DNA of 64,000 nucleotides from positions 124,001-188,000 of the forward strand of contig BDDD01001966.1 of NCBI GenBank assembly GCA_001972305.1, in the 5' to 3' direction. Below, piece after piece: positions 1 to 64,000 of the stretch; the stretch's first letter is position 1, and every line of letters starts with the position of its first letter. This DNA comes from Cephalotus follicularis. Its lineage: Eukaryota; Streptophyta; Magnoliopsida; Oxalidales; Cephalotaceae. The notes beneath the pieces are model-generated. The model did not search any database. It was not told the origin of the DNA and was given only the letters and a program-made list of their open reading frames with translations. The translations under genes and the position numbers were made by a program.

Positions 1-984
1 TAACACTTGCTCTTCGTCCATGCCGATCCAACAGTCCACTGTATCAATCTGTAAAGTAGGGGGTTAGCCTTTGTCGTCACTCGGCTAAGTCATAAAGGTA
101 ACTCGGGATCAACATAATGCATGTCATGATATGAATGCATGAATGATGCAGTGCAGTGGAGACCCCAGTTTATATATATATGAAAATATATATACTTATA
201 ACAGTACAGTAAAATATCAGTGGGGCATATATATATATATATATGTGAGATATATGTATGCAACAACTATACAGTAGTAACCCGGCCAGCGCTGCATCAA
301 CAAGCACAGTAATGCCCGTGAAGAACCAACAGGCAGTACAGGATGTCCGCATAGGACTACAACAGGCAGTATGTCCACATAGGACCACAACAGGCAGTAT
401 GTAATGCCGCCAACTCCTGGCCCCACACAACACTCCCACTCCGGCCCCTACATCAGGCGACCAAGCGAGGCAACAGTACAGTGAGTTACCTAGCCATGCT
501 CCTGGCCCCTAGGTCAACCCTACCACTAGCCGGCGCTGGCAGCCTCCGCCATGCAACTAGTGGCGCTAGCACAAACACATAACAATTCACAGAGCAAACA
601 GTGAATTCAAGCAGTAACAGTACAGTAAACAGGACAGTAGTGATCGTTGAGATCCACAACAGGCAGTTGTTTTCCATAATGTTTCCAAAAGTGACAACAT
701 TTGAAAATAGGCATTTTCAGTAGAAAATACTTATAAACAGTTCAGAAGTAGAAATCGCTTTCCAAACATGTTTGAAAATATGATATTGATATTCATTTTG
801 TACTCAAAATAGTAGTTTCAATTCACATATGCTTTTCTAAAGTAACAACACATTAGAAATCATAATCCGAGTACAAACAGGCAGTAAAACAGTGTATGTG
901 CAATGCATACAAATGCTCAAATGCACTCTAATAGGAATCGGGATCATTTCATATCATTAGATGAAGAAACCTCCAAACAGTACC

Positions 985-1320
985 CAAAAGACGTCGATGT
1001 CTATACAAAAGGCGTCGATGTCTTTGTCCATTAACGTCGATGTCCAAGTCTGTAGTGTCAGCGTGTTCTACTGCAGAAGGCGTCGATGTCCATTTCATAC
1101 GCGTTGACGCTCAAGGTCTGGAACCTTAGCACGACAGCGCATTTGTTCACGGTGTCGACGCGTTAAGGAGGGAACCTTAGGTGTCGACGTGTGATGCGTC
1201 AAAACCCAACAGATAGCCTAAGGCATTGATGTCTTTCTATAGACGTCGATCCTTTTCATATCAGTAACCAGGCAAAACCCAAAAGACGTCGATGTTCATC
1301 AAAAGGCGTCGACGTTTATC
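985..1320 (-). promoter_or_regulatory. GTCGAC-core motif array (second array) in A 3' LTR
   Basis: About eleven copies of a degenerate motif of the form AAGACGTCGATGTC or GGCGTCGACG occur within about 330 bases, separated by unrelated spacers of 10-40 bases. Many variants differ from the palindrome by C-to-T or G-to-A changes at CpG. It corresponds to the array at 6900-7235 in the other LTR. The function is unknown. It lies inside the putative leader intron described for these LTRs. Confidence 0.7.
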
Positions 1321-2084
1321 GAGTAACATTCATCTTCTTCCTCAGGACTTAACACACAATAGGCATTACAAATGATATTCATGCACAATAACAGGGAATC
1401 AAGGCAGGAAACCAACATGCAGATACTCATGACATATCTAGCATATCATGGCATCAATCTAGTGACAATAATCAATTCAATAATCATGCGTTTCATACAC
1501 CAAAACCATAGACCATGCATGAATATCAATCTCAAGATTTCAGTTATGGCTTTCCCTACCTTTTGTTCCACGTTTGGAACTGGAAAGTCCACCTCTTTGC
1601 GTTCCAAACTGGTCACGGCAACCTCTAGGTCCTTCCCGTTGCTGCAAGCCACTAGCTCCAAGCTCCAAGCTACAACCAAGCTCAACAATGGTGGAAATGT
1701 TTTCTCTCCTTAACTCTCTGCTTTCTTACACAGGTGTCTCAGCCGAACCAGGGATGAAAAGAGGAGGCATTTTATGCAGGTCGAACATCTCTCTTCCCTC
1801 TATGGCCCATTTCAAGCATCTCACAGTTCCATTTTCCCATTTTCTCTCTTTCCCAGTTCTGTCCCGTTTCTTTTGCAGGAGCAGACGTTGAAGGTGGCAC
1901 CACAGCCTGCATGCACATCGAAGTGTCATGCCCTTCCTCCCATTCTGGCACCTGCATGCCTGGTATCAAGCCAACATGCTCAACACGTATCAATCATGCC
2001 CCAAGGCGCCTGAGAAAGGCTCTAAAAAGATTCCTCTTCGCACGTTGTTTGTCAGTAGAGTAACATCCCTGGCATTCGAAGTTA

Positions 2085-2235
2085 ATACGTCGACGTCTTT
2101 CCAAAGACGTCGATGTCTTTCACCATTTTACACGAGGACATCGATGTCTTCGTATGCATCGATGTGCATGTGCATGCAGCTACGTGTGCCCTTTGCCTCA
2201 AGGACGTCGATGTGATTCCAAAGGTGTCGACGTGT
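2085..2235 (-). promoter_or_regulatory. GTCGAC-core motif array (U3 array) in A 3' LTR
   Basis: Six motif copies, such as ACGTCGACGTCTTT and GACGTCGATGTC, occur within 150 bases. On the minus strand they lie about 180-340 bases into the LTR, upstream of the putative TATA region. The matching array in the other LTR is 8005-8160. Confidence 0.7.
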
Positions 2236-2419
2236 TTCCCCCAGAACAGCTTCATTTTAGCCTTTTTAACACTCTTTTAGCATATAACTCTAAAATTCAA
2301 CATTATAGGAATTTTGGGAAAACATCACCAAATACGGAAAGTCCATCATTTTATTAATTCCACAAATAAGGTACAAGTACATTGTGAAATTACATTACAT
2401 GAAAATCTCGGGCGTTACA

Positions 2420-2434
2420 TCCACCCCTCCTTCA
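2420..2434 (-). other. Polypurine tract of element A
   Basis: On the minus strand the purine run GAAGGAGGGGTGGA ends directly at the TGTAACG start of the 3' LTR. This is the expected plus-strand priming site. The same tract is seen in F (40123-40136) and D (45482-45495). Confidence 0.85.
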
Positions 2435-2465
2435 AGGAATTTCGTCCTCAAAATTAAAAACAAGA

Positions 2466-3194
2466 CTAGAACAAGTGCGGGAAACGGTCTAGGATATCTT
2501 CATCACGTTCCCAAGTTGCCTCATCTGGTCGGTGGAACTGCCATTGAACCTTGACCATGGAGATGGTTCGGTTCCTCAAAATCTGCGTCTTCCGATCAAG
2601 AATCCGCACAGGCAACTCTTCGCAAGATAGGTCATCTTGCACACGAACAGCATCTTGATCCAGGACATGTGACAGGTCCGGGATATATTTCCTCAGCATA
2701 GACACATGGAAGACGTCGTGCACGTTTGACAGTGCGGGAGGTAAAACAAGCTGGTAGGCTACCTCTCCAACTCTCTCCAAGATCTCAAAAGGACCAATGT
2801 AGTGAGGAGCTAATTTGCCCTTTCTTCCAAACCTTTGCACACCCTTCCATGGTGAAACCTTCAAGAACACATGATCACCCACACTGAAGGTCAAAGGCCT
2901 CCTCTTGACACTGTCCGTATAGCTCTTCTGCCGGCTCTCAGCAGCAAGCAGCTTCTTTTTGATCGACTTGATCTTCTCTAAAATTTCCTCCACTAACTCA
3001 GTCCCGAGTAAAAGTTGCTCACCGACCTCGTCCCAATAGATAGGAGATCGGCACTTCCTCCCATACAGTGCCTCAAAAGGTGCCATGCCGATACTAGAAT
3101 GATAGCTGTTATTGTAAGAGAACTCTATCAAAGGAATGTGATCCTCCCAAGTACCAGCAAAATCAATAATGCAAGCCCGTAGCATATCCTCCAA
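2466..3194 (-). pseudogene. Integrase C-terminal part with chromodomain-like tail (element A)
   Basis: The 242-codon open stretch covers the end of the integrase core (EDMLRACIIDF, the region after the catalytic Glu), the GPY/F-type C-terminal domain (APHYIGPFEILERVGEVAYQ) and a chromodomain-like tail (KVQWQFHRPDEATWE, ending PHLF). In chromoviruses the tail is thought to guide integration to particular chromatin. The frame is separated from the upstream integrase part by an in-frame TAG just before SERTIQTLEDML, apparently CAG to TAG. It is part of one decayed pol gene. Confidence 0.88.
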
Positions 3195-3281
3195 GGTCTG
3201 GATGGTACGCTCAGACTACCCATCGGTCTGAGGGTGGAAGGCAGTACTCAGGTTCAGCTTCGTCCCGAAAGCTGTCTGAAA

Positions 3282-3800
3282 TCACTTCCAGAAGTTGGAA
3301 GTGAAGATGGTATCTCTATCACATACGATGGTGACTGGAGCACCGTGTAGCCTCACTATCTCCTTTACATACAAACGAGCTAGCTTGCTCGCAGAATCGG
3401 TAACATGTGTAGGCAGAAAGTGTGCTGATTTGGTGAGTCTGTCCACGACAACCCACACGACGTTGTGACGGTTCCGAGTCAGAGGAAAACCCAAAACAAA
3501 ATCCATCGTAACATGTTCCCACTTCCACTCTTGAATTGGCAAAGGTTGTAGCAAACCTGCCGGTCTCTGGTGCTCGGCCTTAACTGTCTGGCAAGTCAAA
3601 CACCTTGCCACATACTCAGCGATCTCCCGCTTCATACCAGGCCACCAGTAACACTTCTTCATGTCTTGATATATTTTAGTGCTACCAGGATGAATACTGT
3701 ACAGAAATTTATGAGCCCCGCGAAGTAATTCATCCTTCAGTCTTGGTTCGTTCGGAAGACACACACGTCCCCGATACCTCAGAATACCATCAGCATGCAC
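3282..3800 (-). pseudogene. Integrase N-terminal and catalytic part (element A)
   Basis: The stretch encodes the HHCC zinc-binding region (HPGSTKIYQDMKK ... CLTCQ) and the first two catalytic aspartates of the DDE core (TMDFVLGFP and VCDRDTIF). It starts right after a TGA that replaces the Trp codon in the sequence SDFWVHADG found intact in D. It ends at TSNFWK followed by another TGA, where D and F have Arg. It is continuous in frame order with the neighbouring RNase H and integrase C-terminal pieces. Confidence 0.88.
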
Positions 3801-4694
3801 TCAAAAATCAGATTCCGAGTCCAGGTTCTCTCGAATCCGTTGCAACTCTGGATCATGTGGTTGTTCATCCCTGATGTGGTCCAGTAACACAGGCTGTACT
3901 CGTATGTCGGCCAGAAAGATCCCCGGTGACTGATTGAACGGAGACCACTCTTGAAAGTCTTCTAACATCTTCCATTGCGACACCATCGCACTGGCAAGCA
4001 TAGCCTTGCGGCTCATGGCATCAGTGACTACATTCGCTTTCCCTGGGTGATACTGGACACTGCAATCATAATCATTGAAGAATTCTACCCACCTGTACTG
4101 TCTCATGTTCAGTGTATCTTGACAAAATAGATATCTCAAGCTTTTATGATTGGTAAAGCTCTCAAACTGCGCCCCATAAAGATAGTGCCTCCATTTCTGA
4201 AGGGCGAAGGCAATAGCTGCAAGCTCAAGGTCATGAGTCGGGTAGTTTTCTTCATACGGCTTTAGCTTCCTCGAGGCATATGCAATCACTCTACCTCGGT
4301 GCATCAATGCACAACCCAAACCATTACCTGATGCATCACTATAGACTGCAAAGCCTTCATTACCATCAGGTAACACCAAGACAGGAGCGGAAACCAACCG
4401 ATCCTTCAGTTCACAAAAACTAGCCTCACAGTCTTCGTCCCAGATAAAAGGAGTCTTCTTCTGGGTCAATCTGTTCAAGGGCTCAGCTATCCGCGAAAAG
4501 TTCTGGATGAACCTCCGGTAATATCCCGCCAAACCAAGGAAACTGCGCACTTCAGTCACATTTTTCGGTTGCGGCCAGTCTCTCACTACTTCAGTCTTTG
4601 ACGGATCCACCGTCAAGCCTTCTCCAGATACTATGTGACCGAGAAAGATCACATGGTCAAGCCAGAACTCACACTTGCCGAACTTGGCGTACAA
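3801..4694 (-). pseudogene. RT thumb/connection and RNase H (element A)
   Basis: The 297 codons cover the end of reverse transcriptase ([19 protein letters not shown], then [12 protein letters not shown]) and RNase H ([35 protein letters not shown]). The usual catalytic Asp in the FTDHKSLRY motif, kept in F, is Asn here (FTNHKSLRY), which should impair RNase H. The frame ends in TGA at SDF. The upstream segment 4695-4811 carries the FIDD active-site box (Asp codons at 4773-4778) but is bounded by a TGA at 4812-4814 and a TAG near 4716. Confidence 0.9.
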
Positions 4695-4811
4695 CCGATG
4701 CTCTCTGAGAATCTATAATACTAGCCTCAGATGATGAGCGTGCTCCTCCTCGCTCCTCGAATATACCAGTATATCATCAATAAACACCACAATGAACTGG
4801 TCCAGGTATGG

Positions 4812-5480
4812 TCAGAATACGTCATTCATCAATGACATAAAAGTTACCGGTGCATTGGTAACACCAAACGGCATCACCAGGAACTCGTAATGACCATACC
4901 GTGTCTGGAAGGCAGTCTTCTCAATGTATCCTTCCCTTACTCGCAGTTGGTGATAACCTGACTTCAAGTCGAGCTTGGAAAACACCCTCGATCCTTGAAA
5001 CTGATCAAACAACTCCTCAATGTGGGGTAAAGGATATTTATTCCTGATAGTTGCCTTGTTCAACATCCGGTAGTCGATACAGAGCCTCATCGACCCATCC
5101 TTCTTCTTGACAAACAGTACAGGTGCTCCCCACGGGGAAACACTCGGTCGAATAAAACCCTTATCGATCAAGTCTTGCAACTGCAATTTCAGTTCCCTCA
5201 GTTCTGCAGGAGACATTTGATACAGTGCTTTAGAAATAGGAGCTGTACCTGGTATAAGATCGATAACAAACTCCATATTCCTCCTCGGTGGCAAAGACCC
5301 CAAATCATCAGGAAACTCCATATTCCTGTTAAAGGCCATTTGTTGCTGAAAATAGTCCGCAATCCGAGCCATAGGATCTCTGTCATCTTGGGGAATGTTC
5401 ATCCCTTGCAGAACATTTGTTTCCTCCGGGGCATTAGCTTCAGCAGCTCTAGCCCTAGCTCGAGTTCTCCTTCGGTCCAT
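4812..5480 (-). pseudogene. Fusion of gag N-terminus to RT fingers/palm (element A)
   Basis: The frame starts at [20 protein letters not shown], the gag start also seen in J (63345). It runs through [12 protein letters not shown] and then passes directly into RT sequence ([56 protein letters not shown]). The gag core, nucleocapsid and protease have been removed by an in-frame deletion. The start codon is chosen by homology with J and F; the frame stays open for ten more codons upstream. It ends at NDVF followed by TGA (4812-4814), a stop also found at the same codon in D and F. Confidence 0.85.
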
Positions 5481-5572
5481 TTTCCTATAAGAAGGTTGAT
5501 GGTCAGTCACGATTTAGGAAACAGTTCATTAATTGCTAAGGAAAGTATCCTAGCTAAGCATATATGGAATAT

Positions 5573-5584
5573 GCTCTGATACCA
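5573..5584 (-). other. Primer-binding site of element A (initiator tRNA-Met)
   Basis: On the minus strand the LTR end GTGTGACA is followed after a few bases by TGGTATCAGAGC, which is complementary to the 3' end of plant initiator tRNA-Met. This fixes the element's orientation. Confidence 0.9.
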
Positions 5585-5963
5585 CTGTTGTCACACCCCG
5601 TTTAAGAGAAACGACATATAAGCAGTAAAGGCAATTAACACGTAAATACAGCTCAGGTAAAACCCATAAAATCTAAAACTTTAACAAGCTGTCAGTTGCG
5701 GAAGTATAATATCCATAAGCTGTAAAACCCGTAGCGTGCATCCCATATTACACGCTACCCAAAACAACCCAACATTGTTAATCGCCCACAAAATGGAGCG
5801 TGATCATAGTACAAGTTTAAATCCATCATAAAACACATCCGTAACAACAGTACATCAGAAATCTTTTAACTTCTCAGTTTATTACATAATAGGAGAATAG
5901 TAACTAAGAACAACAAAACACTTGCTCTTCGTCCATGTCGATCCAACAGTCCACTCCATCAAT

Positions 5964-7479
5964 CTATAAAGTAGGGGGTTAGCCTTTGTCCTCACTCAGC
6001 TAAGTCATAAAGGTAACTCGGGATCAACATAATGCATGTCATGATATGAATGCATGAATGATGCAGTGCAGTGGAGACCCTAGTTTATATATATATATGA
6101 AAATATATATACTTACAACAGTACAGTAAAATATCAGTGGGGCATATATATATATGTGAGATATATGTATGCAACAATAGTACAGTAGTAACCCGGCCAG
6201 GGCTACATCAATAAGCACAGTAACATCCGTGAAGGACCAACAGGCAGTACAGGATGTCCGCATAGGACTACAACAGGCAGTATGTCCACATAGGACCACA
6301 ACAGGCAGTATGTAGCGCTGCCAACTCCTGGCCCCATGCTACACTCCCACTCCGGCCCCTACATCAGGCGATCGAGCGAGGCAACAGTACAGTGAGTTAC
6401 CTAGCCATGCTCCTGGCCCCTAGGTCAACCATACCACTAGCCGGCGCTGGCAGCCTCCGCCATGCAACTAGTGACGCAAGCACAGACACATAACAATTCA
6501 CAGAGCAAATAGTGAATTCAAGCAGTAACAGTACAGTAAACAGGACAGTAGTGATCGTTGAGATCCACAACAGGCAGTTGTTTTCCAAAATGTTTCCAAA
6601 AGTGACAACATTTGAAAATAGGCATTTTCAGTAGAAAATACTTATAAACAGTTCAGTAGTAGAAATCACTTTCCAAAGATTTTTGAAAATACGATATCAA
6701 TATTCGTTTTGTACTCAAAATAGTAGTTTTGATTCACATATGCATTTCTAAAGTAACAACACATTAGAAATAATAATCCGAGTACAAACAGTACAAACAG
6801 GCAGTAAAACAGTGTATGTGCAATGCAGACAAATGCTCAAATGCACTCTAACAGGAATCTGGATCGTTTCGTATCGTTAGATGAAGAAACCTCCAAACAG
6901 TACCCAAAAGACGTCGATGTCTATACAAAAGGCATTGATGTCTTTGTCCATTAACGTCGATGTCCAAGTCTGTAGTGTTAGCGTGTTCTACTGCAGAAGG
7001 CGTCAATGTCCATTTCATACGCATCGACGCTCAAGGTCTGGAACCTTAGCACGATAGTGCATTTGTTCACGGCGTCGACGCGTTAAGGAGGGAACCTTAG
7101 GCGTCGACGTGTGATACGTCAAAACCCAACAGATAGCCTAAGGCGTTGATGTATTTCTATAGACGTCGATCCTTTTCATATCAGTAACCAGGCAAAACCC
7201 AAAAGACGTCGATGTTCATCAAAAGGCGTCGACGTTTATCGAGTAACAGTCATCTTCTTCCTCAGGACTTAACATACAATAGGCATTACAAATGATATTC
7301 ATGCACAATAACAGGGAATCAAGGCAGGAAACCAACATGCAGATACTCATTACATATCTAGCATATCATGGCATCAATCCAGTGACAATAATCAATTCAA
7401 TAATCATGCATTTCATACACCAAAACCATAGACCATGCATGAATATCAATCTCACGATTTCAGTTATGGCTTTCCCTAC
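5964..7479 (-). other. Putative leader intron in A 5' LTR
   Basis: On the minus strand a conserved block ending AAAG/GTAGGG resembles a splice donor. A block CTAACCCCCTACTTTATAG resembles a branch point, pyrimidine tract and acceptor. The same pair is found at equivalent positions in the other A LTR (1559 to 49) and in B, D, F and J. This is inferred from sequence only; splicing is not shown. Confidence 0.4.
6900..7235 (-). promoter_or_regulatory. GTCGAC-core motif array (second array) in A 5' LTR
   Basis: About ten degenerate copies (AAGACGTCGATGTC, GGCGTCGACG and CpG-decayed forms such as GGCATTGATGTC) match the array at 985-1320 in the other LTR, with several site-specific CpG changes between the two. 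Confidence 0.7.
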
Positions 7480-8004
7480 CTTTTGTTCCACGTTAGGAAC
7501 TGGAAAGTCCACCTCTTTGCGTTCCAAACTGGTCATGGCAGCCTCTAGGTCCTTCCCGTTGCTGCAAGTCACCAGCTCCAAGCTCCAAGCTCCAACCAAG
7601 CTCAATAATGGTGGAAATATTTTCTCTCCTTAACTCTTTGTTTTCTTACACAGGTGTCTCAGCCGAACCAGGGATGAAGAGAGGAGGCGTTTTATGCAGG
7701 TCGAACATCTCTCTTCCCTCTCTGGCCCATTGCATGCATCTCAAAATTCCATTTTCCCATTTTCTCTCTTTCCCAGTTCTGTCCCGTTTCTTTTATAGGA
7801 GCAGACGTTGAAGGTGGCACCATAGCCTACATGCACACCCAAGTGTCATGACCTTCCTCCCATTCTTGCACCTGTATGCCTGGTATCAAGCCAGCATGCT
7901 CAACACATATCAATCATGCCCCAAGGCGCCTGAGAAAGGCTCTAAAAAGATTCCTCTTTGCACGTTGTTTGTCAGTAGAGTAACATGTCTGGCATTCGAA
8001 GTTA

Positions 8005-8160
8005 ATACGTCGACGTCTTTCCAAAGGCGTCGATGTCTTTCACCATTTTACACGAGGACGTCAATGTCTTCATATGCATCGATGTGCATGTGCATGCAAC
8101 TACGTGCGCCCTTTGCCTCAAGGACGTCGACATGATTCCTAAGGCGTCGACGTGTTTCCC
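8005..8160 (-). promoter_or_regulatory. GTCGAC-core motif array (U3 array) in A 5' LTR
   Basis: Six copies (ACGTCGACGTCTTT, GGCGTCGATGTC, GACGTCGACATG and variants) lie 180-340 bases into the LTR, about 310 bases upstream of the TATA-like sequence near 7690. Confidence 0.7.
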
Positions 8161-8339
8161 CTAGAACAGCATCGGTTTAGCCTTTTTAACACTCTTTTAG
8201 CATATAACTCTAAAATTCAACATTATAGGAATTTTGGGAAAACATCACCAAATTCGGAAAGTCCATCATTTTATTAATTCCACAAATAAGGTACAAGTAC
8301 ATTGTGAAATTACATTACATGAAAATCTCGGGCGTTACA

Positions 8340-9414
8340 GTAATATCATGGGCTTTGAAAGCCACTTAGAACGTGAGGAAGAAGTGAAGGCATTCTACCT
8401 TTACATGTTTAATGTAACGCCCGGTGTTTCCTGAATGTAATATTTTGATTTATGATGTAATCATTAAACTTGATTTAATGAGAATGTGGAGCTTTTGGAC
8501 TCAAAAGATGCTTGCAAACCCTAGTTATGGACTTAAAGATGGAGTGTGTATGTTAAATCTTGAAACGATGCTGTTTTGGCCAAAAGACATCGACGTCTTT
8601 TGGAAAGACGTCGACTCCTTTGTGAGCTAGGGAACACGTGAATGCATGGGCATGCACGTCGACTCGGGAAGGAGGCATCGACACCTTCTTACGGTTGGAC
8701 AAAGACATCGACGTCCAAGTAAAGACGTCGACTCCTTTGTATGAATGGCCATCACGTTCCTCGTCTGCAGAAGTAAAATGCAAGGGAATTGTTTAAGGGC
8801 TTCACCTAACACCTTTGCAAGTGCTTACTGACATGTTGGCCATAATAGTGGGTTGCCAGGAAGGCCAAGACAGGCTTCTCACATGGCACATGCAAGGATA
8901 GCCACCCTCACATGCAACCTGCAAGAAAGAAGGTAAAAAGAAAACAAAAGAAATGCAGAAAAGAGAAAGGTGGGAGAGAGTTAGAATGGGGCTGTCAAAT
9001 GCCAGAATGTGAATGTCGGGGATCGACATGGAGCAAGCACGGAGATTTAAGGAGAAGACTTGTTATTTTCTCTTATTTTGGGTTGTCGAACATTTATCAT
9101 GTTATTTGGGTTTTGTAACATTGGATATTTGTTATCTTGTACCGTTTTGTTCACGCTCCGTTTTATGGGCGATTGACTTTTATGACCTGTATTTGGGTAG
9201 CGTGCGGTATGGGACGCACGTTTCGTGTTGACAGCTTATGTTCTTTTATGCTTCCGCAACTGCTATGCTTGGAAAAGTTTTAAATTTCACGGTTTCGCAT
9301 GAGCTGTATTATATGTTAATTGCCTTTACCGCTTTAATGCTGCGTTTATTGTAAACGAGGTGTGACATTTAATCTAGGGAATCTCGGGACGAGATTTCTT
9401 TAAGGAGGGGAGGA
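8340..9414 (+). mobile_element. 3' end of a B-type internal region, directly abutting B's 5' LTR
   Basis: Bases 8340-8412 and 9368-9414 together match 14789-14903, the 3' end of B's internal region, including the purine tract AAGGAGGGGAGGA. They are split by the solo LTR 8413-9367. Because an internal end abuts an LTR that is itself followed by a complete internal region and another LTR, the locus looks like an LTR-internal-LTR-internal-LTR tandem whose left part lies beyond A. Confidence 0.75.
8413..9367 (+). mobile_element. Solo LTR (Ty3-type, 955 bp) with target duplication TTTAA
   Basis: The LTR starts TGTAACGCCCGG and ends GTGTGACA. It is flanked by perfect TTTAA copies (8408-8412 and 9368-9372). 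The empty site is visible in the paralogous sequence at 14857-14861. No internal region is present, so it is a solo LTR. It carries a GTCGAC-core array at about 8583-8740 (for example AAGACATCGACGTCTTTTGG) and is shorter than the other Ty3 LTRs because its middle part is missing. Confidence 0.92.
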
Positions 9415-9664
9415 TGTAACGCCCCTAATTTCATAAATAATTATTATGAAATTGGTGCATGTACAGTTGTGATTAAATCGATAGGGCCCGGAGTAATAAA
9501 AAGGCATTAGGCATTTAAGTCGTAATCGTGTTAGCTAAGACGACTAACAAAACCTATTTTTAATACGCAACAATAAAGCCCAAATGTTCGCATTTTCATT
9601 GCGATTATTTTGGTGGTCGTTTGGATAATTTATGTCGCAGTTCACGGAAAAATCGGGACCCATA

Positions 9665-9693
9665 CCTTAGTATTTTACCAGAAAATACTAAGG
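9665..9693 (+). other. Perfect hairpin in B 5' LTR
   Basis: A 12-base arm CCTTAGTATTTT is followed by a 5-base loop and its exact complement. It is conserved in the 3' LTR at 15154-15182, where only the loop differs by one base. The role is unknown; it could act in RNA or as a paired binding site. Confidence 0.75.
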
Positions 9694-9764
9694 AGGAAGC
9701 AAATTAATAAAAGAAGGAAGGGGAGACATGGGCGCATAGCGCGCCCGTGCGAAGCACCTGTAGA

Positions 9765-9789
9765 CGAGAGAGAGAGAGAGAGAGAGAGA
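9765..9789 (+). repeat. GA microsatellite in B 5' LTR
   Basis: A run of GA dinucleotides lies ahead of a GC-rich stretch. The 3' LTR has a shorter run at about 15256-15273. Open frames overlapping it are low-complexity and not credible genes. Confidence 0.85.
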
Positions 9790-10084
9790 CTGGGAGAGAC
9801 AGCAGGAGAGAGAGGGAGAGAGGGCGCCTGAGACGACGCCGGAGCCAGCCACGTGACGGGGAGTAGATGGCGGACCACCCAGGCACGCCTACCGCCGGTA
9901 AGCTCTTCCCCCTTCCCCTCTTTTCTCTTCTTTTTCTCTTCTTCCCTGCCACAGTCGCGCCTTTGCCGTGCGTTTTCCCACGCCGTTAGCGTCGCGGATG
10001 GCGTGGGTTATGGTGTAGAAGGCCTGCTCTACCCATTTCGACCACCGGTAAGGCGTGATTTGGCCGGAAACGGCTGGAATCAAT

Positions 10085-10260
10085 TGGCTGAGTCAACTCA
10101 GGGAGTCGACTCACTGCCGCCTTGGACCGCACATTTAGCGCCGAGTCTTGGAGAGTCACGGGCATGGGTATGTATAACTGGTGAATGTGTGGCATTTTTG
10201 GGTGGTGATCGGACCTGTTGAGGTCCGACGAGTTGACTCAGTGAGTCACAACTCGCTGCC
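10085..10260 (+). promoter_or_regulatory. GAGTCGACTC-type palindrome cluster in B 5' LTR
   Basis: It contains the perfect palindrome GAGTCGACTC at 10103-10112 with neighbours GAGTCAACTCA, GAGTTGACTC and ACTCAGTGAGTCAC. The equivalent region of the 3' LTR is about 15570-15745. It has the same GTCGAC core as the other arrays but different flanks. Confidence 0.55.
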
Positions 10261-10593
10261 GGCCATGGCGGGGCATTTGGCATCGATTCACGGCGAGTCT
10301 TGACCGGTTTTGAGTAGACCGTTCAATGTGGAACCCGTTGATGTGTGTTTCGCAAGCTGGATGAGTTGGCCAAAATCCGTCCGACGTTTCAGCGACGGCA
10401 ATGTTTTGCGTGCGTTGGTCGTAATGAAATGTGTTGTATGTGCAGTGTGCGAGTGGAGATTGGATTTGGCATTAAGGAATTGATCAATTAGCAAGAACCA
10501 TCTTCGGTTCAACGGTGGTTGGGAAAGGTTTGGCAATCGAACCGACGACTCGACTGTGCTGTTGCGGCTGCGATTCCTAACTTGGAATCAGAG

Positions 10594-11484
10594 GTAGGGG
10601 TAATAGTACGGGATTTATACTTGCTTATTTGAGTTCAAGAATGATGTTTATCATTGATGAAATGCGTGAACTTTGTGGATTGAATTGCATGCACGTCTTG
10701 GGATGATTTTCCCTTGGTGTGTGAATGGTGTGATTTGTGTTAGGGTTGCAATGAGTAGCTAACCTGCCTTGCACATTGTGATTGAAATGTTTATGGATTT
10801 AATTGCATGTGTGATTATGCAAGTTGATCTCTTGGTATTGAACGTGTTGAAGGAGAAGATGTTTCTGACCTTCTCTAACCGTCGATGCTTTGACGATAAG
10901 CGCCGACCCTATGGACTGTTAAGTGTAGGAGCGTACACTGACTTCGCGATAAACGTCGACGCTTAAGGAAAGTGTTGACGGCCTGGTTTTAATATGCGTA
11001 GTGATAGACACGTGGATGTTGATGCTGGAGGTCCTACCTCAAAGTGTCGACGCCAAAGTAATGAATGTTGACAATCAAGGATCCTTACCCTGAAGCATCG
11101 ATGTCAAGGACAATTGTTGACACTGAAGTTACTGGTTAAAGCGCCGATGCTTAAAGGGTATAAGCGTTGACGCCTAGGGTTAAGCGGCGACGCTTAAGTG
11201 ACTAATATGAACGATTTGGCTCCTAGATGTTAGGTGTCGACGCCGAAAGGGTCGGGTTACATTTTGAGCATATGTTTGCTTGCATATTATTGTGGATTGG
11301 TCGAGCTTTCCTTGCCTTGCGCCGGTTAGCGTCGATGCAGGTATGAATTGAACTGTGAACTGAATTGTGAATTGAAATGTGATTGAATTCTAATACATGA
11401 TTTACATTATTGTTGATCCCGAAAGGTATTTATACTTTCTCTACTAGCCGAGTGAGGACAAAGGCTAACCCCCTACAATTTCAG
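10594..11484 (+). other. Putative leader intron in B 5' LTR
   Basis: A donor-like CAGAG/GTAGGGG follows a conserved CCTAACTTGGAA block. The acceptor-like CTAACCCCCTACAATTTCAG ends at 11484. The 3' LTR has the same pair at 16079 and 17701. The interval is shorter here because of the 732-base deletion. This is inference from sequence conservation only. Confidence 0.4.
10870..11260 (+). promoter_or_regulatory. AAGCGTCGACGCTT-type motif array in B 5' LTR
   Basis: About thirteen degenerate copies occur within 390 bases (for example AAACGTCGACGCTTAAGG, AAGTGTCGACGCC, AAGCGTTGACGCC, AAGCGGCGACGCTTAAG). The cleanest palindrome is in the 3' LTR copy: AGCGTCGACGCT at 16384-16395. The array lies inside the putative leader intron. 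Confidence 0.7.
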
Positions 11485-11992
11485 ATTGACAGGGGCAATC
11501 GGACAAGTGCTGCTGAAGCTGAGTTGCAAGCTTCTTTTCCGAAGGTTGTTTTAATTGTATTGTAATAACCATACTCGTGTTTTAAGAGAATGATGAGACG
11601 TGCTTGTTAAGAATTTTCAGTTGGATATTGTATCAATTGGTTATTGAAATGATGGAATATTGTACTGGATTAATGTATAATAGTTTATGGCTTTACTAAT
11701 TTGGGATAATGCATTTATCGTACTTGATGGATTTTCCGCACTGAATGAAATATTGTACCAACATGTTTTTATCACGCTCTGTTTTGAGCGCAATTAACAA
11801 TGGAATGTCGTATTTTGGTAACATGTAGTATGGGATGCGTGTTACGTTGTTAATTCGGCCTATAATTGAATGCTTCCGCAAGTTATTAATCGTTCTGAAA
11901 TTTTTAAATTTCCGCGTAAAACTGTATAAGCCGGATATTATGTTGATTGCTACCATTATTATTGTTGTTATGGGAACGGGGTGTGACAACAG

Positions 11993-12004
11993 TGGTATCA
12001 GAGC
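11993..12004 (+). other. Primer-binding site of element B (initiator tRNA-Met)
   Basis: TGGTATCAGAGC follows the LTR end GTGTGACA after four bases. Confidence 0.9.
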
Positions 12005-12153
12005 TTATATTCCTTTTATAAGCTATCGCTGGGATACTATCCTCGGCCAGTAAATAATAGGATGAAGGAACTTGTCCAGTCTAATAGGTTCCTTGGCAAT
12101 TAACGATTGTTTCATCGAGATGAACAATGACATCTTTCCTTATAGGAAACAAA

Positions 12154-12500
12154 ATGGACGGAAGGAGAAGACGTGGAAGGCCTTGTGCTGCTAATGGAAA
12201 TGTTCCTAAGGAAGTAAATGACAGAACGGACCCTATGAGCCGTATAGCAGATTACTTCCAGCAACAAATGGCTATGAATGCAACAAACATGGAATACCTG
12301 CGTCAATTGTGCGCTCAAAGCTCACCCACAGCACATGGCTCCGAGCCACGGTGCACGTGATGATGGAAATCAGTTTGGAAGGAATCATGACAGATTCATG
12401 AAGCATAATCTTTCTAGTTTCAAGGGGGAAACTTGATGCGACCTTTGCTGAAAGATAGCTACAAGATCTGGAGAAGATCTTTACTGTTACAGATTGCACG
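12154..12500 (+). pseudogene. gag remnant of element B
   Basis: The frame starts MDGRRRRGRPCAANG and contains [17 protein letters not shown], matching the gag N-terminus of J and A. After about 60 codons it shifts frame. The following bases still resemble gag (NQFGRNHDRFMKHN, SSFKGE) up to about 12500 but carry stops and shifts. The block CCTTATAGGAAACAAAATGG just upstream of the start is shared with A, F and J. No other protein gene can be recognised in B. Confidence 0.75.
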
Positions 12501-12959
12501 TAATACCAGATGACGTCGATGCCTAAAGGGTGGTGTTGACGCCAATAGCCCTGTTTTGGTGAAACCGCCCAGTTTCTCATGGATTTTGATTCTGATTGAG
12601 ATCAGGCTAATGTTTAAGCCTCTGAAATAGTGCCTAAGGCTGCCAAGTAGTCTAGACTTGTCTGAAAGGCTGACTTCAAGAAGGCAGACATCCCGAAATA
12701 CTATGGGATATACCAAATGAAGTGACAGTGAGGGCTATGAACTGTATAGCGATTTAGTGACCGATCGAATAAGCCATAATGGCTAAGTGACCGACCGAAG
12801 AAGTCGTAATGGCTAAGCGATCGATCGAATGGGCCGAAAGGCATAAGTGTTGTCAGAAAATTTTCTGTATCGAATATTGGTTGATCGAGATAGAATGTGA
12901 ATGGTCTTTGCGAATGGGTAATGTATAAATGGTTATGGATGGCTAGTGTACCGTCATCG

Positions 12960-13215
12960 ATCTTATCGTGTTGTTCTCGATTGGATTGTATCGTGTCGTT
13001 ACCGATCGCATCATGTCGGAATGGACCATTGTTGAACGGTTGGTGATCGAATGTACCATTATCGAACGGATAGTGATCGTTTGAACCGTTGTTAAGCGGT
13101 TAGCGATCATATGAACCGTTGTTGAGCGGTTAGTGATCGTATGAACTGTTATTGAGCGGTTAATGATCAAATGGGTCGTTATCGATCGAATTGTGGTCGA
13201 ATGGACTGTTATCGA
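12960..13215 (+). repeat. Degenerate tandem array of about 30-base units
   Basis: Successive units resemble GAACCGTTGTTGAGCGGTTA followed by GTGATCGTAT, with phased 30-base spacing around 13083-13200 and weaker copies on both sides. Each unit contains the small inverted pair AACCG...CGGTT. An open frame on the minus strand simply reflects the 10-residue periodicity. Confidence 0.8.
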
Positions 13216-14201
13216 ATACATGGGCATTGCACGGATGCCCGAGATAGATTGTCAATGAATCGATAGGGCGGCCAACTACTTATATGTGCTGGTATGAGAC
13301 AGTATATATATTTAGTCGACCGTTAGATGTGAACTACACATGTTGTTAACCTCTAGATTCCTAGTAGAGTGAACGGATATTGACCATAAACGGCTGTGGG
13401 CCGTAAAAGGATATGAATTGTGAATGGGTATAGATCGTAAACGGCTATGGACCGTAAACGGATGTGAAATGCAATGGATAGAGCACAATCATGGATTGAC
13501 ACGGGACGAAAGGCCCCAGATGATAGTATATGGTAGAGTTACTGATGACGTATTGTGTTATGACTTGTATAAATATGAAACGACATTGTTCACATTGCTT
13601 ATGCTATGTACACATCTTACATGATTGACATTATATATATATCAGCTACACCTTTGCATACATTCATTGCATATGTGTATTGTACACAGCCATTGGCTGC
13701 TGAACGTTTCATTGAAATGAAGTGGGTCAGGTTCAGGTTCATATGACAGCTACAGTGATTAGTCAAGACAAGCGCATGGTAAGAAATTACATTTCTCCAG
13801 CCTATCTTGTGTTATATGAATAAAGTAAGGAAACTGATATTTTGAGCCTTGTTATTGTACATTATATGACCTGCCGGCTTGTGGCAGTGCTGCAAATGAA
13901 TGTGTGTTGATGTATTGGACATGTCGGTATGTGGCAGTGCATAAGTTGATTGATGTATGATATTATTGGATATGATCATACCCGTCTTTTGAGGTTTTGA
14001 CATGACTATCCTTCGCATACGTATGGTATTATTGGATATGATCAAGCCCATCATTTGAGGGTATTCAAAGGATTATCCTTCTGCACGCAAACGATATATC
14101 TGATTTAGTTGTGATATAGTCTGGTGCGGGCTGAGCCCCCAGCATATAGATTGTGATGAGATGAGGGTAGATCCCCAAACATATAAACTGTGGTTTATCA
14201 G

Positions 14202-14459
14202 GTGGCATGGAGTCCGATAAACGAATACTTCATGCCGAAATTTCGAGAAATCCTAAGAGTATGATTTTTAATGGATTCATCACTGAGAATCTAGAATGAT
14301 GATTCAGATCTAAATTGTGGTTTGCTGAGGGCTGAGCCCATTTGTGAACTGCTGATTCCTCCTTCGGGAGTGTGAATATATAAAATGTGTTTTCTTTACA
14401 GGGGGCATAGTCCTATAAACGAATACTTCATGCCCGATTTTCGGGAGATTATAAGAGTT
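14202..14459 (+). repeat. Imperfect duplication within B internal region
   Basis: Two segments containing GATAAACGAATACTTCATGC or TATAAACGAATACTTCATGC followed by a variant of GAAATTTCGAGAAAT lie about 198 bases apart, each preceded by a sequence like GGCTGAGCCC. Confidence 0.7.
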
Positions 14460-14890
14460 GAAATGTATTCGATTGATTATTCTGCTGATGTGATATGATT
14501 GATAAAGTGCTAATTGGAGTTATTTGAAGTTGTGGAATAATAATATGTGATATGTTGGGTTCTTGGAGACCCAGTGATATGGATATAGTATGGTTACATA
14601 TCGAACGGATACAGATTGTACGGTTACGGAATGTACGGTCATAAACCATATGACTATGGATCGTATGATTATGAAAGGTTTGATGTGGATGAGCTGTGGT
14701 CACAAGCCTATCGCTCCAGTTTTCCGTATATCCGGCGATTAACAAGATGTATCGAGATCTGAAGCTCGATATGGGTGGAAGTGTGATGGTAATACCATGG
14801 GATTGGAAAGCCACTTAGAACGTTAGGAAGAAGTGAAGGCATTCTACCTTCACATGTTTAATCTAGGGAATCTCGGGACGACATTTCTTT

Positions 14891-14903
14891 AAGGAGGAGA
14901 GGA
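14891..14903 (+). other. Polypurine tract of element B
   Basis: AAGGAGGAGAGGA ends directly at the TGTAACGCCCC start of the 3' LTR. Confidence 0.85.
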
Positions 14904-17900
14904 TGTAACGCCCCGAATTTCATAAATAATTATTATGAAATTAGTGCGTGTATAGTTGTGATTAAATCGATAGGGCCCGGAGTAATAAAAAGGCATTACA
15001 CATTTAAGTCGTAATCGTGTTAGCTAAGATGTCTAATAAAACCTATTTTTAATGCGCGACAATAAAGCCCAAATGTTCGCATTTTTATTGCGATTATTTT
15101 GGTGGTCGTTTGGATAATTTATGTCGCAATTCGCGGAAAAATCGGGACCCATACCTTAGTATTTTACCATAAAATACTAAGGAGGAAGCAAATTAATAAA
15201 AGAAGGAGGGGGAGACACGGGCGCATAGCACACCCATGCAAAGCACCTGCAGACGAGAGAGAGAGAGAGAGAGACTGAGAGAGACAGTGGGAGAGAGAGG
15301 GAGAGAGGGCGCCGGAGACGACGCCGGAGCCAGCCACGTGACTGGGAGAGGACGGCGGACCACCCAGGCACGCCTACCGCCGGTAAGCTCTTCCCCCTTC
15401 CCCTCTTTTCTCTTCTTTTTCTTTTCTTCCCCGCCACTATCGCGCCTTCGCCATGCATTTTCCCACGCCGTTAGCGTCGCGGATGGCGTGGGTTATGGTG
15501 TAGAAGGCCCGCTCTACCCATTTCGACCACCGGTGAGGCGTGATTCGGCCGGAAACAGCCGGAATCAATTGGCTGAGCCGACTCAGTGAGTCAACTCACT
15601 GCCACCTTGGAACACGCATTTAGCGCCGAGTCTTGGCGAGTCACGAGCATGGGTGTGTATAACTGGTGAATGTGTGGCATGTTTGGGTGGCGATCGGATC
15701 TGTTGAGGTCCGGCGAGTTGACTCAGTGAGTCACAACTCACTGCCGGACGTGGCGTGGCGTTCGGCGCCGATTCACGACGAGTCTTGACTGGTTTTGAGT
15801 AGACCGTTCAATGTGGAACCCATTGATGTGTGTTTCACAAGCTGGATGAGTTGGCCAAAATCCGGCCGACGTTTTGGCGACGACAATGTTTTACGTGCGT
15901 TGCTCATATTGAAATGTGTTGTATGTGCAGTGTGCGAGTGGCGATTTGATTTGGCATTAAAGAATTGATCAATTAGCAAGAACCGGCTTCGGTTCAACGG
16001 TGGTTGGGAAAGGTTCAGCAATCGAACCGACGGCTCGACTGTGCTGTTGCGGCTGCGATTCCTAACTTGGAATCAGAGGTAGGGGTAATAGTAGGGGATT
16101 TATACTTGCTTATTTGAGTTCAAGAATGATGTTTATCATTGATGAAATGCGTGAACTTTGTGGATTGAATTGCATGCACGTCTTGGGATGATTTTCCCTT
16201 GGTGTGTGAATGGTGTGATTTGTGTTAGGGTTGCTATGAGTAGCTAACCTGCCTTGCACATTGTGATTGAAATGATTGTGGATCGAATTGCATGTGTGAT
16301 TATGCATGTTGATGTCTTGGTATTGAACGTGTTGAAGGAGAAGATGTTTCTGATCTTCTCTAAACGTCGATGCTTAGACGATAAGCGTCGACGCTATGGA
16401 CTGTTAAGTGAAGGAGCGTACACTAACTTTGCGATAAACGTCGATGCTTAAGGAAAGCGTTGACGCTCTGGTTTGAATATGCGTAGTGATGGACACGTGG
16501 TTGTTGACGCTTGAGGTCCTACTTCAAAGCGTCGACGCCAAAGTAATGAATGCTGACGCTCAAGGATCCTTACCTTGAAACGTCGACGTCAAGGACAATT
16601 GTTGACACTTAAGTTACAGGTTAAAGAGCCGATGCTTAAAGGGTATAAGCGTTGATTCCTAGGGTTAACTGGTGACGCTTAAGTGACTATTATGAATGAT
16701 TTGGCGCCTAGAGGTTAGGTGTCGACGCCGAAAGGGTCGGGTTGCATTTTGAGTATATGTTTGCTTGCATATTATTGTGGATTGGTCGAGCTTTCCTTGC
16801 CTTGTGCTGGTTAGCTTCGATGTAGGTATGAATTGAACTGTGAACTGAATTGTGAATTGAAATGTGATTGAATTCTAAAGTGTTTTATCATTTTAGAAGT
16901 GCATACATGATTTTATAACAAATCATTATTTTACACAAAAATGTAGATTTGTTAAATGTATATTTTCGAAGGATTGAAACGCGATTTCAAAGACTGTTTA
17001 CATTTTGAATAAATGTATTATTTCAAGTATTTTATAACCTATAAATTACTTGGAAAGGATTGATTTTTGGATTGATTGAGCTTTCCTAGCACCACAGGAC
17101 GGTTAGCTGTGTGCTTTCCTAGCTCAGGGCCGGTTAGCATCAATGATTGAATTGTTTGATTGATTGTGATTGTTACGTTGTTAGTGCGGTGACGGAGGTT
17201 GTCACTTACGCTAATGGTAGGTTGTGCTCTAGGGGCCAGGAGATGGCTAGGGACACCACACCAGATGGTCTTCCTCTGCTACGTGCCAGTTGACATCCAC
17301 ACTGTGAGCTATCCTCCGCATATGTGGCGGTTAGACTCATTTGTTTGTTGAACTTTCCTCCGCTACGTGCCGGTTAGTTTCAATTATTGATTGAGCTTTC
17401 CTCCGCCTATGGGGCGGTTAGCATCAACATGAGATAATACTAACCTACGGGTGGTGGTTATCGAATACTGATTGAATTGATTGGTCCTTAGTGACATGAC
17501 TGATGATTGTGTTGATGTAGCCACTTGGCATGGTTGCGTAACTATTGATCGAGATACATATACAAATACATATTGTATATATATATTGTACTGCATCATT
17601 ATGCATTCATTACATGATTTACATTATTGTTGATCCCGAAAGGTATTTATACTTTCTCTACTAGCCGAGTGAGGACAAAGGCTAACCCCCTACAATTTCA
17701 GATTGACAGGGGCAATCGGACAAGTGCTGCTGAAGCTGAGTTGCAAGATTCTTTTCCGAAGGTTGTTTTAATTGTATTGTAATAACCATACTCGTGTTTT
17801 AAGAGAATGATGAGACGTGCTTGTTAAGAATTATCAGTTGGATGTTGTATCAATTTGTTATTGAAATGATGGAATATTCTACTGGATTAATGTATTATAG

Positions 17901-18204
17901 TTAATGGCTTTACTAATTTGGGATAATGCATTTATCGTACTTGACCGATTTCCGCACTGAATGAAATATTGTACCGACATGTTTTTATCACGCTCTGTTT
18001 TGAGGGCAATTAACAATGGAATGTCGTATTTTGGTAACATGTAGTATGGGGTGCGCGTTACGTTGTTAATTCGGCTTATAATTGAATGCTTCCGCAAGTT
18101 ATTAATCGTTCTGAAAGTTTTAAATTTCCGCGTAAAACTGTATAAGCCGGATATTATGTTGATTGCTACTATTATTATTGTTGTTATGGGAACGGGGTGT
18201 GACA
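14904..18204 (+). repeat. 3' LTR of element B (3301 bp)
   Basis: The full-length LTR runs from TGTAACGCCCCG to GGTGTGACA. It includes the 732 bases missing from the 5' copy, the hairpin at 15154-15182, a GAGTC-type palindrome cluster at about 15570-15745, the GTCGAC array at about 16360-16740, and donor-like and acceptor-like blocks at 16079 and 17701. It ends inside C's gag. Confidence 0.92.
16360..16740 (+). promoter_or_regulatory. AGCGTCGACGCT-type motif array in B 3' LTR
   Basis: A dozen or more motif copies match the array at 10870-11260, including the perfect 12-base palindrome AGCGTCGACGCT at 16384-16395. Differences from the 5' copy are mostly C/T or G/A changes at CpG. Confidence 0.7.
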
Positions 18205-18912
18205 ATGCTGCTCTGTCCGTTTTTGTTCATTTTTTTTATTGTCCATCTCTATCCTTAACGCACTCATCAAGACTGCTTCTTAAGTTTGCAAGTCTTGTGC
18301 TATCAATAGCCTTCGAATGTGAGGCTTTAGACCCTGGAAAAACCGATTTGCCCTTCTCTCTACAGTTGGTACCATATGAGTTGCATATCGAGATAATCTC
18401 GCAAAGTTTGCCTCGTACTGGGCTATGGTTTCTGATTCGCCTTGCTCCAGATGAAGGAAGTCTTCCTCCATTTTATCCTTCATTGTTTGCAGGAAATATT
18501 TGTCCATGAATATTTCCTTAAACCTTTCCCACGTCATTGCTTCTATTTGTTGACGTGTCTTTGTCCTTTCGATCATATCCCACCATTGGTTTGCCTCTCC
18601 TTCTAATTTGTATATCAAAAATTCCATCTTTTGATGATCTGTACAATCCAATGCTCAAAAAATCTTCTCATTTCCTTGGATCCATGCTTCGGCCTCCAAA
18701 GGATCTGTTGCTCCCGAAAAGGTTTTAGGATTATGTCTTGCAAATTGCTCTAGGGTTGACCTTGTTGGCAAAGGCGCTCGATGATTATTACCATTGTTAT
18801 TGGTAATAACCTGAGCCAATTGACTTAACACTGCGGTTAACGAGTTGTTTTCTCCATTCTCTTGTATATTCTCGTTTCTCCTCTGATTACGGTCTCTTCT
18901 TGCGTTAACCAT
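18205..18912 (-). pseudogene. gag (capsid region) of element C, truncated by B
   Basis: The frame starts MVNARRDRNQRRNENIQENG at 18912 and reads through a retrotransposon gag domain: FARHNPKTFSGATDPLEAE, then ALDCTDHQKMEFLIYKLEGE, ANQWWDMI and EFLHLEQGESETIAQYE-like sequence. One in-frame TGA lies at 18655-18657 and another stop near 18280. The coding sequence then continues (EAVLMSALRIEMDNKK) to the point where B is inserted. The nucleocapsid and pol are not in the window. The product would be the structural protein of the virus-like particle. Confidence 0.85.
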
Positions 18913-19242
18913 CTAGTTAGCATACAAAGTTAGTTCTCAATCTTTAGACAATTCTACTCGTGTTAGGTAAAACAATTAAACTCTAACACTCAAGATCTTA
19001 GAAGAAACTAACATGTCTTATTTATTTCACATTTTGTACATATCTTACCATCATACATTTCTTTTATGCATATTTTACATTTCTACATATTATAGATCAA
19101 GCTTTTTCTTTCTAATTTTCATCGTCAGAATCATCCATATCGGGTAACTCCTCTCCTATGCGCCTTATCATCATCCTTAGATTTTCCCTAACTCCCCTCA
19201 TGACTATTCTGTTTATTCCACAAATATATCTTTATAGGACTT

Positions 19243-19452
19243 TCAAACTTGATTTTGTTTCCCTAAGGATTCCATCTTTCCTTGATATAATTGCGTGTAA
19301 AACTCCTCTCTGTTATTTGCTACCATATGTCTTAGTTCTTCTTTTTCTTCTTGAAATTGTTTGTTCTTAGCCATCAAGACTTGTATTTGCCATTTTACCG
19401 GTTCGGATGATCCGCAACTAGAAGATCGCGTACTATCGCTTGTCATTGACAT
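19243..19452 (-). CDS. Small leader ORF in element C
   Basis: The frame encodes 69 residues starting MSMTSDSTRSSSCGSSEP and has a charged, helix-prone middle (KNKQFQEEKEELRHMV). It lies between the primer-binding site and gag of C. It could be the displaced start of gag or a chance frame. I do not recognise a domain. Confidence 0.3.
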   Translation of the reverse strand: MSMTSDSTRSSSCGSSEPVKWQIQVLMAKNKQFQEEKEELRHMVANNREEFYTQLYQGKMESLGKQNQV

Positions 19453-19591
19453 CTAAAAAATCAGGTTAGCAAATACATAATTTATATCCTCAAATATTTC
19501 AATAAATCAATTCTCTGATAGTTTTTAATATAACAATATCAACTTCTCATATTCTTAAATATAATAATATCAAACTCCTCTGATAAAATTT

Positions 19592-19603
19592 CTCTGATAC
19601 CAA
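19592..19603 (-). other. Primer-binding site of element C (initiator tRNA-Met)
   Basis: On the minus strand TTGGTATCAGAG follows the LTR end GGGCGTTACA after three bases. Confidence 0.82.
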
Positions 19604-19606
19604 TCT

Positions 19607-21215
19607 TGTAACGCCCTCGATCCGAGTCCACTTTATGCTCAAAGAGAATTTCGGGGAGTCGGTGCGTTACGTGGGGGTGAAACCTATAATCCTTTAACGA
19701 TCCTACTAATTGCTAATATCTATAAATAACTTGACATATTAAACCTTAAAATTTTATACTCTTATTTAAATCATCATACATCATAACAATTATAGTCAAC
19801 ATCTTACATCTCCACAGGATCTATCATAAGGCATTATACAGCGGAAAACATTAGTTTATAATGTCATAAACTATTACACAAAATGATATTTCGTAACATA
19901 ATTCGTAGCATAATTTCTTTTTTTGAAATATCACTTATAAGCTCCTGCCAAAGCTCGACTTTCCTCGTTCAATCTTTTCCTGGAAAATTTTAGTTGAAAA
20001 CAAAAATATTGAAAGGAGTGAGCACCAAAATAGCTCAGTAAGAACTATCGAAATAAAACATTATTGAAATTCATTTTCTAGTACTTTTATAATACCAATA
20101 CATTTCACATTCATTCATTTCTTTTCTGATCATATCTCATGAATCGGAATATTTCATAAATACAGAGGGGTTTATAAACTTAAATAACCCTGTTGAACCA
20201 TTGCTTCACCGGGGCATTGTGCACTCCCCGATTATTATCCTTACATCACATGCATGTCCGAGACAATTCTCCGCTCTTTAACATTAATCTTTTACTAGAT
20301 TAATCCACCCTGGATCGCAATCGAGTCGTTGTTCATCTCAGTTTGTTGCCTTTTCTCATTTCGTAAAAATAATCATTTCTCGATACGTTGAGTGATCAGC
20401 TCAAAGCATCCATAAATAATTTTGTACAACATTTTCTAGAATTTATATTTTAGACGGAAATATTTTAAAATAGTAATATAGAATTTCGTTAAGAAATTGG
20501 CAGCAATTCAACATAGAATTTAAGAATTTACATAAATTTAATATAGACATTTACCACGAATATTGGCAGAAATTTAAAATATAGGAACGTAATAATTATA
20601 AAAGATATATAAAAATAAGTTATTTAAATATCAAGCATAAAAATTGCTTAATTGAAATATTAAATTAAAATTAACTTCCTCCACTATGTCAGACGGATAT
20701 ACCGATCAGGTCGATGGGAAAGTTAAATTAAATTGAGTTGATAAAATAAACGGTTGCAATGAGCATAAAATTGCTTAAAATATTAACTGAAAATTAACTT
20801 CCTCCACTTAGTCAGACGGATATACCGATCATGTCGATGGGAAAGTTAAATTAAATTTAGTTTATAAAATAAACGGTTGCAACGAGCATAAAATTGCTTA
20901 ATTAAAATATTAACTGAAAATTAACTTCCTCCACTCAGTCAGACGGATATACCGATCATGTCGATGGGAAAGTTAAATTAAATTGAGCTGAATAGAAAAA
21001 AAATACTTTAAAAGAATGAGTAGAAATTCCTTAGATAAAATACTAACATAAAATATATTGACAAAATGACCAGAAATCCTTACTAACATAAAGTACTTTT
21101 GGAGGAAGACTAGGACCCCCCGAGCGTTAGGGTCATAGAACGGGTCCCTTAAAATATTTCCCAGTCTCAACAATAGTAATCATATAAAATTTTACACAAA
21201 TTTTCGATCATTACA
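19607..21215 (-). repeat. 5' LTR of element C (1609 bp)
   Basis: On the minus strand it runs from TGTAATGATCG to GGGCGTTACA. The right boundary is placed where recognisable D protease-region sequence begins. It contains a three-copy tandem repeat (20635-20985) but no GTCGAC-core cluster. Confidence 0.78.
20635..20985 (-). repeat. Three tandem copies of a roughly 125-base unit in C LTR
   Basis: Each copy contains ATTAACTTCCTCCACT, then GTCAGACGGATATACCGATC and GTCGATGGGAAAGTTAAATT. The marker AGACGGATAT starts at 20691, 20814 and 20941, giving periods of 123 and 127 bases. Confidence 0.88.
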
Positions 21216-22001
21216 GTACCTACTGGGCTAGGAAGTAGTAGTGGTGCGGCGGCGGGACCATCACAGAGGAGAGACACCGGCAAGGGCGTCACAATAGGTA
21301 GAGTTTTTGTACTAGCTCAGAGAGAGGTTCCAGAGTCCACTTCTGTTGTTGGAGGTACTTTGTATACCTATGGTTTTTCTGCTAGGGTGTTGATGGATTT
21401 TGGAGCATTGCATTCTTTTATATCTACACGATTTGCATCTTGCTTAGATGTTACCCCTGACTGCATGTCATATATGCTTGATGTGAGCACACCGTATGGG
21501 GCTTCTATGTACACTGACTCCGTATATAGGAGTTGTGAGATGTCTGCGGTAGGCATTTCTTTGTATGCAGATTTGATTGTGCTACCTATCCGTGACTTCG
21601 ATGTTATACTGGGGATGGATTGGCTGTCAGTACACCTTGCTCGCATGGATTGCTATAACAAAATTGTGCAATTTTTGTCTACCCGATGGAGTGACATTTC
21701 AGTTCAAGAGAGACAAGGGTTTTTCTACGCCGATTATATCCTTCATTCGTGCGTCAAAGTATCTAGAGAAAGGCTTTGAAGGATATTTGGCCTACGTGGT
21801 TGATCAGAGGAAGGAGAAAGGTATGAGTATTGAAAAAATTCCTATTGTGAGCGAATTTCTGGAAGTGTTTCCTGCAGACTTAGGATCTTTACCACCAAAG
21901 AGGAGTATGGAGTTCGTTATTGTTCTTGTGCCGGGAACCTCTCTTATCTCTAAAGCACCTTATCGGATGGCTCCTGCGGAGTTACGAGAGTTGAAGTTCC
22001 A
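21216..22001 (+). pseudogene. Protease and RT N-terminus of element D
   Basis: After the linker comes an aspartic-protease region (VGGTLYTYGFSARVLMDFGA, LHSFISTRF, then VILGMDWLSVHLARMDC). The expected active-site Asp-Ser-Gly is Asp-Phe-Gly here, one C-to-T change, so the enzyme should be dead. Near 21670 an extra T in a T-run shifts the frame; the other frame continues LPDGVTFQFKRDKGF and into RT (DLGSLPPKRSMEF, APYRMAPAELREL). The sequence stops where F is inserted and resumes at 42730. Confidence 0.85.
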
Positions 22002-22164
22002 TGCAACGCCCGATATTTTCCTTATTGTAATCTTTCATTTGAAGATGTAATCTTGGGCTTAAATTAATAAAAATGTTGGATATTTCAACGTCAAAGATGT
22101 TTCCAAACCCTAAATTTTGCTTCGGGAAAGAATTGTGTGTGTTAAACTAGAAAACGACGTTGTT

Positions 22165-22330
22165 TTGATGTAAACGCGTCGATGTCTTTGGAAAGACGTT
22201 GACGCCTATGGAACTGAGATACACGTGAATGCATGGACATGCACGTTGATGTAGGGTGAAGACATCGACACCTTCTGGTGAAAGAGGAAAAGACATCGAC
22301 GTCTAAGGAAAGACATCGACGCTTTTGTAA
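22165..22330 (+). promoter_or_regulatory. GTCGAC-core motif array (U3) in F 5' LTR
   Basis: Six copies occur, including GCGTCGATGTCTTTGG, AAGACGTTGACGCC, AAGACATCGACACC and AAGACATCGACGTC. The 3' LTR copy is at about 40305-40455, where some sites are less decayed (AAGACGTCGACGCC). Confidence 0.7.
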
Positions 22331-24289
22331 GGAACATCTGTCTCGATAAACACTGACAGAATAACATGCAATGGGCAATCTTGAGGCATCATCCAGACGC
22401 CTTGACATGCATAATGTGACGTGTTGATCATGCTGGTGTGTTGCCAGGCATGCTCCAAACGTGTCCTTGACATGGTGCATGCAAGAGGATATTCCATTGG
22501 CACCTGCAACCTACAGAAAGGAAGGGAAATGAGCCAAAACCAGAGAGTGAAAAGGGTGAGCACGGGAATGTGTGGTTATCTGTGAAGCAAGAGAGAAGGG
22601 GAGGGTTTCTGCCATGATAAAACACCTCTTCCTTCCTCTCTCTCTCAGCTAAAACAGTGTGTAGGAAGTCTAGAGGGGGGTGAATAGACTTTTAAAAAAT
22701 AACTAGCAATGTAATATCCCGCTTCTCCGTATAGAATTTTAGGGCTTGTCGATCTGTTTCGTATGGGCTGTCGATTTTTTTTCGGTTGGTGGACTGCCCT
22801 TTTTTCGGTTTGTTTTGCTTTTGGCTAGGCTAAGTGGGTTTTAACCTTAGCCTAGTGGGTTTTGATATTGAGCCCATGATTACATAAAATAATTTTCTGG
22901 CTTTTTACTTATGTGTTAAAAACCCATTTTCAGCATTTTAATTAGCAAAAACCCTAATTTTATGTTAAAATTTGTTTCTCTCCCTCTCTCTCCATCTCTC
23001 TCTCTCTCTCTATCTCTCTCCTGGCCATCTCTCTCTCTCTCGTTCTCTCTCCCCTCTCACCTGCTGCCATGGCCTTCGGTACCGATATGGCGCCGACGAA
23101 GACACTGGTTGAACCCCCACGACCTCCTGAGTCCGCCGGACCCAACCCCTGCACCGGCCGACGTCTCCAGCGGCGTGCGCGACGTCTTCTCTCTCCCGGA
23201 TCTGTTTGGCATCGATTCTCCTGCTCAGGTGATCGGCACGACAAGGCAATCACATATTTTGCATCTTGGCGTCGAGAGGAAGCGAACCCGACCGGCCTCG
23301 ACCCTTGGCGACGCCGGAAAAGAACATCGGCGCAAAGTCCAGCCGCGATCAAAGGCCTTCGTTCCAGCCAAACGCGGTGGATTCATGGCAAACGCGCCTT
23401 GGATATGGAATCACCGGCCTCAAACGGTCCAGATCGACACTTTTTGGTGACTGACCGGCGACGCATGACACACACGCACCGGCCAGCGGCGGCGCGTGAG
23501 CCCACACGCCGGCGACCCTCCGGCGAGAAAATTTTTTTGGACAGTTTCCGACTCCGCTCTTCGCATAGGTGTTATCCGTTCCAGTTCTGCGATGTGATTA
23601 TGACTCTGTGCTCTGTTTTGACTGCTTTCGGTAAACTCTGAACCTTACTCCGTTACTTTCTGTTTTCGGTTGAATTATATATTTCTGTAATCGTTTTATG
23701 ATATTATGAGCTGAACTAGTATTATGATTTGAAATTGGATGAATTGGACAAATTGGACTTACCTTAGTGAATTCGAAAATATGTTTAGATGAGACTTCTG
23801 CGAATTGGACGTATTAAACCTATTATTATCTTATATGGTCATGATTAGTGTACAATGACCCATGAGTCGAGGTCTGATTTTATTTCAAGTCCTTATGAGA
23901 ACGATTTTATTTCTGTTAGATATTTGCAACAACCGATGAGTGGTCTAGAGAAGTCTCGATACATATTCTTGAGGTTGTTTTGGTGATCGCATGAGGTACG
24001 GATTAATCCACCCATGTTATGAGTCATAAGTAAAGTTTTACATAACTAAATAGTTTTAGTTAAATTTTAGTGTATTTTGTACAAAAGTGTTTTGTATAGC
24101 CTTTTGGCGAGTGTTGCCATAGTATTGTATGTAAAGTATTGTATAGCATAGTAAAGTATAGTATACATATTTCAGCCGTAGTAAATTTTACAGTTTTGTT
24201 GAAATATAAGCTTTACACAGTTTTGGTATTTTGTAACAACTAAAGTATTTGCTTATACGAATTGTTTTGTCAAAAGTCAAGCTTATAGT

Positions 24290-24735
24290 CTATCGGTTCC
24301 TTGTCTTTTAGGCATGTATAGGGAATCCGTTATTTTGTCCAAAATAAGTTAGTTTTTGGCTAGCTACTATTGGTTATTTACTCTAGGTATGGTTTATGTC
24401 TTAGACTTTAATAGAGTTTATTTTAGTCTTCCTATAGTTTCTTTCTTCCTGTAGGCATGAAGTAAATGATTTTGTTTTGGCTTAATTGTTATGGCTTCCT
24501 CTATAGTTCCTTGCTTTGTAGGCGTGTTTTTATTTTGGCTTAAGCAAATTTGTTTTGGCTGTCTCTTTAGGTTTCGTTTCTCTTAGGCATGTTATTGCTT
24601 TCTATTTCGACTTTAAATAAGTAATTGTTTGGTCATCCTCCCATAGTTTCTTTCTCAATAGGCATGTTTTTGTATTAAACTTAAGTAAAGTCATTCTGGC
24701 TTCCTTATTCGGTTTCTCGTCTTTTAGGCATGGAG
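24290..24735 (+). repeat. Degenerate tandem repeat in M
   Basis: Five or six copies of a block built around TTTCTTTCT-like pyrimidines followed by TAGGCATG recur at about 60-100 base spacing, each followed by sequence like TTTTGGCTTAAGTAA. Confidence 0.7.
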
Positions 24736-25309
24736 TACGCTAGTGGTTTTGTTGGAGTTCTTATACGTAGCTCTGAAGGGATCTGGTGAGTAGCCAACAA
24801 CGTTTGGGGCGTACCATAGGCACGTCGTGGGCCTGGCACGGGGACGTGACACTTCTGTAGCAGTGTGATTAGACTACGGCGTCTCTGAGTGTATGAATAA
24901 ATCCCATGAGGTGGATTTATGGATCCGCTATGTGATAGAGGCGTATAAATCGATTCTAGTTTATGATATGTGATCTAGTGAATGATCAAATATGTGATCC
25001 GATGTGTGATCGGATATGTGTGATGTGAGAATTGACTGTGTAGTGCCGTACACTTCAATTCTAGTGGGCATGTGGAATTAGCTACTCCCTTGCCAAATTT
25101 ATGTTATGTGATATGTTATGTGCCTCAGTATGGAACTTATGTTTTGAAAGATTTGTCATACGTTTTGAAAGTTATGGATTTGATTTTTATGAAAAGTTCA
25201 TATGTGACTTCAAAGAATGTTTAAACTGATATATTGCTTAAGATTTCTGTTTTCAGTTAACTTTGAAATCAAACTGCTTTCAAATTATCGTTTATCGTTT
25301 ACTGCTTTG

Positions 25310-25660
25310 TTTTGTTCCGTAATCTGTTTGTTTTGTACTATTCAGAAACTGTTGTCTTTTGTTCCGTAAATTGTTCTATTCTGTTTCGTAGAGTGTTTCG
25401 TTTCGTGAAATGTTTTGTATCGTATCGTGTTTGTTTCAGATACTGTATTGAGCATGATATTGTTTTGTTTCGGATACTATTTCGTTTTGGTAAACTGCTT
25501 TGTTTCGGATACAGTTTTGTTTCGTTCTGTTATGATTCGTAACTGTTCTGTTTTGTTTCGTAACCGTTCTGTTTTGATTCGTATATGTTTTGATTCATAT
25601 TTATGTTGTTTCGTAATTATTTTGTTTCATAAACTGTTTGTAATTGTTTTATGATTCTAT
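25310..25660 (+). repeat. TTTTGTTTCGTAA-type degenerate repeat in M
   Basis: Numerous short units such as CTGTTTTGTTTCGTAA and TTTCGGATACTGTTTTG occur at irregular 20-30 base spacing. Predicted cysteine- and phenylalanine-rich frames here are by-products of the repeat. Confidence 0.75.
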
Positions 25661-26589
25661 ATCTGTACTGAGGTTTGCTCAGCCGCGTTTTTGTTTTCCA
25701 TGCGGCAGGTTTTCAGGGATAGCATGGGCAAGTGTGATGAGAGAGTTACCCTATGTCAGAGGATCATCTAGGAGTTTGATCCGGTTATGTTCTTAGTAGT
25801 GTTATGGTCGTGTATAGGCCAGTTATCTAAACGGTATTGTGATTTTTGGTTTATGACAAAGTTTTCAGATTATGTTTTAGATTCAGTTTATGTTCCATGA
25901 TGATACATGTTTTCATATTTTTAGAACCACCACGTATTAATGATGATTAAGATTAAGATCTTTGATGTGTTTTTAGCTCTGTTTTGTGTGACACACCGAT
26001 CCCGAATCGGGAGTGATCCCGGTTCTGAATCGGGGGTGTTACAAGCAATAATTCTAGAAATAGTTGAAACTCAATCACACAATTGCGGAAATATAAAGAG
26101 TGTAGGGTTGAGAGAAATTGCAAACAGATGTATAGTCGTTCGGCAAACCGCCTACGTCCACTCCCCAAGGCCTCCCCTTGAGTATTTCACTTAGTATGCC
26201 CCAATCCGGGCTTGAAACTCCAACCGAGCTTCAACTACCTTCGCTCCAACCAAGCGAATACAAGTTTGCTCCAACCGAGCAAAACAAGAGACAACCTCTC
26301 TTGTTTATCTGTGAATATAGTGTTTAAAGATTACAAATTCGTAATGAATTTGTTTACAATTTCGCTCAATTTGGACAAAGCTTCTATTGTATAGGAAATG
26401 TAAAAAGAGAGCTTTGTAATGTATGGGATTGCTTTGAAATGATCTCTTTTGATATTTGGGAAGCTTAGATGCTAGCTTGATATGCCTTGAATGAATTTTC
26501 AACTTGAATGCTTGATCACTTGTGCAAGAGCTCCAATTTGCCTTATGAACTTGTGCTTCCAACGGATCTATTTTTTAAAGTTCAGTTAC

Positions 26590-27090
26590 AATCCAGTCGG
26601 CTGGATTTCTTGGACAGTCAGCTGGATTTGATGGCGCGTATTTTAAATATAGCCGTTACATGAAGGCAGTCGGCTGGTGGAGCCTGGCAGTCGGCTGGTG
26701 CTCTGTTCCAGTCTGCTGTTGGAGCTAAAAATGGAGTTACAAAAGCTACTGCCTGATATTGCACATATGTGGACAGTCGGCTGGATTCCTTGGCAGTCGA
26801 CTGGATCCCCTGGCAGTCGACTGGTGCCCTGCTTCAGTCGGCTGTTGGAGCTAAAATTGGACTTATAGAAGCTACTGCCTGACTTGTGCACCCTTGGCAG
26901 TCGACTGGCCCCCTGTGGCAGTCGGCTGTCTTGGCCTGGCAGTCGACTGCTACCCTGTGGCAGTCGGCTGGATCATGTGTTCCTGCAGTTTCTAGAGTTG
27001 TTTGAAGAACCAGTCGGCTACTCAACCCATGGCAGTCGACTACTCATCCTTGGCAGTCGGCTGGATTGCTTGGCAGTAGGCTGGATTGCT
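26590..27090 (-). promoter_or_regulatory. CAGTCGACTG motif array in G 3' LTR
   Basis: About sixteen copies of CAGTCGACTGG or CAGTCGGCTGG are separated by spacers of about 10-35 bases. One motif unit of 21 bases present in the 5' LTR (at about 34820-34840) is missing here, and several sites differ by CpG changes. Confidence 0.75.
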
Positions 27091-27248
27091 CTGTACCTAC
27101 AGAAATAGCCTTTTGCACAACTTTGGACACAAGATCAAGTGAGTATATGAAGTTGTAGCTTAGAGAATTATGCATACAAGTGTTATATGTTTGTTAATCA
27201 TCAAAATGACATATGTTAATACAATTAACAGGGTGGCAAAGGCCAACA

Positions 27249-27902
27249 ATCTCCCCCTTTTTGATGATTGACAAAACATGCTCATTTTGCATAAATTCTT
27301 GACAAACTAACCATTTTTAGTTCCAAAGTTCAATGTTATCAATTTTATCTCAACCATTGCATATGGCATATCAAAATACACTTACTCAACACAAGATTTT
27401 CAATGAATATCCATTTTGAACAAACTATGCAATTTTAACAATATTGCCTTTATAAATGCAATTTCAATATGCAACCTTAGTAACATTTATAAACCTTATG
27501 CAATACAACATCTCTTCTCCTTTATGCAATGCAATGCAAAAATACATTATCTCTCCCCCTTTTTGTCAAAAAAGAAAAAGAGTAACGGAAGCTCCCCCTC
27601 AATCAAAGCACGGATTGAAGAGCTCCCCCTCAAAATATGCATTCAATTTAAATGAAAGTAAATATCACTTAAGTACAATCAATAAGAAAATCCACATTCA
27701 TTCAACACAAGACAATAAAGATCGAAACACAATTTCATTAACCGAAAATGCAATTACTTAAACAACTTCAATTGTCATAAAAACATCGTATAACCAACGT
27801 CAATTGTCTCTTTCAAACACAGTTCATCAACAACTAAAGAAAGACATTACATAAACAAGTTCAAAAATACAATGAAAAACATGAAAATGCAACAAATGTA
27901 GC
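27249..27902 (-). other. Polypurine tract and 3' untranslated region of element G
   Basis: On the minus strand a tract AAAAAGGGGGAGATTG abuts the LTR start. Further GGGGGA tracts occur near 27555-27630. The rest is AT-rich with no recognisable gene, between the end of ORF3 and the LTR. Confidence 0.75.
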
Positions 27903-29030
27903 TCAAGAGGAATCGGGAGGAGGGTTTTGAGGGAATGCATTCTGGAACATTTGAAGAAGATTGGATTGACCCTGAATAAGGGTGGCTTGACCCTCATAAA
28001 TCTGGTCCACTCTCCCTCGAAGATAATCGATATCGGCTTGAGCTAAGTCCATCCTAGCCTGAAGAGACTCCAGGGTAGGTCTGCTGCTGCTGCTGCTCGT
28101 TTTGACATTTGCTCTCATCTCAAGCTGTTGAGCATCATCCTCATCGTCATCCTCATCATCACCAGCTCTAACATTTGCTTGTTCTCTCACTTGCTCTCTT
28201 CCCCCAGCATGTAACTTAACCCACAATCCATCCTTAAAATGAATATTACAATTTCTAAGCCCAGCCTTATTAATCAATTGTTTATGAGATGGTTTGACAT
28301 TATGCTCATCATCAGGAATGTCAAGGTTTAAGGATTCAAAAATCCTACTCAAAAGCATAGGATAAGGGACGTGATTGGGTCTAGATAGCATGTGATTTAT
28401 TATGAGGTAAGGAAGGTTTACTAGAGTCCCATTCTTGACACAAGCTACGAATTTAAGGTCTCGCTCCGAAGGAAGAGTGTGCGAGGCTTCTCTTGGTAGG
28501 AATGTGTTTGTGACAAGCAAGAGAATTATCCTAGTGGCAATAGGGAGGTGACTACTAGTCACGTTCATGATCGGATTAAAATCCGGACGCTCTAAACAAA
28601 TCCCTAAGGCTTCTAGTTTCTCTACATCATTGAAATGTGTGATTCCGGCATTGCGAATTCCTAGGATTTTAGCTATCAATTCAGGGGTTATGGATATAGG
28701 TTTTCCTAGAACAAAGGAATTAGCTACACAAGAGGTTCAATTCTCTAAATTAGCATAAAATAACTTGACTAGCCTAGGGTAGATAATGTGAGATGAGCAT
28801 AAATAGTTAAACCACCCCATACCCTCTAACCAAGTTATAACAACAGCCAAATTGCTAACTAAAACATCTCTAGATAGCCATTTTTCATAATGTAATTTGA
28901 CAAGGCTAATAACGAAATTATACCGATTTTGTTTCTCCTTGGAGAGAAAGAGGTCGTTGTCATAGTCCATTTCCGCTTGAGATGCACTTGGTTGCCTTGT
29001 AGTCATGCGCTTTTGTTTCTTTGGAGCCAT
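27903..29030 (-). pseudogene. SIRE-type third ORF of element G (one in-frame stop)
   Basis: The frame starts MAPKKQKRMTTRQPSASQAE at 29030 and runs to 27903 with a single TGA at 28737-28739. The N-terminal half contains KEKQNRYNFVISLV and KLHYEKWLSRDVLV; the middle has LPIATRIILLLVTNTFLPRE and FKDGLWVKLHAGG. An acidic run and a coiled-coil-like stretch (LESLQARMDLAQADIDYLRG) follow near the end. Such ORFs downstream of RNase H in SIRE elements have been called envelope-like, but I see no signal peptide or membrane anchor. The function is unknown. Confidence 0.8.
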
Positions 29031-29435
29031 TTGATCGAAATGTAGGTTTAGAAATGAGAGAGCTAGGGTTTGGGCATTTTTAGAGTGAGAGAATTGTGAG
29101 AAAACAGAATGGAATTCGAGTTTAAAACCCTGATTCCCGCACTTCCAGTCGACTGGGCCTTTAAGGCCAGTCGACTGGATGGCAGGCAGTCGACTGGACA
29201 AATTGTCCAGTCGGCTGTTTTCTGCAGATTTTGGGAATGCAGAAAATGCCAATCCAATTTGTTTTACAAACCTTTGGTTAACTATTATGGACTAATAGCA
29301 ACCTAGGTACATGAGCTATTTTATGTCATTGAGTTAAAAACTCAATGTTTAATGCATGATGATCTTTGAAAATCATTTTTCATACAAATTTAACTAACAA
29401 TTAACAAAGCATAACAATATCACATATAATGAGAG
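29031..29435 (-). promoter_or_regulatory. Pol-to-ORF3 interval of G with CAGTCGACTG array
   Basis: Between the end of RNase H and ORF3, four motif copies (CAGTCGACTGG three times and CAGTCGGCTG once) lie at 29146-29220, about 115-190 bases upstream of the ORF3 start. They are of the same version as the LTR array of this element. A weak TTTTAAAC sequence is the only TATA-like element between the array and ORF3. Confidence 0.65.
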
Positions 29436-30917
29436 TTAAGAAGGATTTTGCATACCTAGCTCCCTTCGCAAAGTGCAGAACCTCTCATTGTCCAGCGGCT
29501 TAGTGAATATATCTGCAACTTGATTTAAGGTGTCAATATATTCAAGAAAAATGTCACCTTTTTCAACATGATCTCTAAGAAAATGATGTCTAATTTCAAT
29601 ATGCTTAGACTTAGAGTGTTGAACAGGATTTCTACTCAAATTGATAGCACTTGTATTATTACATTTTATGCAAACATTGCTAATGCTAATGCCGAAGTCA
29701 CAAAGTTGTTGCTTTAGCCACAAGGCTTGTGCACAACAACTTCCCGCCGCTACGTATTCGGCTTCGGTGGTTGAAAGAGCTACACTATTTTGTTTCTTGG
29801 AAAACCAAGATACTAAAGAATTGCCAAGGAATTGGTAAGTGCCACTAGTGCTCTTTCTATCAAGCTTGCAACCGCCATAGTCGGCATCGAAAAATGCATG
29901 TAAATTAAACAATGAATCATGCAAATAAAACAATCCTAGTAGAGGGGTGTATGAAAGATATCTAAAGATTCGCTTAACCGCAATTAAGTGAGATTCTTTA
30001 GGTGATGATTGATACCTAGCACATAGACATACACTAAACATTATGTCCGGTCTACTAGCGGTAAGGTAAAGGAGAGATCCTATCATACTTCTATAAAGTT
30101 TTTGATCTACCTCTTTACCATTTTCATCCTTGTCAAGTTTGGTCGTTATGCTCATTGGAGTCTTGCAAGGCTTTGAGTGTTCCATTCCGAATCTTTTGAG
30201 TAAGTCCTTTGTGTATTTGGATTGGTTGATGAAAGTGCCTTCACTTCCTTGCTGGATTTGAAATCCAAGGAAATATTTGAGTTCTCCCATCATGCACATC
30301 TCGAATTCACCTTGCATAGTGTTAGCAAACTCAACGTAAAGAGAATCGTTAGTAGAACCAAATATAATGTCATCTACATATATTTGTACAATAAGAATAT
30401 CATCAAGTTTAGTTTTTACAAAAAGTGTTTTATCAACTAAACCTCTTTTAAAATCATTTTCCAAGAGAAATTTTGAAAGCCTTTCATACCAAGCTCTTGG
30501 TGCTTGCTTTAAACCATAAAGTGCTTTAGATAGTTTAAAAACATGATCGGGAAAATGCATATTTTCAAATCCCGGAGGTTGTTTAACATAAACTTCCTCA
30601 TTTATAATGCCATTTAAGAATTCACTTTTAACATCCATTTGATGCAATTTAAAACCTTTAAAACAAGCAAAGGCCATTAACAATCTTATAGCTTCTAGTC
30701 TAGCTACGGGAGCAAAGGTTTCATCATAGTCAATGCCTTCTTCTTGACTATAACCTTGTGCAACTAATCTAGCCTTATTTCTAATAACCAACCCATTTTC
30801 ATCCATTTTATTTCTAAAAATCCATTTAGTTCCAATGATGGATTGATTTTTAGGCCTAGGAAATAATGACCAAATATTACTTTTGTCAAATTGGTTTAGT
30901 TCCTCTTGCATAGCCAC
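29436..30917 (-). CDS. Reverse transcriptase and RNase H of element G
   Basis: This is an intact 493-codon stretch of Ty1/copia pol. RT begins with the WIFRNKMDENG and KARLVAQGYSQEEGIDYDET motifs, continues through EVYVKQPPGFEN and [13 protein letters not shown], and has the catalytic box [10 protein letters not shown]. RNase H follows (DADYGG, STTEAEYVAAGSCC, SKHIEIRHHF, QVADIFTKPLD). One usual catalytic Asp in CDNTSA is Asn here (CNNTSA). In a living element this is the C-terminal half of one polyprotein. Here it is separated from integrase by a TGA just upstream. Confidence 0.92.
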   Translation of the reverse strand: MAMQEELNQFDKSNIWSLFPRPKNQSIIGTKWIFRNKMDENGLVIRNKARLVAQGYSQEEGIDYDETFAPVARLEAIRLLMAFACFKGFKLHQMDVKSEFLNGIINEEVYVKQPPGFENMHFPDHVFKLSKALYGLKQAPRAWYERLSKFLLENDFKRGLVDKTLFVKTKLDDILIVQIYVDDIIFGSTNDSLYVEFANTMQGEFEMCMMGELKYFLGFQIQQGSEGTFINQSKYTKDLLKRFGMEHSKPCKTPMSITTKLDKDENGKEVDQKLYRSMIGSLLYLTASRPDIMFSVCLCARYQSSPKESHLIAVKRIFRYLSYTPLLGLFYLHDSLFNLHAFFDADYGGCKLDRKSTSGTYQFLGNSLVSWFSKKQNSVALSTTEAEYVAAGSCCAQALWLKQQLCDFGISISNVCIKCNNTSAINLSRNPVQHSKSKHIEIRHHFLRDHVEKGDIFLEYIDTLNQVADIFTKPLDNERFCTLRRELGMQNPS

Positions 30918-30935
30918 AATCCAACAATCATCTTT

Positions 30936-32183
30936 TCAAGCATCAAAAATATTTTTGGGTTCGATATTGGAAATAAAAGCTACATTATCATAATACTCCC
31001 TAAGAGCGGAACGAGTTCTTACCCCCTCGGTAAGATTACCGATTACCTCGTTGTCTTTTACGTACTCTCTTTCTCTTCTAGCTATTGGCTCCTTGGTGAC
31101 TTGAATTTGTTGGAGTTCTTCCTCACGTGCTCCTTCTTCTTCAATTTTGTCAACTTCACCATTTTCTTTGTTGATGTCCAAGCCTTCCATTTGCTCCAAT
31201 ATACCTACATCATCAACAACATCTCTCTTTCTCGGAGCACTATTAAACTCTTCAAATAAAACATGAATAGACTCTTCAATAATCAAAGTCCTTTTAGTAA
31301 ACACTCTATATGCCTTAGAATTTAAAGAGTAGCCTAGAAATATTCCTTCATCACTTTTGGCATCAAATTTTCCAAGATTGTCTTTCCCATTGTTTAAAAT
31401 GAAAACTTTGCAACCAAAAGGTCTCAAGTGACTAACACTTGGTTTTCTATCGTTAAAGAGTTCATATGGGGTTTTCTTTAAAATAGAACGAATCATGACT
31501 CTATTTATTATATAACATGCGGTGTTCACAGCTTCCGCCCAAAGATATTTTGGCAAATTATTTTCACACAACATGGTTCTCCCCATTTCTTCTAGGGTTC
31601 TATTCCTCCTTTCAACAACACCATTTTGTTGAGGAGTTCTAGGAGCTGAGAAGTTATGGTGAATACCTAGTTCATCACAAAAGTTTTCAAAACCAAGATT
31701 TTCAAATTCTTTGCCGTGATCACTACGTATGCTAACAATAGATAGACTCTTTTCATTTTGGATTCGTCTACCAAATTTAACAAAGGAATCTAAGGCATCA
31801 CTCTTTAAAGCTAAGAAAATAACCCAAGTAAATCTAGAATAGTCATCTACAATTACTAGGCCATATTGTTTACCACCAAGGCTTAAAGTTCTAGTTGGTC
31901 CAAACAAATCAATATGCAATAGTTGTAAAATTCTAGTAGTAGACACAACATTTTTAGCTTTAAAAGATGTTCTTGTTTGTTTTCCTTGTGCACAAGCATC
32001 ACACAATTTATCATTTTCAAATTTCATTTTTGGCAAACCAATTACTAAATCTTTTCTAGAAAGTTTGGCAAGAACATCCATGCTAGCATGACCTAACCTT
32101 CTATGCCAAAGCCATTTATCATTAGTATTAGCATTAAAACAAACATCTTTTGAAAACATTTCTTTTAAATAGACAACATACAC
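30936..32183 (-). CDS. Integrase of element G
   Basis: The 415-codon frame contains the GAG-pre-integrase zinc-binding region (WLWHRRLGHASM ... CDACAQGKQ) and a complete DDE set: Asp in LLHIDLFGP, Asp in IRSDHGKEFEN, Glu in TPQQNGVVERRNRTLEE. The plant copia C-terminal region follows (RKPSVSHLRPFGCKVF, EGIFLGYSLNSKAYRVF). It ends at a TGA after NIFDA. The next codons (KDDCWIVAMQEEL) lead straight into RT, so this stop splits what was one polyprotein. Confidence 0.92.
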   Translation of the reverse strand: MYVVYLKEMFSKDVCFNANTNDKWLWHRRLGHASMDVLAKLSRKDLVIGLPKMKFENDKLCDACAQGKQTRTSFKAKNVVSTTRILQLLHIDLFGPTRTLSLGGKQYGLVIVDDYSRFTWVIFLALKSDALDSFVKFGRRIQNEKSLSIVSIRSDHGKEFENLGFENFCDELGIHHNFSAPRTPQQNGVVERRNRTLEEMGRTMLCENNLPKYLWAEAVNTACYIINRVMIRSILKKTPYELFNDRKPSVSHLRPFGCKVFILNNGKDNLGKFDAKSDEGIFLGYSLNSKAYRVFTKRTLIIEESIHVLFEEFNSAPRKRDVVDDVGILEQMEGLDINKENGEVDKIEEEGAREEELQQIQVTKEPIARREREYVKDNEVIGNLTEGVRTRSALREYYDNVAFISNIEPKNIFDA

Positions 32184-32189
32184 ATTTCC

Positions 32190-32564
32190 TTACCTATGAC
32201 CAACAAACTTCACATCATTGGTTCTAATGTCAATTATGTGACAACAAGAGGATTCAAAATTGATCTTAAATCCTTTATCACACAATTGGCTAACACTAAG
32301 TAAATTGTGCTTAAGACCTACAACATAGGAAACATTTTCAATTAAAGTAGTGAATTTGTTACCTATTGAACCAATGCCAACAATTTTGGCTTTGTTGTTA
32401 TCACCTTGGTACCCATTGTTTATTGGGTCCATTATAGTTACTCTTTTGTTTAATGGTTCCCTTGGGAACCCACACTTACCTAAATGTAATAGGATTGTGA
32501 TTAGGAGATGGTCTAGTGTGTGAATGTGAGTGTGCAATCCTTTTAAAACATTTATTCCTAACAT
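32190..32564 (-). pseudogene. gag-pol junction of element G; protease core missing
   Basis: On the minus strand, after the gag end, a VWVPKGTIKQK motif typical of SIRE-type pol is followed almost immediately by the protease C-terminal and linker region (NKAKIVGIGSIGN, VVGLKHNLLSVSQLCDKGF). The expected aspartic-protease active-site segment between them is absent, and frames shift around 32420-32490. The element would be unable to process its own polyprotein. Confidence 0.75.
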
Positions 32565-33036
32565 GTCCTATCTTATTGCAATATGTACAATGAGGTCTAG
32601 TTTTAGTATTCTTTAACTTAGCCTTAACCTCTAAAGGAGCATAGCCTATACCGATTTTGTCTAAGTATGATCTTTGACCAGCTAGCATCTCCTCTATTTT
32701 CTTGCTACCTAATGTGAATTTACTAAATGACTTTTCTAAATTCACATTCTTTTCTTTGAGTGATTCTACTTCATTCTCTAAAGCAATGTCATTACACGAA
32801 GTAGGTTTAGCTATGTCATTTTTCAAAAGACTAAGTTCACTTTTTATTTTTTCATTTTCAATTTCTAGCAAGTCCTTCTCATTTTCAATACTAACTATAT
32901 TTTTCTTAAGAGATGAACATTGAGAACATTTCTTTTTAAATTCTACTAGTAATTCATCAAAAACAAATTGTAATTCACCAAAGGTATAAGAATCGTCTAC
33001 CTTATTATCGCTATCCTCGGTGTCGCTCAATGCCAT
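32476..33036 (-). pseudogene. gag C-terminal coiled-coil and second zinc knuckle (element G)
   Basis: The 186 codons start MALSDTEDSDNKVDDSYTFG, pass through a long charged heptad-like stretch (ENEKDLLEIENEKIKSEL, NEVESLKEKNVNLEKS), and end in a CCHC knuckle (CTYCNKIGHVRNKC). They follow the first knuckle segment by a one-base frameshift near 33035, so both belong to one gag gene. Confidence 0.82.
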
Positions 33037-33263
33037 GAAGCAAGGTTGGCCACTTGTTCGGTGACTTCATCATCGGAAGAGTCATCATCACTTAAGTGCC
33101 AAGCTTTGAGGGCTTTCTTCTTGAATAGTTTCTTCTTCTTCAATTGAGGACAATCCACTTTGATATGTCCCGGTTTGTTGCATTCAAAGCATGTAGGAGG
33201 ATCCATTTTGCTTCCCTCTCCTTTGTTGAAGTTCTTCTTTTGGAACCTTCTCGCTTTATTCAT
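33027..33263 (-). pseudogene. gag nucleocapsid with CCHC knuckle (element G)
   Basis: The segment encodes CFECNKPGHIKVDCP, a CX2CX4HX4C zinc knuckle, followed by lysine-rich and acidic stretches (DDDSSDDE). The frame is continuous with the upstream gag apart from a TAA at about 33384-33386, and it is interrupted at the 3' end by a one-base shift. Confidence 0.82.
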
Positions 33264-33383
33264 CTTTACGAATTTGGTGAATCGTTTTGCAAAGAGAACG
33301 TAGTCCTCTTCTTCTAGCTCCTCATCACTTGATACTTCTTCCTTGTGAGTGCTCTTGAAGGCTATGTCCTTCCTTCTTTCCTC

Positions 33384-34085
33384 TTACGGCTTTGTCACCA
33401 CGAGATTGGCGGATTTCTTGTTCAATTTCACCTCATGAGTAATGAGGGAGCCAAGTAGTTCTTCAATCTCCATGGTCTTTAGATCCTTTGATTCTTCAAT
33501 TGCCGTGACCTTGGGTTCCCACTCATCATTGAGACAACCTAGCAATTTCCTCACAAGTTCATCCTTTCCAAAAACCTTTCCAAGACCAAGTAAACCATTA
33601 GTAATATCAAGCAACCGGATATATAAAATCTTGATGGATTCATTCGGTTGCATTTTAAACAATTCATAATCTCTATTTAACAAAGCAAGTTTGACATTCT
33701 TGACTTGCTCGGTACCCTCATGTGTAAGGATGAGCAATTTCCACACTTCATGTATGAAAGTACATCTCCTAACGAGATTGTATTCGGTCTTGTCTAAAGA
33801 TACAAGTAATATATTTAAGGCCTTATTGTCTATAGTCAATTTCTTAAAGTCATCCTTATCCCATTCGTCTTCCGATTTGGAAACGAGTTCATTTTTATCA
33901 TTTAATTTCATAGGGATGTGAGGGCCATTTTTCACACTAAGCCAATTCTTAAAGTCTCTAGACTTAAGGTATATTTCCATACGAATTTTCCAATATGGAA
34001 AATCGTCACCATTAAAGAACGGTACCTTAAATTCGGAGACTTCGTCATGGTGTCTAGATTGGTTGTTCATGCTAGTTGAGGCCAT
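33384..34085 (-). CDS. gag (UBN2-type capsid region) of element G
   Basis: The 233-codon frame starts MASTSMNNQSRHHDEVSEFK. It has features of copia-type gag: FNGDDFPYWKIRMEIYLKS near the start, ALNILLVSLDKTEYNLV, and HEGTEQVKNVKLALLNRDYE followed by GLGKVFGKDELVRKLL. It forms the structural protein of the particle. A TAA ends it early; the same frame continues into the zinc-knuckle segment. Confidence 0.9.
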   Translation of the reverse strand: MASTSMNNQSRHHDEVSEFKVPFFNGDDFPYWKIRMEIYLKSRDFKNWLSVKNGPHIPMKLNDKNELVSKSEDEWDKDDFKKLTIDNKALNILLVSLDKTEYNLVRRCTFIHEVWKLLILTHEGTEQVKNVKLALLNRDYELFKMQPNESIKILYIRLLDITNGLLGLGKVFGKDELVRKLLGCLNDEWEPKVTAIEESKDLKTMEIEELLGSLITHEVKLNKKSANLVVTKP

Positions 34086-34127
34086 GATCTTTAACTCAAG
34101 ATGTTAATCTTAAAAATGAGCACACTT

Positions 34128-34140
34128 GCTCTGATACCAA
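34128..34140 (-). other. Primer-binding site of element G (initiator tRNA-Met)
   Basis: On the minus strand TTGGTATCAGAGC follows the end of the 5' LTR after one base. Confidence 0.88.
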
Positions 34141-34141
34141 T

Positions 34142-35411
34142 TGTAGAAAGTCTAGAGGGGGGTGAATAGACTTTTAAAAAATAACTAGCAATAATTCTAG
34201 AAACAATTTAAACTCAATCACACAATTGAGGAAATATAAAGAGTGTAGGGTTGAGAGAGATTGCAAATAGATGTATAGTGGTTCGGCAAACCGCCTACGT
34301 CCACTCCCCAAGGCCTCCCCTTGAGTATTTCACTAAGTATGCCCTAATCCGGGCTTGAAACTCCAACCGAGTTTCAACTACCTTCACTCCAACCAAGCGA
34401 ATACAAGTTTGCTCCAACCGAGCAAAAAAAGAGACAACCTCTCTTGTTTATGTGTGAATATAGTGTTTAAAGATTACAAATTCCTCATGAATTTGTTTAC
34501 AATTTCGCTCAATTTGGACAAAGCTTCTAGTGTATAGGAAATGTAAAAAGAGAGCTTTGTAATGTATGGGATTGCTTCGAAATGATCTCTTTTGATATTT
34601 GGGAAGCTTAGATGTTAGGTTGATATGCCTTGAATGAATTTTCAACATGAATGCTTGATCACTTGTGCAAGAGCTCCAATTTGCCTTATATACTTGTGCT
34701 TCCAACGGATCTATTTTTTAAAATTACGTTACAATCCAGTCGGCTGGATTTCTTGGGCAATCAGCTGGATTTGATGGCGCGTATTTCAAATATAGCCGTT
34801 ACATGGAGGTAGTCGGCTGCATCCTCTGGGCCGTCGACTGGTGGAGCCTGGCAGTCGGCTGGTGCTCTGTTCCAGTCGGCTGTTGGAGCTAAAAATGGAG
34901 TTACAAAAGCTACTGCCTGATATTGCACATATGTGGACAGTCGGCTGGATTCCCTGGCAGTCGAATGGATCCCCTGGCAGTTGACTGGTGCCCTGCTTCA
35001 GTCTGCTGTTGGAGCTAAAATGGACTTACAGAAGCTACTGCCTGACTTGTGCACCCTTGGCAGTTGACTGGCCCCCTGTGGTAGTCAACTGTCTTGGCCT
35101 GGCAGTCGACTGCTACCCTATGGCCGTCGGCTGGATCATGTGTTCCTGCAGTTTTTGGAGTTGTTTGAAGAACCAGTCGGCTACTCAACCCATGGCAGTC
35201 GACTACTCATCCTTGGCAGTCGGCTGGATTGCTTGGCAGTCAGCTGGATTGCCCTGTACCTGCAGAAATAGCCTTTTGCATAACTCTGGACACAAGATCA
35301 AGTGAGTATATGAAGTTGTAGCTTAGAGAATTATGCATACAAGTGTTATATGTTTGTTAATCATCAAAATGACATATGTTAATACAATTAACAGGGTGGC
35401 AAAGGCCAACA
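34142..35411 (-). repeat. 5' LTR of element G (1270 bp)
   Basis: On the minus strand it runs from TGTTGGCCTTTGCC to CTTTCTACA. It contains a GTCGAC-type array at 34735-35250 and a TATA-like TATATAAG (34685-34692) about 45 bases beyond it. Confidence 0.93.
34735..35250 (-). promoter_or_regulatory. CAGTCGACTG motif array upstream of TATA box in G 5' LTR
   Basis: About seventeen copies of CAGTCGACTG or CAGTCGGCTG and decayed forms such as CAGTTGACTG and AGTCAACTG occur. On the minus strand the array ends about 45 bases before TATATAAG, so it occupies the promoter-proximal part of U3. Confidence 0.75.
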
Positions 35412-36430
35412 CAGTGTGAAAGAGAATCAGTGAGTGGGAGAAAGTGAGAGCCACCATTGTTGGGCTTGATTGGAGCTAGTGACTTGGAGCTCGTGGGTAG
35501 CAGTTGCTGAGAGGATCTTGGAGCTGCTATGGCCAGAACCCAGGAACTCAAAGAGGAGGACTTTCCAGTTCCTAACTTGGAACAACAAGGTAGGGGAAAG
35601 TGATAATTTTATACATGCATTTTGGGTTTTAATATGAATTGCATGTTAATGGTTGAATTATGATTTTGGACTTGTTGTGATGACTACTGTAATGTACGGA
35701 GTGATCATGCATGTGCAAATTACATGAGTATGTGAACTGGTTTATGTATGGATGATTCTGATGATGGCCTGCTGTGTTAAAACTACGGAGAAAATGTTCT
35801 GGGTTGGATAAACGTCGACGTCTACCTGAAGATGTCGATGTCTTCCTGTACATATGATAAAGACATCGATGTTTGAGTAAAAGCATCGACGCCTTTTCTG
35901 GGTAATCATAGAACTGTAATGTTTATGGCAGATGGTGAATTAGCCACTTGGGATTACATGTTTGATTACGAAGTGACGTTCTGGTTACATATCCTGATAA
36001 CCAGTAGCTTTTCTTGCGCCTTGAAAGGATGAGTTTCGCTTATATGGGGATTTAGGGATTGGATTCTTCCCTCCAGAATCCAGACTCGCGAACTGATACA
36101 AGACTGAGTTGTTCCTTTTATTTTATGTACTGAATTAATGAACATTGGTCATGTTAATCGGATTATTGTAACATGGGTTATTTGTTATCTCGTGTTGTAT
36201 TTTCGCGCTCTGTTTTTGGGCGATCAACAATTAGGTTGGGTTTTATTATAAACATGTTGGGCATCACGTAGTATGGGATGCGTGATGGATGTTTAAATTC
36301 AGCTTTTACATGAATGCTTTCGTTATCGAGAAATTTATTTATTGGTAAATTTGCATGAGCTGGATTATATTATGTTGATTGCCTTACCGCTTTAATGTTG
36401 ACCTCTTGAGGAAAACGGGGTGTGACAACG

Positions 36431-36442
36431 TGGTATCAGAGC
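36431..36442 (+). other. Primer-binding site of element F (initiator tRNA-Met)
   Basis: TGGTATCAGAGC follows the LTR end GTGTGACA after three bases. Confidence 0.9.
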
Positions 36443-36540
36443 ATATTCCATATATGCTTAGCTAGGATACTTTCCTTGGAAATCAATAAGTTGTTTTCCT
36501 AAAGTTGTGACTAATGGTCACTCTTCTTATAGGAAACAAT

Positions 36541-37359
36541 ATGGACAGAAGAGGAAGAGCTAAGGCTGTTGAGGGGAGTGCTCCGCAGGGAACAAATGAT
36601 GGGAGTGATCCACTGGATCGAATGGCCGACTACTTTCAACAGCAGATGGCTGTGGATGCGGTCAACATAGAAGACCTGCGGTGATGGTACATAGATCATG
36701 TAAATGACCATTTCCATCAACATATGGTTGCTAATACAGCGCACCTGGAAGAGATGCGGCAGTTGTGTATTGAGACCCAGCAAGCTAAACGAACTAGGCC
36801 AGCTCCGTCAGAATGGCAAGATGGTGGCTCTTCAACCAAGTCATCAAAGAACAGGTCTTAGCAAACGGCCGCTAAGGGAAATCCGAGTCAAGAAGATGAT
36901 ATAAGGCCTGTGGCTTGCTTCTACTGCGGTCGTGCAGGCCATCAAGTGAAAGACTGTTGGTTGAAGAATAAGTTATGCATAAGATGTGGGGCGACTGGTC
37001 ATGTGATAAAGAATTGTACATGGGGTCCATCTCAACAAACTGCTAACTGTGGAACTCCTGATCAAGGGAATAATATGGGAACTGGAGCTTGTTATTACTG
37101 TGGTCGTATGGGCCACCTACAGAAAGATTGCTGGAGGATGAATGGACAGTGTTTGAGGTTTGGGGCATCTGGCCATTCCGTGAAGTACTGTCCGAAGAGT
37201 CCTGCTACAATGCCTATGGGGCCTATGAGCAATAGCGATGCCGCAACTGGACCTTCGCAGCGGGGAAGCAAGGGCAATGGCATCATGAGAGGTACGATTT
37301 TCACTCTCACTTGCATCATACTTGATCATAATGCCTTTGATTGGTTGACCATATTATAG
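36541..37359 (+). pseudogene. gag of element F: N-terminus joined to four zinc-knuckle units
   Basis: The frame starts MDRRGRAKAVEGSAPQG and contains [14 protein letters not shown], then a second related segment (DHFHQHMVANTAHLEEMRQL). The capsid core found in J is missing. Four knuckle units follow: CFYCGRAGHQVKDC, CIRCGATGHVIKNC, CYYCGRMGHLQKDC and CLRFGASGHSVKYC; the last has lost its second Cys. In-frame stops lie at 36682-36684 (TGA) and 36859-36861 (TAG). The CTTCTTATAGGAAACA block just upstream of the ATG is conserved in A, B and J. Protease is absent downstream. Confidence 0.82.
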
Positions 37360-37559
37360 CCATAGTTAAGCGGATGTTAAGTTGGACGTTTGGGGCCAAC
37401 TAATGAGTAAGGGAATTATTATTCTCAGTACCATGTTAAGGGATGGTTATACATATGCGTAGACTAGTATGGGACCACACACATACTTAGTGGACTTCTA
37501 CCAACCAGATAACGTAACCAAAGATTATGAATTGTATCGCTTGGATAGTGATTCACTGT

Positions 37560-37905
37560 AGTGAGTCGAGGGCGTTTTCCAAGCTCGATTTGCAAATCGA
37601 ATATCACCAGTTGAGGGTGAGGGAAGGAGATATTGAGAAGACTGCTTTCTGGACAAGATACGGTCACTACGAGTTCCTTGTGATGCCTTTTGGTGTTACC
37701 AATGCACCAGCTGCGTTCATGCCATTTAATGAACGATGTGTTTTGACCGTACCTGGATCAGTTTGTCGTTGTGTTTATTGACGACGTACTAGTATACTCA
37801 AGGAGTGAGGAAGAGCATGCTTGCCACCTGAGGTTGGCTTTGCAGATTCTCTGAGAGCAACAGCTGTATGCCAAATTCAGTAAGTGTGAATTTTGGCTTG
37901 ACTGT
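37560..37905 (+). pseudogene. Reverse transcriptase palm of element F (truncated)
   Basis: RT sequence begins abruptly at [20 protein letters not shown] and continues [20 protein letters not shown] and [11 protein letters not shown] one-base insertion then shifts the frame before NDVF, where a TGA occupies 37744-37746. The FIDD active-site box ([15 protein letters not shown]) follows. A further TGA replaces Arg before EQQLYAKF. The RT N-terminus and protease are missing; 37360-37540 contains no recognisable coding sequence. Confidence 0.8.
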
Positions 37906-38757
37906 GTGATCCTTCTTGGTCACATTGTATCTGGAGAGGATTTGGCGGTGGATCCGTCGAAGACAGAGGTGGTACGAGATTGGCCACAGCCGAAGAACAT
38001 AACGGAGGTACGCAGTTTTCTCGGCTTGGCGGGATATTACAGGAGGTTCATCCAGAACTTTTCAAGGATAGCCGAGCCCTTGACTAGACTGACCCAGAAG
38101 AAGACCTTGTTTGTCTTGGACGAAGATTGTGAAGCTAGATTCCGTGAACTGAAGGATCGGTTGGTTTCCGCTCCTATCTTGGCATTACCCGAAGGTAATG
38201 AGGGTTTTGCAGTCTATAGTGATGCATCGGGTAAAGGCTTGGGCTGCGTACTGATGCAGCGAGGAAAGGTGATTGCTTATGCTTCTAGGAAGCTGAAGCC
38301 GTATGAAGAAAAGTACCCGACTCATGACCTTGAACTTGCAGCTATTATTTTCGCCCTTCATAAGTGGAGACACTATCTTTATGGGGCACAGTTTGAAATC
38401 TTTACCGATCATAAAAGTTTGAGGTACCTGTTCTGTCAGGACACACTGAACATGAGACAGCGCAGGTGGGTAGAGTTCTTTAATGATTATGACTACAGTA
38501 TCCAGTACCACCCGGGTAAAGCGAATGTAGTCGCTGATGCCTTTTGTCGCAAGGCTATGGTTGCAAGTACGATGGTGTCCCAATGGAAGATGTTAGAAGA
38601 CTTCCAAGAGTGGTCTCCATTCAATCAGTCACCGGGGATCTTTCTAGCCGACATGCGGGTACAGCCTGTGTTACTTGATCACATCAGGGGTGCACAACCA
38701 CATGATCCGGAGTTGCAACAAATTCGAGAGATCCTATATTCGGAATCCGATTTTTGA
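37906..38757 (+). CDS. RT C-terminus and RNase H of element F
   Basis: The stretch of 283 codons has [37 protein letters not shown] and a Ty3 RNase H with its acidic residues kept ([41 protein letters not shown]). It ends at a TGA (38755-38757) in the sequence SDF, at the same codon as in A, where D has Trp. Confidence 0.88.
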
Positions 38758-39780
38758 GTGCATGTTGATGGTATTCTGAGATATCGGGGACGCGTGTGTC
38801 TTCCGAACGAACCAAGACTGAAGGATGAGTTACTCCGCGGGGCTCATCAATCCCTGTACAGTATTCATCCTGGTAGCACCAAGATGTACCAAGATATGAA
38901 GAAGACTTACTGGTGGCCCGGCATGAAGCGCGAAATCGCAGAATATGTCGCGAAGTGTTGGACTTGCCAGAGGGTCAAGGCCGAACGCCAGAGACCGACA
39001 GGACTGTTGCAGTCATTACCAGTGGCAGAGTGGAAATGGGAACACATCACGATGGACTTTGTTTCTGGATTTCCACCGACTAGGCATCGTCATAATGCCA
39101 TGTGGGTTATTGTTGATAGACTCACCAAATCAGCACACTTTTTGCCTACACATGTCACTGATTCAGCGAGCAAGTTGGCTCGATTATATGTGCAAGAGAT
39201 TATGAGACTGCACGGTGTTCCGGTGAGCATCGTTTGCGATAGGGATTCAATCTTCACTTCCAACTTCTGGAAGAGATTCCAGACAGCCTTCAGAACAAGA
39301 TTGAATCTCAGTACTGCTTTCCACCCTCAGACATACGGACAGTTAGAGCGTACCATCCAGACCTTGGAGGATATGCTTTGGGCTTGTGTGATCGATTTTG
39401 GTGGAACCTGGGAAGACCATATCCCTCTGATAGAGTTTTCTTATAACAACAGCTATCACGCGAGTATTGGTATGGCTCCATACGAGGCACTGTATGGGAG
39501 AAAGTGTAGGACACCCATCTGTTGGGACGAGGTTGGTGAACGACCATTGCTTGGATCGGATTTGGTGGAGGAGACTTCGGAGAAAGTCAGGTTCATCAGG
39601 GAAAAGTTGCTTGCAGCACAGAGTCGGCAGAAGAGCTATGCTGACAGTGTAAAGAGAAGGCCTTTAACCTTCAATGTTGGAGATTACGTGTTTTTGAAGA
39701 TATCTCCGTGGAAAGGGGTACAAAGATTCGGGAAGGAGGGCAAGCTAGCGCCACGCTATATTGGTCCTTTGAGATTCTAG
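38758..39780 (+). CDS. Integrase of element F
   Basis: The 340-codon stretch includes the HHCC domain (SIHPGSTKMYQDMKKTYWW ... CWTCQ), catalytic Asp in TMDFVSGFP, Asp in VCDRDSIFTSNFW, and Glu in GQLERTIQTLEDML. The C-terminal GPY-type domain follows (APRYIGPL). The frame is lost at about 39770 by a one-base deletion; coding continues in another frame at 39771. Confidence 0.88.
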   Translation: MHVDGILRYRGRVCLPNEPRLKDELLRGAHQSLYSIHPGSTKMYQDMKKTYWWPGMKREIAEYVAKCWTCQRVKAERQRPTGLLQSLPVAEWKWEHITMDFVSGFPPTRHRHNAMWVIVDRLTKSAHFLPTHVTDSASKLARLYVQEIMRLHGVPVSIVCDRDSIFTSNFWKRFQTAFRTRLNLSTAFHPQTYGQLERTIQTLEDMLWACVIDFGGTWEDHIPLIEFSYNNSYHASIGMAPYEALYGRKCRTPICWDEVGERPLLGSDLVEETSEKVRFIREKLLAAQSRQKSYADSVKRRPLTFNVGDYVFLKISPWKGVQRFGKEGKLAPRYIGPLRF

Positions 39781-40091
39781 AGAGGGTTGGGGAGGTAGCT
39801 TATCAGCTAGCGTTTCCTCCTACCTTGTCGGGTATACATGATGTCTTCCATGTATCGATGCTACAAGGTTATATCCGAGACCCATCACATGTCCTGGATT
39901 ATGACTCGGTTACGGTGAGGGATGATCTTTCTTGCGAGGAGTCACCCGTGGTAATCTTGGATTGGAAGACACAAGTGTTGAGGAACCGGTCCATTCCGAT
40001 GGTAAAGGTTCAGTGGAAATTTCATCGGCTGGATGAAGCGACTTGGGAACATGAGGATGACATCCGAGAACGTTACCCGCATTTATTTTAG
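39771..40091 (+). pseudogene. Integrase C-terminus and chromodomain-like tail of element F
   Basis: After the frameshift the sequence continues FEILERVGEVAYQLAFPP, DVFHVSMLQGYIRDPSH, then the tail KVQWKFHRLDEATWEHED ending YPHLF. It was part of the integrase frame. Confidence 0.85.
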
Positions 40092-40122
40092 TATTGTGTT
40101 AATTTCGAGGACGAAATTTCTT

Positions 40123-40136
40123 GAAGGAGGGGTGGA
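40123..40136 (+). other. Polypurine tract of element F
   Basis: GAAGGAGGGGTGGA abuts the 3' LTR start TGTAACGCTCG. Confidence 0.87.
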
Positions 40137-40304
40137 TGTAACGCTCGGTATTTTCCTTATTATAATCTTTCGTTTGAAGATGTAATATTGTGCTTAAATT
40201 AATAAAAATGTTGGATATTTCAACCTCAAAGATGTTTCCAAACCCTAAATATTGCCTGGGGAAAGAATTGTGTGTTAAACTAGAAAACAGCGTTGTTTTG
40301 AGGT

Positions 40305-40455
40305 AAACGCGTCGATGTCTTTGGAAAGACGTCGACGCCTATGGAACCGAGATACACGTGAATGCATGGACATGCACGTCGATGTAGGGTGAAGACATCG
40401 ACACCTTCTGGTAAAAGAGAAAAATACATCGACGCCTAAGGAAAGACGTCGACGC
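40305..40455 (+). promoter_or_regulatory. GTCGAC-core motif array (U3) in F 3' LTR
   Basis: Six copies occur (GCGTCGATGTCTTTGG, AAGACGTCGACGCC, GCACGTCGATG, AAGACATCGACACC, ACATCGACGCC, AAGACGTCGACGC), upstream of a TGATAAAAC sequence near 40747 that resembles the position of the TATA box in D. Confidence 0.7.
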
Positions 40456-40964
40456 ATTTGTAAGGAACATCTATCACGATAAACACTGACAGAATAACAT
40501 GCAATGGGCAATCTGGAGGCATCATCCAGATGCCTTGACATGCACAATGCGACGTGTTGATAATGCTGGTGTGTTTCCAGGCATGCTCCAAACATGTCCT
40601 TGACATGGTGCATGCAAGAGGATATTCTATTGGCACGCAACCTGCAGAAAGGAAGGGAAATGATCCAAAACCAGAGAGTGAAAAGGGTGAGCACGGGAAT
40701 GTGTGGTTATCTGTGAAGCAAGAGAGAAGGAGAGGGTTTCTGCCATGATAAAACACCTCTTCCTTCCTCTCTCTCTCAGCTAAAAACAGTGTGAAAGAGA
40801 ATCAGTGAGTGGGAGAAAGTGAGAGCCACCATTGTTGGGCTTGATTGGAGCTAGTGACTTGGAGCTCGTGGGTAGCAGTTGCTAAGAGGATCTTGGAGCT
40901 GCTGTGGCCAGAACCCGGGAACTCAAAGAGGAGGACTTTCCAGTTCCTAACTTGGAACAACAAG

Positions 40965-42354
40965 GTAGGGGAAAGTGATAATTTTATACATGCATTTTGG
41001 GTTTTAAGTTAGTGAATAACATGATGAATTGCATGTTAATGGTTGAATTATGATTCTGGACTTGTTGTGATGACTACTGTAATGTACGGAGTGAACATGC
41101 ATGTGCAAATTACATGGGTATGTGAACTGGTTTATGTATGGATGATTTTGATGATGGCCTGCTGTGTTAAAACTATGGAGAAAACGTTCTGGGTTGGATA
41201 AACGTCGACGTCTACCTGAAGACCTCGATGTTTTCGTGTACATATGATAAAGACATCGATGTTTGATTACGAATTGACGTTCTGGTTACATATCCTTATA
41301 ACCAGTAGCTTTTCTTGCGCCTTGAAAGGATGAGTTTCGCTTATATGGGGATTTAGGGATTGGATTCTTCCCTCCAGAATCCAGACTCGCGAACTGATAC
41401 CTCCTGGCATCATGAAGACATCGATGTCTTTGGAAAGACATCGACGTCTTTGGTCCAAAAATGCCTGGGAATAACTGTACATGGGATCGACGCCTTAGGG
41501 TAAAGAAGTCGACGTCCTGGGGATAGACATCGACGTCTATCCCCCTGATCAATGGAATTTCACTCTAATGGGACCCGCTAGACCCGAAACGATCCTAGGA
41601 ATGATCCTAGATGCATTCTGAGCATATGTTTGCATTATTACTGTGAATTGCATTATGGTTGATTTCTAAAAAAATGTTAACCATTTTGAAAAGCTTGTAT
41701 GATTATTATAATCATTTTGTACGAAAATGTATATTTGTCAACATATGATTTTATATATTTTCGAAATGATTGGGGAAGTATTTCCAAAGACGGAGAAATG
41801 TTTTAAAGGATTGGCTATACAATCAAATGTATTGTTTTATGTTTTATAACTTATCACAACTTGTGAACGGAGTAATATATTTTAAACAAATATATTTGAT
41901 CAAGTAAATATATTTCATTGCTTGACTTGTACTGTGCAATGCTTGTACCTGATGATTACTCAGCCGCTGTGCTAGTAACTTGCTGTTGGTTTAGCCTCCG
42001 TGCTTAGCAACATATGGAGGACTTGCTCCAAAACCGTTCGCAAACGGGGATGGGATAAGAGTGCATGACGTTGGGGCCAGGAGGTGGCGACGGTTATGAC
42101 GACTTGTTTGTCTGGTTCCTTTTGGGACATACTTACTGCTTGTGTTGATATAGCTTATGAGGTTATACTTGTACTGTGAACATGCATATATTTTTTATAT
42201 GTATATACGGAGAGACAATTATTGTGAAAATTTACATGTCATACTGCATCATAATGCATTCATTCATGATACTCATTATCATATACCTCGAACTGTATTT
42301 ATAAGTTTATTCACTTAGCCAAGTGAGGACAAAGGCTAACCCCTACTGTAACAG
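40965..42354 (+). other. Putative leader intron in F 3' LTR
   Basis: It is bounded by a donor-like CAAG/GTAGGGG following GTTCCTAACTTGGAAC and an acceptor-like CTAACCCCTACTGTAACAG. The 5' LTR of F has the donor at 35590 but has lost the acceptor by deletion. This is inference from conservation among Ty3 LTRs in this window. Confidence 0.4.
41200..41540 (+). promoter_or_regulatory. GTCGAC-core motif array (second array) in F 3' LTR
   Basis: Motif copies include AACGTCGACGTCTACC, AAGACATCGATGTC, AAGACATCGACGTC, GATCGACGCC, AAGTCGACGTCC and GACATCGACGTC. The equivalent position in J carries CAGTCGACTG-type motifs instead. Confidence 0.7.
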
Positions 42355-42729
42355 ATTGATGGAGTGGATATGATATGGAGCATGCAAGGAGACTTATGGA
42401 GAAGACTGAGTTGTTCCTTTTATTTTATGTACTGAATTAATGAACATTGGTCATGTTAATCGGATTATTGTAACATGGGTTATTTGTTATCTCGTGCTGT
42501 ATTTTCACGCTCCGTTTTTGGGCGATCGACAATAAGGTTGGGTTTTATTATAAACTTGTTGGGCATCACGTACTATGGGATGCGTGATGTATGTTTAAAT
42601 TCAGCTTTTACATGAATGCTTCCGCTATCGAGAAATTTATTTATTGGTAAATTTCCATGAGCTGGATTATATTATGTTGATTGCCTTATCGCTTTGATGT
42701 TGACCTCTTGGGAAGAACGGGGTGTGACA

Positions 42730-43968
42730 TTACCGTTGCAAGACCTAATTGATAAAGGTGTTGTTAGACCCAGTGTTTCTCCATGGGGTGCGCCTGTGTT
42801 ATTTGTCAAGAAAAAGGATGGGTTGATGAGGCTTTGCATCAACTACCGAATGTTGAACAAGGTAACTATTAAGAACAAATACCCCCTCCCACGCATCGAG
42901 GATTTGTTCGACCAGTTGCAAGGATCAAGGGTGTTTTCCAAAAACGATTTGAGATTGAGTTATCACTAGCTGAGAGTAAGGGAAGGATACATTGAGAAAA
43001 CTGCCTTTCGGACACGGTATGGTCACTACGAGTTCCTAGTGATGCCGTTTGGTGTTACCAACGCACCAGTAGCATTCATGTCATTGATGAACGATGTATT
43101 TTGACCGTACCTGGACCAGTTTGTTGTAGTGTTTATTGATGACATACTGGTATATTCAAGGAGCGAAGAGGAGCATGCGTACCACTTGAGGTTAGTACTA
43201 CAGATCCTCCGAGAGCACAGGTTGTACGCCAAGTTTTGCAAGTGTGAGTTTTGGCTCGATCATGTGATCTTTCTTGGTCACATCGTGTCTGGAGAAGACT
43301 TGACGGTGGATCCGTCAAAGACCGAAGTTTTGCGGGACTGGCCGCAACAAAAGAATGTGATGGAGGTGCGTACCTTCCTCCGATTGGCGGGGTATTATCG
43401 GAGGTTCATCGAGAACTTTTCAAGGGTAGTCGTGCCTTTCACTAGACTGATCCATAGGAAGACCTTATTTGTCTGGGATGAAGATTGTGAAACTATATTT
43501 TGTGAGCTAAAGAATTGGTTGGTTACTGCACCTGTCTTGGCATTACCTGAGGGTAATGAGGGTTTTGTAGTCTACAGTGATGCATCGGGTAAGGGCTTAG
43601 GCTGTGTGTTAATGCAATGGGGTAGGGTGATTGCATATGCCTCGAGGAAGTTAAATCCCAATGAGGAGAACTACCCGACGCATGATCTCGAACTATCAGT
43701 GATTATTTTTTCTCTTAAGAAATGGAGACACTACCTGTATGGGACACAGTTTGAGATTTTTACGAATCATAAGAGTTTGAAGTACCTGTTTTGCCAGGAT
43801 ACACTGAACATAAGGCAACGAAGGTGGGTAGAGTTCTTTAATGATTATGATTGTAGTGTTCAGTACCACCCAGGGAAAGCGAATGTGGTTAACGATGCCT
43901 TGAGTCGCAAGGTCATGGTCGCCAGTATGATGGTGTCACAATGGAAGATGTTGGTAGACTTCCAATAG
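42730..43968 (+). pseudogene. RT and RNase H of element D
   Basis: Continues the RT interrupted at 22001: [31 protein letters not shown], then a TAG (Gln in the relatives) before [13 protein letters not shown], and NDVF followed by TGA (43102-43104). The FIDD box ([15 protein letters not shown]), RT C-terminus and RNase H follow in one long open stretch from 43129. In RNase H the FTDHKSL Asp is Asn ([11 protein letters not shown]), and NVVADA is NVVNDA. It ends at a TAG after MLVDFQ. Confidence 0.88.
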
Positions 43969-44001
43969 TGGACTCCGTCCTTACGGTCACCGGGTATTTT
44001 T

Positions 44002-45450
44002 GTGGCTATCATGAAAGTACAGCCGGCTTTGCTTGACGAAATAAAGAACGCTCAAGCCCATGATCCTGAATTGGCACAGATTCGAGAGAATCTGGACTCG
44101 GAGTCTGATTTTTGGGTACATGCCGATGGTATTCTGAGATTTCGGGGATGGGTGTGTGTACCGGATGAACACGGATTTAAGAGTGAGTTACTCTATACAT
44201 ATCACAAGTCTCGGTACATTATCCATCCTGGTAGCACCAAAATGTATCTGGATATGAAGAAGAATTACTGGTGGTCAGGTATGAAATGTGAGATTGCCGA
44301 GTATGTTGCGAAGTGTCTGACTTGTCAGCAGGTCAAGATTGAACACCAGAGACCGGCAGGATTATTACAGCCTTTGCCAGTGATAGAGTGGAAATGGGAA
44401 CACATAACCATGGATTTTGTCTCAGGATTCCCACTGATTAGACATCGTCACAATACAGTGTGGGTTATCGTGGATAGACTCACGAAGTCAGCTCATTTTC
44501 TACCCACTCATGTCACAGATTCAGCGAGCAAGTTGGCTCGGTTATACGTCAAGGAGATTGTGAGGTTGAACAGTGTTCTTGTGAATATTTTTTGTGACAG
44601 AGATTCAATCTTCACTTCCAACTTTTGGAAGAGGTTTCAGACAGCTTTTGGGACAAAGCTGAACCTGAGCACTACCATTCACCCACAGATTGATGGGCGG
44701 TCAGAGCGTACCATCCAGACCTTAGAGGATATGCTTCGAGCCTGTGTTATTGACTTTCCTGGTACATGGGAGGATCACATTCCTTTAATAAAGTTTTCAT
44801 ATAACAAAAACAATCACTCCAGTATCTGTATGGCCCCATACGAGGCTCTGTATGGGAGGAAGTGTAGATCACCCGTTTGTTTGGGTGAGGTCGGTGAACG
44901 ACTGTTGCTTGGATCTGATCTGGTTGAGGAGACTTCGGAGAAATTCAAGGTGATCAAAGAGAAGCTGCTTGCTGCTCAAAGCTGGCAGAAGAGCCATGTG
45001 GACAGTATCAAGAGGAGGCCTTTGAATTTCAGTGTTGGTGATAATGAGTTCTTAAAGGTTTCACCATGGAAGGGTGTGCAAAGGTTTGGGAAGAAGGGCA
45101 AGTTAGCTCCGCGCTATATGGGTCCTTTTGAGATTCTAGAGAGAGTTGGGGAGGTAGCCTACCAGCTTGCCTTACCTTCTGCACTGTCAAACGTGCACGA
45201 TGTCTTCCATGTGTCTCTGCTGAGAAAATATATCCGAGACCCATCGCATGTCTTTGATTATGATACGGTTCTTGTGCGAGAAGACCTTTCTTGCGAGGAG
45301 TCGCCAGTGCGGATCCTGGACTGGAAGACGCAGGTATTGAGGAACCGAACCATATCCATGGTGAAGGTTCAATGGCAGTTCCACCGACCGGATAAGGCCA
45401 CTTTGGAACCCGAGGATGATATTCGAGAGCGTTACCCGCACTTGTTCTAG
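44002..45450 (+). CDS. Integrase with chromodomain-like tail of element D
   Basis: This is the longest intact Ty3 frame in the window (482 codons). It begins in the RNase H-integrase linker, keeps SDFWVHADGILRF without the stop seen in A and F, and has the HHCC domain (YIIHPGSTKMYLDMKKNYWW ... CLTCQ). The catalytic residues are present: Asp in TMDFVSGFP, Asp in FCDRDSIFT, Glu in GRSERTIQTLEDML. The GPY-type domain (APRYMGPFEILE) and tail (KVQWQFHRPDKATLEPED) follow; the usual Trp of ATWE is Leu. It ends with TAG at YPHLF. Confidence 0.9.
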   Translation: MAIMKVQPALLDEIKNAQAHDPELAQIRENLDSESDFWVHADGILRFRGWVCVPDEHGFKSELLYTYHKSRYIIHPGSTKMYLDMKKNYWWSGMKCEIAEYVAKCLTCQQVKIEHQRPAGLLQPLPVIEWKWEHITMDFVSGFPLIRHRHNTVWVIVDRLTKSAHFLPTHVTDSASKLARLYVKEIVRLNSVLVNIFCDRDSIFTSNFWKRFQTAFGTKLNLSTTIHPQIDGRSERTIQTLEDMLRACVIDFPGTWEDHIPLIKFSYNKNNHSSICMAPYEALYGRKCRSPVCLGEVGERLLLGSDLVEETSEKFKVIKEKLLAAQSWQKSHVDSIKRRPLNFSVGDNEFLKVSPWKGVQRFGKKGKLAPRYMGPFEILERVGEVAYQLALPSALSNVHDVFHVSLLRKYIRDPSHVFDYDTVLVREDLSCEESPVRILDWKTQVLRNRTISMVKVQWQFHRPDKATLEPEDDIRERYPHLF

Positions 45451-45481
45451 TACTGTTATAATTTCAAGGACAGAATTCCTT

Positions 45482-45495
45482 GAAGGATGGGTGGA
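45482..45495 (+). other. Polypurine tract of element D
   Basis: GAAGGATGGGTGGA precedes the LTR start TGTAACGCTCGG; one T interrupts the purine run. Confidence 0.82.
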
Positions 45496-45689
45496 TGTAA
45501 CGCTCGGGATTTTCACACATTGTAATAATTTAATTTCCGATGTAACCTTATCACAAAATTAATGAAAATAATGAAATTCCCGACTTTGATGATGTTTTCC
45601 AAACTCTAATAACGTTGATTTTGGAAGAGGAATGTTAAAGAAATGTTAAAAGTGCAATTTGAAGTAAAATGACGCAGTTTTGGGAAAAA

Positions 45690-45850
45690 TGCGTCGACGC
45701 CTATTGAACGCATCGACGCCTTTGAGACAAATGACGCACGTAGGGGCATGTACATGCACGTCGATGCAGGGGAGAACATCAACGCCCTCATGTGAAAAGA
45801 AAAAGGAAAAGACGTCGACGTCTAAAGAAAACATCGACACGTAACGCCGA
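45690..45850 (+). promoter_or_regulatory. GTCGAC-core motif array (U3) in D 3' LTR
   Basis: Copies include GCGTCGACGCCTATTG, GCATCGACGCCTTTG, the perfect palindrome GACGTCGACGTC (45811-45822) and ACATCGACACG. The array lies about 270 bases upstream of TATAAAA at 46120. Confidence 0.72.
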
Positions 45851-46119
45851 ATATTAGACACGTTATGTACCGATAGTAACGTGGTGCAAGGGGACACATT
45901 TGGGGCATTAACCAGGCATCTTAACATGCAGATCTTGACCTCTTGAGCATGCAATATAGCTCCCTACACTATCAGGGCTGAAATGACATAAAGGGGAAGG
46001 CATGGGACTGCATGCAGCTGTCCTGGCAGCAAAGGGAAGACACCTGGTGTGCCATGCAACCAGGTGTGAAGAAGGAGAGAGATTCGGCATTTAGGTAGAT
46101 GAAAACAAAACGAAATCTG

Positions 46120-46126
46120 TATAAAA
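46120..46126 (+). promoter_or_regulatory. TATA box of D LTR
   Basis: TATAAAA is followed about 30 bases later by a CT-rich then AG-rich stretch. The equivalent place in other Ty3 LTRs has CATAAAA (A, J) or GATAAAA (F). The LTR transcription start should lie just downstream. Confidence 0.6.
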
Positions 46127-46368
46127 CTCCTTGTTCTCCCTAAAATAGACTTAGAGAAGAAAAAGAGAAACACTGTGAGAAGAGGAGCTAAGAAATCAGC
46201 GAGTGAAAGAGTTAGAGAGAGAGGCTGAAAACCTCCATTGTTGAACTTGGCTGGAGCTTGGAACTTGGAGCTCATGGGATTGCAACTGTGGATAAACCTT
46301 TGAGGTACTGTGGCCGGTTCTAGGACTTAAAGAGGTGGACTTTCTCGTTCCTAACTTGGAACAGAAAG

Positions 46369-47843
46369 GTAGGGGAAGCCATAATTGTAATTTTGAGCTT
46401 AATATTCATACCTGGACAGTAATTTTTGTGCATAGTTTCCATGGTTAATTGAACTGTTTTTGATCACTGGATCAATGCCATGTTATGCTGGGTATGTGAT
46501 ATGTATTTGCATGTCGGTTCTCTGGCATGATTACATGTTGGCTTGCATGTATATGGACTATTTTGGTTACTGTTTGTCACCTCGTGAGGAAGAAGACGAC
46601 TGATGCTCGAAACACGTCGACGCCTTTGGGAAACATTGACGCCTTTGGGTTGTTTTCATGAATACTGACGTATTATACGTCGACGCCTAAGGTTCCTACC
46701 TTAACACGTCGACGGCATATGCAATACCCTGGCGTTTAAGGTTTCATACCTTGAGCATCGATGCGTATAAGTTTGACATCGGCGTCTTCGGAATAGTTGA
46801 AAGCGCTGACGCTAAGGAATTGAGTGTCGACGCTTACGACACAAAAACATTGACACCTTCTTGTACTGTTTGGAAGTTTTCTTACTTAATGATACGAAAC
46901 GATCCATATTCCTATTAGGGTGCATTTGAGCATTTTTATGCATTCCATATGTACTGTTTCCTGCCTGTTTAATAAACGTTTATGAACTATTATGATTTCT
47001 AAATTGTTATATTAATTTAGAAATGCCTATATGAGTTTGAAAATCACCGTGTTTGAGTACGAAAATATATAATGGATAATGACATATTTTCGAACATACT
47101 GGGAAAGCAATTTCCACTACTGAACTGTTTAAAGTATTTTCCTACTTATTGAAAATACACATTTCATGTGTTTATGACTTTTACACATGTCTTGAAATGA
47201 ACTGCCCTTTTACTGATCAAGCGATCATTTTGTAAAATGACTTGAACTGTTACTGCACTGTTACTACACTGTTTACTGTGATTGCTTTGTGCTTGGTTTG
47301 TGCTTGTGTTTCCACCGTACTAGTTGCATGGCGGGGACTGCCAGTGTTGACTAGTGGCAGGGTTGACCTAGGGCCAGGAGTTGGCTGGGTAACTCACTGT
47401 ACTGTACTGTTGAGTTGCTTGGTTGTCCAGAGACGAGACTGAAGCGAGAGAGCAAGGTGGGGCCAGGAGTTGGTGACATTGTACATATTGACTGCCTGTT
47501 TGTTGGTCCCTTCGTGGACTCACTATTTACTGTGTGATGGTCCTATGCGGACTCTACTGTGCTTGTTTGATGTAGCCCTGGCCGGGTTACCACTATACTG
47601 ATGATGGTTATATATTTTCATATATATATCTCCGCTGATAATGCTTATATATTTTCATATATATATCTCCAGTGTTATTTTACTATACTGCTAACTTATA
47701 TATTTTTTCATATATATATAAACTGGTATTTCTACTGAACTGCATCACTTCGCATACATCTCATGACATGCATGTAATGTTAATCCCGACTTATTCTTAT
47801 GACTTAGCTGAGTGAGGACGAATGCTAACCCCCTACTTTACAG
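46369..47843 (+). other. Putative leader intron in D LTR
   Basis: Donor-like GAAAG/GTAGGGG follows the conserved GTTCCTAACTTGGAAC block. The acceptor-like CTAACCCCCTACTTTACAG ends at 47843. The interval contains the second motif array. Splicing is inferred, not shown. Confidence 0.42.
46613..46870 (+). promoter_or_regulatory. GTCGAC-core motif array (second array) in D LTR
   Basis: Copies include ACGTCGACGCCTTTGG, ACATTGACGCCTTTGG, ACGTCGACGCCTAAGG, ACGTCGACGGC, AGCATCGATGCG, AAGCGCTGACGCTAAGG and AGTGTCGACGCTTACG. Confidence 0.7.
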
Positions 47844-47954
47844 ATTGATGCAGTGGACCGACTTTGGGAATCAGCATGGATGAAGTACAAGTTTTAGTAA
47901 CGCTTTACTTGGGGTTATGTCCTTTTGGGTTTTTATTAAACTGGTTGTGCGTTG

Positions 47955-49100
47955 TGAATAAACAACAGGGGGGGTTAATTTTAATTTCTAATAATTTAGT
48001 TATTTTTTTCGCAAATTTAAGTTAATACTATGAACAAAATGTATATATGCAATCAAAGGCAAATAAATAAAATAATTAAAGAGAGAGATTAAGAGAGTTG
48101 CAAACACGGTTTTAGAGTGATTCAGCTTAACTCTTACCTACGTTCACTTTTCCCAATGATCTCCTTGAGTTCCACTAGTCTTCGAATAAATTTGCTGGCG
48201 CTATTCGGTGCACCTTTACACTTGTTCGTGATTGACCTCAATCACTTAAAATTTTTGGATTCAGTCCCCCAGGGTTCACTCCCCTATTACAATCAAGGTG
48301 TATAATGAAGAATTTGTGTTTGATCTTAACCTCTCAAAGGTTGGATTTTACAAGATAATAACTCTAAAATACATAAGAACAAAAATAGGCTAAGGCACAA
48401 AAAGAACTTTGATATGAAGCTTTGATGATCTTGGATTGATGTTGTTTTCTCTTTGTATATTGATCACTTGTATTCCTGTTGTTTGTTCTTCTTGTTCTCT
48501 TTGTGTTTATAGCCGTTTTTTACTTGAAAGATCCGTTAGTTGTGTCTTGGGGCTTGTTGCTTCAAAGACGGTGCATTAAAAATTTGCCAGAAATTGCCCT
48601 CAGTGCGCAAAGCATCGACGGTGTTCTTCAAAGCGTAGCCGCTTATATGACCGTTGGAAGTTTGAATTTGAATCTTTGCTCTAAGCACTGGCGGCCTTGA
48701 ATTCTGGGGTCGACGGTTGTTCTCAAAGTGCTGACGGTTTGCGTTGAGCGTCAACGCTTTGGGAAATTTTGAATGGCCCAAAAGTCCTTCTTTTTAACCG
48801 CTGATGTAGCCCTCTTAAGCACTGGCGTTTAGCCTCAAAGCGCTGACACTTTCCTTAGAGCGTCGACGGTTGGACAATTTCTTCTTTGCTTGTAATGCTC
48901 CAACTGTTGGCGCTTTGTTCCCAGCTTTCGACGGTTCCCTTAAGCGCTGACATTTACTTTTAAAGTGTCGACGCTTTAACCTATAATTCCAATTTTTTGG
49001 TTTATTTTGCAACATTCTTTCTTTTCTTGCACATAAAGAAACTTTGTTAAATTACAAATATGTTATCATCAACACTAGGATTGAGACATAAATGTTAACA
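47955..49100 (-). repeat. 3' LTR of element I (1146 bp)
   Basis: It matches 57349-58501 closely. On the minus strand it starts TGTTAACATTTATG and ends TTGTTTATTCA. It holds a GTCGAC-type array (48600-48975) and a TATAAA sequence (48506-48511, minus strand). Confidence 0.92.
48600..48975 (-). promoter_or_regulatory. AAGCGTCGACG-type motif array upstream of TATA box in I 3' LTR
   Basis: About fourteen degenerate copies occur within 375 bases (AAGCATCGACGGTG, AGAGCGTCGACGGTTGG, AAAGTGTCGACGCTTTA, AAGCGCTGACACTT and others). On the minus strand the array ends about 90 bases before TATAAA. This version resembles that of the unrelated Ty3 element B. Confidence 0.72.
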
Positions 49101-49713
49101 ATCTCCCCCTTTTTGGCGATGACAAAATTTGTTATACATTTAGACAAGTTAAGAGTATTATAATGCATAATATGACAAAGCTCATAAGTTAAACAAAGTT
49201 TTAACTCCCCCTCAATTCATAACCTCCCCCTTAGAGTGACATGGGGTATTTAACTTGTCATTGCTTTCTTCCTATCCATTATCTCCCCATTTCCTTTTAT
49301 ATTTTCTCACAATATATATCTCCCCCCTTTTGTTAGCATTTCAAAAAGGATTGAACTAATTTCAATCAATACACTTATAATTGTTCCATTCAAATTAATA
49401 TCCTATTTCAAGATATCCAGTGTATAACTCAATATCATCAAATCATTAATTATTAACACATTCAACTAACATTATCATTCAATTGAAGACATTAAACTTA
49501 AGAACATCATAAGTTCAAATTGCATAAAGAGATTAAACCATTGACAATCATTCAACTCACACTCTCAATCTTACAAATATTGTTTTCGCAGTTCAAACAT
49601 AGAAATATATTGCAAACTATCATAATGTTAATCAAACAAACTTCATTACGAGTTTAACAAGCTATTTTTCAAAAACACATCATAAAACCATAATTCAAAA
49701 TGAAGAATGAAAT
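49101..49713 (-). other. Polypurine tract and 3' untranslated region of element I
   Basis: On the minus strand CAAAAAGGGGGAGATTG abuts the LTR. Several GGGGGA tracts (49205-49330) lie upstream. The rest is AT-rich with no recognisable gene. Confidence 0.72.
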
Positions 49714-50460
49714 TCATGATGCGCAGTCGTCCATGGGAATATCTTCGTCATCATTGTGTCCATCCAAGTCTCCCAGCTCATCAGTAGCTCCTTCATCCTC
49801 TCTTTGAGTAGCTTCAGGTTCGTCGCTCGAGGATGTGATTAAGCTTTCATCTCCAACCATTCCTTTTGCATAAGTCTTCTTGCCATTCTCTCTTATCTTC
49901 TCTTGGTGGTTTGATCATCGATCATGATGTCTTTAAACTCGTGCTGTATGCCTTTAATCGCTTCAAAGAGTGCTTCGAATTGATTGCTTGGAATGTTGAC
50001 ATTTCATGGCGGATCGACTTGAGGCTCATGTGCAGCTTCTCCTTTAGCTTCATCACCCATTTCTTCCCCTTCCATATCTTCAATCATCCTGTTTGAATCC
50101 TATTCTCTCGGGATCCAAGTGCCTAGTCTCTTGTGCTTCTTAAAGCCCATTCTTCCTAGAGTCCCTTTGCCTAACTTATCTGTACTTTGGAGTGTATGAT
50201 ATAGTTCTCCACTGAAGTCTACTCCAAAATGCATGAGGATTTTTGTGATGATATCGCTATAGGATAAGTGTGCATTTTCCCTATTGTGCATAGCATGCAT
50301 ATGGTTGATGAGTAGCGTAGGTACATTGATCTTTTGACCCGTTATTATATGGAACATGGTATAAGCCTCCATGTGGGTCACTTTATCAAAACCACCGGCC
50401 TTTGATAATATGTGTGTGGCTACGGCACGGTGTAAAAATCTACGATGCAAACTAAGTTTT
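49714..50460 (-). pseudogene. C-terminal part of ORF3 of element I
   Basis: The frame segment LHRRFLHRAVATHILSKAGG, then THMEAYTMFHIITGQKINVP and LLINHMHAMHNRENAHLSYS is homologous to the middle of the L and G third ORFs. It continues through GRMGFKKHKRLGTWIPRE (TAG at about 50100), acidic sequence and a helix-prone segment (NQFEALFEAIKGIQHEFKD) to a stop at 49714. Stops and shifts interrupt it. Its N-terminal half is missing because a deletion joined it to integrase at about 50460. Confidence 0.72.
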
Positions 50461-51234
50461 CTAGTGTACATTATCAATAACTTCTTTTGGAAGTTTTGGG
50501 TTTGTTTCATCAAAAACAACATGCATAGATTCTTCCACAAGCAAAGTTCTTTTATTAAAACATCTATAAGCTCTACTACTAGATGAATAACCAAGAAAGA
50601 TACCTTCGTCGACTTTGGAGTCGAATTTACCAAGATGCTCTTTTCCATTGTTGTGGATGAAGCACTTGCATCCAAAGGTGTGAAAGTAACCAATGTTAGG
50701 CTTTCTCCCCCTCCATAACTCATATGGAGTCTTTTTCAGAATTGGCCTTACAGATATACGATTTAGAATATAGCATGAAGTATTTATAGTTTCCGCCCAA
50801 AAATATTTTGGTAAGTTATTTTCGTTTAAAAGGGTTCTACACATTTCTTGTAGAGTTCTATTTTTCCTTTCAACAACCCCATTTTGTTGAGGTGTTCTAG
50901 GAGTGGAGAACTCATGTGTATAACCGTTTTCATTGCAAAATCTTTCAAAGAGGTTATTTTCAAATTCCTTTCCATGATCACTCCTAATTTTTACAATAAA
51001 AGTTTCCTTCTCTTTTTGAACAATTTAACAAAAGTTTGAAAATTCTTTAAAAGCTTCATTTTTGTGGGCAAGGAAAATAGTCCATGTATATCGATAATAA
51101 TTATCTACTATGCCCATGGCATAAGATTTACCACCTAGACTTCTAATATCTATTGGACCAAATAAATCTATATGCAAAAGTTGCAACGGCCTAATTGTAG
51201 AAACAATGTCTTTGCTTTTAAATGATGCTCTAGT
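50461..51234 (-). pseudogene. Integrase core of element I, truncated and fused to ORF3
   Basis: On the minus strand the sequence reads through QLLHIDLFGP (first Asp), IRSDHGKEFENNLFERF (second Asp), TPQQNGVVERKNRTLQEM (Glu) and RKPNIGYFHTFGCKCF, then GIFLGYSSSSRAYRCFNKRT. A stop near 51234 interrupts the GK-TRASFK junction and another lies in the middle. The clean frame 50844-50461 ends shortly after HVVFDETNPKLPKE, where the fusion to ORF3 occurs. Confidence 0.85.
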
Positions 51235-51531
51235 TTATTTCCCATATTGACACGCGTCACAAACTTTATCTTTTTCAAAACTAATTTTGGGAAGTCCTAT
51301 AACTAGTTCACGTTTTAGAAGCTTTGAAATAGTTGACATACCTACATGACCTAATCTTTTATGCCATAGCCAACTATCTTCATTTATAGACACTAGACGT
51401 TTAACATTTTGCAAGTCATCTATATCTACTACATATACATTCCCCTGTCTATATCCTATAAATTTAATTTGATCATCATTTATATCTATCACTTCATAAG
51501 ACTCCTTTTCAAAAAGTGACTCTACAATCAT
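51235..51531 (-). pseudogene. GAG-pre-integrase domain of element I
   Basis: The 98 codons contain FIGYRQGNVYVVDIDDLQN, WLWHKRLGHVGMSTIS and CDACQYGK, the HHCC zinc-binding region ahead of copia integrase. Upstream codons (SISQLSDNDCRVTF) are in another frame, and the segment is then cut by L at 51572. Confidence 0.85.
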
Positions 51532-51572
51532 TGTCAGATAATTGACTTATGCTCAAGAGATTTGTTCGAGTC

Positions 51573-52761
51573 TGTTGACTATTTAGTCTCAATCCTTGTT
51601 TTGATGATAACATATTTGCATTTAACAAATCTACTTGACGTGCAAGGAATTACAATAGAAGTACCAAAGTAAAAATACCATTTGCACAAAAGACATTGAT
51701 CTCCCAGTTAAGAAGTCGACGTCCGTACACAAAGACATCGACGCCTTCCAAGAAGACATCGACGCCTTTGATGCCTAAAGTTATAGGACAATTACACACG
51801 AAGACATTGACTTCCAAAGGCAGAAAAACATCGACGTCCGTACGAAAGACGTCGACCCCTATCTTAAAGACATCGACGTCTTTGGGTACCAGAGTTACAG
51901 AACATTTTCATGCAAAGACATCGACTTCTAAAGCCAAAGACATCGACGTCCGTACTAAAGACATCGACGCCTTTCAGTGGACATCGACGACTTCCTAGAG
52001 AAACCTGGATTTCCCAGAAAACACATAGAGTATTACAGAAGAAGTCAACGAGTTACTCAAAGTCTAAAACCTGGAGATTTCCCAGAAAAGACATCGACGC
52101 TTTCTCAAAAGAAGTCGACGCCTTTTCAAAAAGACAAAAACCGGGAAACATGGAACGACTACTTCAAGCACTACAACGGCTACAAGATACAAAGACATAG
52201 ACGCCTTTCTGAAAGAAGTCGACGTCTTTACACCAGCAGACAATAAAATCAAAGAGTGCAGCTACCATTTTTTAATCAAAAGTCTCCACAATTCAAGCAA
52301 CGGCTACAAACCTTTTATGGATATAAAAGGGAGACTAAAACCTCTGAGAACAAAGAGAACAACAAGTGAAAAACATCATCAAGCAAAACAAACATACAAA
52401 AGATCAAATCACATCCAAAGAGCTTTTTCTTGTCACATCTTTAAGCTATTTTCTTGTTCTCACTAAATTGAGTTATTATCTTGTAATATCCAACCTGTGA
52501 GAGGTTTAGCTACACACACTGCATCTTATTCTTTGATTGTAATAGGGGAGTGAACTCTAGTGAATTTGGGGAGTGAACCCAAAGAGAATTGTAAGTGATT
52601 GAGGTCAATCACAAAGGTGTACCGAATAGCACCCGCAATTTTATTCGGAGAACTAGTGGAAACTCAAAGAGGTCCTTGGGAAAAGTGGACGTAGGCAAGA
52701 GTTTGGCCGAACCACTCTAAACTAGTGTTTGCATATCTCTCAACTCTATCTCTTTACATCA
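51573..52761 (+). repeat. 5' LTR of element L, truncated at its 3' end
   Basis: The start TGTTGACTATTTAGTC resembles I's LTR start on its minus strand. It contains the motif array, TATAAAA (52322-52328) and a downstream part (GTGATTGAGGTCAATCAC, GGTGTACCGAATAGC) homologous to I's LTR. It is cut at about 52761 and joined directly to RT. Confidence 0.8.
51690..52230 (+). promoter_or_regulatory. GACATCGACGTC-type motif array upstream of TATA box in L LTR
   Basis: About eighteen copies occur (AAGTCGACGTCCGTAC, AAGACATCGACGCCTT, AAGACATCGACGTCTTTGG, AAGAAGTCGACGTCTT and others), ending about 90 bases before TATAAAA at 52322. The version matches that of Ty3 elements A and F rather than that of the related element I. 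Confidence 0.75.
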
Positions 52762-53133
52762 GAAGTGTATGTGGAACAACCTCCCGGCTTTGAAAACCCC
52801 CATTATCCTAATCATGTGTTTAAGCTTTCAAAAGCCTTATATGGTTTAAAACAAGCTCCAAGAGCTTGGTATAAAAAGCTTAGTGGATATTTAATTGAAA
52901 ATGGTTTTAAAAGAGGCACTATTGACATAACACTTTTTACAAAATCTTTCAAAAATGAAATTTTGATTGTACGAGTATATGTAGATGATATTATTTTCGG
53001 TTCCACTAACCAAAAATTGTGCAAGAACTTTGCTAAGATTATGCAGGTGGAATTCGAGATGAGCATGATGGGCGAGCTCAATTATTTCCTCGGATTACAA
53101 GTCAAAGGAAGGCATCTTCATCAATCAAGCTAA
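52762..53133 (+). pseudogene. RT palm of element L (N-terminus deleted)
   Basis: Coding starts abruptly at [20 protein letters not shown], followed by [16 protein letters not shown], the catalytic [13 protein letters not shown] and [15 protein letters not shown] deletion then shifts the frame; the other frame continues [16 protein letters not shown] into the next segment. Confidence 0.87.
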
Positions 53134-53164
53134 GTATGTCAAGGACTTACTTAAGAGATTTGGG

Positions 53165-53914
53165 ATGGAGAGTGCTAAAAAGAGCAAGACACCCATGAGC
53201 ACCACAATAAAGCTTGACAAAGATGAGCAAGGTAAGTCAATCGATCAAAAACTCTATAGGAGCATGATAGGTTCTTTGCTCTATTTGACGGCAAGTAGGC
53301 CAGATATTTTGTTTAGTGTTTGTTTGTGTGCTAGATTCCAAGCATGTCCAAAAGAATCACATTTGCATGCGGTTAAACGCATTTTTAAGTATTTAGCATA
53401 TACACCGACCTTAGGATTATGGTATCCTAGGAAATCAACATTTGACCTTCACACTTACTCCGATGCCGATTTCGGAGGATATAAGGTGGATAAGAAAAGC
53501 ACAAGTGGTACTTGTCAATTCTTAGGCAATATGCTCATTTCTTGGTTTAGCAAGAAACAAAATTCAGTAGCTCTTTCAACTACTGAAGCTCAATATATTG
53601 CTGCAGGTAGTTGTTGCGCACAAGTAATGTGGATGAAGCAACAACTCCTTGATTATGGGTTTATTTTTGAAAAAGTACCAATTAGGTGTGATAACACTAG
53701 TGCTATATGCTTAGGGAAAAATCCCGTACATCACTCTAGAACCAAACACATAGACATTAGATATCACTTCATCAAAGACCACATTGAAAAAGGAGACATA
53801 GAACTAGTTTTTGTCCCGACCGAAGAACAAGTCGCGGACATTTTCACTAAACCCTTAGATGAGAACACTTTTTCTAAGTTTAGAGGAGAATTACGTTTAT
53901 GTGAAATTGAATGA
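53165..53914 (+). CDS. RT C-terminus and RNase H of element L
   Basis: The 249 codons have KLYRSMIGSLLYLTASRPD, then copia RNase H with SDADFGGYKVDKKSTSGT, STTEAQYIAAGSCC (AEY changed to AQY), RCDNTSAICLGKN, HHSRTKHIDIRYHF and EEQVADIFTKPLDE. It ends at TGA after LRLCEIE. Integrase is absent upstream. Confidence 0.9.
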   Translation: MESAKKSKTPMSTTIKLDKDEQGKSIDQKLYRSMIGSLLYLTASRPDILFSVCLCARFQACPKESHLHAVKRIFKYLAYTPTLGLWYPRKSTFDLHTYSDADFGGYKVDKKSTSGTCQFLGNMLISWFSKKQNSVALSTTEAQYIAAGSCCAQVMWMKQQLLDYGFIFEKVPIRCDNTSAICLGKNPVHHSRTKHIDIRYHFIKDHIEKGDIELVFVPTEEQVADIFTKPLDENTFSKFRGELRLCEIE

Positions 53915-53999
53915 TGTTTTTGATGTTTATATGATATGTTTGATTGATGCATATTTGATATGATGTTTGATTTTCTGTGATTATTATGTTTTTGGTTGA

Positions 54000-54300
54000 T
54001 TTTTCTGCTATTTTTGCAAAAAGAGTCGACTACTTTTCTGGGAATTTTTATGCTTTGTTTAAATCGCGTCGACTGCTTTTTCTGGAAAAATCCTACCATT
54101 TGAAAATGACGTCGACCCTTATACAAAAACGTCGACTCCTTTGTCTCTTACTAAAACAACTCGACTATTTTAAAACCGCGTCGATGCTCTCCTAAAACGC
54201 ACCGCTTTTACAGCTTTTTTAAAAATCACGACGACTTCTTCCTGAATCACGTCGACGTCTTTGTGCCAGAAATCGACTTCTTCATAAAAAGTCGATCTCA
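54000..54300 (+). promoter_or_regulatory. GTCGAC-core motif array between pol and ORF3 of L
   Basis: About nine copies occur (AGAGTCGACTAC, GCGTCGACTGC, ACGTCGACCC, ACGTCGACTCC, GCGTCGATGC, ACGTCGACGTCTTTG and others) between the RNase H stop and the ORF3 start at 54504. It parallels the pol-ORF3 array of G. I see no convincing TATA box after it. Confidence 0.68.
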
Positions 54301-54503
54301 AGCTCATTCTCTCATTTCTCCCTGTTTCTGAGTTTTTCAAAAATATTTTCCTCTCTCTGTTTTTTATCGAAAATCACTCTACTAGATCGTAGAACATCTC
54401 CTGTCTACTTCTTCTTCGTCCAAAACATCTTTCGATCTTGTCCAATCCATCTTTTTTATCAATCTGTGTACATCTGCCTTGTGCACTCCAACTGCTCGAC
54501 AAA

Positions 54504-55405
54504 ATGGCTAGAACAAAATGGGGTGGCAAAAAGAAGGGAGCCTCTTCATCTCAGCCTCCACAATCGGCTAAAAACCAGAGGCTAGATATTAGAGAGCCAT
54601 CTCCCGACCCCGCTATGCATTCGGATTCCGAATCCGAAGAGCATTCACCAATTCCTTTGAGAAGTGTCAACTTTGTGGATAAAAGGGTGATGGGAGGAAG
54701 AAACATTGATCTACAATTCTGTTCCTCCGAATTTTCCTTCGTATCTTGGTTAGAGGATCTGAATCTTATCCCTCTAGTCCAAATTTCTGATCCATTCTAT
54801 GTCAAACTTGTCAAAGAATTCTATTCAAACATTAGAATGGCTTCCAATCAAAATGAGGAATTTTCCCTCACTTCCACAGTTAAAGGACAAAGAATCTTCT
54901 TAGATTCTAGGATTCTTGCCTCCATCTTGCATATTCCACACACCGGCATTTATGTTTTTGAACATAAGAAATGGCCGGAGGTTGAGGGTTTTCACCCTAA
55001 TCACATTTTGTCAATTTTGTATCCCAACGATCCAAATGTGCATCCTAATATGGCACTAACTACGAATCGTTTGTCCATTGACCATAGACTTCTCCACTAT
55101 CTCATAGTTCATCAAATCTTACCCACCGATGGAGGGTACGCCAAGTTGTCAAGAATGCAAGTTTTCCTTATGTGGTGCATTCTTTCTAGGATTGAGTATT
55201 GTTTCCCCCTTCTTATGCTTAAAACAATGGTTAGAGCCTTTCACCAAAAGAAATCCGTTCTTCCTTTTGGCTCTATTCTCACCAAAGTCTTTTTACGCTT
55301 TCATATTCGGCTTGATGGAGAGGTTGCCACAAAATTGAAGAAGGAAGATACCTACAATAAGAGCACACTAAACCGGATGGGATGGAAGAAGCAGCAAGGA
55401 AAGGG
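54504..55405 (+). CDS. SIRE-type third ORF of element L, 3' truncated
   Basis: I choose the ATG at 54504 (MARTKWGGKKKGASSSQPP) because a basic start matches the MAPKKQKRM start of G; the frame is open for 22 codons further upstream. About 300 codons follow: FVDKRVMGGRNIDLQF, FVSWLEDLNLIPLVQI, GQRIFLDSRILASILHIP, LLHYLIVHQILPTDGGYAKL, then GEVATKLKKEDTYNKSTL and GWKK near the end. The domain resembles that of G's ORF3. No signal peptide or transmembrane anchor is evident. The C-terminal end is lost at the junction with I. The function is unknown. Confidence 0.8.
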
Positions 55406-55788
55406 TTAGTCACAATGGTTCCTTTAGGAACCCAACTTTTCTTCACTCTAGTGAAATTTGAATCATTCAATATATTTTCTTGGCAAAAACATGAAATTGA
55501 GATATGGCCATTTTTACCACAATTATTACAAGTCACATTTGTTTTTCTTTTATGCATGATGTTTCTCTTATAAAAACAATATGATGATGTATGTCTGTTT
55601 TTACCACAATGGTCACATGAAATATTTATCTTTTTCTTGAATATAGCATTTTTCTTATGATAGCATAGTGAAGATACATGTCCAAGTTTGCCACAAAAAT
55701 TACAAAAGTCATTCATATTTTTCTTAAACATGGCATTCTTTTTATGAAAGCAAGAAAGATGTATGTCCAATCTTACCACAATAGTCAC
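55400..55788 (-). pseudogene. gag/pol junction with three or more zinc knuckles (element I)
   Basis: On the minus strand three CCHC-like units, CNFCGKLGHVSSLC, CDHCGKNRHTSSYC and CNNCGKNGHISISC, are separated by basic spacers (KNAIFKKK, NIMHKRKT), followed by KKSWVPKGTIVTN, the start of SIRE-type pol. In the second unit the usual Gly before His is Arg. The segment is cut by L; codons beyond about 55405 belong to L's opposite strand. Confidence 0.8.
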
Positions 55789-55849
55789 AAGAAATCTTTA
55801 CAATTTCCTTCTTAATATGAACTTTTTCAACCTTCTCTTTTTCTATCAT

Positions 55850-56275
55850 TTATTTCCTTTCAAAGAAGTTTTGATAAAGCTTAACATTGTTCATCTCTTC
55901 ATATCCTAGTCCGGCCTTATCAAATACACACCTTTGCATACCAAAAAGATTTTCAAGCTTTTCACTACTATTAGAAAACTTTGAAAAAGTCTTCTTTAAA
56001 GCGTTTATCTCTTCCTTAAGATTTCTATTTTCCTTTTCTAGAAAAGCTACTTCATTTTCTAAAAGGTCTACTTCAATTTCTTTTGAATTATCTTCCTTAG
56101 CTAAATTAATTGATTGTAGTTCCTCATTTTCATTTACTAAAGTCTTGACTTTTTTCTTTAAATAAGCAAGCATAGAACTATATTTTTCTACAACTAAGAC
56201 AAGTTCATCGTAAGTTACCTCATCGTTTTCTTCCTCTTCTTCTTCCTCCAAAGCCATCAAAGCTAATTGAGCCAC
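55850..56275 (-). pseudogene. Coiled-coil segment of gag (element I)
   Basis: The 141 codons start MAQLALMALEEEEEEENDEV and continue with heptad-rich sequence (LAYLKKKVKTLVNENEEL, NEVAFLEKENRNLKEEIN, ALKKTFSKFSNSSEKLEN). The equivalent region in G (32476-33036) has the same architecture. Confidence 0.78.
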
Positions 56276-56284
56276 TTCTTCATT

Positions 56285-56665
56285 TTAGTCTTCATCTGAA
56301 CTGGACTCATCGCTATCATCCCATGTGGAAATCATAGCTTTCTTCTTCTTCTTCAAAAGATCCTTCTTTTTGAGTCGGGGGCAATCGCTTTTGCAGTGCC
56401 CCGGTTTGTTGCACTCAAAGCAAATGATCTCTTCTAGCTTGCTTGATTCTCCCTTTTGGTAGATCTTCTTGTTTGGCTTTCCACCAAACTTCTTCTTGCT
56501 AGCTAGGAATTTTTTTAATTTTCTTGTGATGAGGGCTAGCTCTTTATTTTCATCATCATCCTCGGAATCTTCAATTAGGGACGATTTCAATGCAACTATC
56601 TTCTTTTTCTTTTTCTCCTTCTCCTCATCATCATCGTTCTTTTGCATCGAAATCTCATGGGTCAT
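56285..56665 (-). pseudogene. gag nucleocapsid with zinc knuckle (element I)
   Basis: The frame includes a lysine-rich stretch, FLASKKKFGGKPNKKIYQKG, the CCHC knuckle CFECNKPGHCKSDC, then lysine- and acid-rich sequence ending WDDSDESSSDED. It corresponds to 33027-33263 in G. Confidence 0.83.
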
Positions 56666-56712
56666 TAATGACCCTAGAAGATCCTCTACTGGAAGGATGT
56701 TAGGTTCTTTGC

Positions 56713-57201
56713 TTATTCAATGGAGGTGACTTTTGGCATCCACGACTTTGGCAAGCGCCTAAGAATTTTTCTGACCATTTCACTATTAGAATAAGTTTGA
56801 TCCAAAGCTTGCAATGCATTAATAATATTTGTAAATCTATAAAACATAGATTTAATATATTCGTTCTCATTCATAGTGAACATTTCATAATCATGAACAA
56901 ACATGCTAATCTTAGCTTCTTTGACTTGATTTGTCCCTTCATAAGGGACCTGAAGTCTATCCCATATTTCTTTGGCAGAAATGCAAGACGAAATCCTATT
57001 GAAGTCATTTGAGTTTATAGCACAAATGATAATATATTTAGCTTTAGCATTTATTTGAACTCTTCTTCTATCATTATTATCATAAGTATTCCTAGGTTTA
57101 AGAATAACATTACCATTTTCAAGTGTGATGGTAGGAAGATTTGGACCATCAACAATGAGGTCCCACAAGTTATAATCGAGGGATTGAATAAAGATAGTCA
57201 T
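56713..57201 (-). pseudogene. gag (UBN2-type) of element I
   Basis: The 162 codons include SLDYNLWDLIVDGPN, AKEIWDRLQVPYEGTNQVKE and IINALQALDQTYSNSEMVRK, typical of copia gag. The true N-terminus (PFLDGNNYSHWKAKM) lies upstream in a shifted frame at about 57202-57290. The gene was continuous with the knuckle segment. Confidence 0.85.
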
Positions 57202-57338
57202 CTTAGCCTTCCAATGGCTATAGTTATTGCCGTCTAAGAAAGGGTTTTGAGATATTTTGTCTCTCTCCGGTGTTCATGTTCATTGTCATCATAGATCGTT
57301 AAACGCTCTAGCACTTAAGAATTATAAGCCTACTACTA

Positions 57339-57347
57339 TGATACCAA
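57339..57347 (-). other. Primer-binding site of element I (initiator tRNA-Met)
   Basis: On the minus strand TTGGTATCA follows the LTR end after one base; the match is shorter than in G. Confidence 0.78.
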
Positions 57348-57348
57348 T

Positions 57349-58501
57349 TGAATAAACGACAAGGGGGAGGGGGGGTGAATAGTAGTTTCTAATAATTTAC
57401 TTATCTTTTTTGCAAATTTAAGTTAATACTATGAACACAATGTATATATGCAATCAAAGGCAAATAAATAAAATAATTAAAGAGAGAGAGTAAGAGAGTT
57501 GCAAACACGCTTTTAGAGTTGTTCGGATTAACTCTTTCCTACGTCCACTTTTTCCAAGGATCTCCTTGAGTTTCCACTAGTCTCTGAATAAATTTGCAGG
57601 GGCTATTCGGTGCACCTTTACACTTGTTCGTGATTGACCTCAATCGCTTACAATTTTTGGGTTCACCCCCCTATTACAATCAAGGTGTACAATGAAGAAT
57701 TTGCATTTGATCTTATCCTCTCAAATGTTGGATTTCACAAGATAATAACTCTCAAATACATAAGAACAAAAATAGGCTAAGGCACAAAAAGAACTTTGAT
57801 ATGAAGCTTTGATGATCTCGGTTGGGTTCTTTGCAATTGATGTTGTTTTCTCTTTGTATATTGATCACTTGTATTCTTGTTGTTTGTTCTTCTTGTTCTC
57901 TTTGTGTTTATAGCCGTTTTTTACTAGAAAGATCCGTTGGTTGGGTCTTGGGACTTGTTGCTTCAAAGATGACGCATTAAAAATCTGCCAGAAATTGTCT
58001 CCAGTACACAAAGCATCGACGGTGTTCTTCAAAGCATCGGCGCTTATATGACCGTTGGAAGTTTGAATTTGAATCTTTTCTCTAAGCGCTGGCGGTCTTG
58101 AATTTTTGGGTCAACGGTTGTCCTTAAAGCGCTGATGGTTTGCATTGAGCGTTGACGTTTTAGGCAATTTTGATTGGCCCAAAAAACCCTGTTTTTAACC
58201 GCTTATGTAACCCTCTTAAGCGCTGGCGCTTAGACTCAAAGGGCTGATGCCTTCCTAAGAGCGTCGACGGTTGGACAGTTTCTTCATTGCTTGTAATGCT
58301 CCAACTGTTGGCGCTAATTTCGCAGCTTTCGAAGGTTCCTTTAAATGCTGACGCTTACTTTTAAAGCGTTGATGCTTTAACCTGTAATTCCAATTTTCTG
58401 GTTTGTTTTGCAACATTCTTTCTTTTCTTTCACATAAAGAAACTTTATTAAAATACAAATTTGTTATCATCAAAACTAGGATTGAGACATAAATGTCAAC
58501 A
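57349..58501 (-). repeat. 5' LTR of element I (1153 bp)
   Basis: On the minus strand it runs from TGTTGACATTTATGTC to TTGTCGTTTATTCA. It contains the motif array at 58010-58380, upstream of a TATAAA sequence near 57906-57911. Confidence 0.92.
58010..58380 (-). promoter_or_regulatory. AAGCGTCGACG-type motif array in I 5' LTR
   Basis: About fourteen copies match the array at 48600-48975, with many differences at CpG positions (for example AAGCATCGGCGCTT here against AAGCGTAGCCGCTT there). Confidence 0.72.
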
Positions 58502-58790
58502 CGTTGGTTGGATGCTGTGTACAGTACTTCCGGTTTACTTGTTTTATAATGTTGTTGGATAATGTATTTTGGATCACGCTCCGTGTTGTGGGCCTTTAAC
58601 TATGACAGACATGTACTTGGAACGTGTAGTATGGGATGCACGTTACATGTTTTTCAGCTTATGCGTTTTAATGCCTCCGCAACTGATATCATGTTTGAAA
58701 AGTTTAAATTCTTGGTATTTTGCATAAGCTGAATCTTTTATGTTAATTGCCTTTACCATATCCCCGGTTAGTGGAAATCGGGGTGTGACA

Positions 58791-60016
58791 GTAAATAACA
58801 TACAAAAAATAGTGAAGTTTGGTAGGCTATGAAATTGGGCATTTTAAGCACATTGGGCCGGCCACTCTTTTTCAATTAGAAGCCTCAATTTTGGCCTACA
58901 ATGGGATAGTAAATCCCATGCCCAACAAGCCCTAATTCCATCAGCTATTTCCACCAATAAATGCCCACTGCATCTACTAGTTAAAACAATCAACCCTTTG
59001 CTCAGAACATTTCATTATGGTGATGCATGGAAACACTTCTAAAGAGGTGACATATGTCAAGCAAACAAAATGATCACTTGCAAAGTAACATCTCCCAGAT
59101 GCTAACCTCTCACTAAATGTCATGCATCCCACACACGTCAACTTGTTCCAAAATCAGGTGGGACCCGAAATTCTGGTTGGATTACGGTACGATGACATAT
59201 TTCCCAGAATATCCCATGATTGTGGTACAACCATTCTAATAGTCCCCAACTATCAAAATAGCCCCTGTATGATTCCCAATAATCCCCCGGATCAATGGAC
59301 CAAAGTTCCATGTATATCATCCGTTACCCGGTCAACTAGTAGTTTATCTAGTGATTGATTTATGGGTCATGTATCCCTCGTCATTCTTGGCTCCGACCAT
59401 GGCCTAGGGTTTGGATCAATGTCAATCCTAGGTAAAACCGCGATAACTATAATTCTATGAACGCATTGAGATTATCGGCAGACCTCACCGTAAACCTCTT
59501 TTCCATTATACCAATGCACGGCCATGACTTTAAGTCCGCAACTGTCAAACATATTAAAGAGCCTGTCACCCTCAATACGGGTGTGACGATCCTCTGTTGC
59601 GCACTCATCCATACAACTCAATGCAGCCCCCACAAGGCCCAAAGACAACCTTTTTGCCAGCTCGTGTCTAGAGCTGGGGAAGGCAGAAATCAATGCCAAG
59701 CAGTTATAACACAATGCATGCCAGCTGCCCAAGTCTAAGGAAACAACATAGGTCACGTATGGCCTACTAGTCACTAGTCACTATTCACTATACACTACCG
59801 AGACTATAGGAATCCTATTGAAAAAGGTATTGACCATCCAAATAGGTTTCCTATGGTGGGTCGGTTCGGTGTCATGGCTTCCAGCACGCACCCCGCATTA
59901 GCTTTAGGGTAAACCCAAATGGAAATAAGAGGATCCACCCTCCACTGACCCAGGAGTAATCATAACACGAAAAATCTGTCTGACTAATCAATTTCCCTAA
60001 GAACGTGAACCTATGA
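58791..60016 (+). other. Unassigned interval between D and K
   Basis: About 1.2 kb without LTR ends, primer-binding sites, GTCGAC arrays or recognisable protein domains. Two short open frames (59122-59358, 59457-59738) have no recognisable motif. It is the only stretch here that may be original chromosomal DNA into which D was inserted; GTAAA at 58791-58795 would then be one copy of D's target duplication. Confidence 0.5.
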
Positions 60017-60699
60017 TGTCACACCCCATTTTCAGGAAACAATAGATATGGTAAAGGCAGTTAACATTTAAGATTCAGCTTATGCAAATACCATCAAATT
60101 TAAACTTTTTCAAACATGATATCGGTTGCGGAAGCATTAAAACTCATAAGCTGAAAAGCACATAACGTGCATTCCATACTACATGTTACCAAATACATGT
60201 CTATCATAGTTAAAAGCCCATAAAATGGAGCGTGATCCAAAATACATTATCCAGAAATATTAGGAAACAAGTAAACCGGAAGTACGGTACACACACCCAT
60301 CCAATACATGACCAGTTTAACAAAATCCCAAAAGGACATAAACCCAAGTAAAAACTTTATTAAATCATGGACTTCATCCATGCTGGTTCCCAAACCCAAT
60401 CCACTGCATCAATCTGTAAAGTAGGGGGTTAGCCTTGTCCTCACTCGGCTAAGTCATAAGAGTAAGTCGGGATTAACTTTACATGCATGTCATGAGATGT
60501 ATGCATAGTGATGCAGTACAGTAAAAATACCAGTTTATATATATATATATATCTGTGAAAAAAATATATAAGTTAGCAGTATAGTAAAATAACAGTGGAG
60601 ATATATATATATATATATATGTATGAAAAAATATATATGCATCAACAGTACAGTAACAACCCGCCCAGGGCTACATCAACCAAGCTCAGTAGCATTCGC
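60017..60699 (-). repeat. K: D-type LTR fragment in reverse orientation, cut by J
   Basis: From TGTCACACCCC it aligns in reverse with the 3' part of D's LTR (conserved CTAACCCCCTAC block near 60424-60435, TATATA repeats near 60535-60620). No primer-binding site lies to its left, so it is a solo LTR or the 3' LTR of an element continuing beyond J to the right of the window. Confidence 0.85.
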
Positions 60700-60872
60700 T
60701 GTAACGCCCGTAATTTTCACGTATTGTAATTTCACAATGTAAATGTACTTTATTTGTGGAATTAATAAAAGGATGAATCTTCCGAATTTGATGATGTTTT
60801 CCCAACTACGATGGTGTTGATTTTAAGTTAATAATGTACTTAGAAGCGTCATTACTTGGTAAATTTACTGGA

Positions 60873-60980
60873 GGCATTCGACTGGCACAGAAGACCAACC
60901 GACTGGATGGCTGCGTGTGGAAGCAGTCGACTGGTGGGACGAACCAGTCGACTGGCCAACTGTCGTGACACTTGGCAACA
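60873..60980 (+). promoter_or_regulatory. CAGTCGACTG motif array (U3) in J LTR
   Basis: Five copies occur, including two perfect palindromes CAGTCGACTG (60924-60933 and about 60945-60954) and the variants ATTCGACTGG and ACCGACTGG. It lies about 290 bases upstream of CATAAAA near 61265. Confidence 0.72.
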
Positions 60981-61506
60981 GACTGCCAGGCGAACAACAG
61001 ACTGCCAGGGAAAGGCAGCCAAGTAGATCTTGCTCTGTTTTAATTGCATGTGATGAGATCACATGCAACCACTGAGAAGGAATCTTGCAGGCACCATCTG
61101 ATGATGGATGAAACGTGTATGCCATGCACATGACTACTAGAACATGCAGAAACTGAGGGGAAGGGGTGGAATGACATGTGTGTGTGCATGCAAGTGTTAG
61201 AAGGGAGGATGGCATTTAGTGCCATGTGAGGGAGCTAGGGGGAAGGGAAGAGAGAAAGTTTCTGCATAAAACGTCTCCCCTCACTTCTCTCGTCCAGACA
61301 CTGAAAGACCAAGGAACCAGGGAAATTGTGAGTGAAATAGTGAGAAATTGAGAGAGGAAATAGTAAGAATTGAGAGGATTACTCATTGTCAAGCTTGGAG
61401 CTCGGTTGGAACCTACTGGACTGTCCTTGGAGCTACTGGGAGGCTCAAAGATACTGGAAAGGAGACATAAAGAGGTGGACTTCCGATTTCTAACTTGAAA
61501 TCAAAG

Positions 61507-62860
61507 GTAGGGGAAAATAGTAGAGAATTCTATGCATGCATTTTGAGTTTAAGTGTAATGATGTTATAAATGGATGGTGTAGTTGTTGGATGTGGATTTC
61601 TGTGTTGATGTTGTGGTTACTGTTAATGACTAACCTGACATGCACACTGAATTTTGAATGGAGTTATGGATTGGTTTTCATGCAATACCATGTTTGGATA
61701 TCATCTAAATTATGAATGAAAACGGAGAATAATGCATGAACTGAGTTGTGTTTTAGACCATAATATGATTATTGTTGATATTCTGAGGTCTGTATACGTG
61801 TGGATAAGTTTCAATTGCTTGTTGAATGGATTTAGAAGTGAATTACTGGTACTGTCCAGCCCAGAACAGCCGACTGTTTAAGTAAAACAGTCAACTACTC
61901 GATCATCCAGTCGACTGTCATGTAAGAACAGTCGACTGTGCATGTTTTTTTACCCAGAACAGTCGACTGTCGAAGGAAGACAGCCGACTGCTGAATGCTC
62001 GTGATGAACAAGCCTACTGTTATGGAAAAACAGTCGACTGTTACTGCAAAAACTAGACCTTTAGAGAAGGTGATAGGCCTAGGTTAATTACCAACAACCC
62101 TAGGTGCATTCTGAGCATATGTTTGCCCTGCATTTGAACTACTACTGTACTGTGGATTGCATTATGGTTGATTTCTAAAAAGTATTAACCATCTTGGAAA
62201 ACTTGCATGATTACTAAAATCATTATCTTGCAAAAATATGTATTTGTCAACATATGATTTTATATATTTTCGAAATAACTGGGGAAGTAATTCCAAATAC
62301 GGAGAAATGTTTTAAAGGATTGATTACACAATCAATTGTGTTGTTTTAAGTTTTATAACTTATCACAACGTGTGAACGGAGTAATATATTTTAAACAAAT
62401 ATATTTGATCAAGTAATTATATTTATTTCTTGACTTGTACTGTGCAATGCTTGTGCCTGTTGATTACTCAGCCGTTATGCTAGTAACTTGCTTTTGGTGT
62501 AGCCGCCGTGCTAAGCAACATACGGAGCACTTGCTCCAAAATTGTTCGCAAACGGGGATGGGGTAAGAGTGCATGACGTTGGGGCGAAGAGGTGGCGACG
62601 GTTATGACGACTGGTTTGTCTGGTTCCTTTTGGGACATATTTACTGCTTGTGTTGATATAACTTATGAGGTCATACTTGTACTGTGAATATGCATACATT
62701 TTTATATGTATATACGGAGATATAATTATTGTGAAAATTACATGTCATACTGCATCACTATGCATTCATTCATGATACGCATTACCTTGACCTTGAACTG
62801 TGTACATAAACTTTTCTACATAGCCGAGTGAGGACAAAGGCTAACCCCCTACTGTAACAG
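61507..62860 (+). other. Putative leader intron in J LTR
   Basis: Bounded by the same donor-like and acceptor-like modules as in A, B, D and F, it contains the second CAGTCGACTG array. This is inference only. Confidence 0.42.
61860..62050 (+). promoter_or_regulatory. CAGTCGACTG motif array (second array) in J LTR
   Basis: Eight copies occur (CAGCCGACTG, CAGTCAACTA, CAGTCGACTG four times, CAGCCGACTG, AGCCTACTG), at the place where F carries GACATCGACGTC-type motifs. Confidence 0.74.
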
Positions 62861-63344
62861 ATTGATGGAGTGGGTTTTGATATGGAGCACAAAAGGAGAC
62901 TTAAGGAGAAGACTAAGCTATTTCTCTTATTTTATGTACTGAGTAAATGAACAATGACTATGTAACTGGATTATTGTAATGTGGGTATTTATTATCTCGT
63001 TTTGTATCTTATCACGCTCCGTTTTGGGCGATCAACTATGATGTTGGGTTTTATATAAACTTGTTGGGCATCACGTAGTATGGGATGCGTGGTGCATCTT
63101 TTTTCAACTTATATCATGTTATTGCTTCCGCTACTGAAGTTTTTGTTTTTACGATATCGCATAAGCTGAATTATGTTGCGTTGATTGCCTTATCGCTTTA
63201 ATGTTGTCTTAATGTTGGAAACGGGGGCGTGACAACGTGGTGTCAGAGCATATTCTATATATGCTTATCTAGGATACTTTCCTTGGCAATCAATAAATTA
63301 TTTCCTAAAGTCGTGACTAACCGTCATCCTTCTTATAGGAACAA

Positions 63345-63861
63345 ATGGATCGGAGGAGAACACGTGGTAGGGCTAGAGCTGTTGGAGCCAATGCCCCCGA
63401 GGAAGCGAATATGCCGCAAGGAGTGAATGTCCCCCAAGATGATAGGGACCCGATGACCTGGATTGCGGATTACTTCCAGCAACAGATGGCCTTTAACATG
63501 GCTAATGCGGAGGAGATGCGCCAGTACTACGCGCAAGCTCGGCCGCAACATAGAGCTCCCGATCACTGCCCGGGAGAGGATAGTAGTCAGTTTGGAAGGG
63601 ACATCAAAAGGTTTATGAGACAGAATCCACCCAGCTTCCGGGGAGAGCTTGATGCTACGATTGCTGAAAGATGGCTTCAAGACTTCGAGAAGATTTTTGA
63701 AGTGATGGATTGTACCGATACTCAGAAGCTGAAGTTTGCTGTGTACCATCTATGGGGAGAGGCCACTCACTGGTGGGAGATGGTCAAAGCGAAGTGGGAG
63801 TCAGTTGGACTCGATGCTACATGGGAGAGATTCCAGATAGAGTTCCTAGCTTCTTGTTTCA
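63345..63861 (+). pseudogene. gag of element J, 3' truncated
   Basis: The frame starts MDRRRTRGRARAVGANAPEE and continues [58 protein letters not shown] and LWGEATHWWEMVKAKWESVG. It runs intact to EFLASCF, where the sequence changes to an LTR tail. It is the best-preserved gag N-terminus of this group here and shows what A, B and F have lost. Confidence 0.87.
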
Positions 63862-64000
63862 TGGTTTTTTTTTTGCATAAGCTGAATTATGTTGTGTTGA
63901 TTGCCTTACCACTTTAATGTTGACCTCTTGCAAAAACGGGGTGTGACAACGTGGTATCGAGCATATTCCATATATGCTTAGCTAGGATACTTTCCTTGGC
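63862..64000 (+). repeat. LTR tail plus primer-binding site at the window end
   Basis: From a T-run onward the sequence matches the last 85 bases of F-type LTRs, ending GGGTGTGACA at 63948. A primer-binding site with a one-base deletion (TGGTATCGAGC, 63952-63962) and leader sequence follow. It is joined to J's gag without a target duplication, so it probably arose by recombination rather than insertion. Confidence 0.75.

Follow-up and report, generated by a model that had tools for sequence, protein, structure and literature searches.

GTCGAC-centred palindrome arrays of the Sirevirus RM-box type in the LTRs of both copia and Ty3 retrotransposons

The Ty3 LTRs in a 64-kb stretch of DNA from the carnivorous plant Cephalotus follicularis, hereafter the window, hold the same kind of array as the palindromic repeated motif (RM) boxes of Sireviruses, and the two superfamilies share a GTCGAC core together with some of the bases that flank it. 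The window contains 65 copies of GTCGAC where 6.35 are expected (maximum of 12 in 100 dinucleotide shuffles), and perfect palindromes of at least 10 bp centred on TCGA number 32 against 3.2 expected (maximum of 7 in 30 shuffles). The original prediction of dense GTCGAC clusters in the LTRs of both superfamilies is confirmed with respect to enrichment, clustering, and dyad symmetry, and the four palindromes that it quoted are present at 45811–45822, 60924–60933, 16384–16395, and 10103–10112. The flanking pair beside the core is mostly A..T or C..G, and many array units are GCCGAC or ATCGAC variants without exact palindromy. Placement is highly selective: LTRs or LTR pieces contain 55 of the 65 exact sites and the linkers of two copia elements a further 8, so that LTRs and env-upstream linkers hold 63, while six further gag/pol stretches, totalling 16,640 bases, contain none. 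The two remaining sites are found at 13315, in the internal region of element B, and at 50608, within coding ORFs of element H, the latter counting against a regulatory reading of the arrays. The features are listed below by position and strand, with element letters (A, B, C, D, G, H, L, N, S) that follow our own scheme, independent of that of the original prediction, and with arrays assigned to flank classes I to III.

1..2419, minus strand: 3' LTR of Ty3 element A, cut by the window edge, its boundary set by self-match; exact sites at LTR positions 189–326 and 1107–1261
5589..8339, minus strand: 5' LTR of Ty3 element A; two blocks of class I arrays, 6 exact GTCGAC against 0.45 expected
8413..9367, plus strand: solo Ty3 LTR S, flanked by the TSD TTTAA; LTR position 177–320 holds a class I array
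9415..11988, plus strand: LTR copy 1 of Ty3 element B; array provisionally of class III
14904..18204, plus strand: LTR copy 2 of Ty3 element B, with an additional insertion; array like that of copy 1
22002..22661, plus strand: left part of LTR 1 of Ty3 element C, which resumes past nested G; no exact and 5 near-matching sites
26041..27248, minus strand: 3' LTR of Sirevirus G; class II array with 14 core-variant sites and 17 near-matching decamers
29146..29217, minus strand: internal class II array of Sirevirus G, in the interval from RT/RNaseH to the Transposase_32 (env-position) ORF
34142..35411, minus strand: 5' LTR of Sirevirus G; class II array
35412..36427, plus strand: right part of LTR 1 of Ty3 element C; 1 exact site
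40137..42729, plus strand: LTR 2 of Ty3 element C; two blocks of class I arrays
45496..47960, plus strand: 3' LTR of Ty3 element D as far as nested H; class I, two blocks
47967..49100, minus strand: 3' LTR of Sirevirus H; 5 core-variant sites, provisionally class III
51573..52756, plus strand: LTR N, Sirevirus-like and nested in H; 14 sites forming a class I array (counts from 51590–52756)
54025..54300, plus strand: internal class I array of N, in the interval from RT to the Transposase_32 ORF (54393–55409)
57350..58501, minus strand: 5' LTR of Sirevirus H; 1 exact site, within the shuffle range
60700..63234, plus strand: 5' LTR of Ty3 element L; class II (CAGTCGACTG), two blocks

The copia elements of the window are Sireviruses or similar to them. 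By the Sirevirus criteria, the PPT AGGGGGAG followed by AT and the TG of the 3' LTR lies at 27258 in G and at 49110 in H; PPT copies in the linker number four in G (27630, 27599, 27560, 27258) and three in H (49231, 49212, 49110); and the junction of the 5' LTR with the PBS is exactly CA/ATTGGTATCAGAGC in G (34141, minus strand) and ATTGGTATCATAGT, with two differences, in H. Element N is a shortened nested copy in which RT directly follows the LTR; PPT and PBS junctions were not found in it, and its LTR start and 3' part resemble those of H.

For these copia elements, RM boxes provide a close match, contrary to the original claim that no named LTR feature resembles the arrays. RM boxes are palindromic units of Sirevirus LTRs and env-upstream linkers that have been called Sirevirus-specific; they comprise at least eight units, located mostly in the upper LTR half from 200–400 bp after its start, and the grape motif, CGGTCGACCG, contains GTCGAC (Bousios 2010, PMC2829016). 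Similarly, the present arrays consist of high-copy palindromic units that lie mostly in the upper LTR half before the TATA box, and also in the linker preceding the env ORF, with a constant core and flanks that vary between elements. G and N carry 14 core-variant sites each, 13 of the 14 in the G 3' LTR being upstream of a TATA-like site at LTR position 598; the first site lies at LTR position 188 in G, and in N at 126, or at about 143 when counted from the corrected LTR start, both slightly closer to the start than published, and 4 (G) and 8 (N) extra core-variant sites stand between RT and Transposase_32, upstream of the env-position ORF. H falls short of eight units, with the 5 core-variant sites of its 3' LTR and the single exact site of its 5' LTR; the latter LTR holds 6 near-matching decamers against a maximum of 3 in 100 shuffles. 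Unlike RM boxes, which bear a CGG-CCG signature (likewise lacking from the published Tnd-1), the arrays are built on a GTCGAC core, occur also in the Ty3 LTRs A, S, B, C, D, and L, fall into several flank classes within a single genome, at least two of them common to both superfamilies, and prefer a spacing of 19–22 bp that the accessible part of the RM-box paper does not discuss; the comparison set of that paper was made up of classic copia elements (PMC2829016). The palindromes of maize Sireviruses are also clustered in the LTR regulatory region and variable in sequence (PMC5311732, PMC10760457), but they are described for Copia (Sireviruses), with CACCGGACNNNGTCCGGTG as the commonest Copia consensus (PMC10760457). 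In the published literature, 10 papers contain one or more of six unit strings; judged by titles and abstract openings, none of these deals with retrotransposon LTRs.

The Ty3 ORFs show the domain order RT, RNase H, integrase, and the elements may be of the Tekay lineage, a guess from LTR length; a chromodomain, which together with that order would mark chromoviruses, is matched in A at E=5.5e-05 but stays under the Pfam cut-off (23.4 vs 25.1 bits). In A, C, D, and L the array positions coincide, at about 190–330 and 1070–1370 from the LTR start. The class I flank, about 20 bp long, is common to the Sirevirus-like LTR N and four Ty3 LTRs (A, S, C, D), and the class II decamer CAGTCGACTG is common to Sirevirus G and Ty3 L; the corresponding cross-superfamily matches of flank profiles, N with A, S, C, and D and G with L, are significant at p=0.0005 each. 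The class II likeness stops at the decamer, since outside it the G–L value of 3.1 is below that of G–C (7.4). A third pairing, Sirevirus H with Ty3 B in class III, is provisional, as it is based on 5 H sites that, outside the decamer, are closer to L than to B. Moreover, array class can differ between LTRs that are still alignable in other parts. C and L belong to separate classes although they match at 85% across the last 1.1 kb and at 79% between the blocks; for H and N, whose alignment covers about 0.3 kb at 77%, the provisional classes likewise differ.

GTCGAC arrays are not confined to this window. A sample of 20 stretches, each of 10 kb, was drawn from every 50th contig of this genome (C20–C970) at one fixed position, which restricts it to longer contigs. 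In it, GTCGAC tops the 64 palindromic hexamers in over-representation (112 vs 17.9 expected), and 27 arrays are spread over 13 of the 20 stretches, compared with a shuffle mean of 0.02 (50 shuffles, maximum 1) and a single array in the reversed-letter control. Because these control counts are far lower, an equal density of clusters elsewhere, which the original prediction had named as its refutation, can be set aside. Scored by the rule used for these arrays, TATATA (32) and ATATAT (29) both exceed GTCGAC, as AT-rich runs would. Genome-wide pair counting, which covered spacing bins of 19–22 and 24–27 bp, located paired CAGTCGACTG at 38,192 places in the former and 2,736 in the latter, with 136 places in the reversed control at 19–22 bp. 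An IMG/VR search with paired CAGTCGACTG returned two contigs, neither with similarity to the window, and searches that used a Ty3 integrase and a Sirevirus RT as queries retrieved no related locus.

The units combine dyad symmetry that covaries past the core with a preference for two-helical-turn spacing. Watson–Crick covariation of the flanks in the window (99 sites) is 0.75 vs 0.41 at k=4 and 0.59 vs 0.28 at k=5; for the 111 distinct exact sites of the 20 stretches, it is 0.69 vs 0.38 (p=0.0005) and 0.41 vs 0.31 (p=0.0075), respectively, and in the same sample none of 8 other palindromic hexamers shows an excess at p <0.05 for k=4–6. Little further covariation exists inside class I or class II. 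Neighbour distances of 19–22 bp account for 37 of 65 in the window after de-duplication and for 85 of 202 in the sample. Among the remaining spacings of the sample, a 10.5-bp period is detected at p=0.0022, and a scan over periods gives p=0.0175 with the best at 10.9. In the window, helical phasing outside 19–22 bp is weak, at p=0.006 for a fixed period and p=0.059 after correction for the scan, and an all-pairs scan without de-duplication scored periods of 23.5–24 above 10.5.

These properties are consistent with the dimeric DNA-binding factor that the original prediction derived from palindromic half-sites, and we lean towards reading the arrays as enhancer-like cis-regulatory arrays of the LTR U3, to which a dimeric DNA-binding protein, probably of the host, would bind. 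In such a model, Ty1 Sireviruses and Ty3 elements would use RM-box-type arrays with a shared GTCGAC core, each unit being bound by a dyad-symmetric protein, most likely a host-encoded dimer. Units two helical turns apart would place the proteins on one DNA face and therefore favour cooperative binding upstream of the promoter, whose position in the Ty3 LTRs is presumed, with transcriptional activation as the likely outcome; the linker arrays of G and N would act on the ORF that follows them. The presence of the same palindromic words in LTRs of the unrelated Ty1 and Ty3 superfamilies suggests a single DNA-binding protein as the reader of both. A more specific version, quite possible but short of probable, is that one host protein family, with paralogues differing in GTCGAC-flank preference, reads the LTRs of both superfamilies, both of which would have built helically phased U3 dyad arrays and switched among the same classes. 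If this is true, the LTR motif is set by the host regulatory environment and not by element ancestry, and RM arrays are a convergent device and no Sirevirus hallmark. RM palindromes had been described as a Sirevirus feature without a known reader, and their sharing with Ty3 points to a common trans-acting one; the tens of thousands of paired-word places offer a large natural unit set for finding it and for testing whether regulatory modules arise convergently in retrotransposons or pass between them.

A reader of the AP2/ERF CBF/DREB class is a doubtful candidate, proposed because RYCGAC (CBFHV) and GTCGAC (CRTDREHVCBF2) are catalogued as its sites (PMC6628100). The core is identical, and the enriched words GTCGAC, GCCGAC, and ATCGAC are all RYCGAC; however, the fourth such word, ACCGAC, is not enriched, and the catalogued definitions lack dyad flanks. 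Within arrays, GCCGAC is enriched 11.3x, ATCGAC 9.6x, and ACCGAC 0.5x, the 60.6x of GTCGAC being circular since arrays were selected by it; in the sampled stretches, the values are 6.26 for GTCGAC, 1.92 for GCCGAC, 1.90 for ATCGAC, and 1.12 for ACCGAC. A plain DREB site was not accepted, as GCCGAC and ATCGAC each differ from GTCGAC by one transition and the canonical ACCGAC shows no enrichment. Palindromes described at insertion sites (PMC6911290) concern target sites and cannot explain arrays inside LTRs.

The main alternative, which we consider unlikely, is that the palindromes act as RNA, with neighbouring units forming hairpins in sense or antisense LTR transcripts that supply or tune small-RNA silencing, a role proposed for the palindromes of maize Sireviruses. 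Array RNA is often more stable when folded than shuffled sequence, a property that the DNA model does not need, and mostly more so in antisense (z of -12.4 for N, -8.9 for L, -6.7 for C, and -6.5 for A), the linker array of G reaching -10.7 in sense and -9.8 in antisense; small-RNA hotspots are also reported at maize Sirevirus palindromes (PMC5311732, PMC10760457). However, several sense values are modest, that of G (-1.3) being weaker than a non-array piece of the same LTR (-3.7), and class I and II units deviate from symmetry in sense RNA more often through A.C than through G.U, except in the right piece of C LTR 1. Helical spacing would not be expected of hairpins, and maize Ty3 elements have no obvious peak of such structures in the accessible part of PMC10760457. 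Scans of the window with Rfam and for tRNAs returned no match.

It is quite unlikely that the arrays are functionless by-products of minisatellite-like expansion and decay, their classes having spread by inter-element copying. Tandem units of 126 and 114 bp do lie inside two arrays, and tandem duplication accounts for part of the array uniformity and spacing; the alternative origin named by the original prediction, one recently copied satellite, is nonetheless not what is found. Its description of spacers as unrelated holds for S and both linkers, where they are near-random, but fails for A, B, C, D, G, and N, where they are alike (p <=0.023), and L is weakly alike (p 0.04). After insertion, array units diverged at 59 of 600 columns vs 402 of 7,370 in the rest of the LTR; units thus decay faster than the LTR remainder, as by-products might, and their uniformity was therefore set before insertion. 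Against a by-product origin stand the dyad covariation between classes, the near-random spacers just named, the coinciding positions in diverged LTRs, the near-absence from coding regions, and the recurrence of this arrangement in both superfamilies as well as in Sireviruses published from other plants.

VANDAL transposons carry arrays of short motifs bound by VANC, a sequence-specific anti-silencing factor. The present arrays are similar in that dense short motifs occupy non-coding transposon parts and diverge between families; VANDAL, in contrast, is a DNA transposon, and its reader is element-encoded. That the reader here is likewise element-encoded, for example the Transposase_32 ORF as a VANC-like sequence-specific anti-silencing factor exploited by Ty3, is highly improbable, for although Transposase_32 ORFs lie directly downstream of the linker arrays in G and N, the domain is absent from the Ty3 ORFs scanned, and RMs also occur in Sireviruses without an env ORF (Bousios 2010, PMC2829016). 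The structure model of the Transposase_32 ORF has a mean pLDDT of 40, too low for fold judgement. RM clusters are described as coinciding with CpG islands (PMC2829016); here, whole-LTR CpG o/e is 0.47–1.13, and the arrays are rich in CpG locally.

The GTCGAC arrays in the window are real and lie far above chance. The window holds 65 exact copies of GTCGAC, whereas 100 dinucleotide shuffles average 6.35 and never surpass 12. The original prediction of dense clusters is borne out, and its four quoted palindromes were all found in place. Similarly, perfect palindromes centred on TCGA number 32 at 10 bp or longer and 12 at 12 bp or longer, as compared with 3.2 and 0.77, respectively, in 30 shuffles. 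Of the exact sites, 55/65 lie in LTRs or LTR pieces, 8/65 in the linkers of two Sirevirus-type elements, and 2/65 elsewhere:

13315, internal region of the Ty3 element B
50608, within the coding ORFs of the Sirevirus H

Six other gag/pol stretches of the window (16,640 bases combined) contain no GTCGAC, the 5' LTR of H holds a single exact site, which is not above the shuffle maximum, and the left piece of LTR 1 of the Ty3 element C holds none. Besides the Ty3 elements A, B, C, D and L and the solo Ty3 LTR S, the elements concerned are of the Ty1/copia superfamily:

26041-35411, minus strand, G, a Sirevirus by its junctions
47967-58501, minus strand, H, a Sirevirus by its junctions
from 51573, plus strand, N, a truncated Sirevirus-like copy nested in H, with an H-like LTR start and 3' part

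G and H are classed as Sireviruses on the basis of junction sequences: in both, the PPT AGGGGGAG is followed by AT and the TG of the 3' LTR (four PPT copies in G, three in H), and the PBS junction CA/ATTGGTATCAGAGC is present in G and, with two differences, in H. A second array lies between RT/RNaseH and the Transposase_32 ORF in G and N. TATA-like sites are located 3' of the arrays at LTR positions 598 in G and 733 in N; those of H are at 452 and 590, with one of its five array sites beyond 452. In the Ty3 LTRs (A, S, B, C, D, L) the first bases are TGTAACG (TGCAACG in C LTR 1) and the last are TGACA, and unbroken ones reach up to 2.75 kb; Ty3 pol encodes RT, RNase H and integrase, to which A adds a chromodomain match below threshold. 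The Ty3 arrays of A, C, D and L fall at corresponding LTR positions, in one block at about 190-330 and another at about 1070-1370, and TATA-like sites beyond the second block (C 1616, D 1571, L 1562) are only candidates for the Ty3 promoter. S (8413-9367) has a 5-bp target duplication, TTTAA, and was apparently inserted into the pol end of B; in the B stretches 9368-11988 and 14857-18204, LTR copy 1 has a pol-end-like stretch before it and a PBS after it, as would be expected if recombined elements lay in tandem.

The original prediction had held that no named LTR feature was known to match these arrays, a statement that fails for the copia half of the finding, which is covered by the palindromic repeated-motif (RM) boxes of Sireviruses (PMC2829016). 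In the available text of Bousios et al. (2010), such boxes are described in 13 Sireviruses with at least eight copies, LTR copies lying in the upper half, before the TATA box, in 117 of 127 cases and linker copies preceding the env ORF in 77 of 79; the motif of a grape element is CGGTCGACCG, the authors found no common single-factor binding site, and the motif is reported absent from classic copia elements, with Ty3 outside that comparison (PMC2829016). The arrays are therefore known in kind for Sireviruses; unlike RM boxes, however, the Cephalotus arrays occur in Ty3 LTRs too. Reports of arrays in Ty3 LTRs were not found among the titles and abstract starts listed from the open-access literature, a weak negative, and within the reach of that search the new features are the arrays in Ty3 LTRs, flank classes common to both superfamilies, and the two-turn spacing.

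Flanks were compared by core-excluded profile similarity, with p from 2,000 column shuffles, and by these profiles the classes cross superfamilies, uniting Sireviruses or Sirevirus-like copies with Ty3 elements. In class I, N matches Ty3 A, S, C and D at 13.8-26.8 (each p=0.0005), as against 3.0 for L and 5.1 for B; in class II, G matches L at 18.7 (p=0.0005) and the five other Ty3 arrays at no more than 1.4. Reverse-complement comparison scored almost the same as forward, as expected of palindromes, so the profile test gives no evidence on common orientation. Class I similarity continues beyond the decamer (N-C 23.9, N-S 23.5, N-A 18.0, N-D 10.3); C contains an exact match to a 20-base stretch of N, and S has 87.5% identity to N over a 40-base stretch of two units. 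Class II similarity stops at the decamer, outside which G-L (3.1) falls below G-C (7.4). Class III (H and B, 11.8) is provisional, because H contributes five sites to it, most shuffles are likewise exceeded by H-A (9.3) and H-D (8.6), and H outside the decamer is nearer L (11.9) than B (9.1). Array classes differ between C (class I) and L (class II) despite LTRs that align elsewhere (85% identity from 1470/1400 to the ends, 79% over a short inter-block stretch, alignable starts); those of H, provisionally, and N also differ despite 77% identity over about 0.3 kb of the 3' parts and 84% over 60 start bases.

Dyad symmetry extends past the core: complementary flanks are in excess in the window, with 0.75 versus 0.41 at k=4 and 0.59 versus 0.28 at k=5 after re-dealing of right flanks (99 sites); this covariation reflects between-class differences, and classes I and II show little more internally. 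Among 111 distinct exact sites sampled from the genome, the values are 0.69 versus 0.38 (p=0.0005) and 0.41 versus 0.31 (p=0.0075), with chiefly A..T (39) and C..G (36) pairs at k=4, and none of eight other palindromic hexamers had a flank excess at p<0.05 for k=4-6 in the 20 sampled stretches. Where units of classes I and II deviate from symmetry, A.C outnumbers G.U in the sense strand (G.U in antisense), except in the right piece of C LTR 1; in B, G.U is the commoner, and H shows a mixture. Alternatively, array transcripts may yield small RNAs, perhaps as a consequence, a reading ranked second to recognition by proteins. RNA folding of the arrays exceeds shuffles in stability, with z-scores (sense/antisense) for the Ty3 arrays of L (-5.3/-8.9), C (-3.1/-6.7), A (-2.7/-6.5) and B (-4.3/-2.9), for the LTR arrays of N (-4.1/-12.4) and G (-1.3/-4.0), and for the linkers of G (-10.7/-9.8) and N (-2.9/-4.6); non-array control pieces gave -0.7/-1.4 in C and -3.7/-3.9 in G.

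Recognition by proteins would be suited by the two-turn dyad spacing, which could place them on the same helix face. Neighbours lie 19-22 bp apart in 37 of 65 de-duplicated window distances (up to 80 bp) and in 85 of 202 sampled distances (up to 100 bp). Outside this peak, the sampled distances support a 10.5-bp period (p=0.0022; 0.0175 after scan correction; best period 10.9), for which the window gives weak support (p=0.006; 0.059 after scan correction; best period 10.3). In an undeduplicated all-pairs window scan, periods of 23.5-24 outscore 10.5 (0.498 versus 0.424). The arrays may also have grown by duplication, to which similar spacers within several arrays and long tandem units inside two point. 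Pairs at 13 bp (GTCAAC/GTCGAC or GTCGAC, with GA..TC-like flanks; window 10092-10110 and sampled stretch L024:9956-9974) are unlike the main spacing.

Throughout the 1.577-Gb genome of Cephalotus follicularis, the Albany pitcher plant (Oxalidales), GACGTCGACGTC occurs 9,879 times, versus 204 for the backwards-read pattern, and CAGTCGACTG pairs occur at 38,192 places at 19-22 bp (control 136) and 2,736 at 24-27 bp (control 7). Of the latter matches listed, nearly all are spaced by 27, many with spacers of a single family; such pairs recur, e.g., in contigs C1:184236-184272 and C4:29513-29549, with similar spacers around CACGCATCAGA, possibly marking one abundant element family. Twenty ten-kb stretches (L007-L026) were sampled at one fixed place per contig, from every 50th contig (C20 to C970), so that only longer contigs are represented. 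GTCGAC there ranks first of 64 palindromic hexamers by observed/expected (112 versus 17.9); among all hexamers, CGACGC (10.2x), GCGTCG and TCGACG exceed it. Clustering in these stretches was compared with shuffled controls, arrays being defined by at least four core or single-transition sites, at least two of them exact, and gaps up to 130: 27 arrays were obtained in 13 of 20 stretches, whereas 50 shuffles averaged 0.02 and the reversed-letter set gave one. Under this array rule TATATA (32) and ATATAT (29) rank above GTCGAC, as would be expected of low-complexity words. Some arrays lie in or beside DNA resembling the window's Ty3 LTRs or genes (L011, L015, L016, L019 and L024, and more loosely L017 and L026); one array, in L013, adjoins a Sirevirus-like LTR end and gag, the remaining arrays are unassigned, and L018 has one exact site, in an LTR-H-like stretch.

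As for the reader, CBF-type sites include GTCGAC and RYCGAC in the available part of one catalogue (PMC6628100). GCCGAC (11.3x) and ATCGAC (9.6x) are enriched within arrays and ACCGAC is not (0.5); the 60.6x of GTCGAC is circular, since arrays were selected by it. Sampled ratios are 6.26 for GTCGAC, 1.92 for GCCGAC, 1.90 for ATCGAC and 1.12 for ACCGAC. Because the enriched words are transition neighbours of GTCGAC, a CBF-type protein is only a lead. The Transposase_32 ORF (54393-55409) has 424 protein matches, and all 120 listed among them are Cephalotus follicularis (CFOL_v3) proteins at 70-94% identity; its structure model is of too low confidence (mean pLDDT 40) for judging a candidate reader role.

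LTR mates differ at 59 of 600 array-decamer columns versus 402 of 7,370 elsewhere, with CpG involved in 34/59 and 114/402 differences, respectively; units thus decay once the element has inserted, probably via methylated CpGs, and their uniformity dates from its active life. Elsewhere in the window, 20634-20991 is a GTCGAC-free tandem repeat (period 123 bp, 2.8 copies), and 22958-23450 is rich in CpG (51 CG in 23001-23500), its overlapping ORFs matching no Pfam domain.
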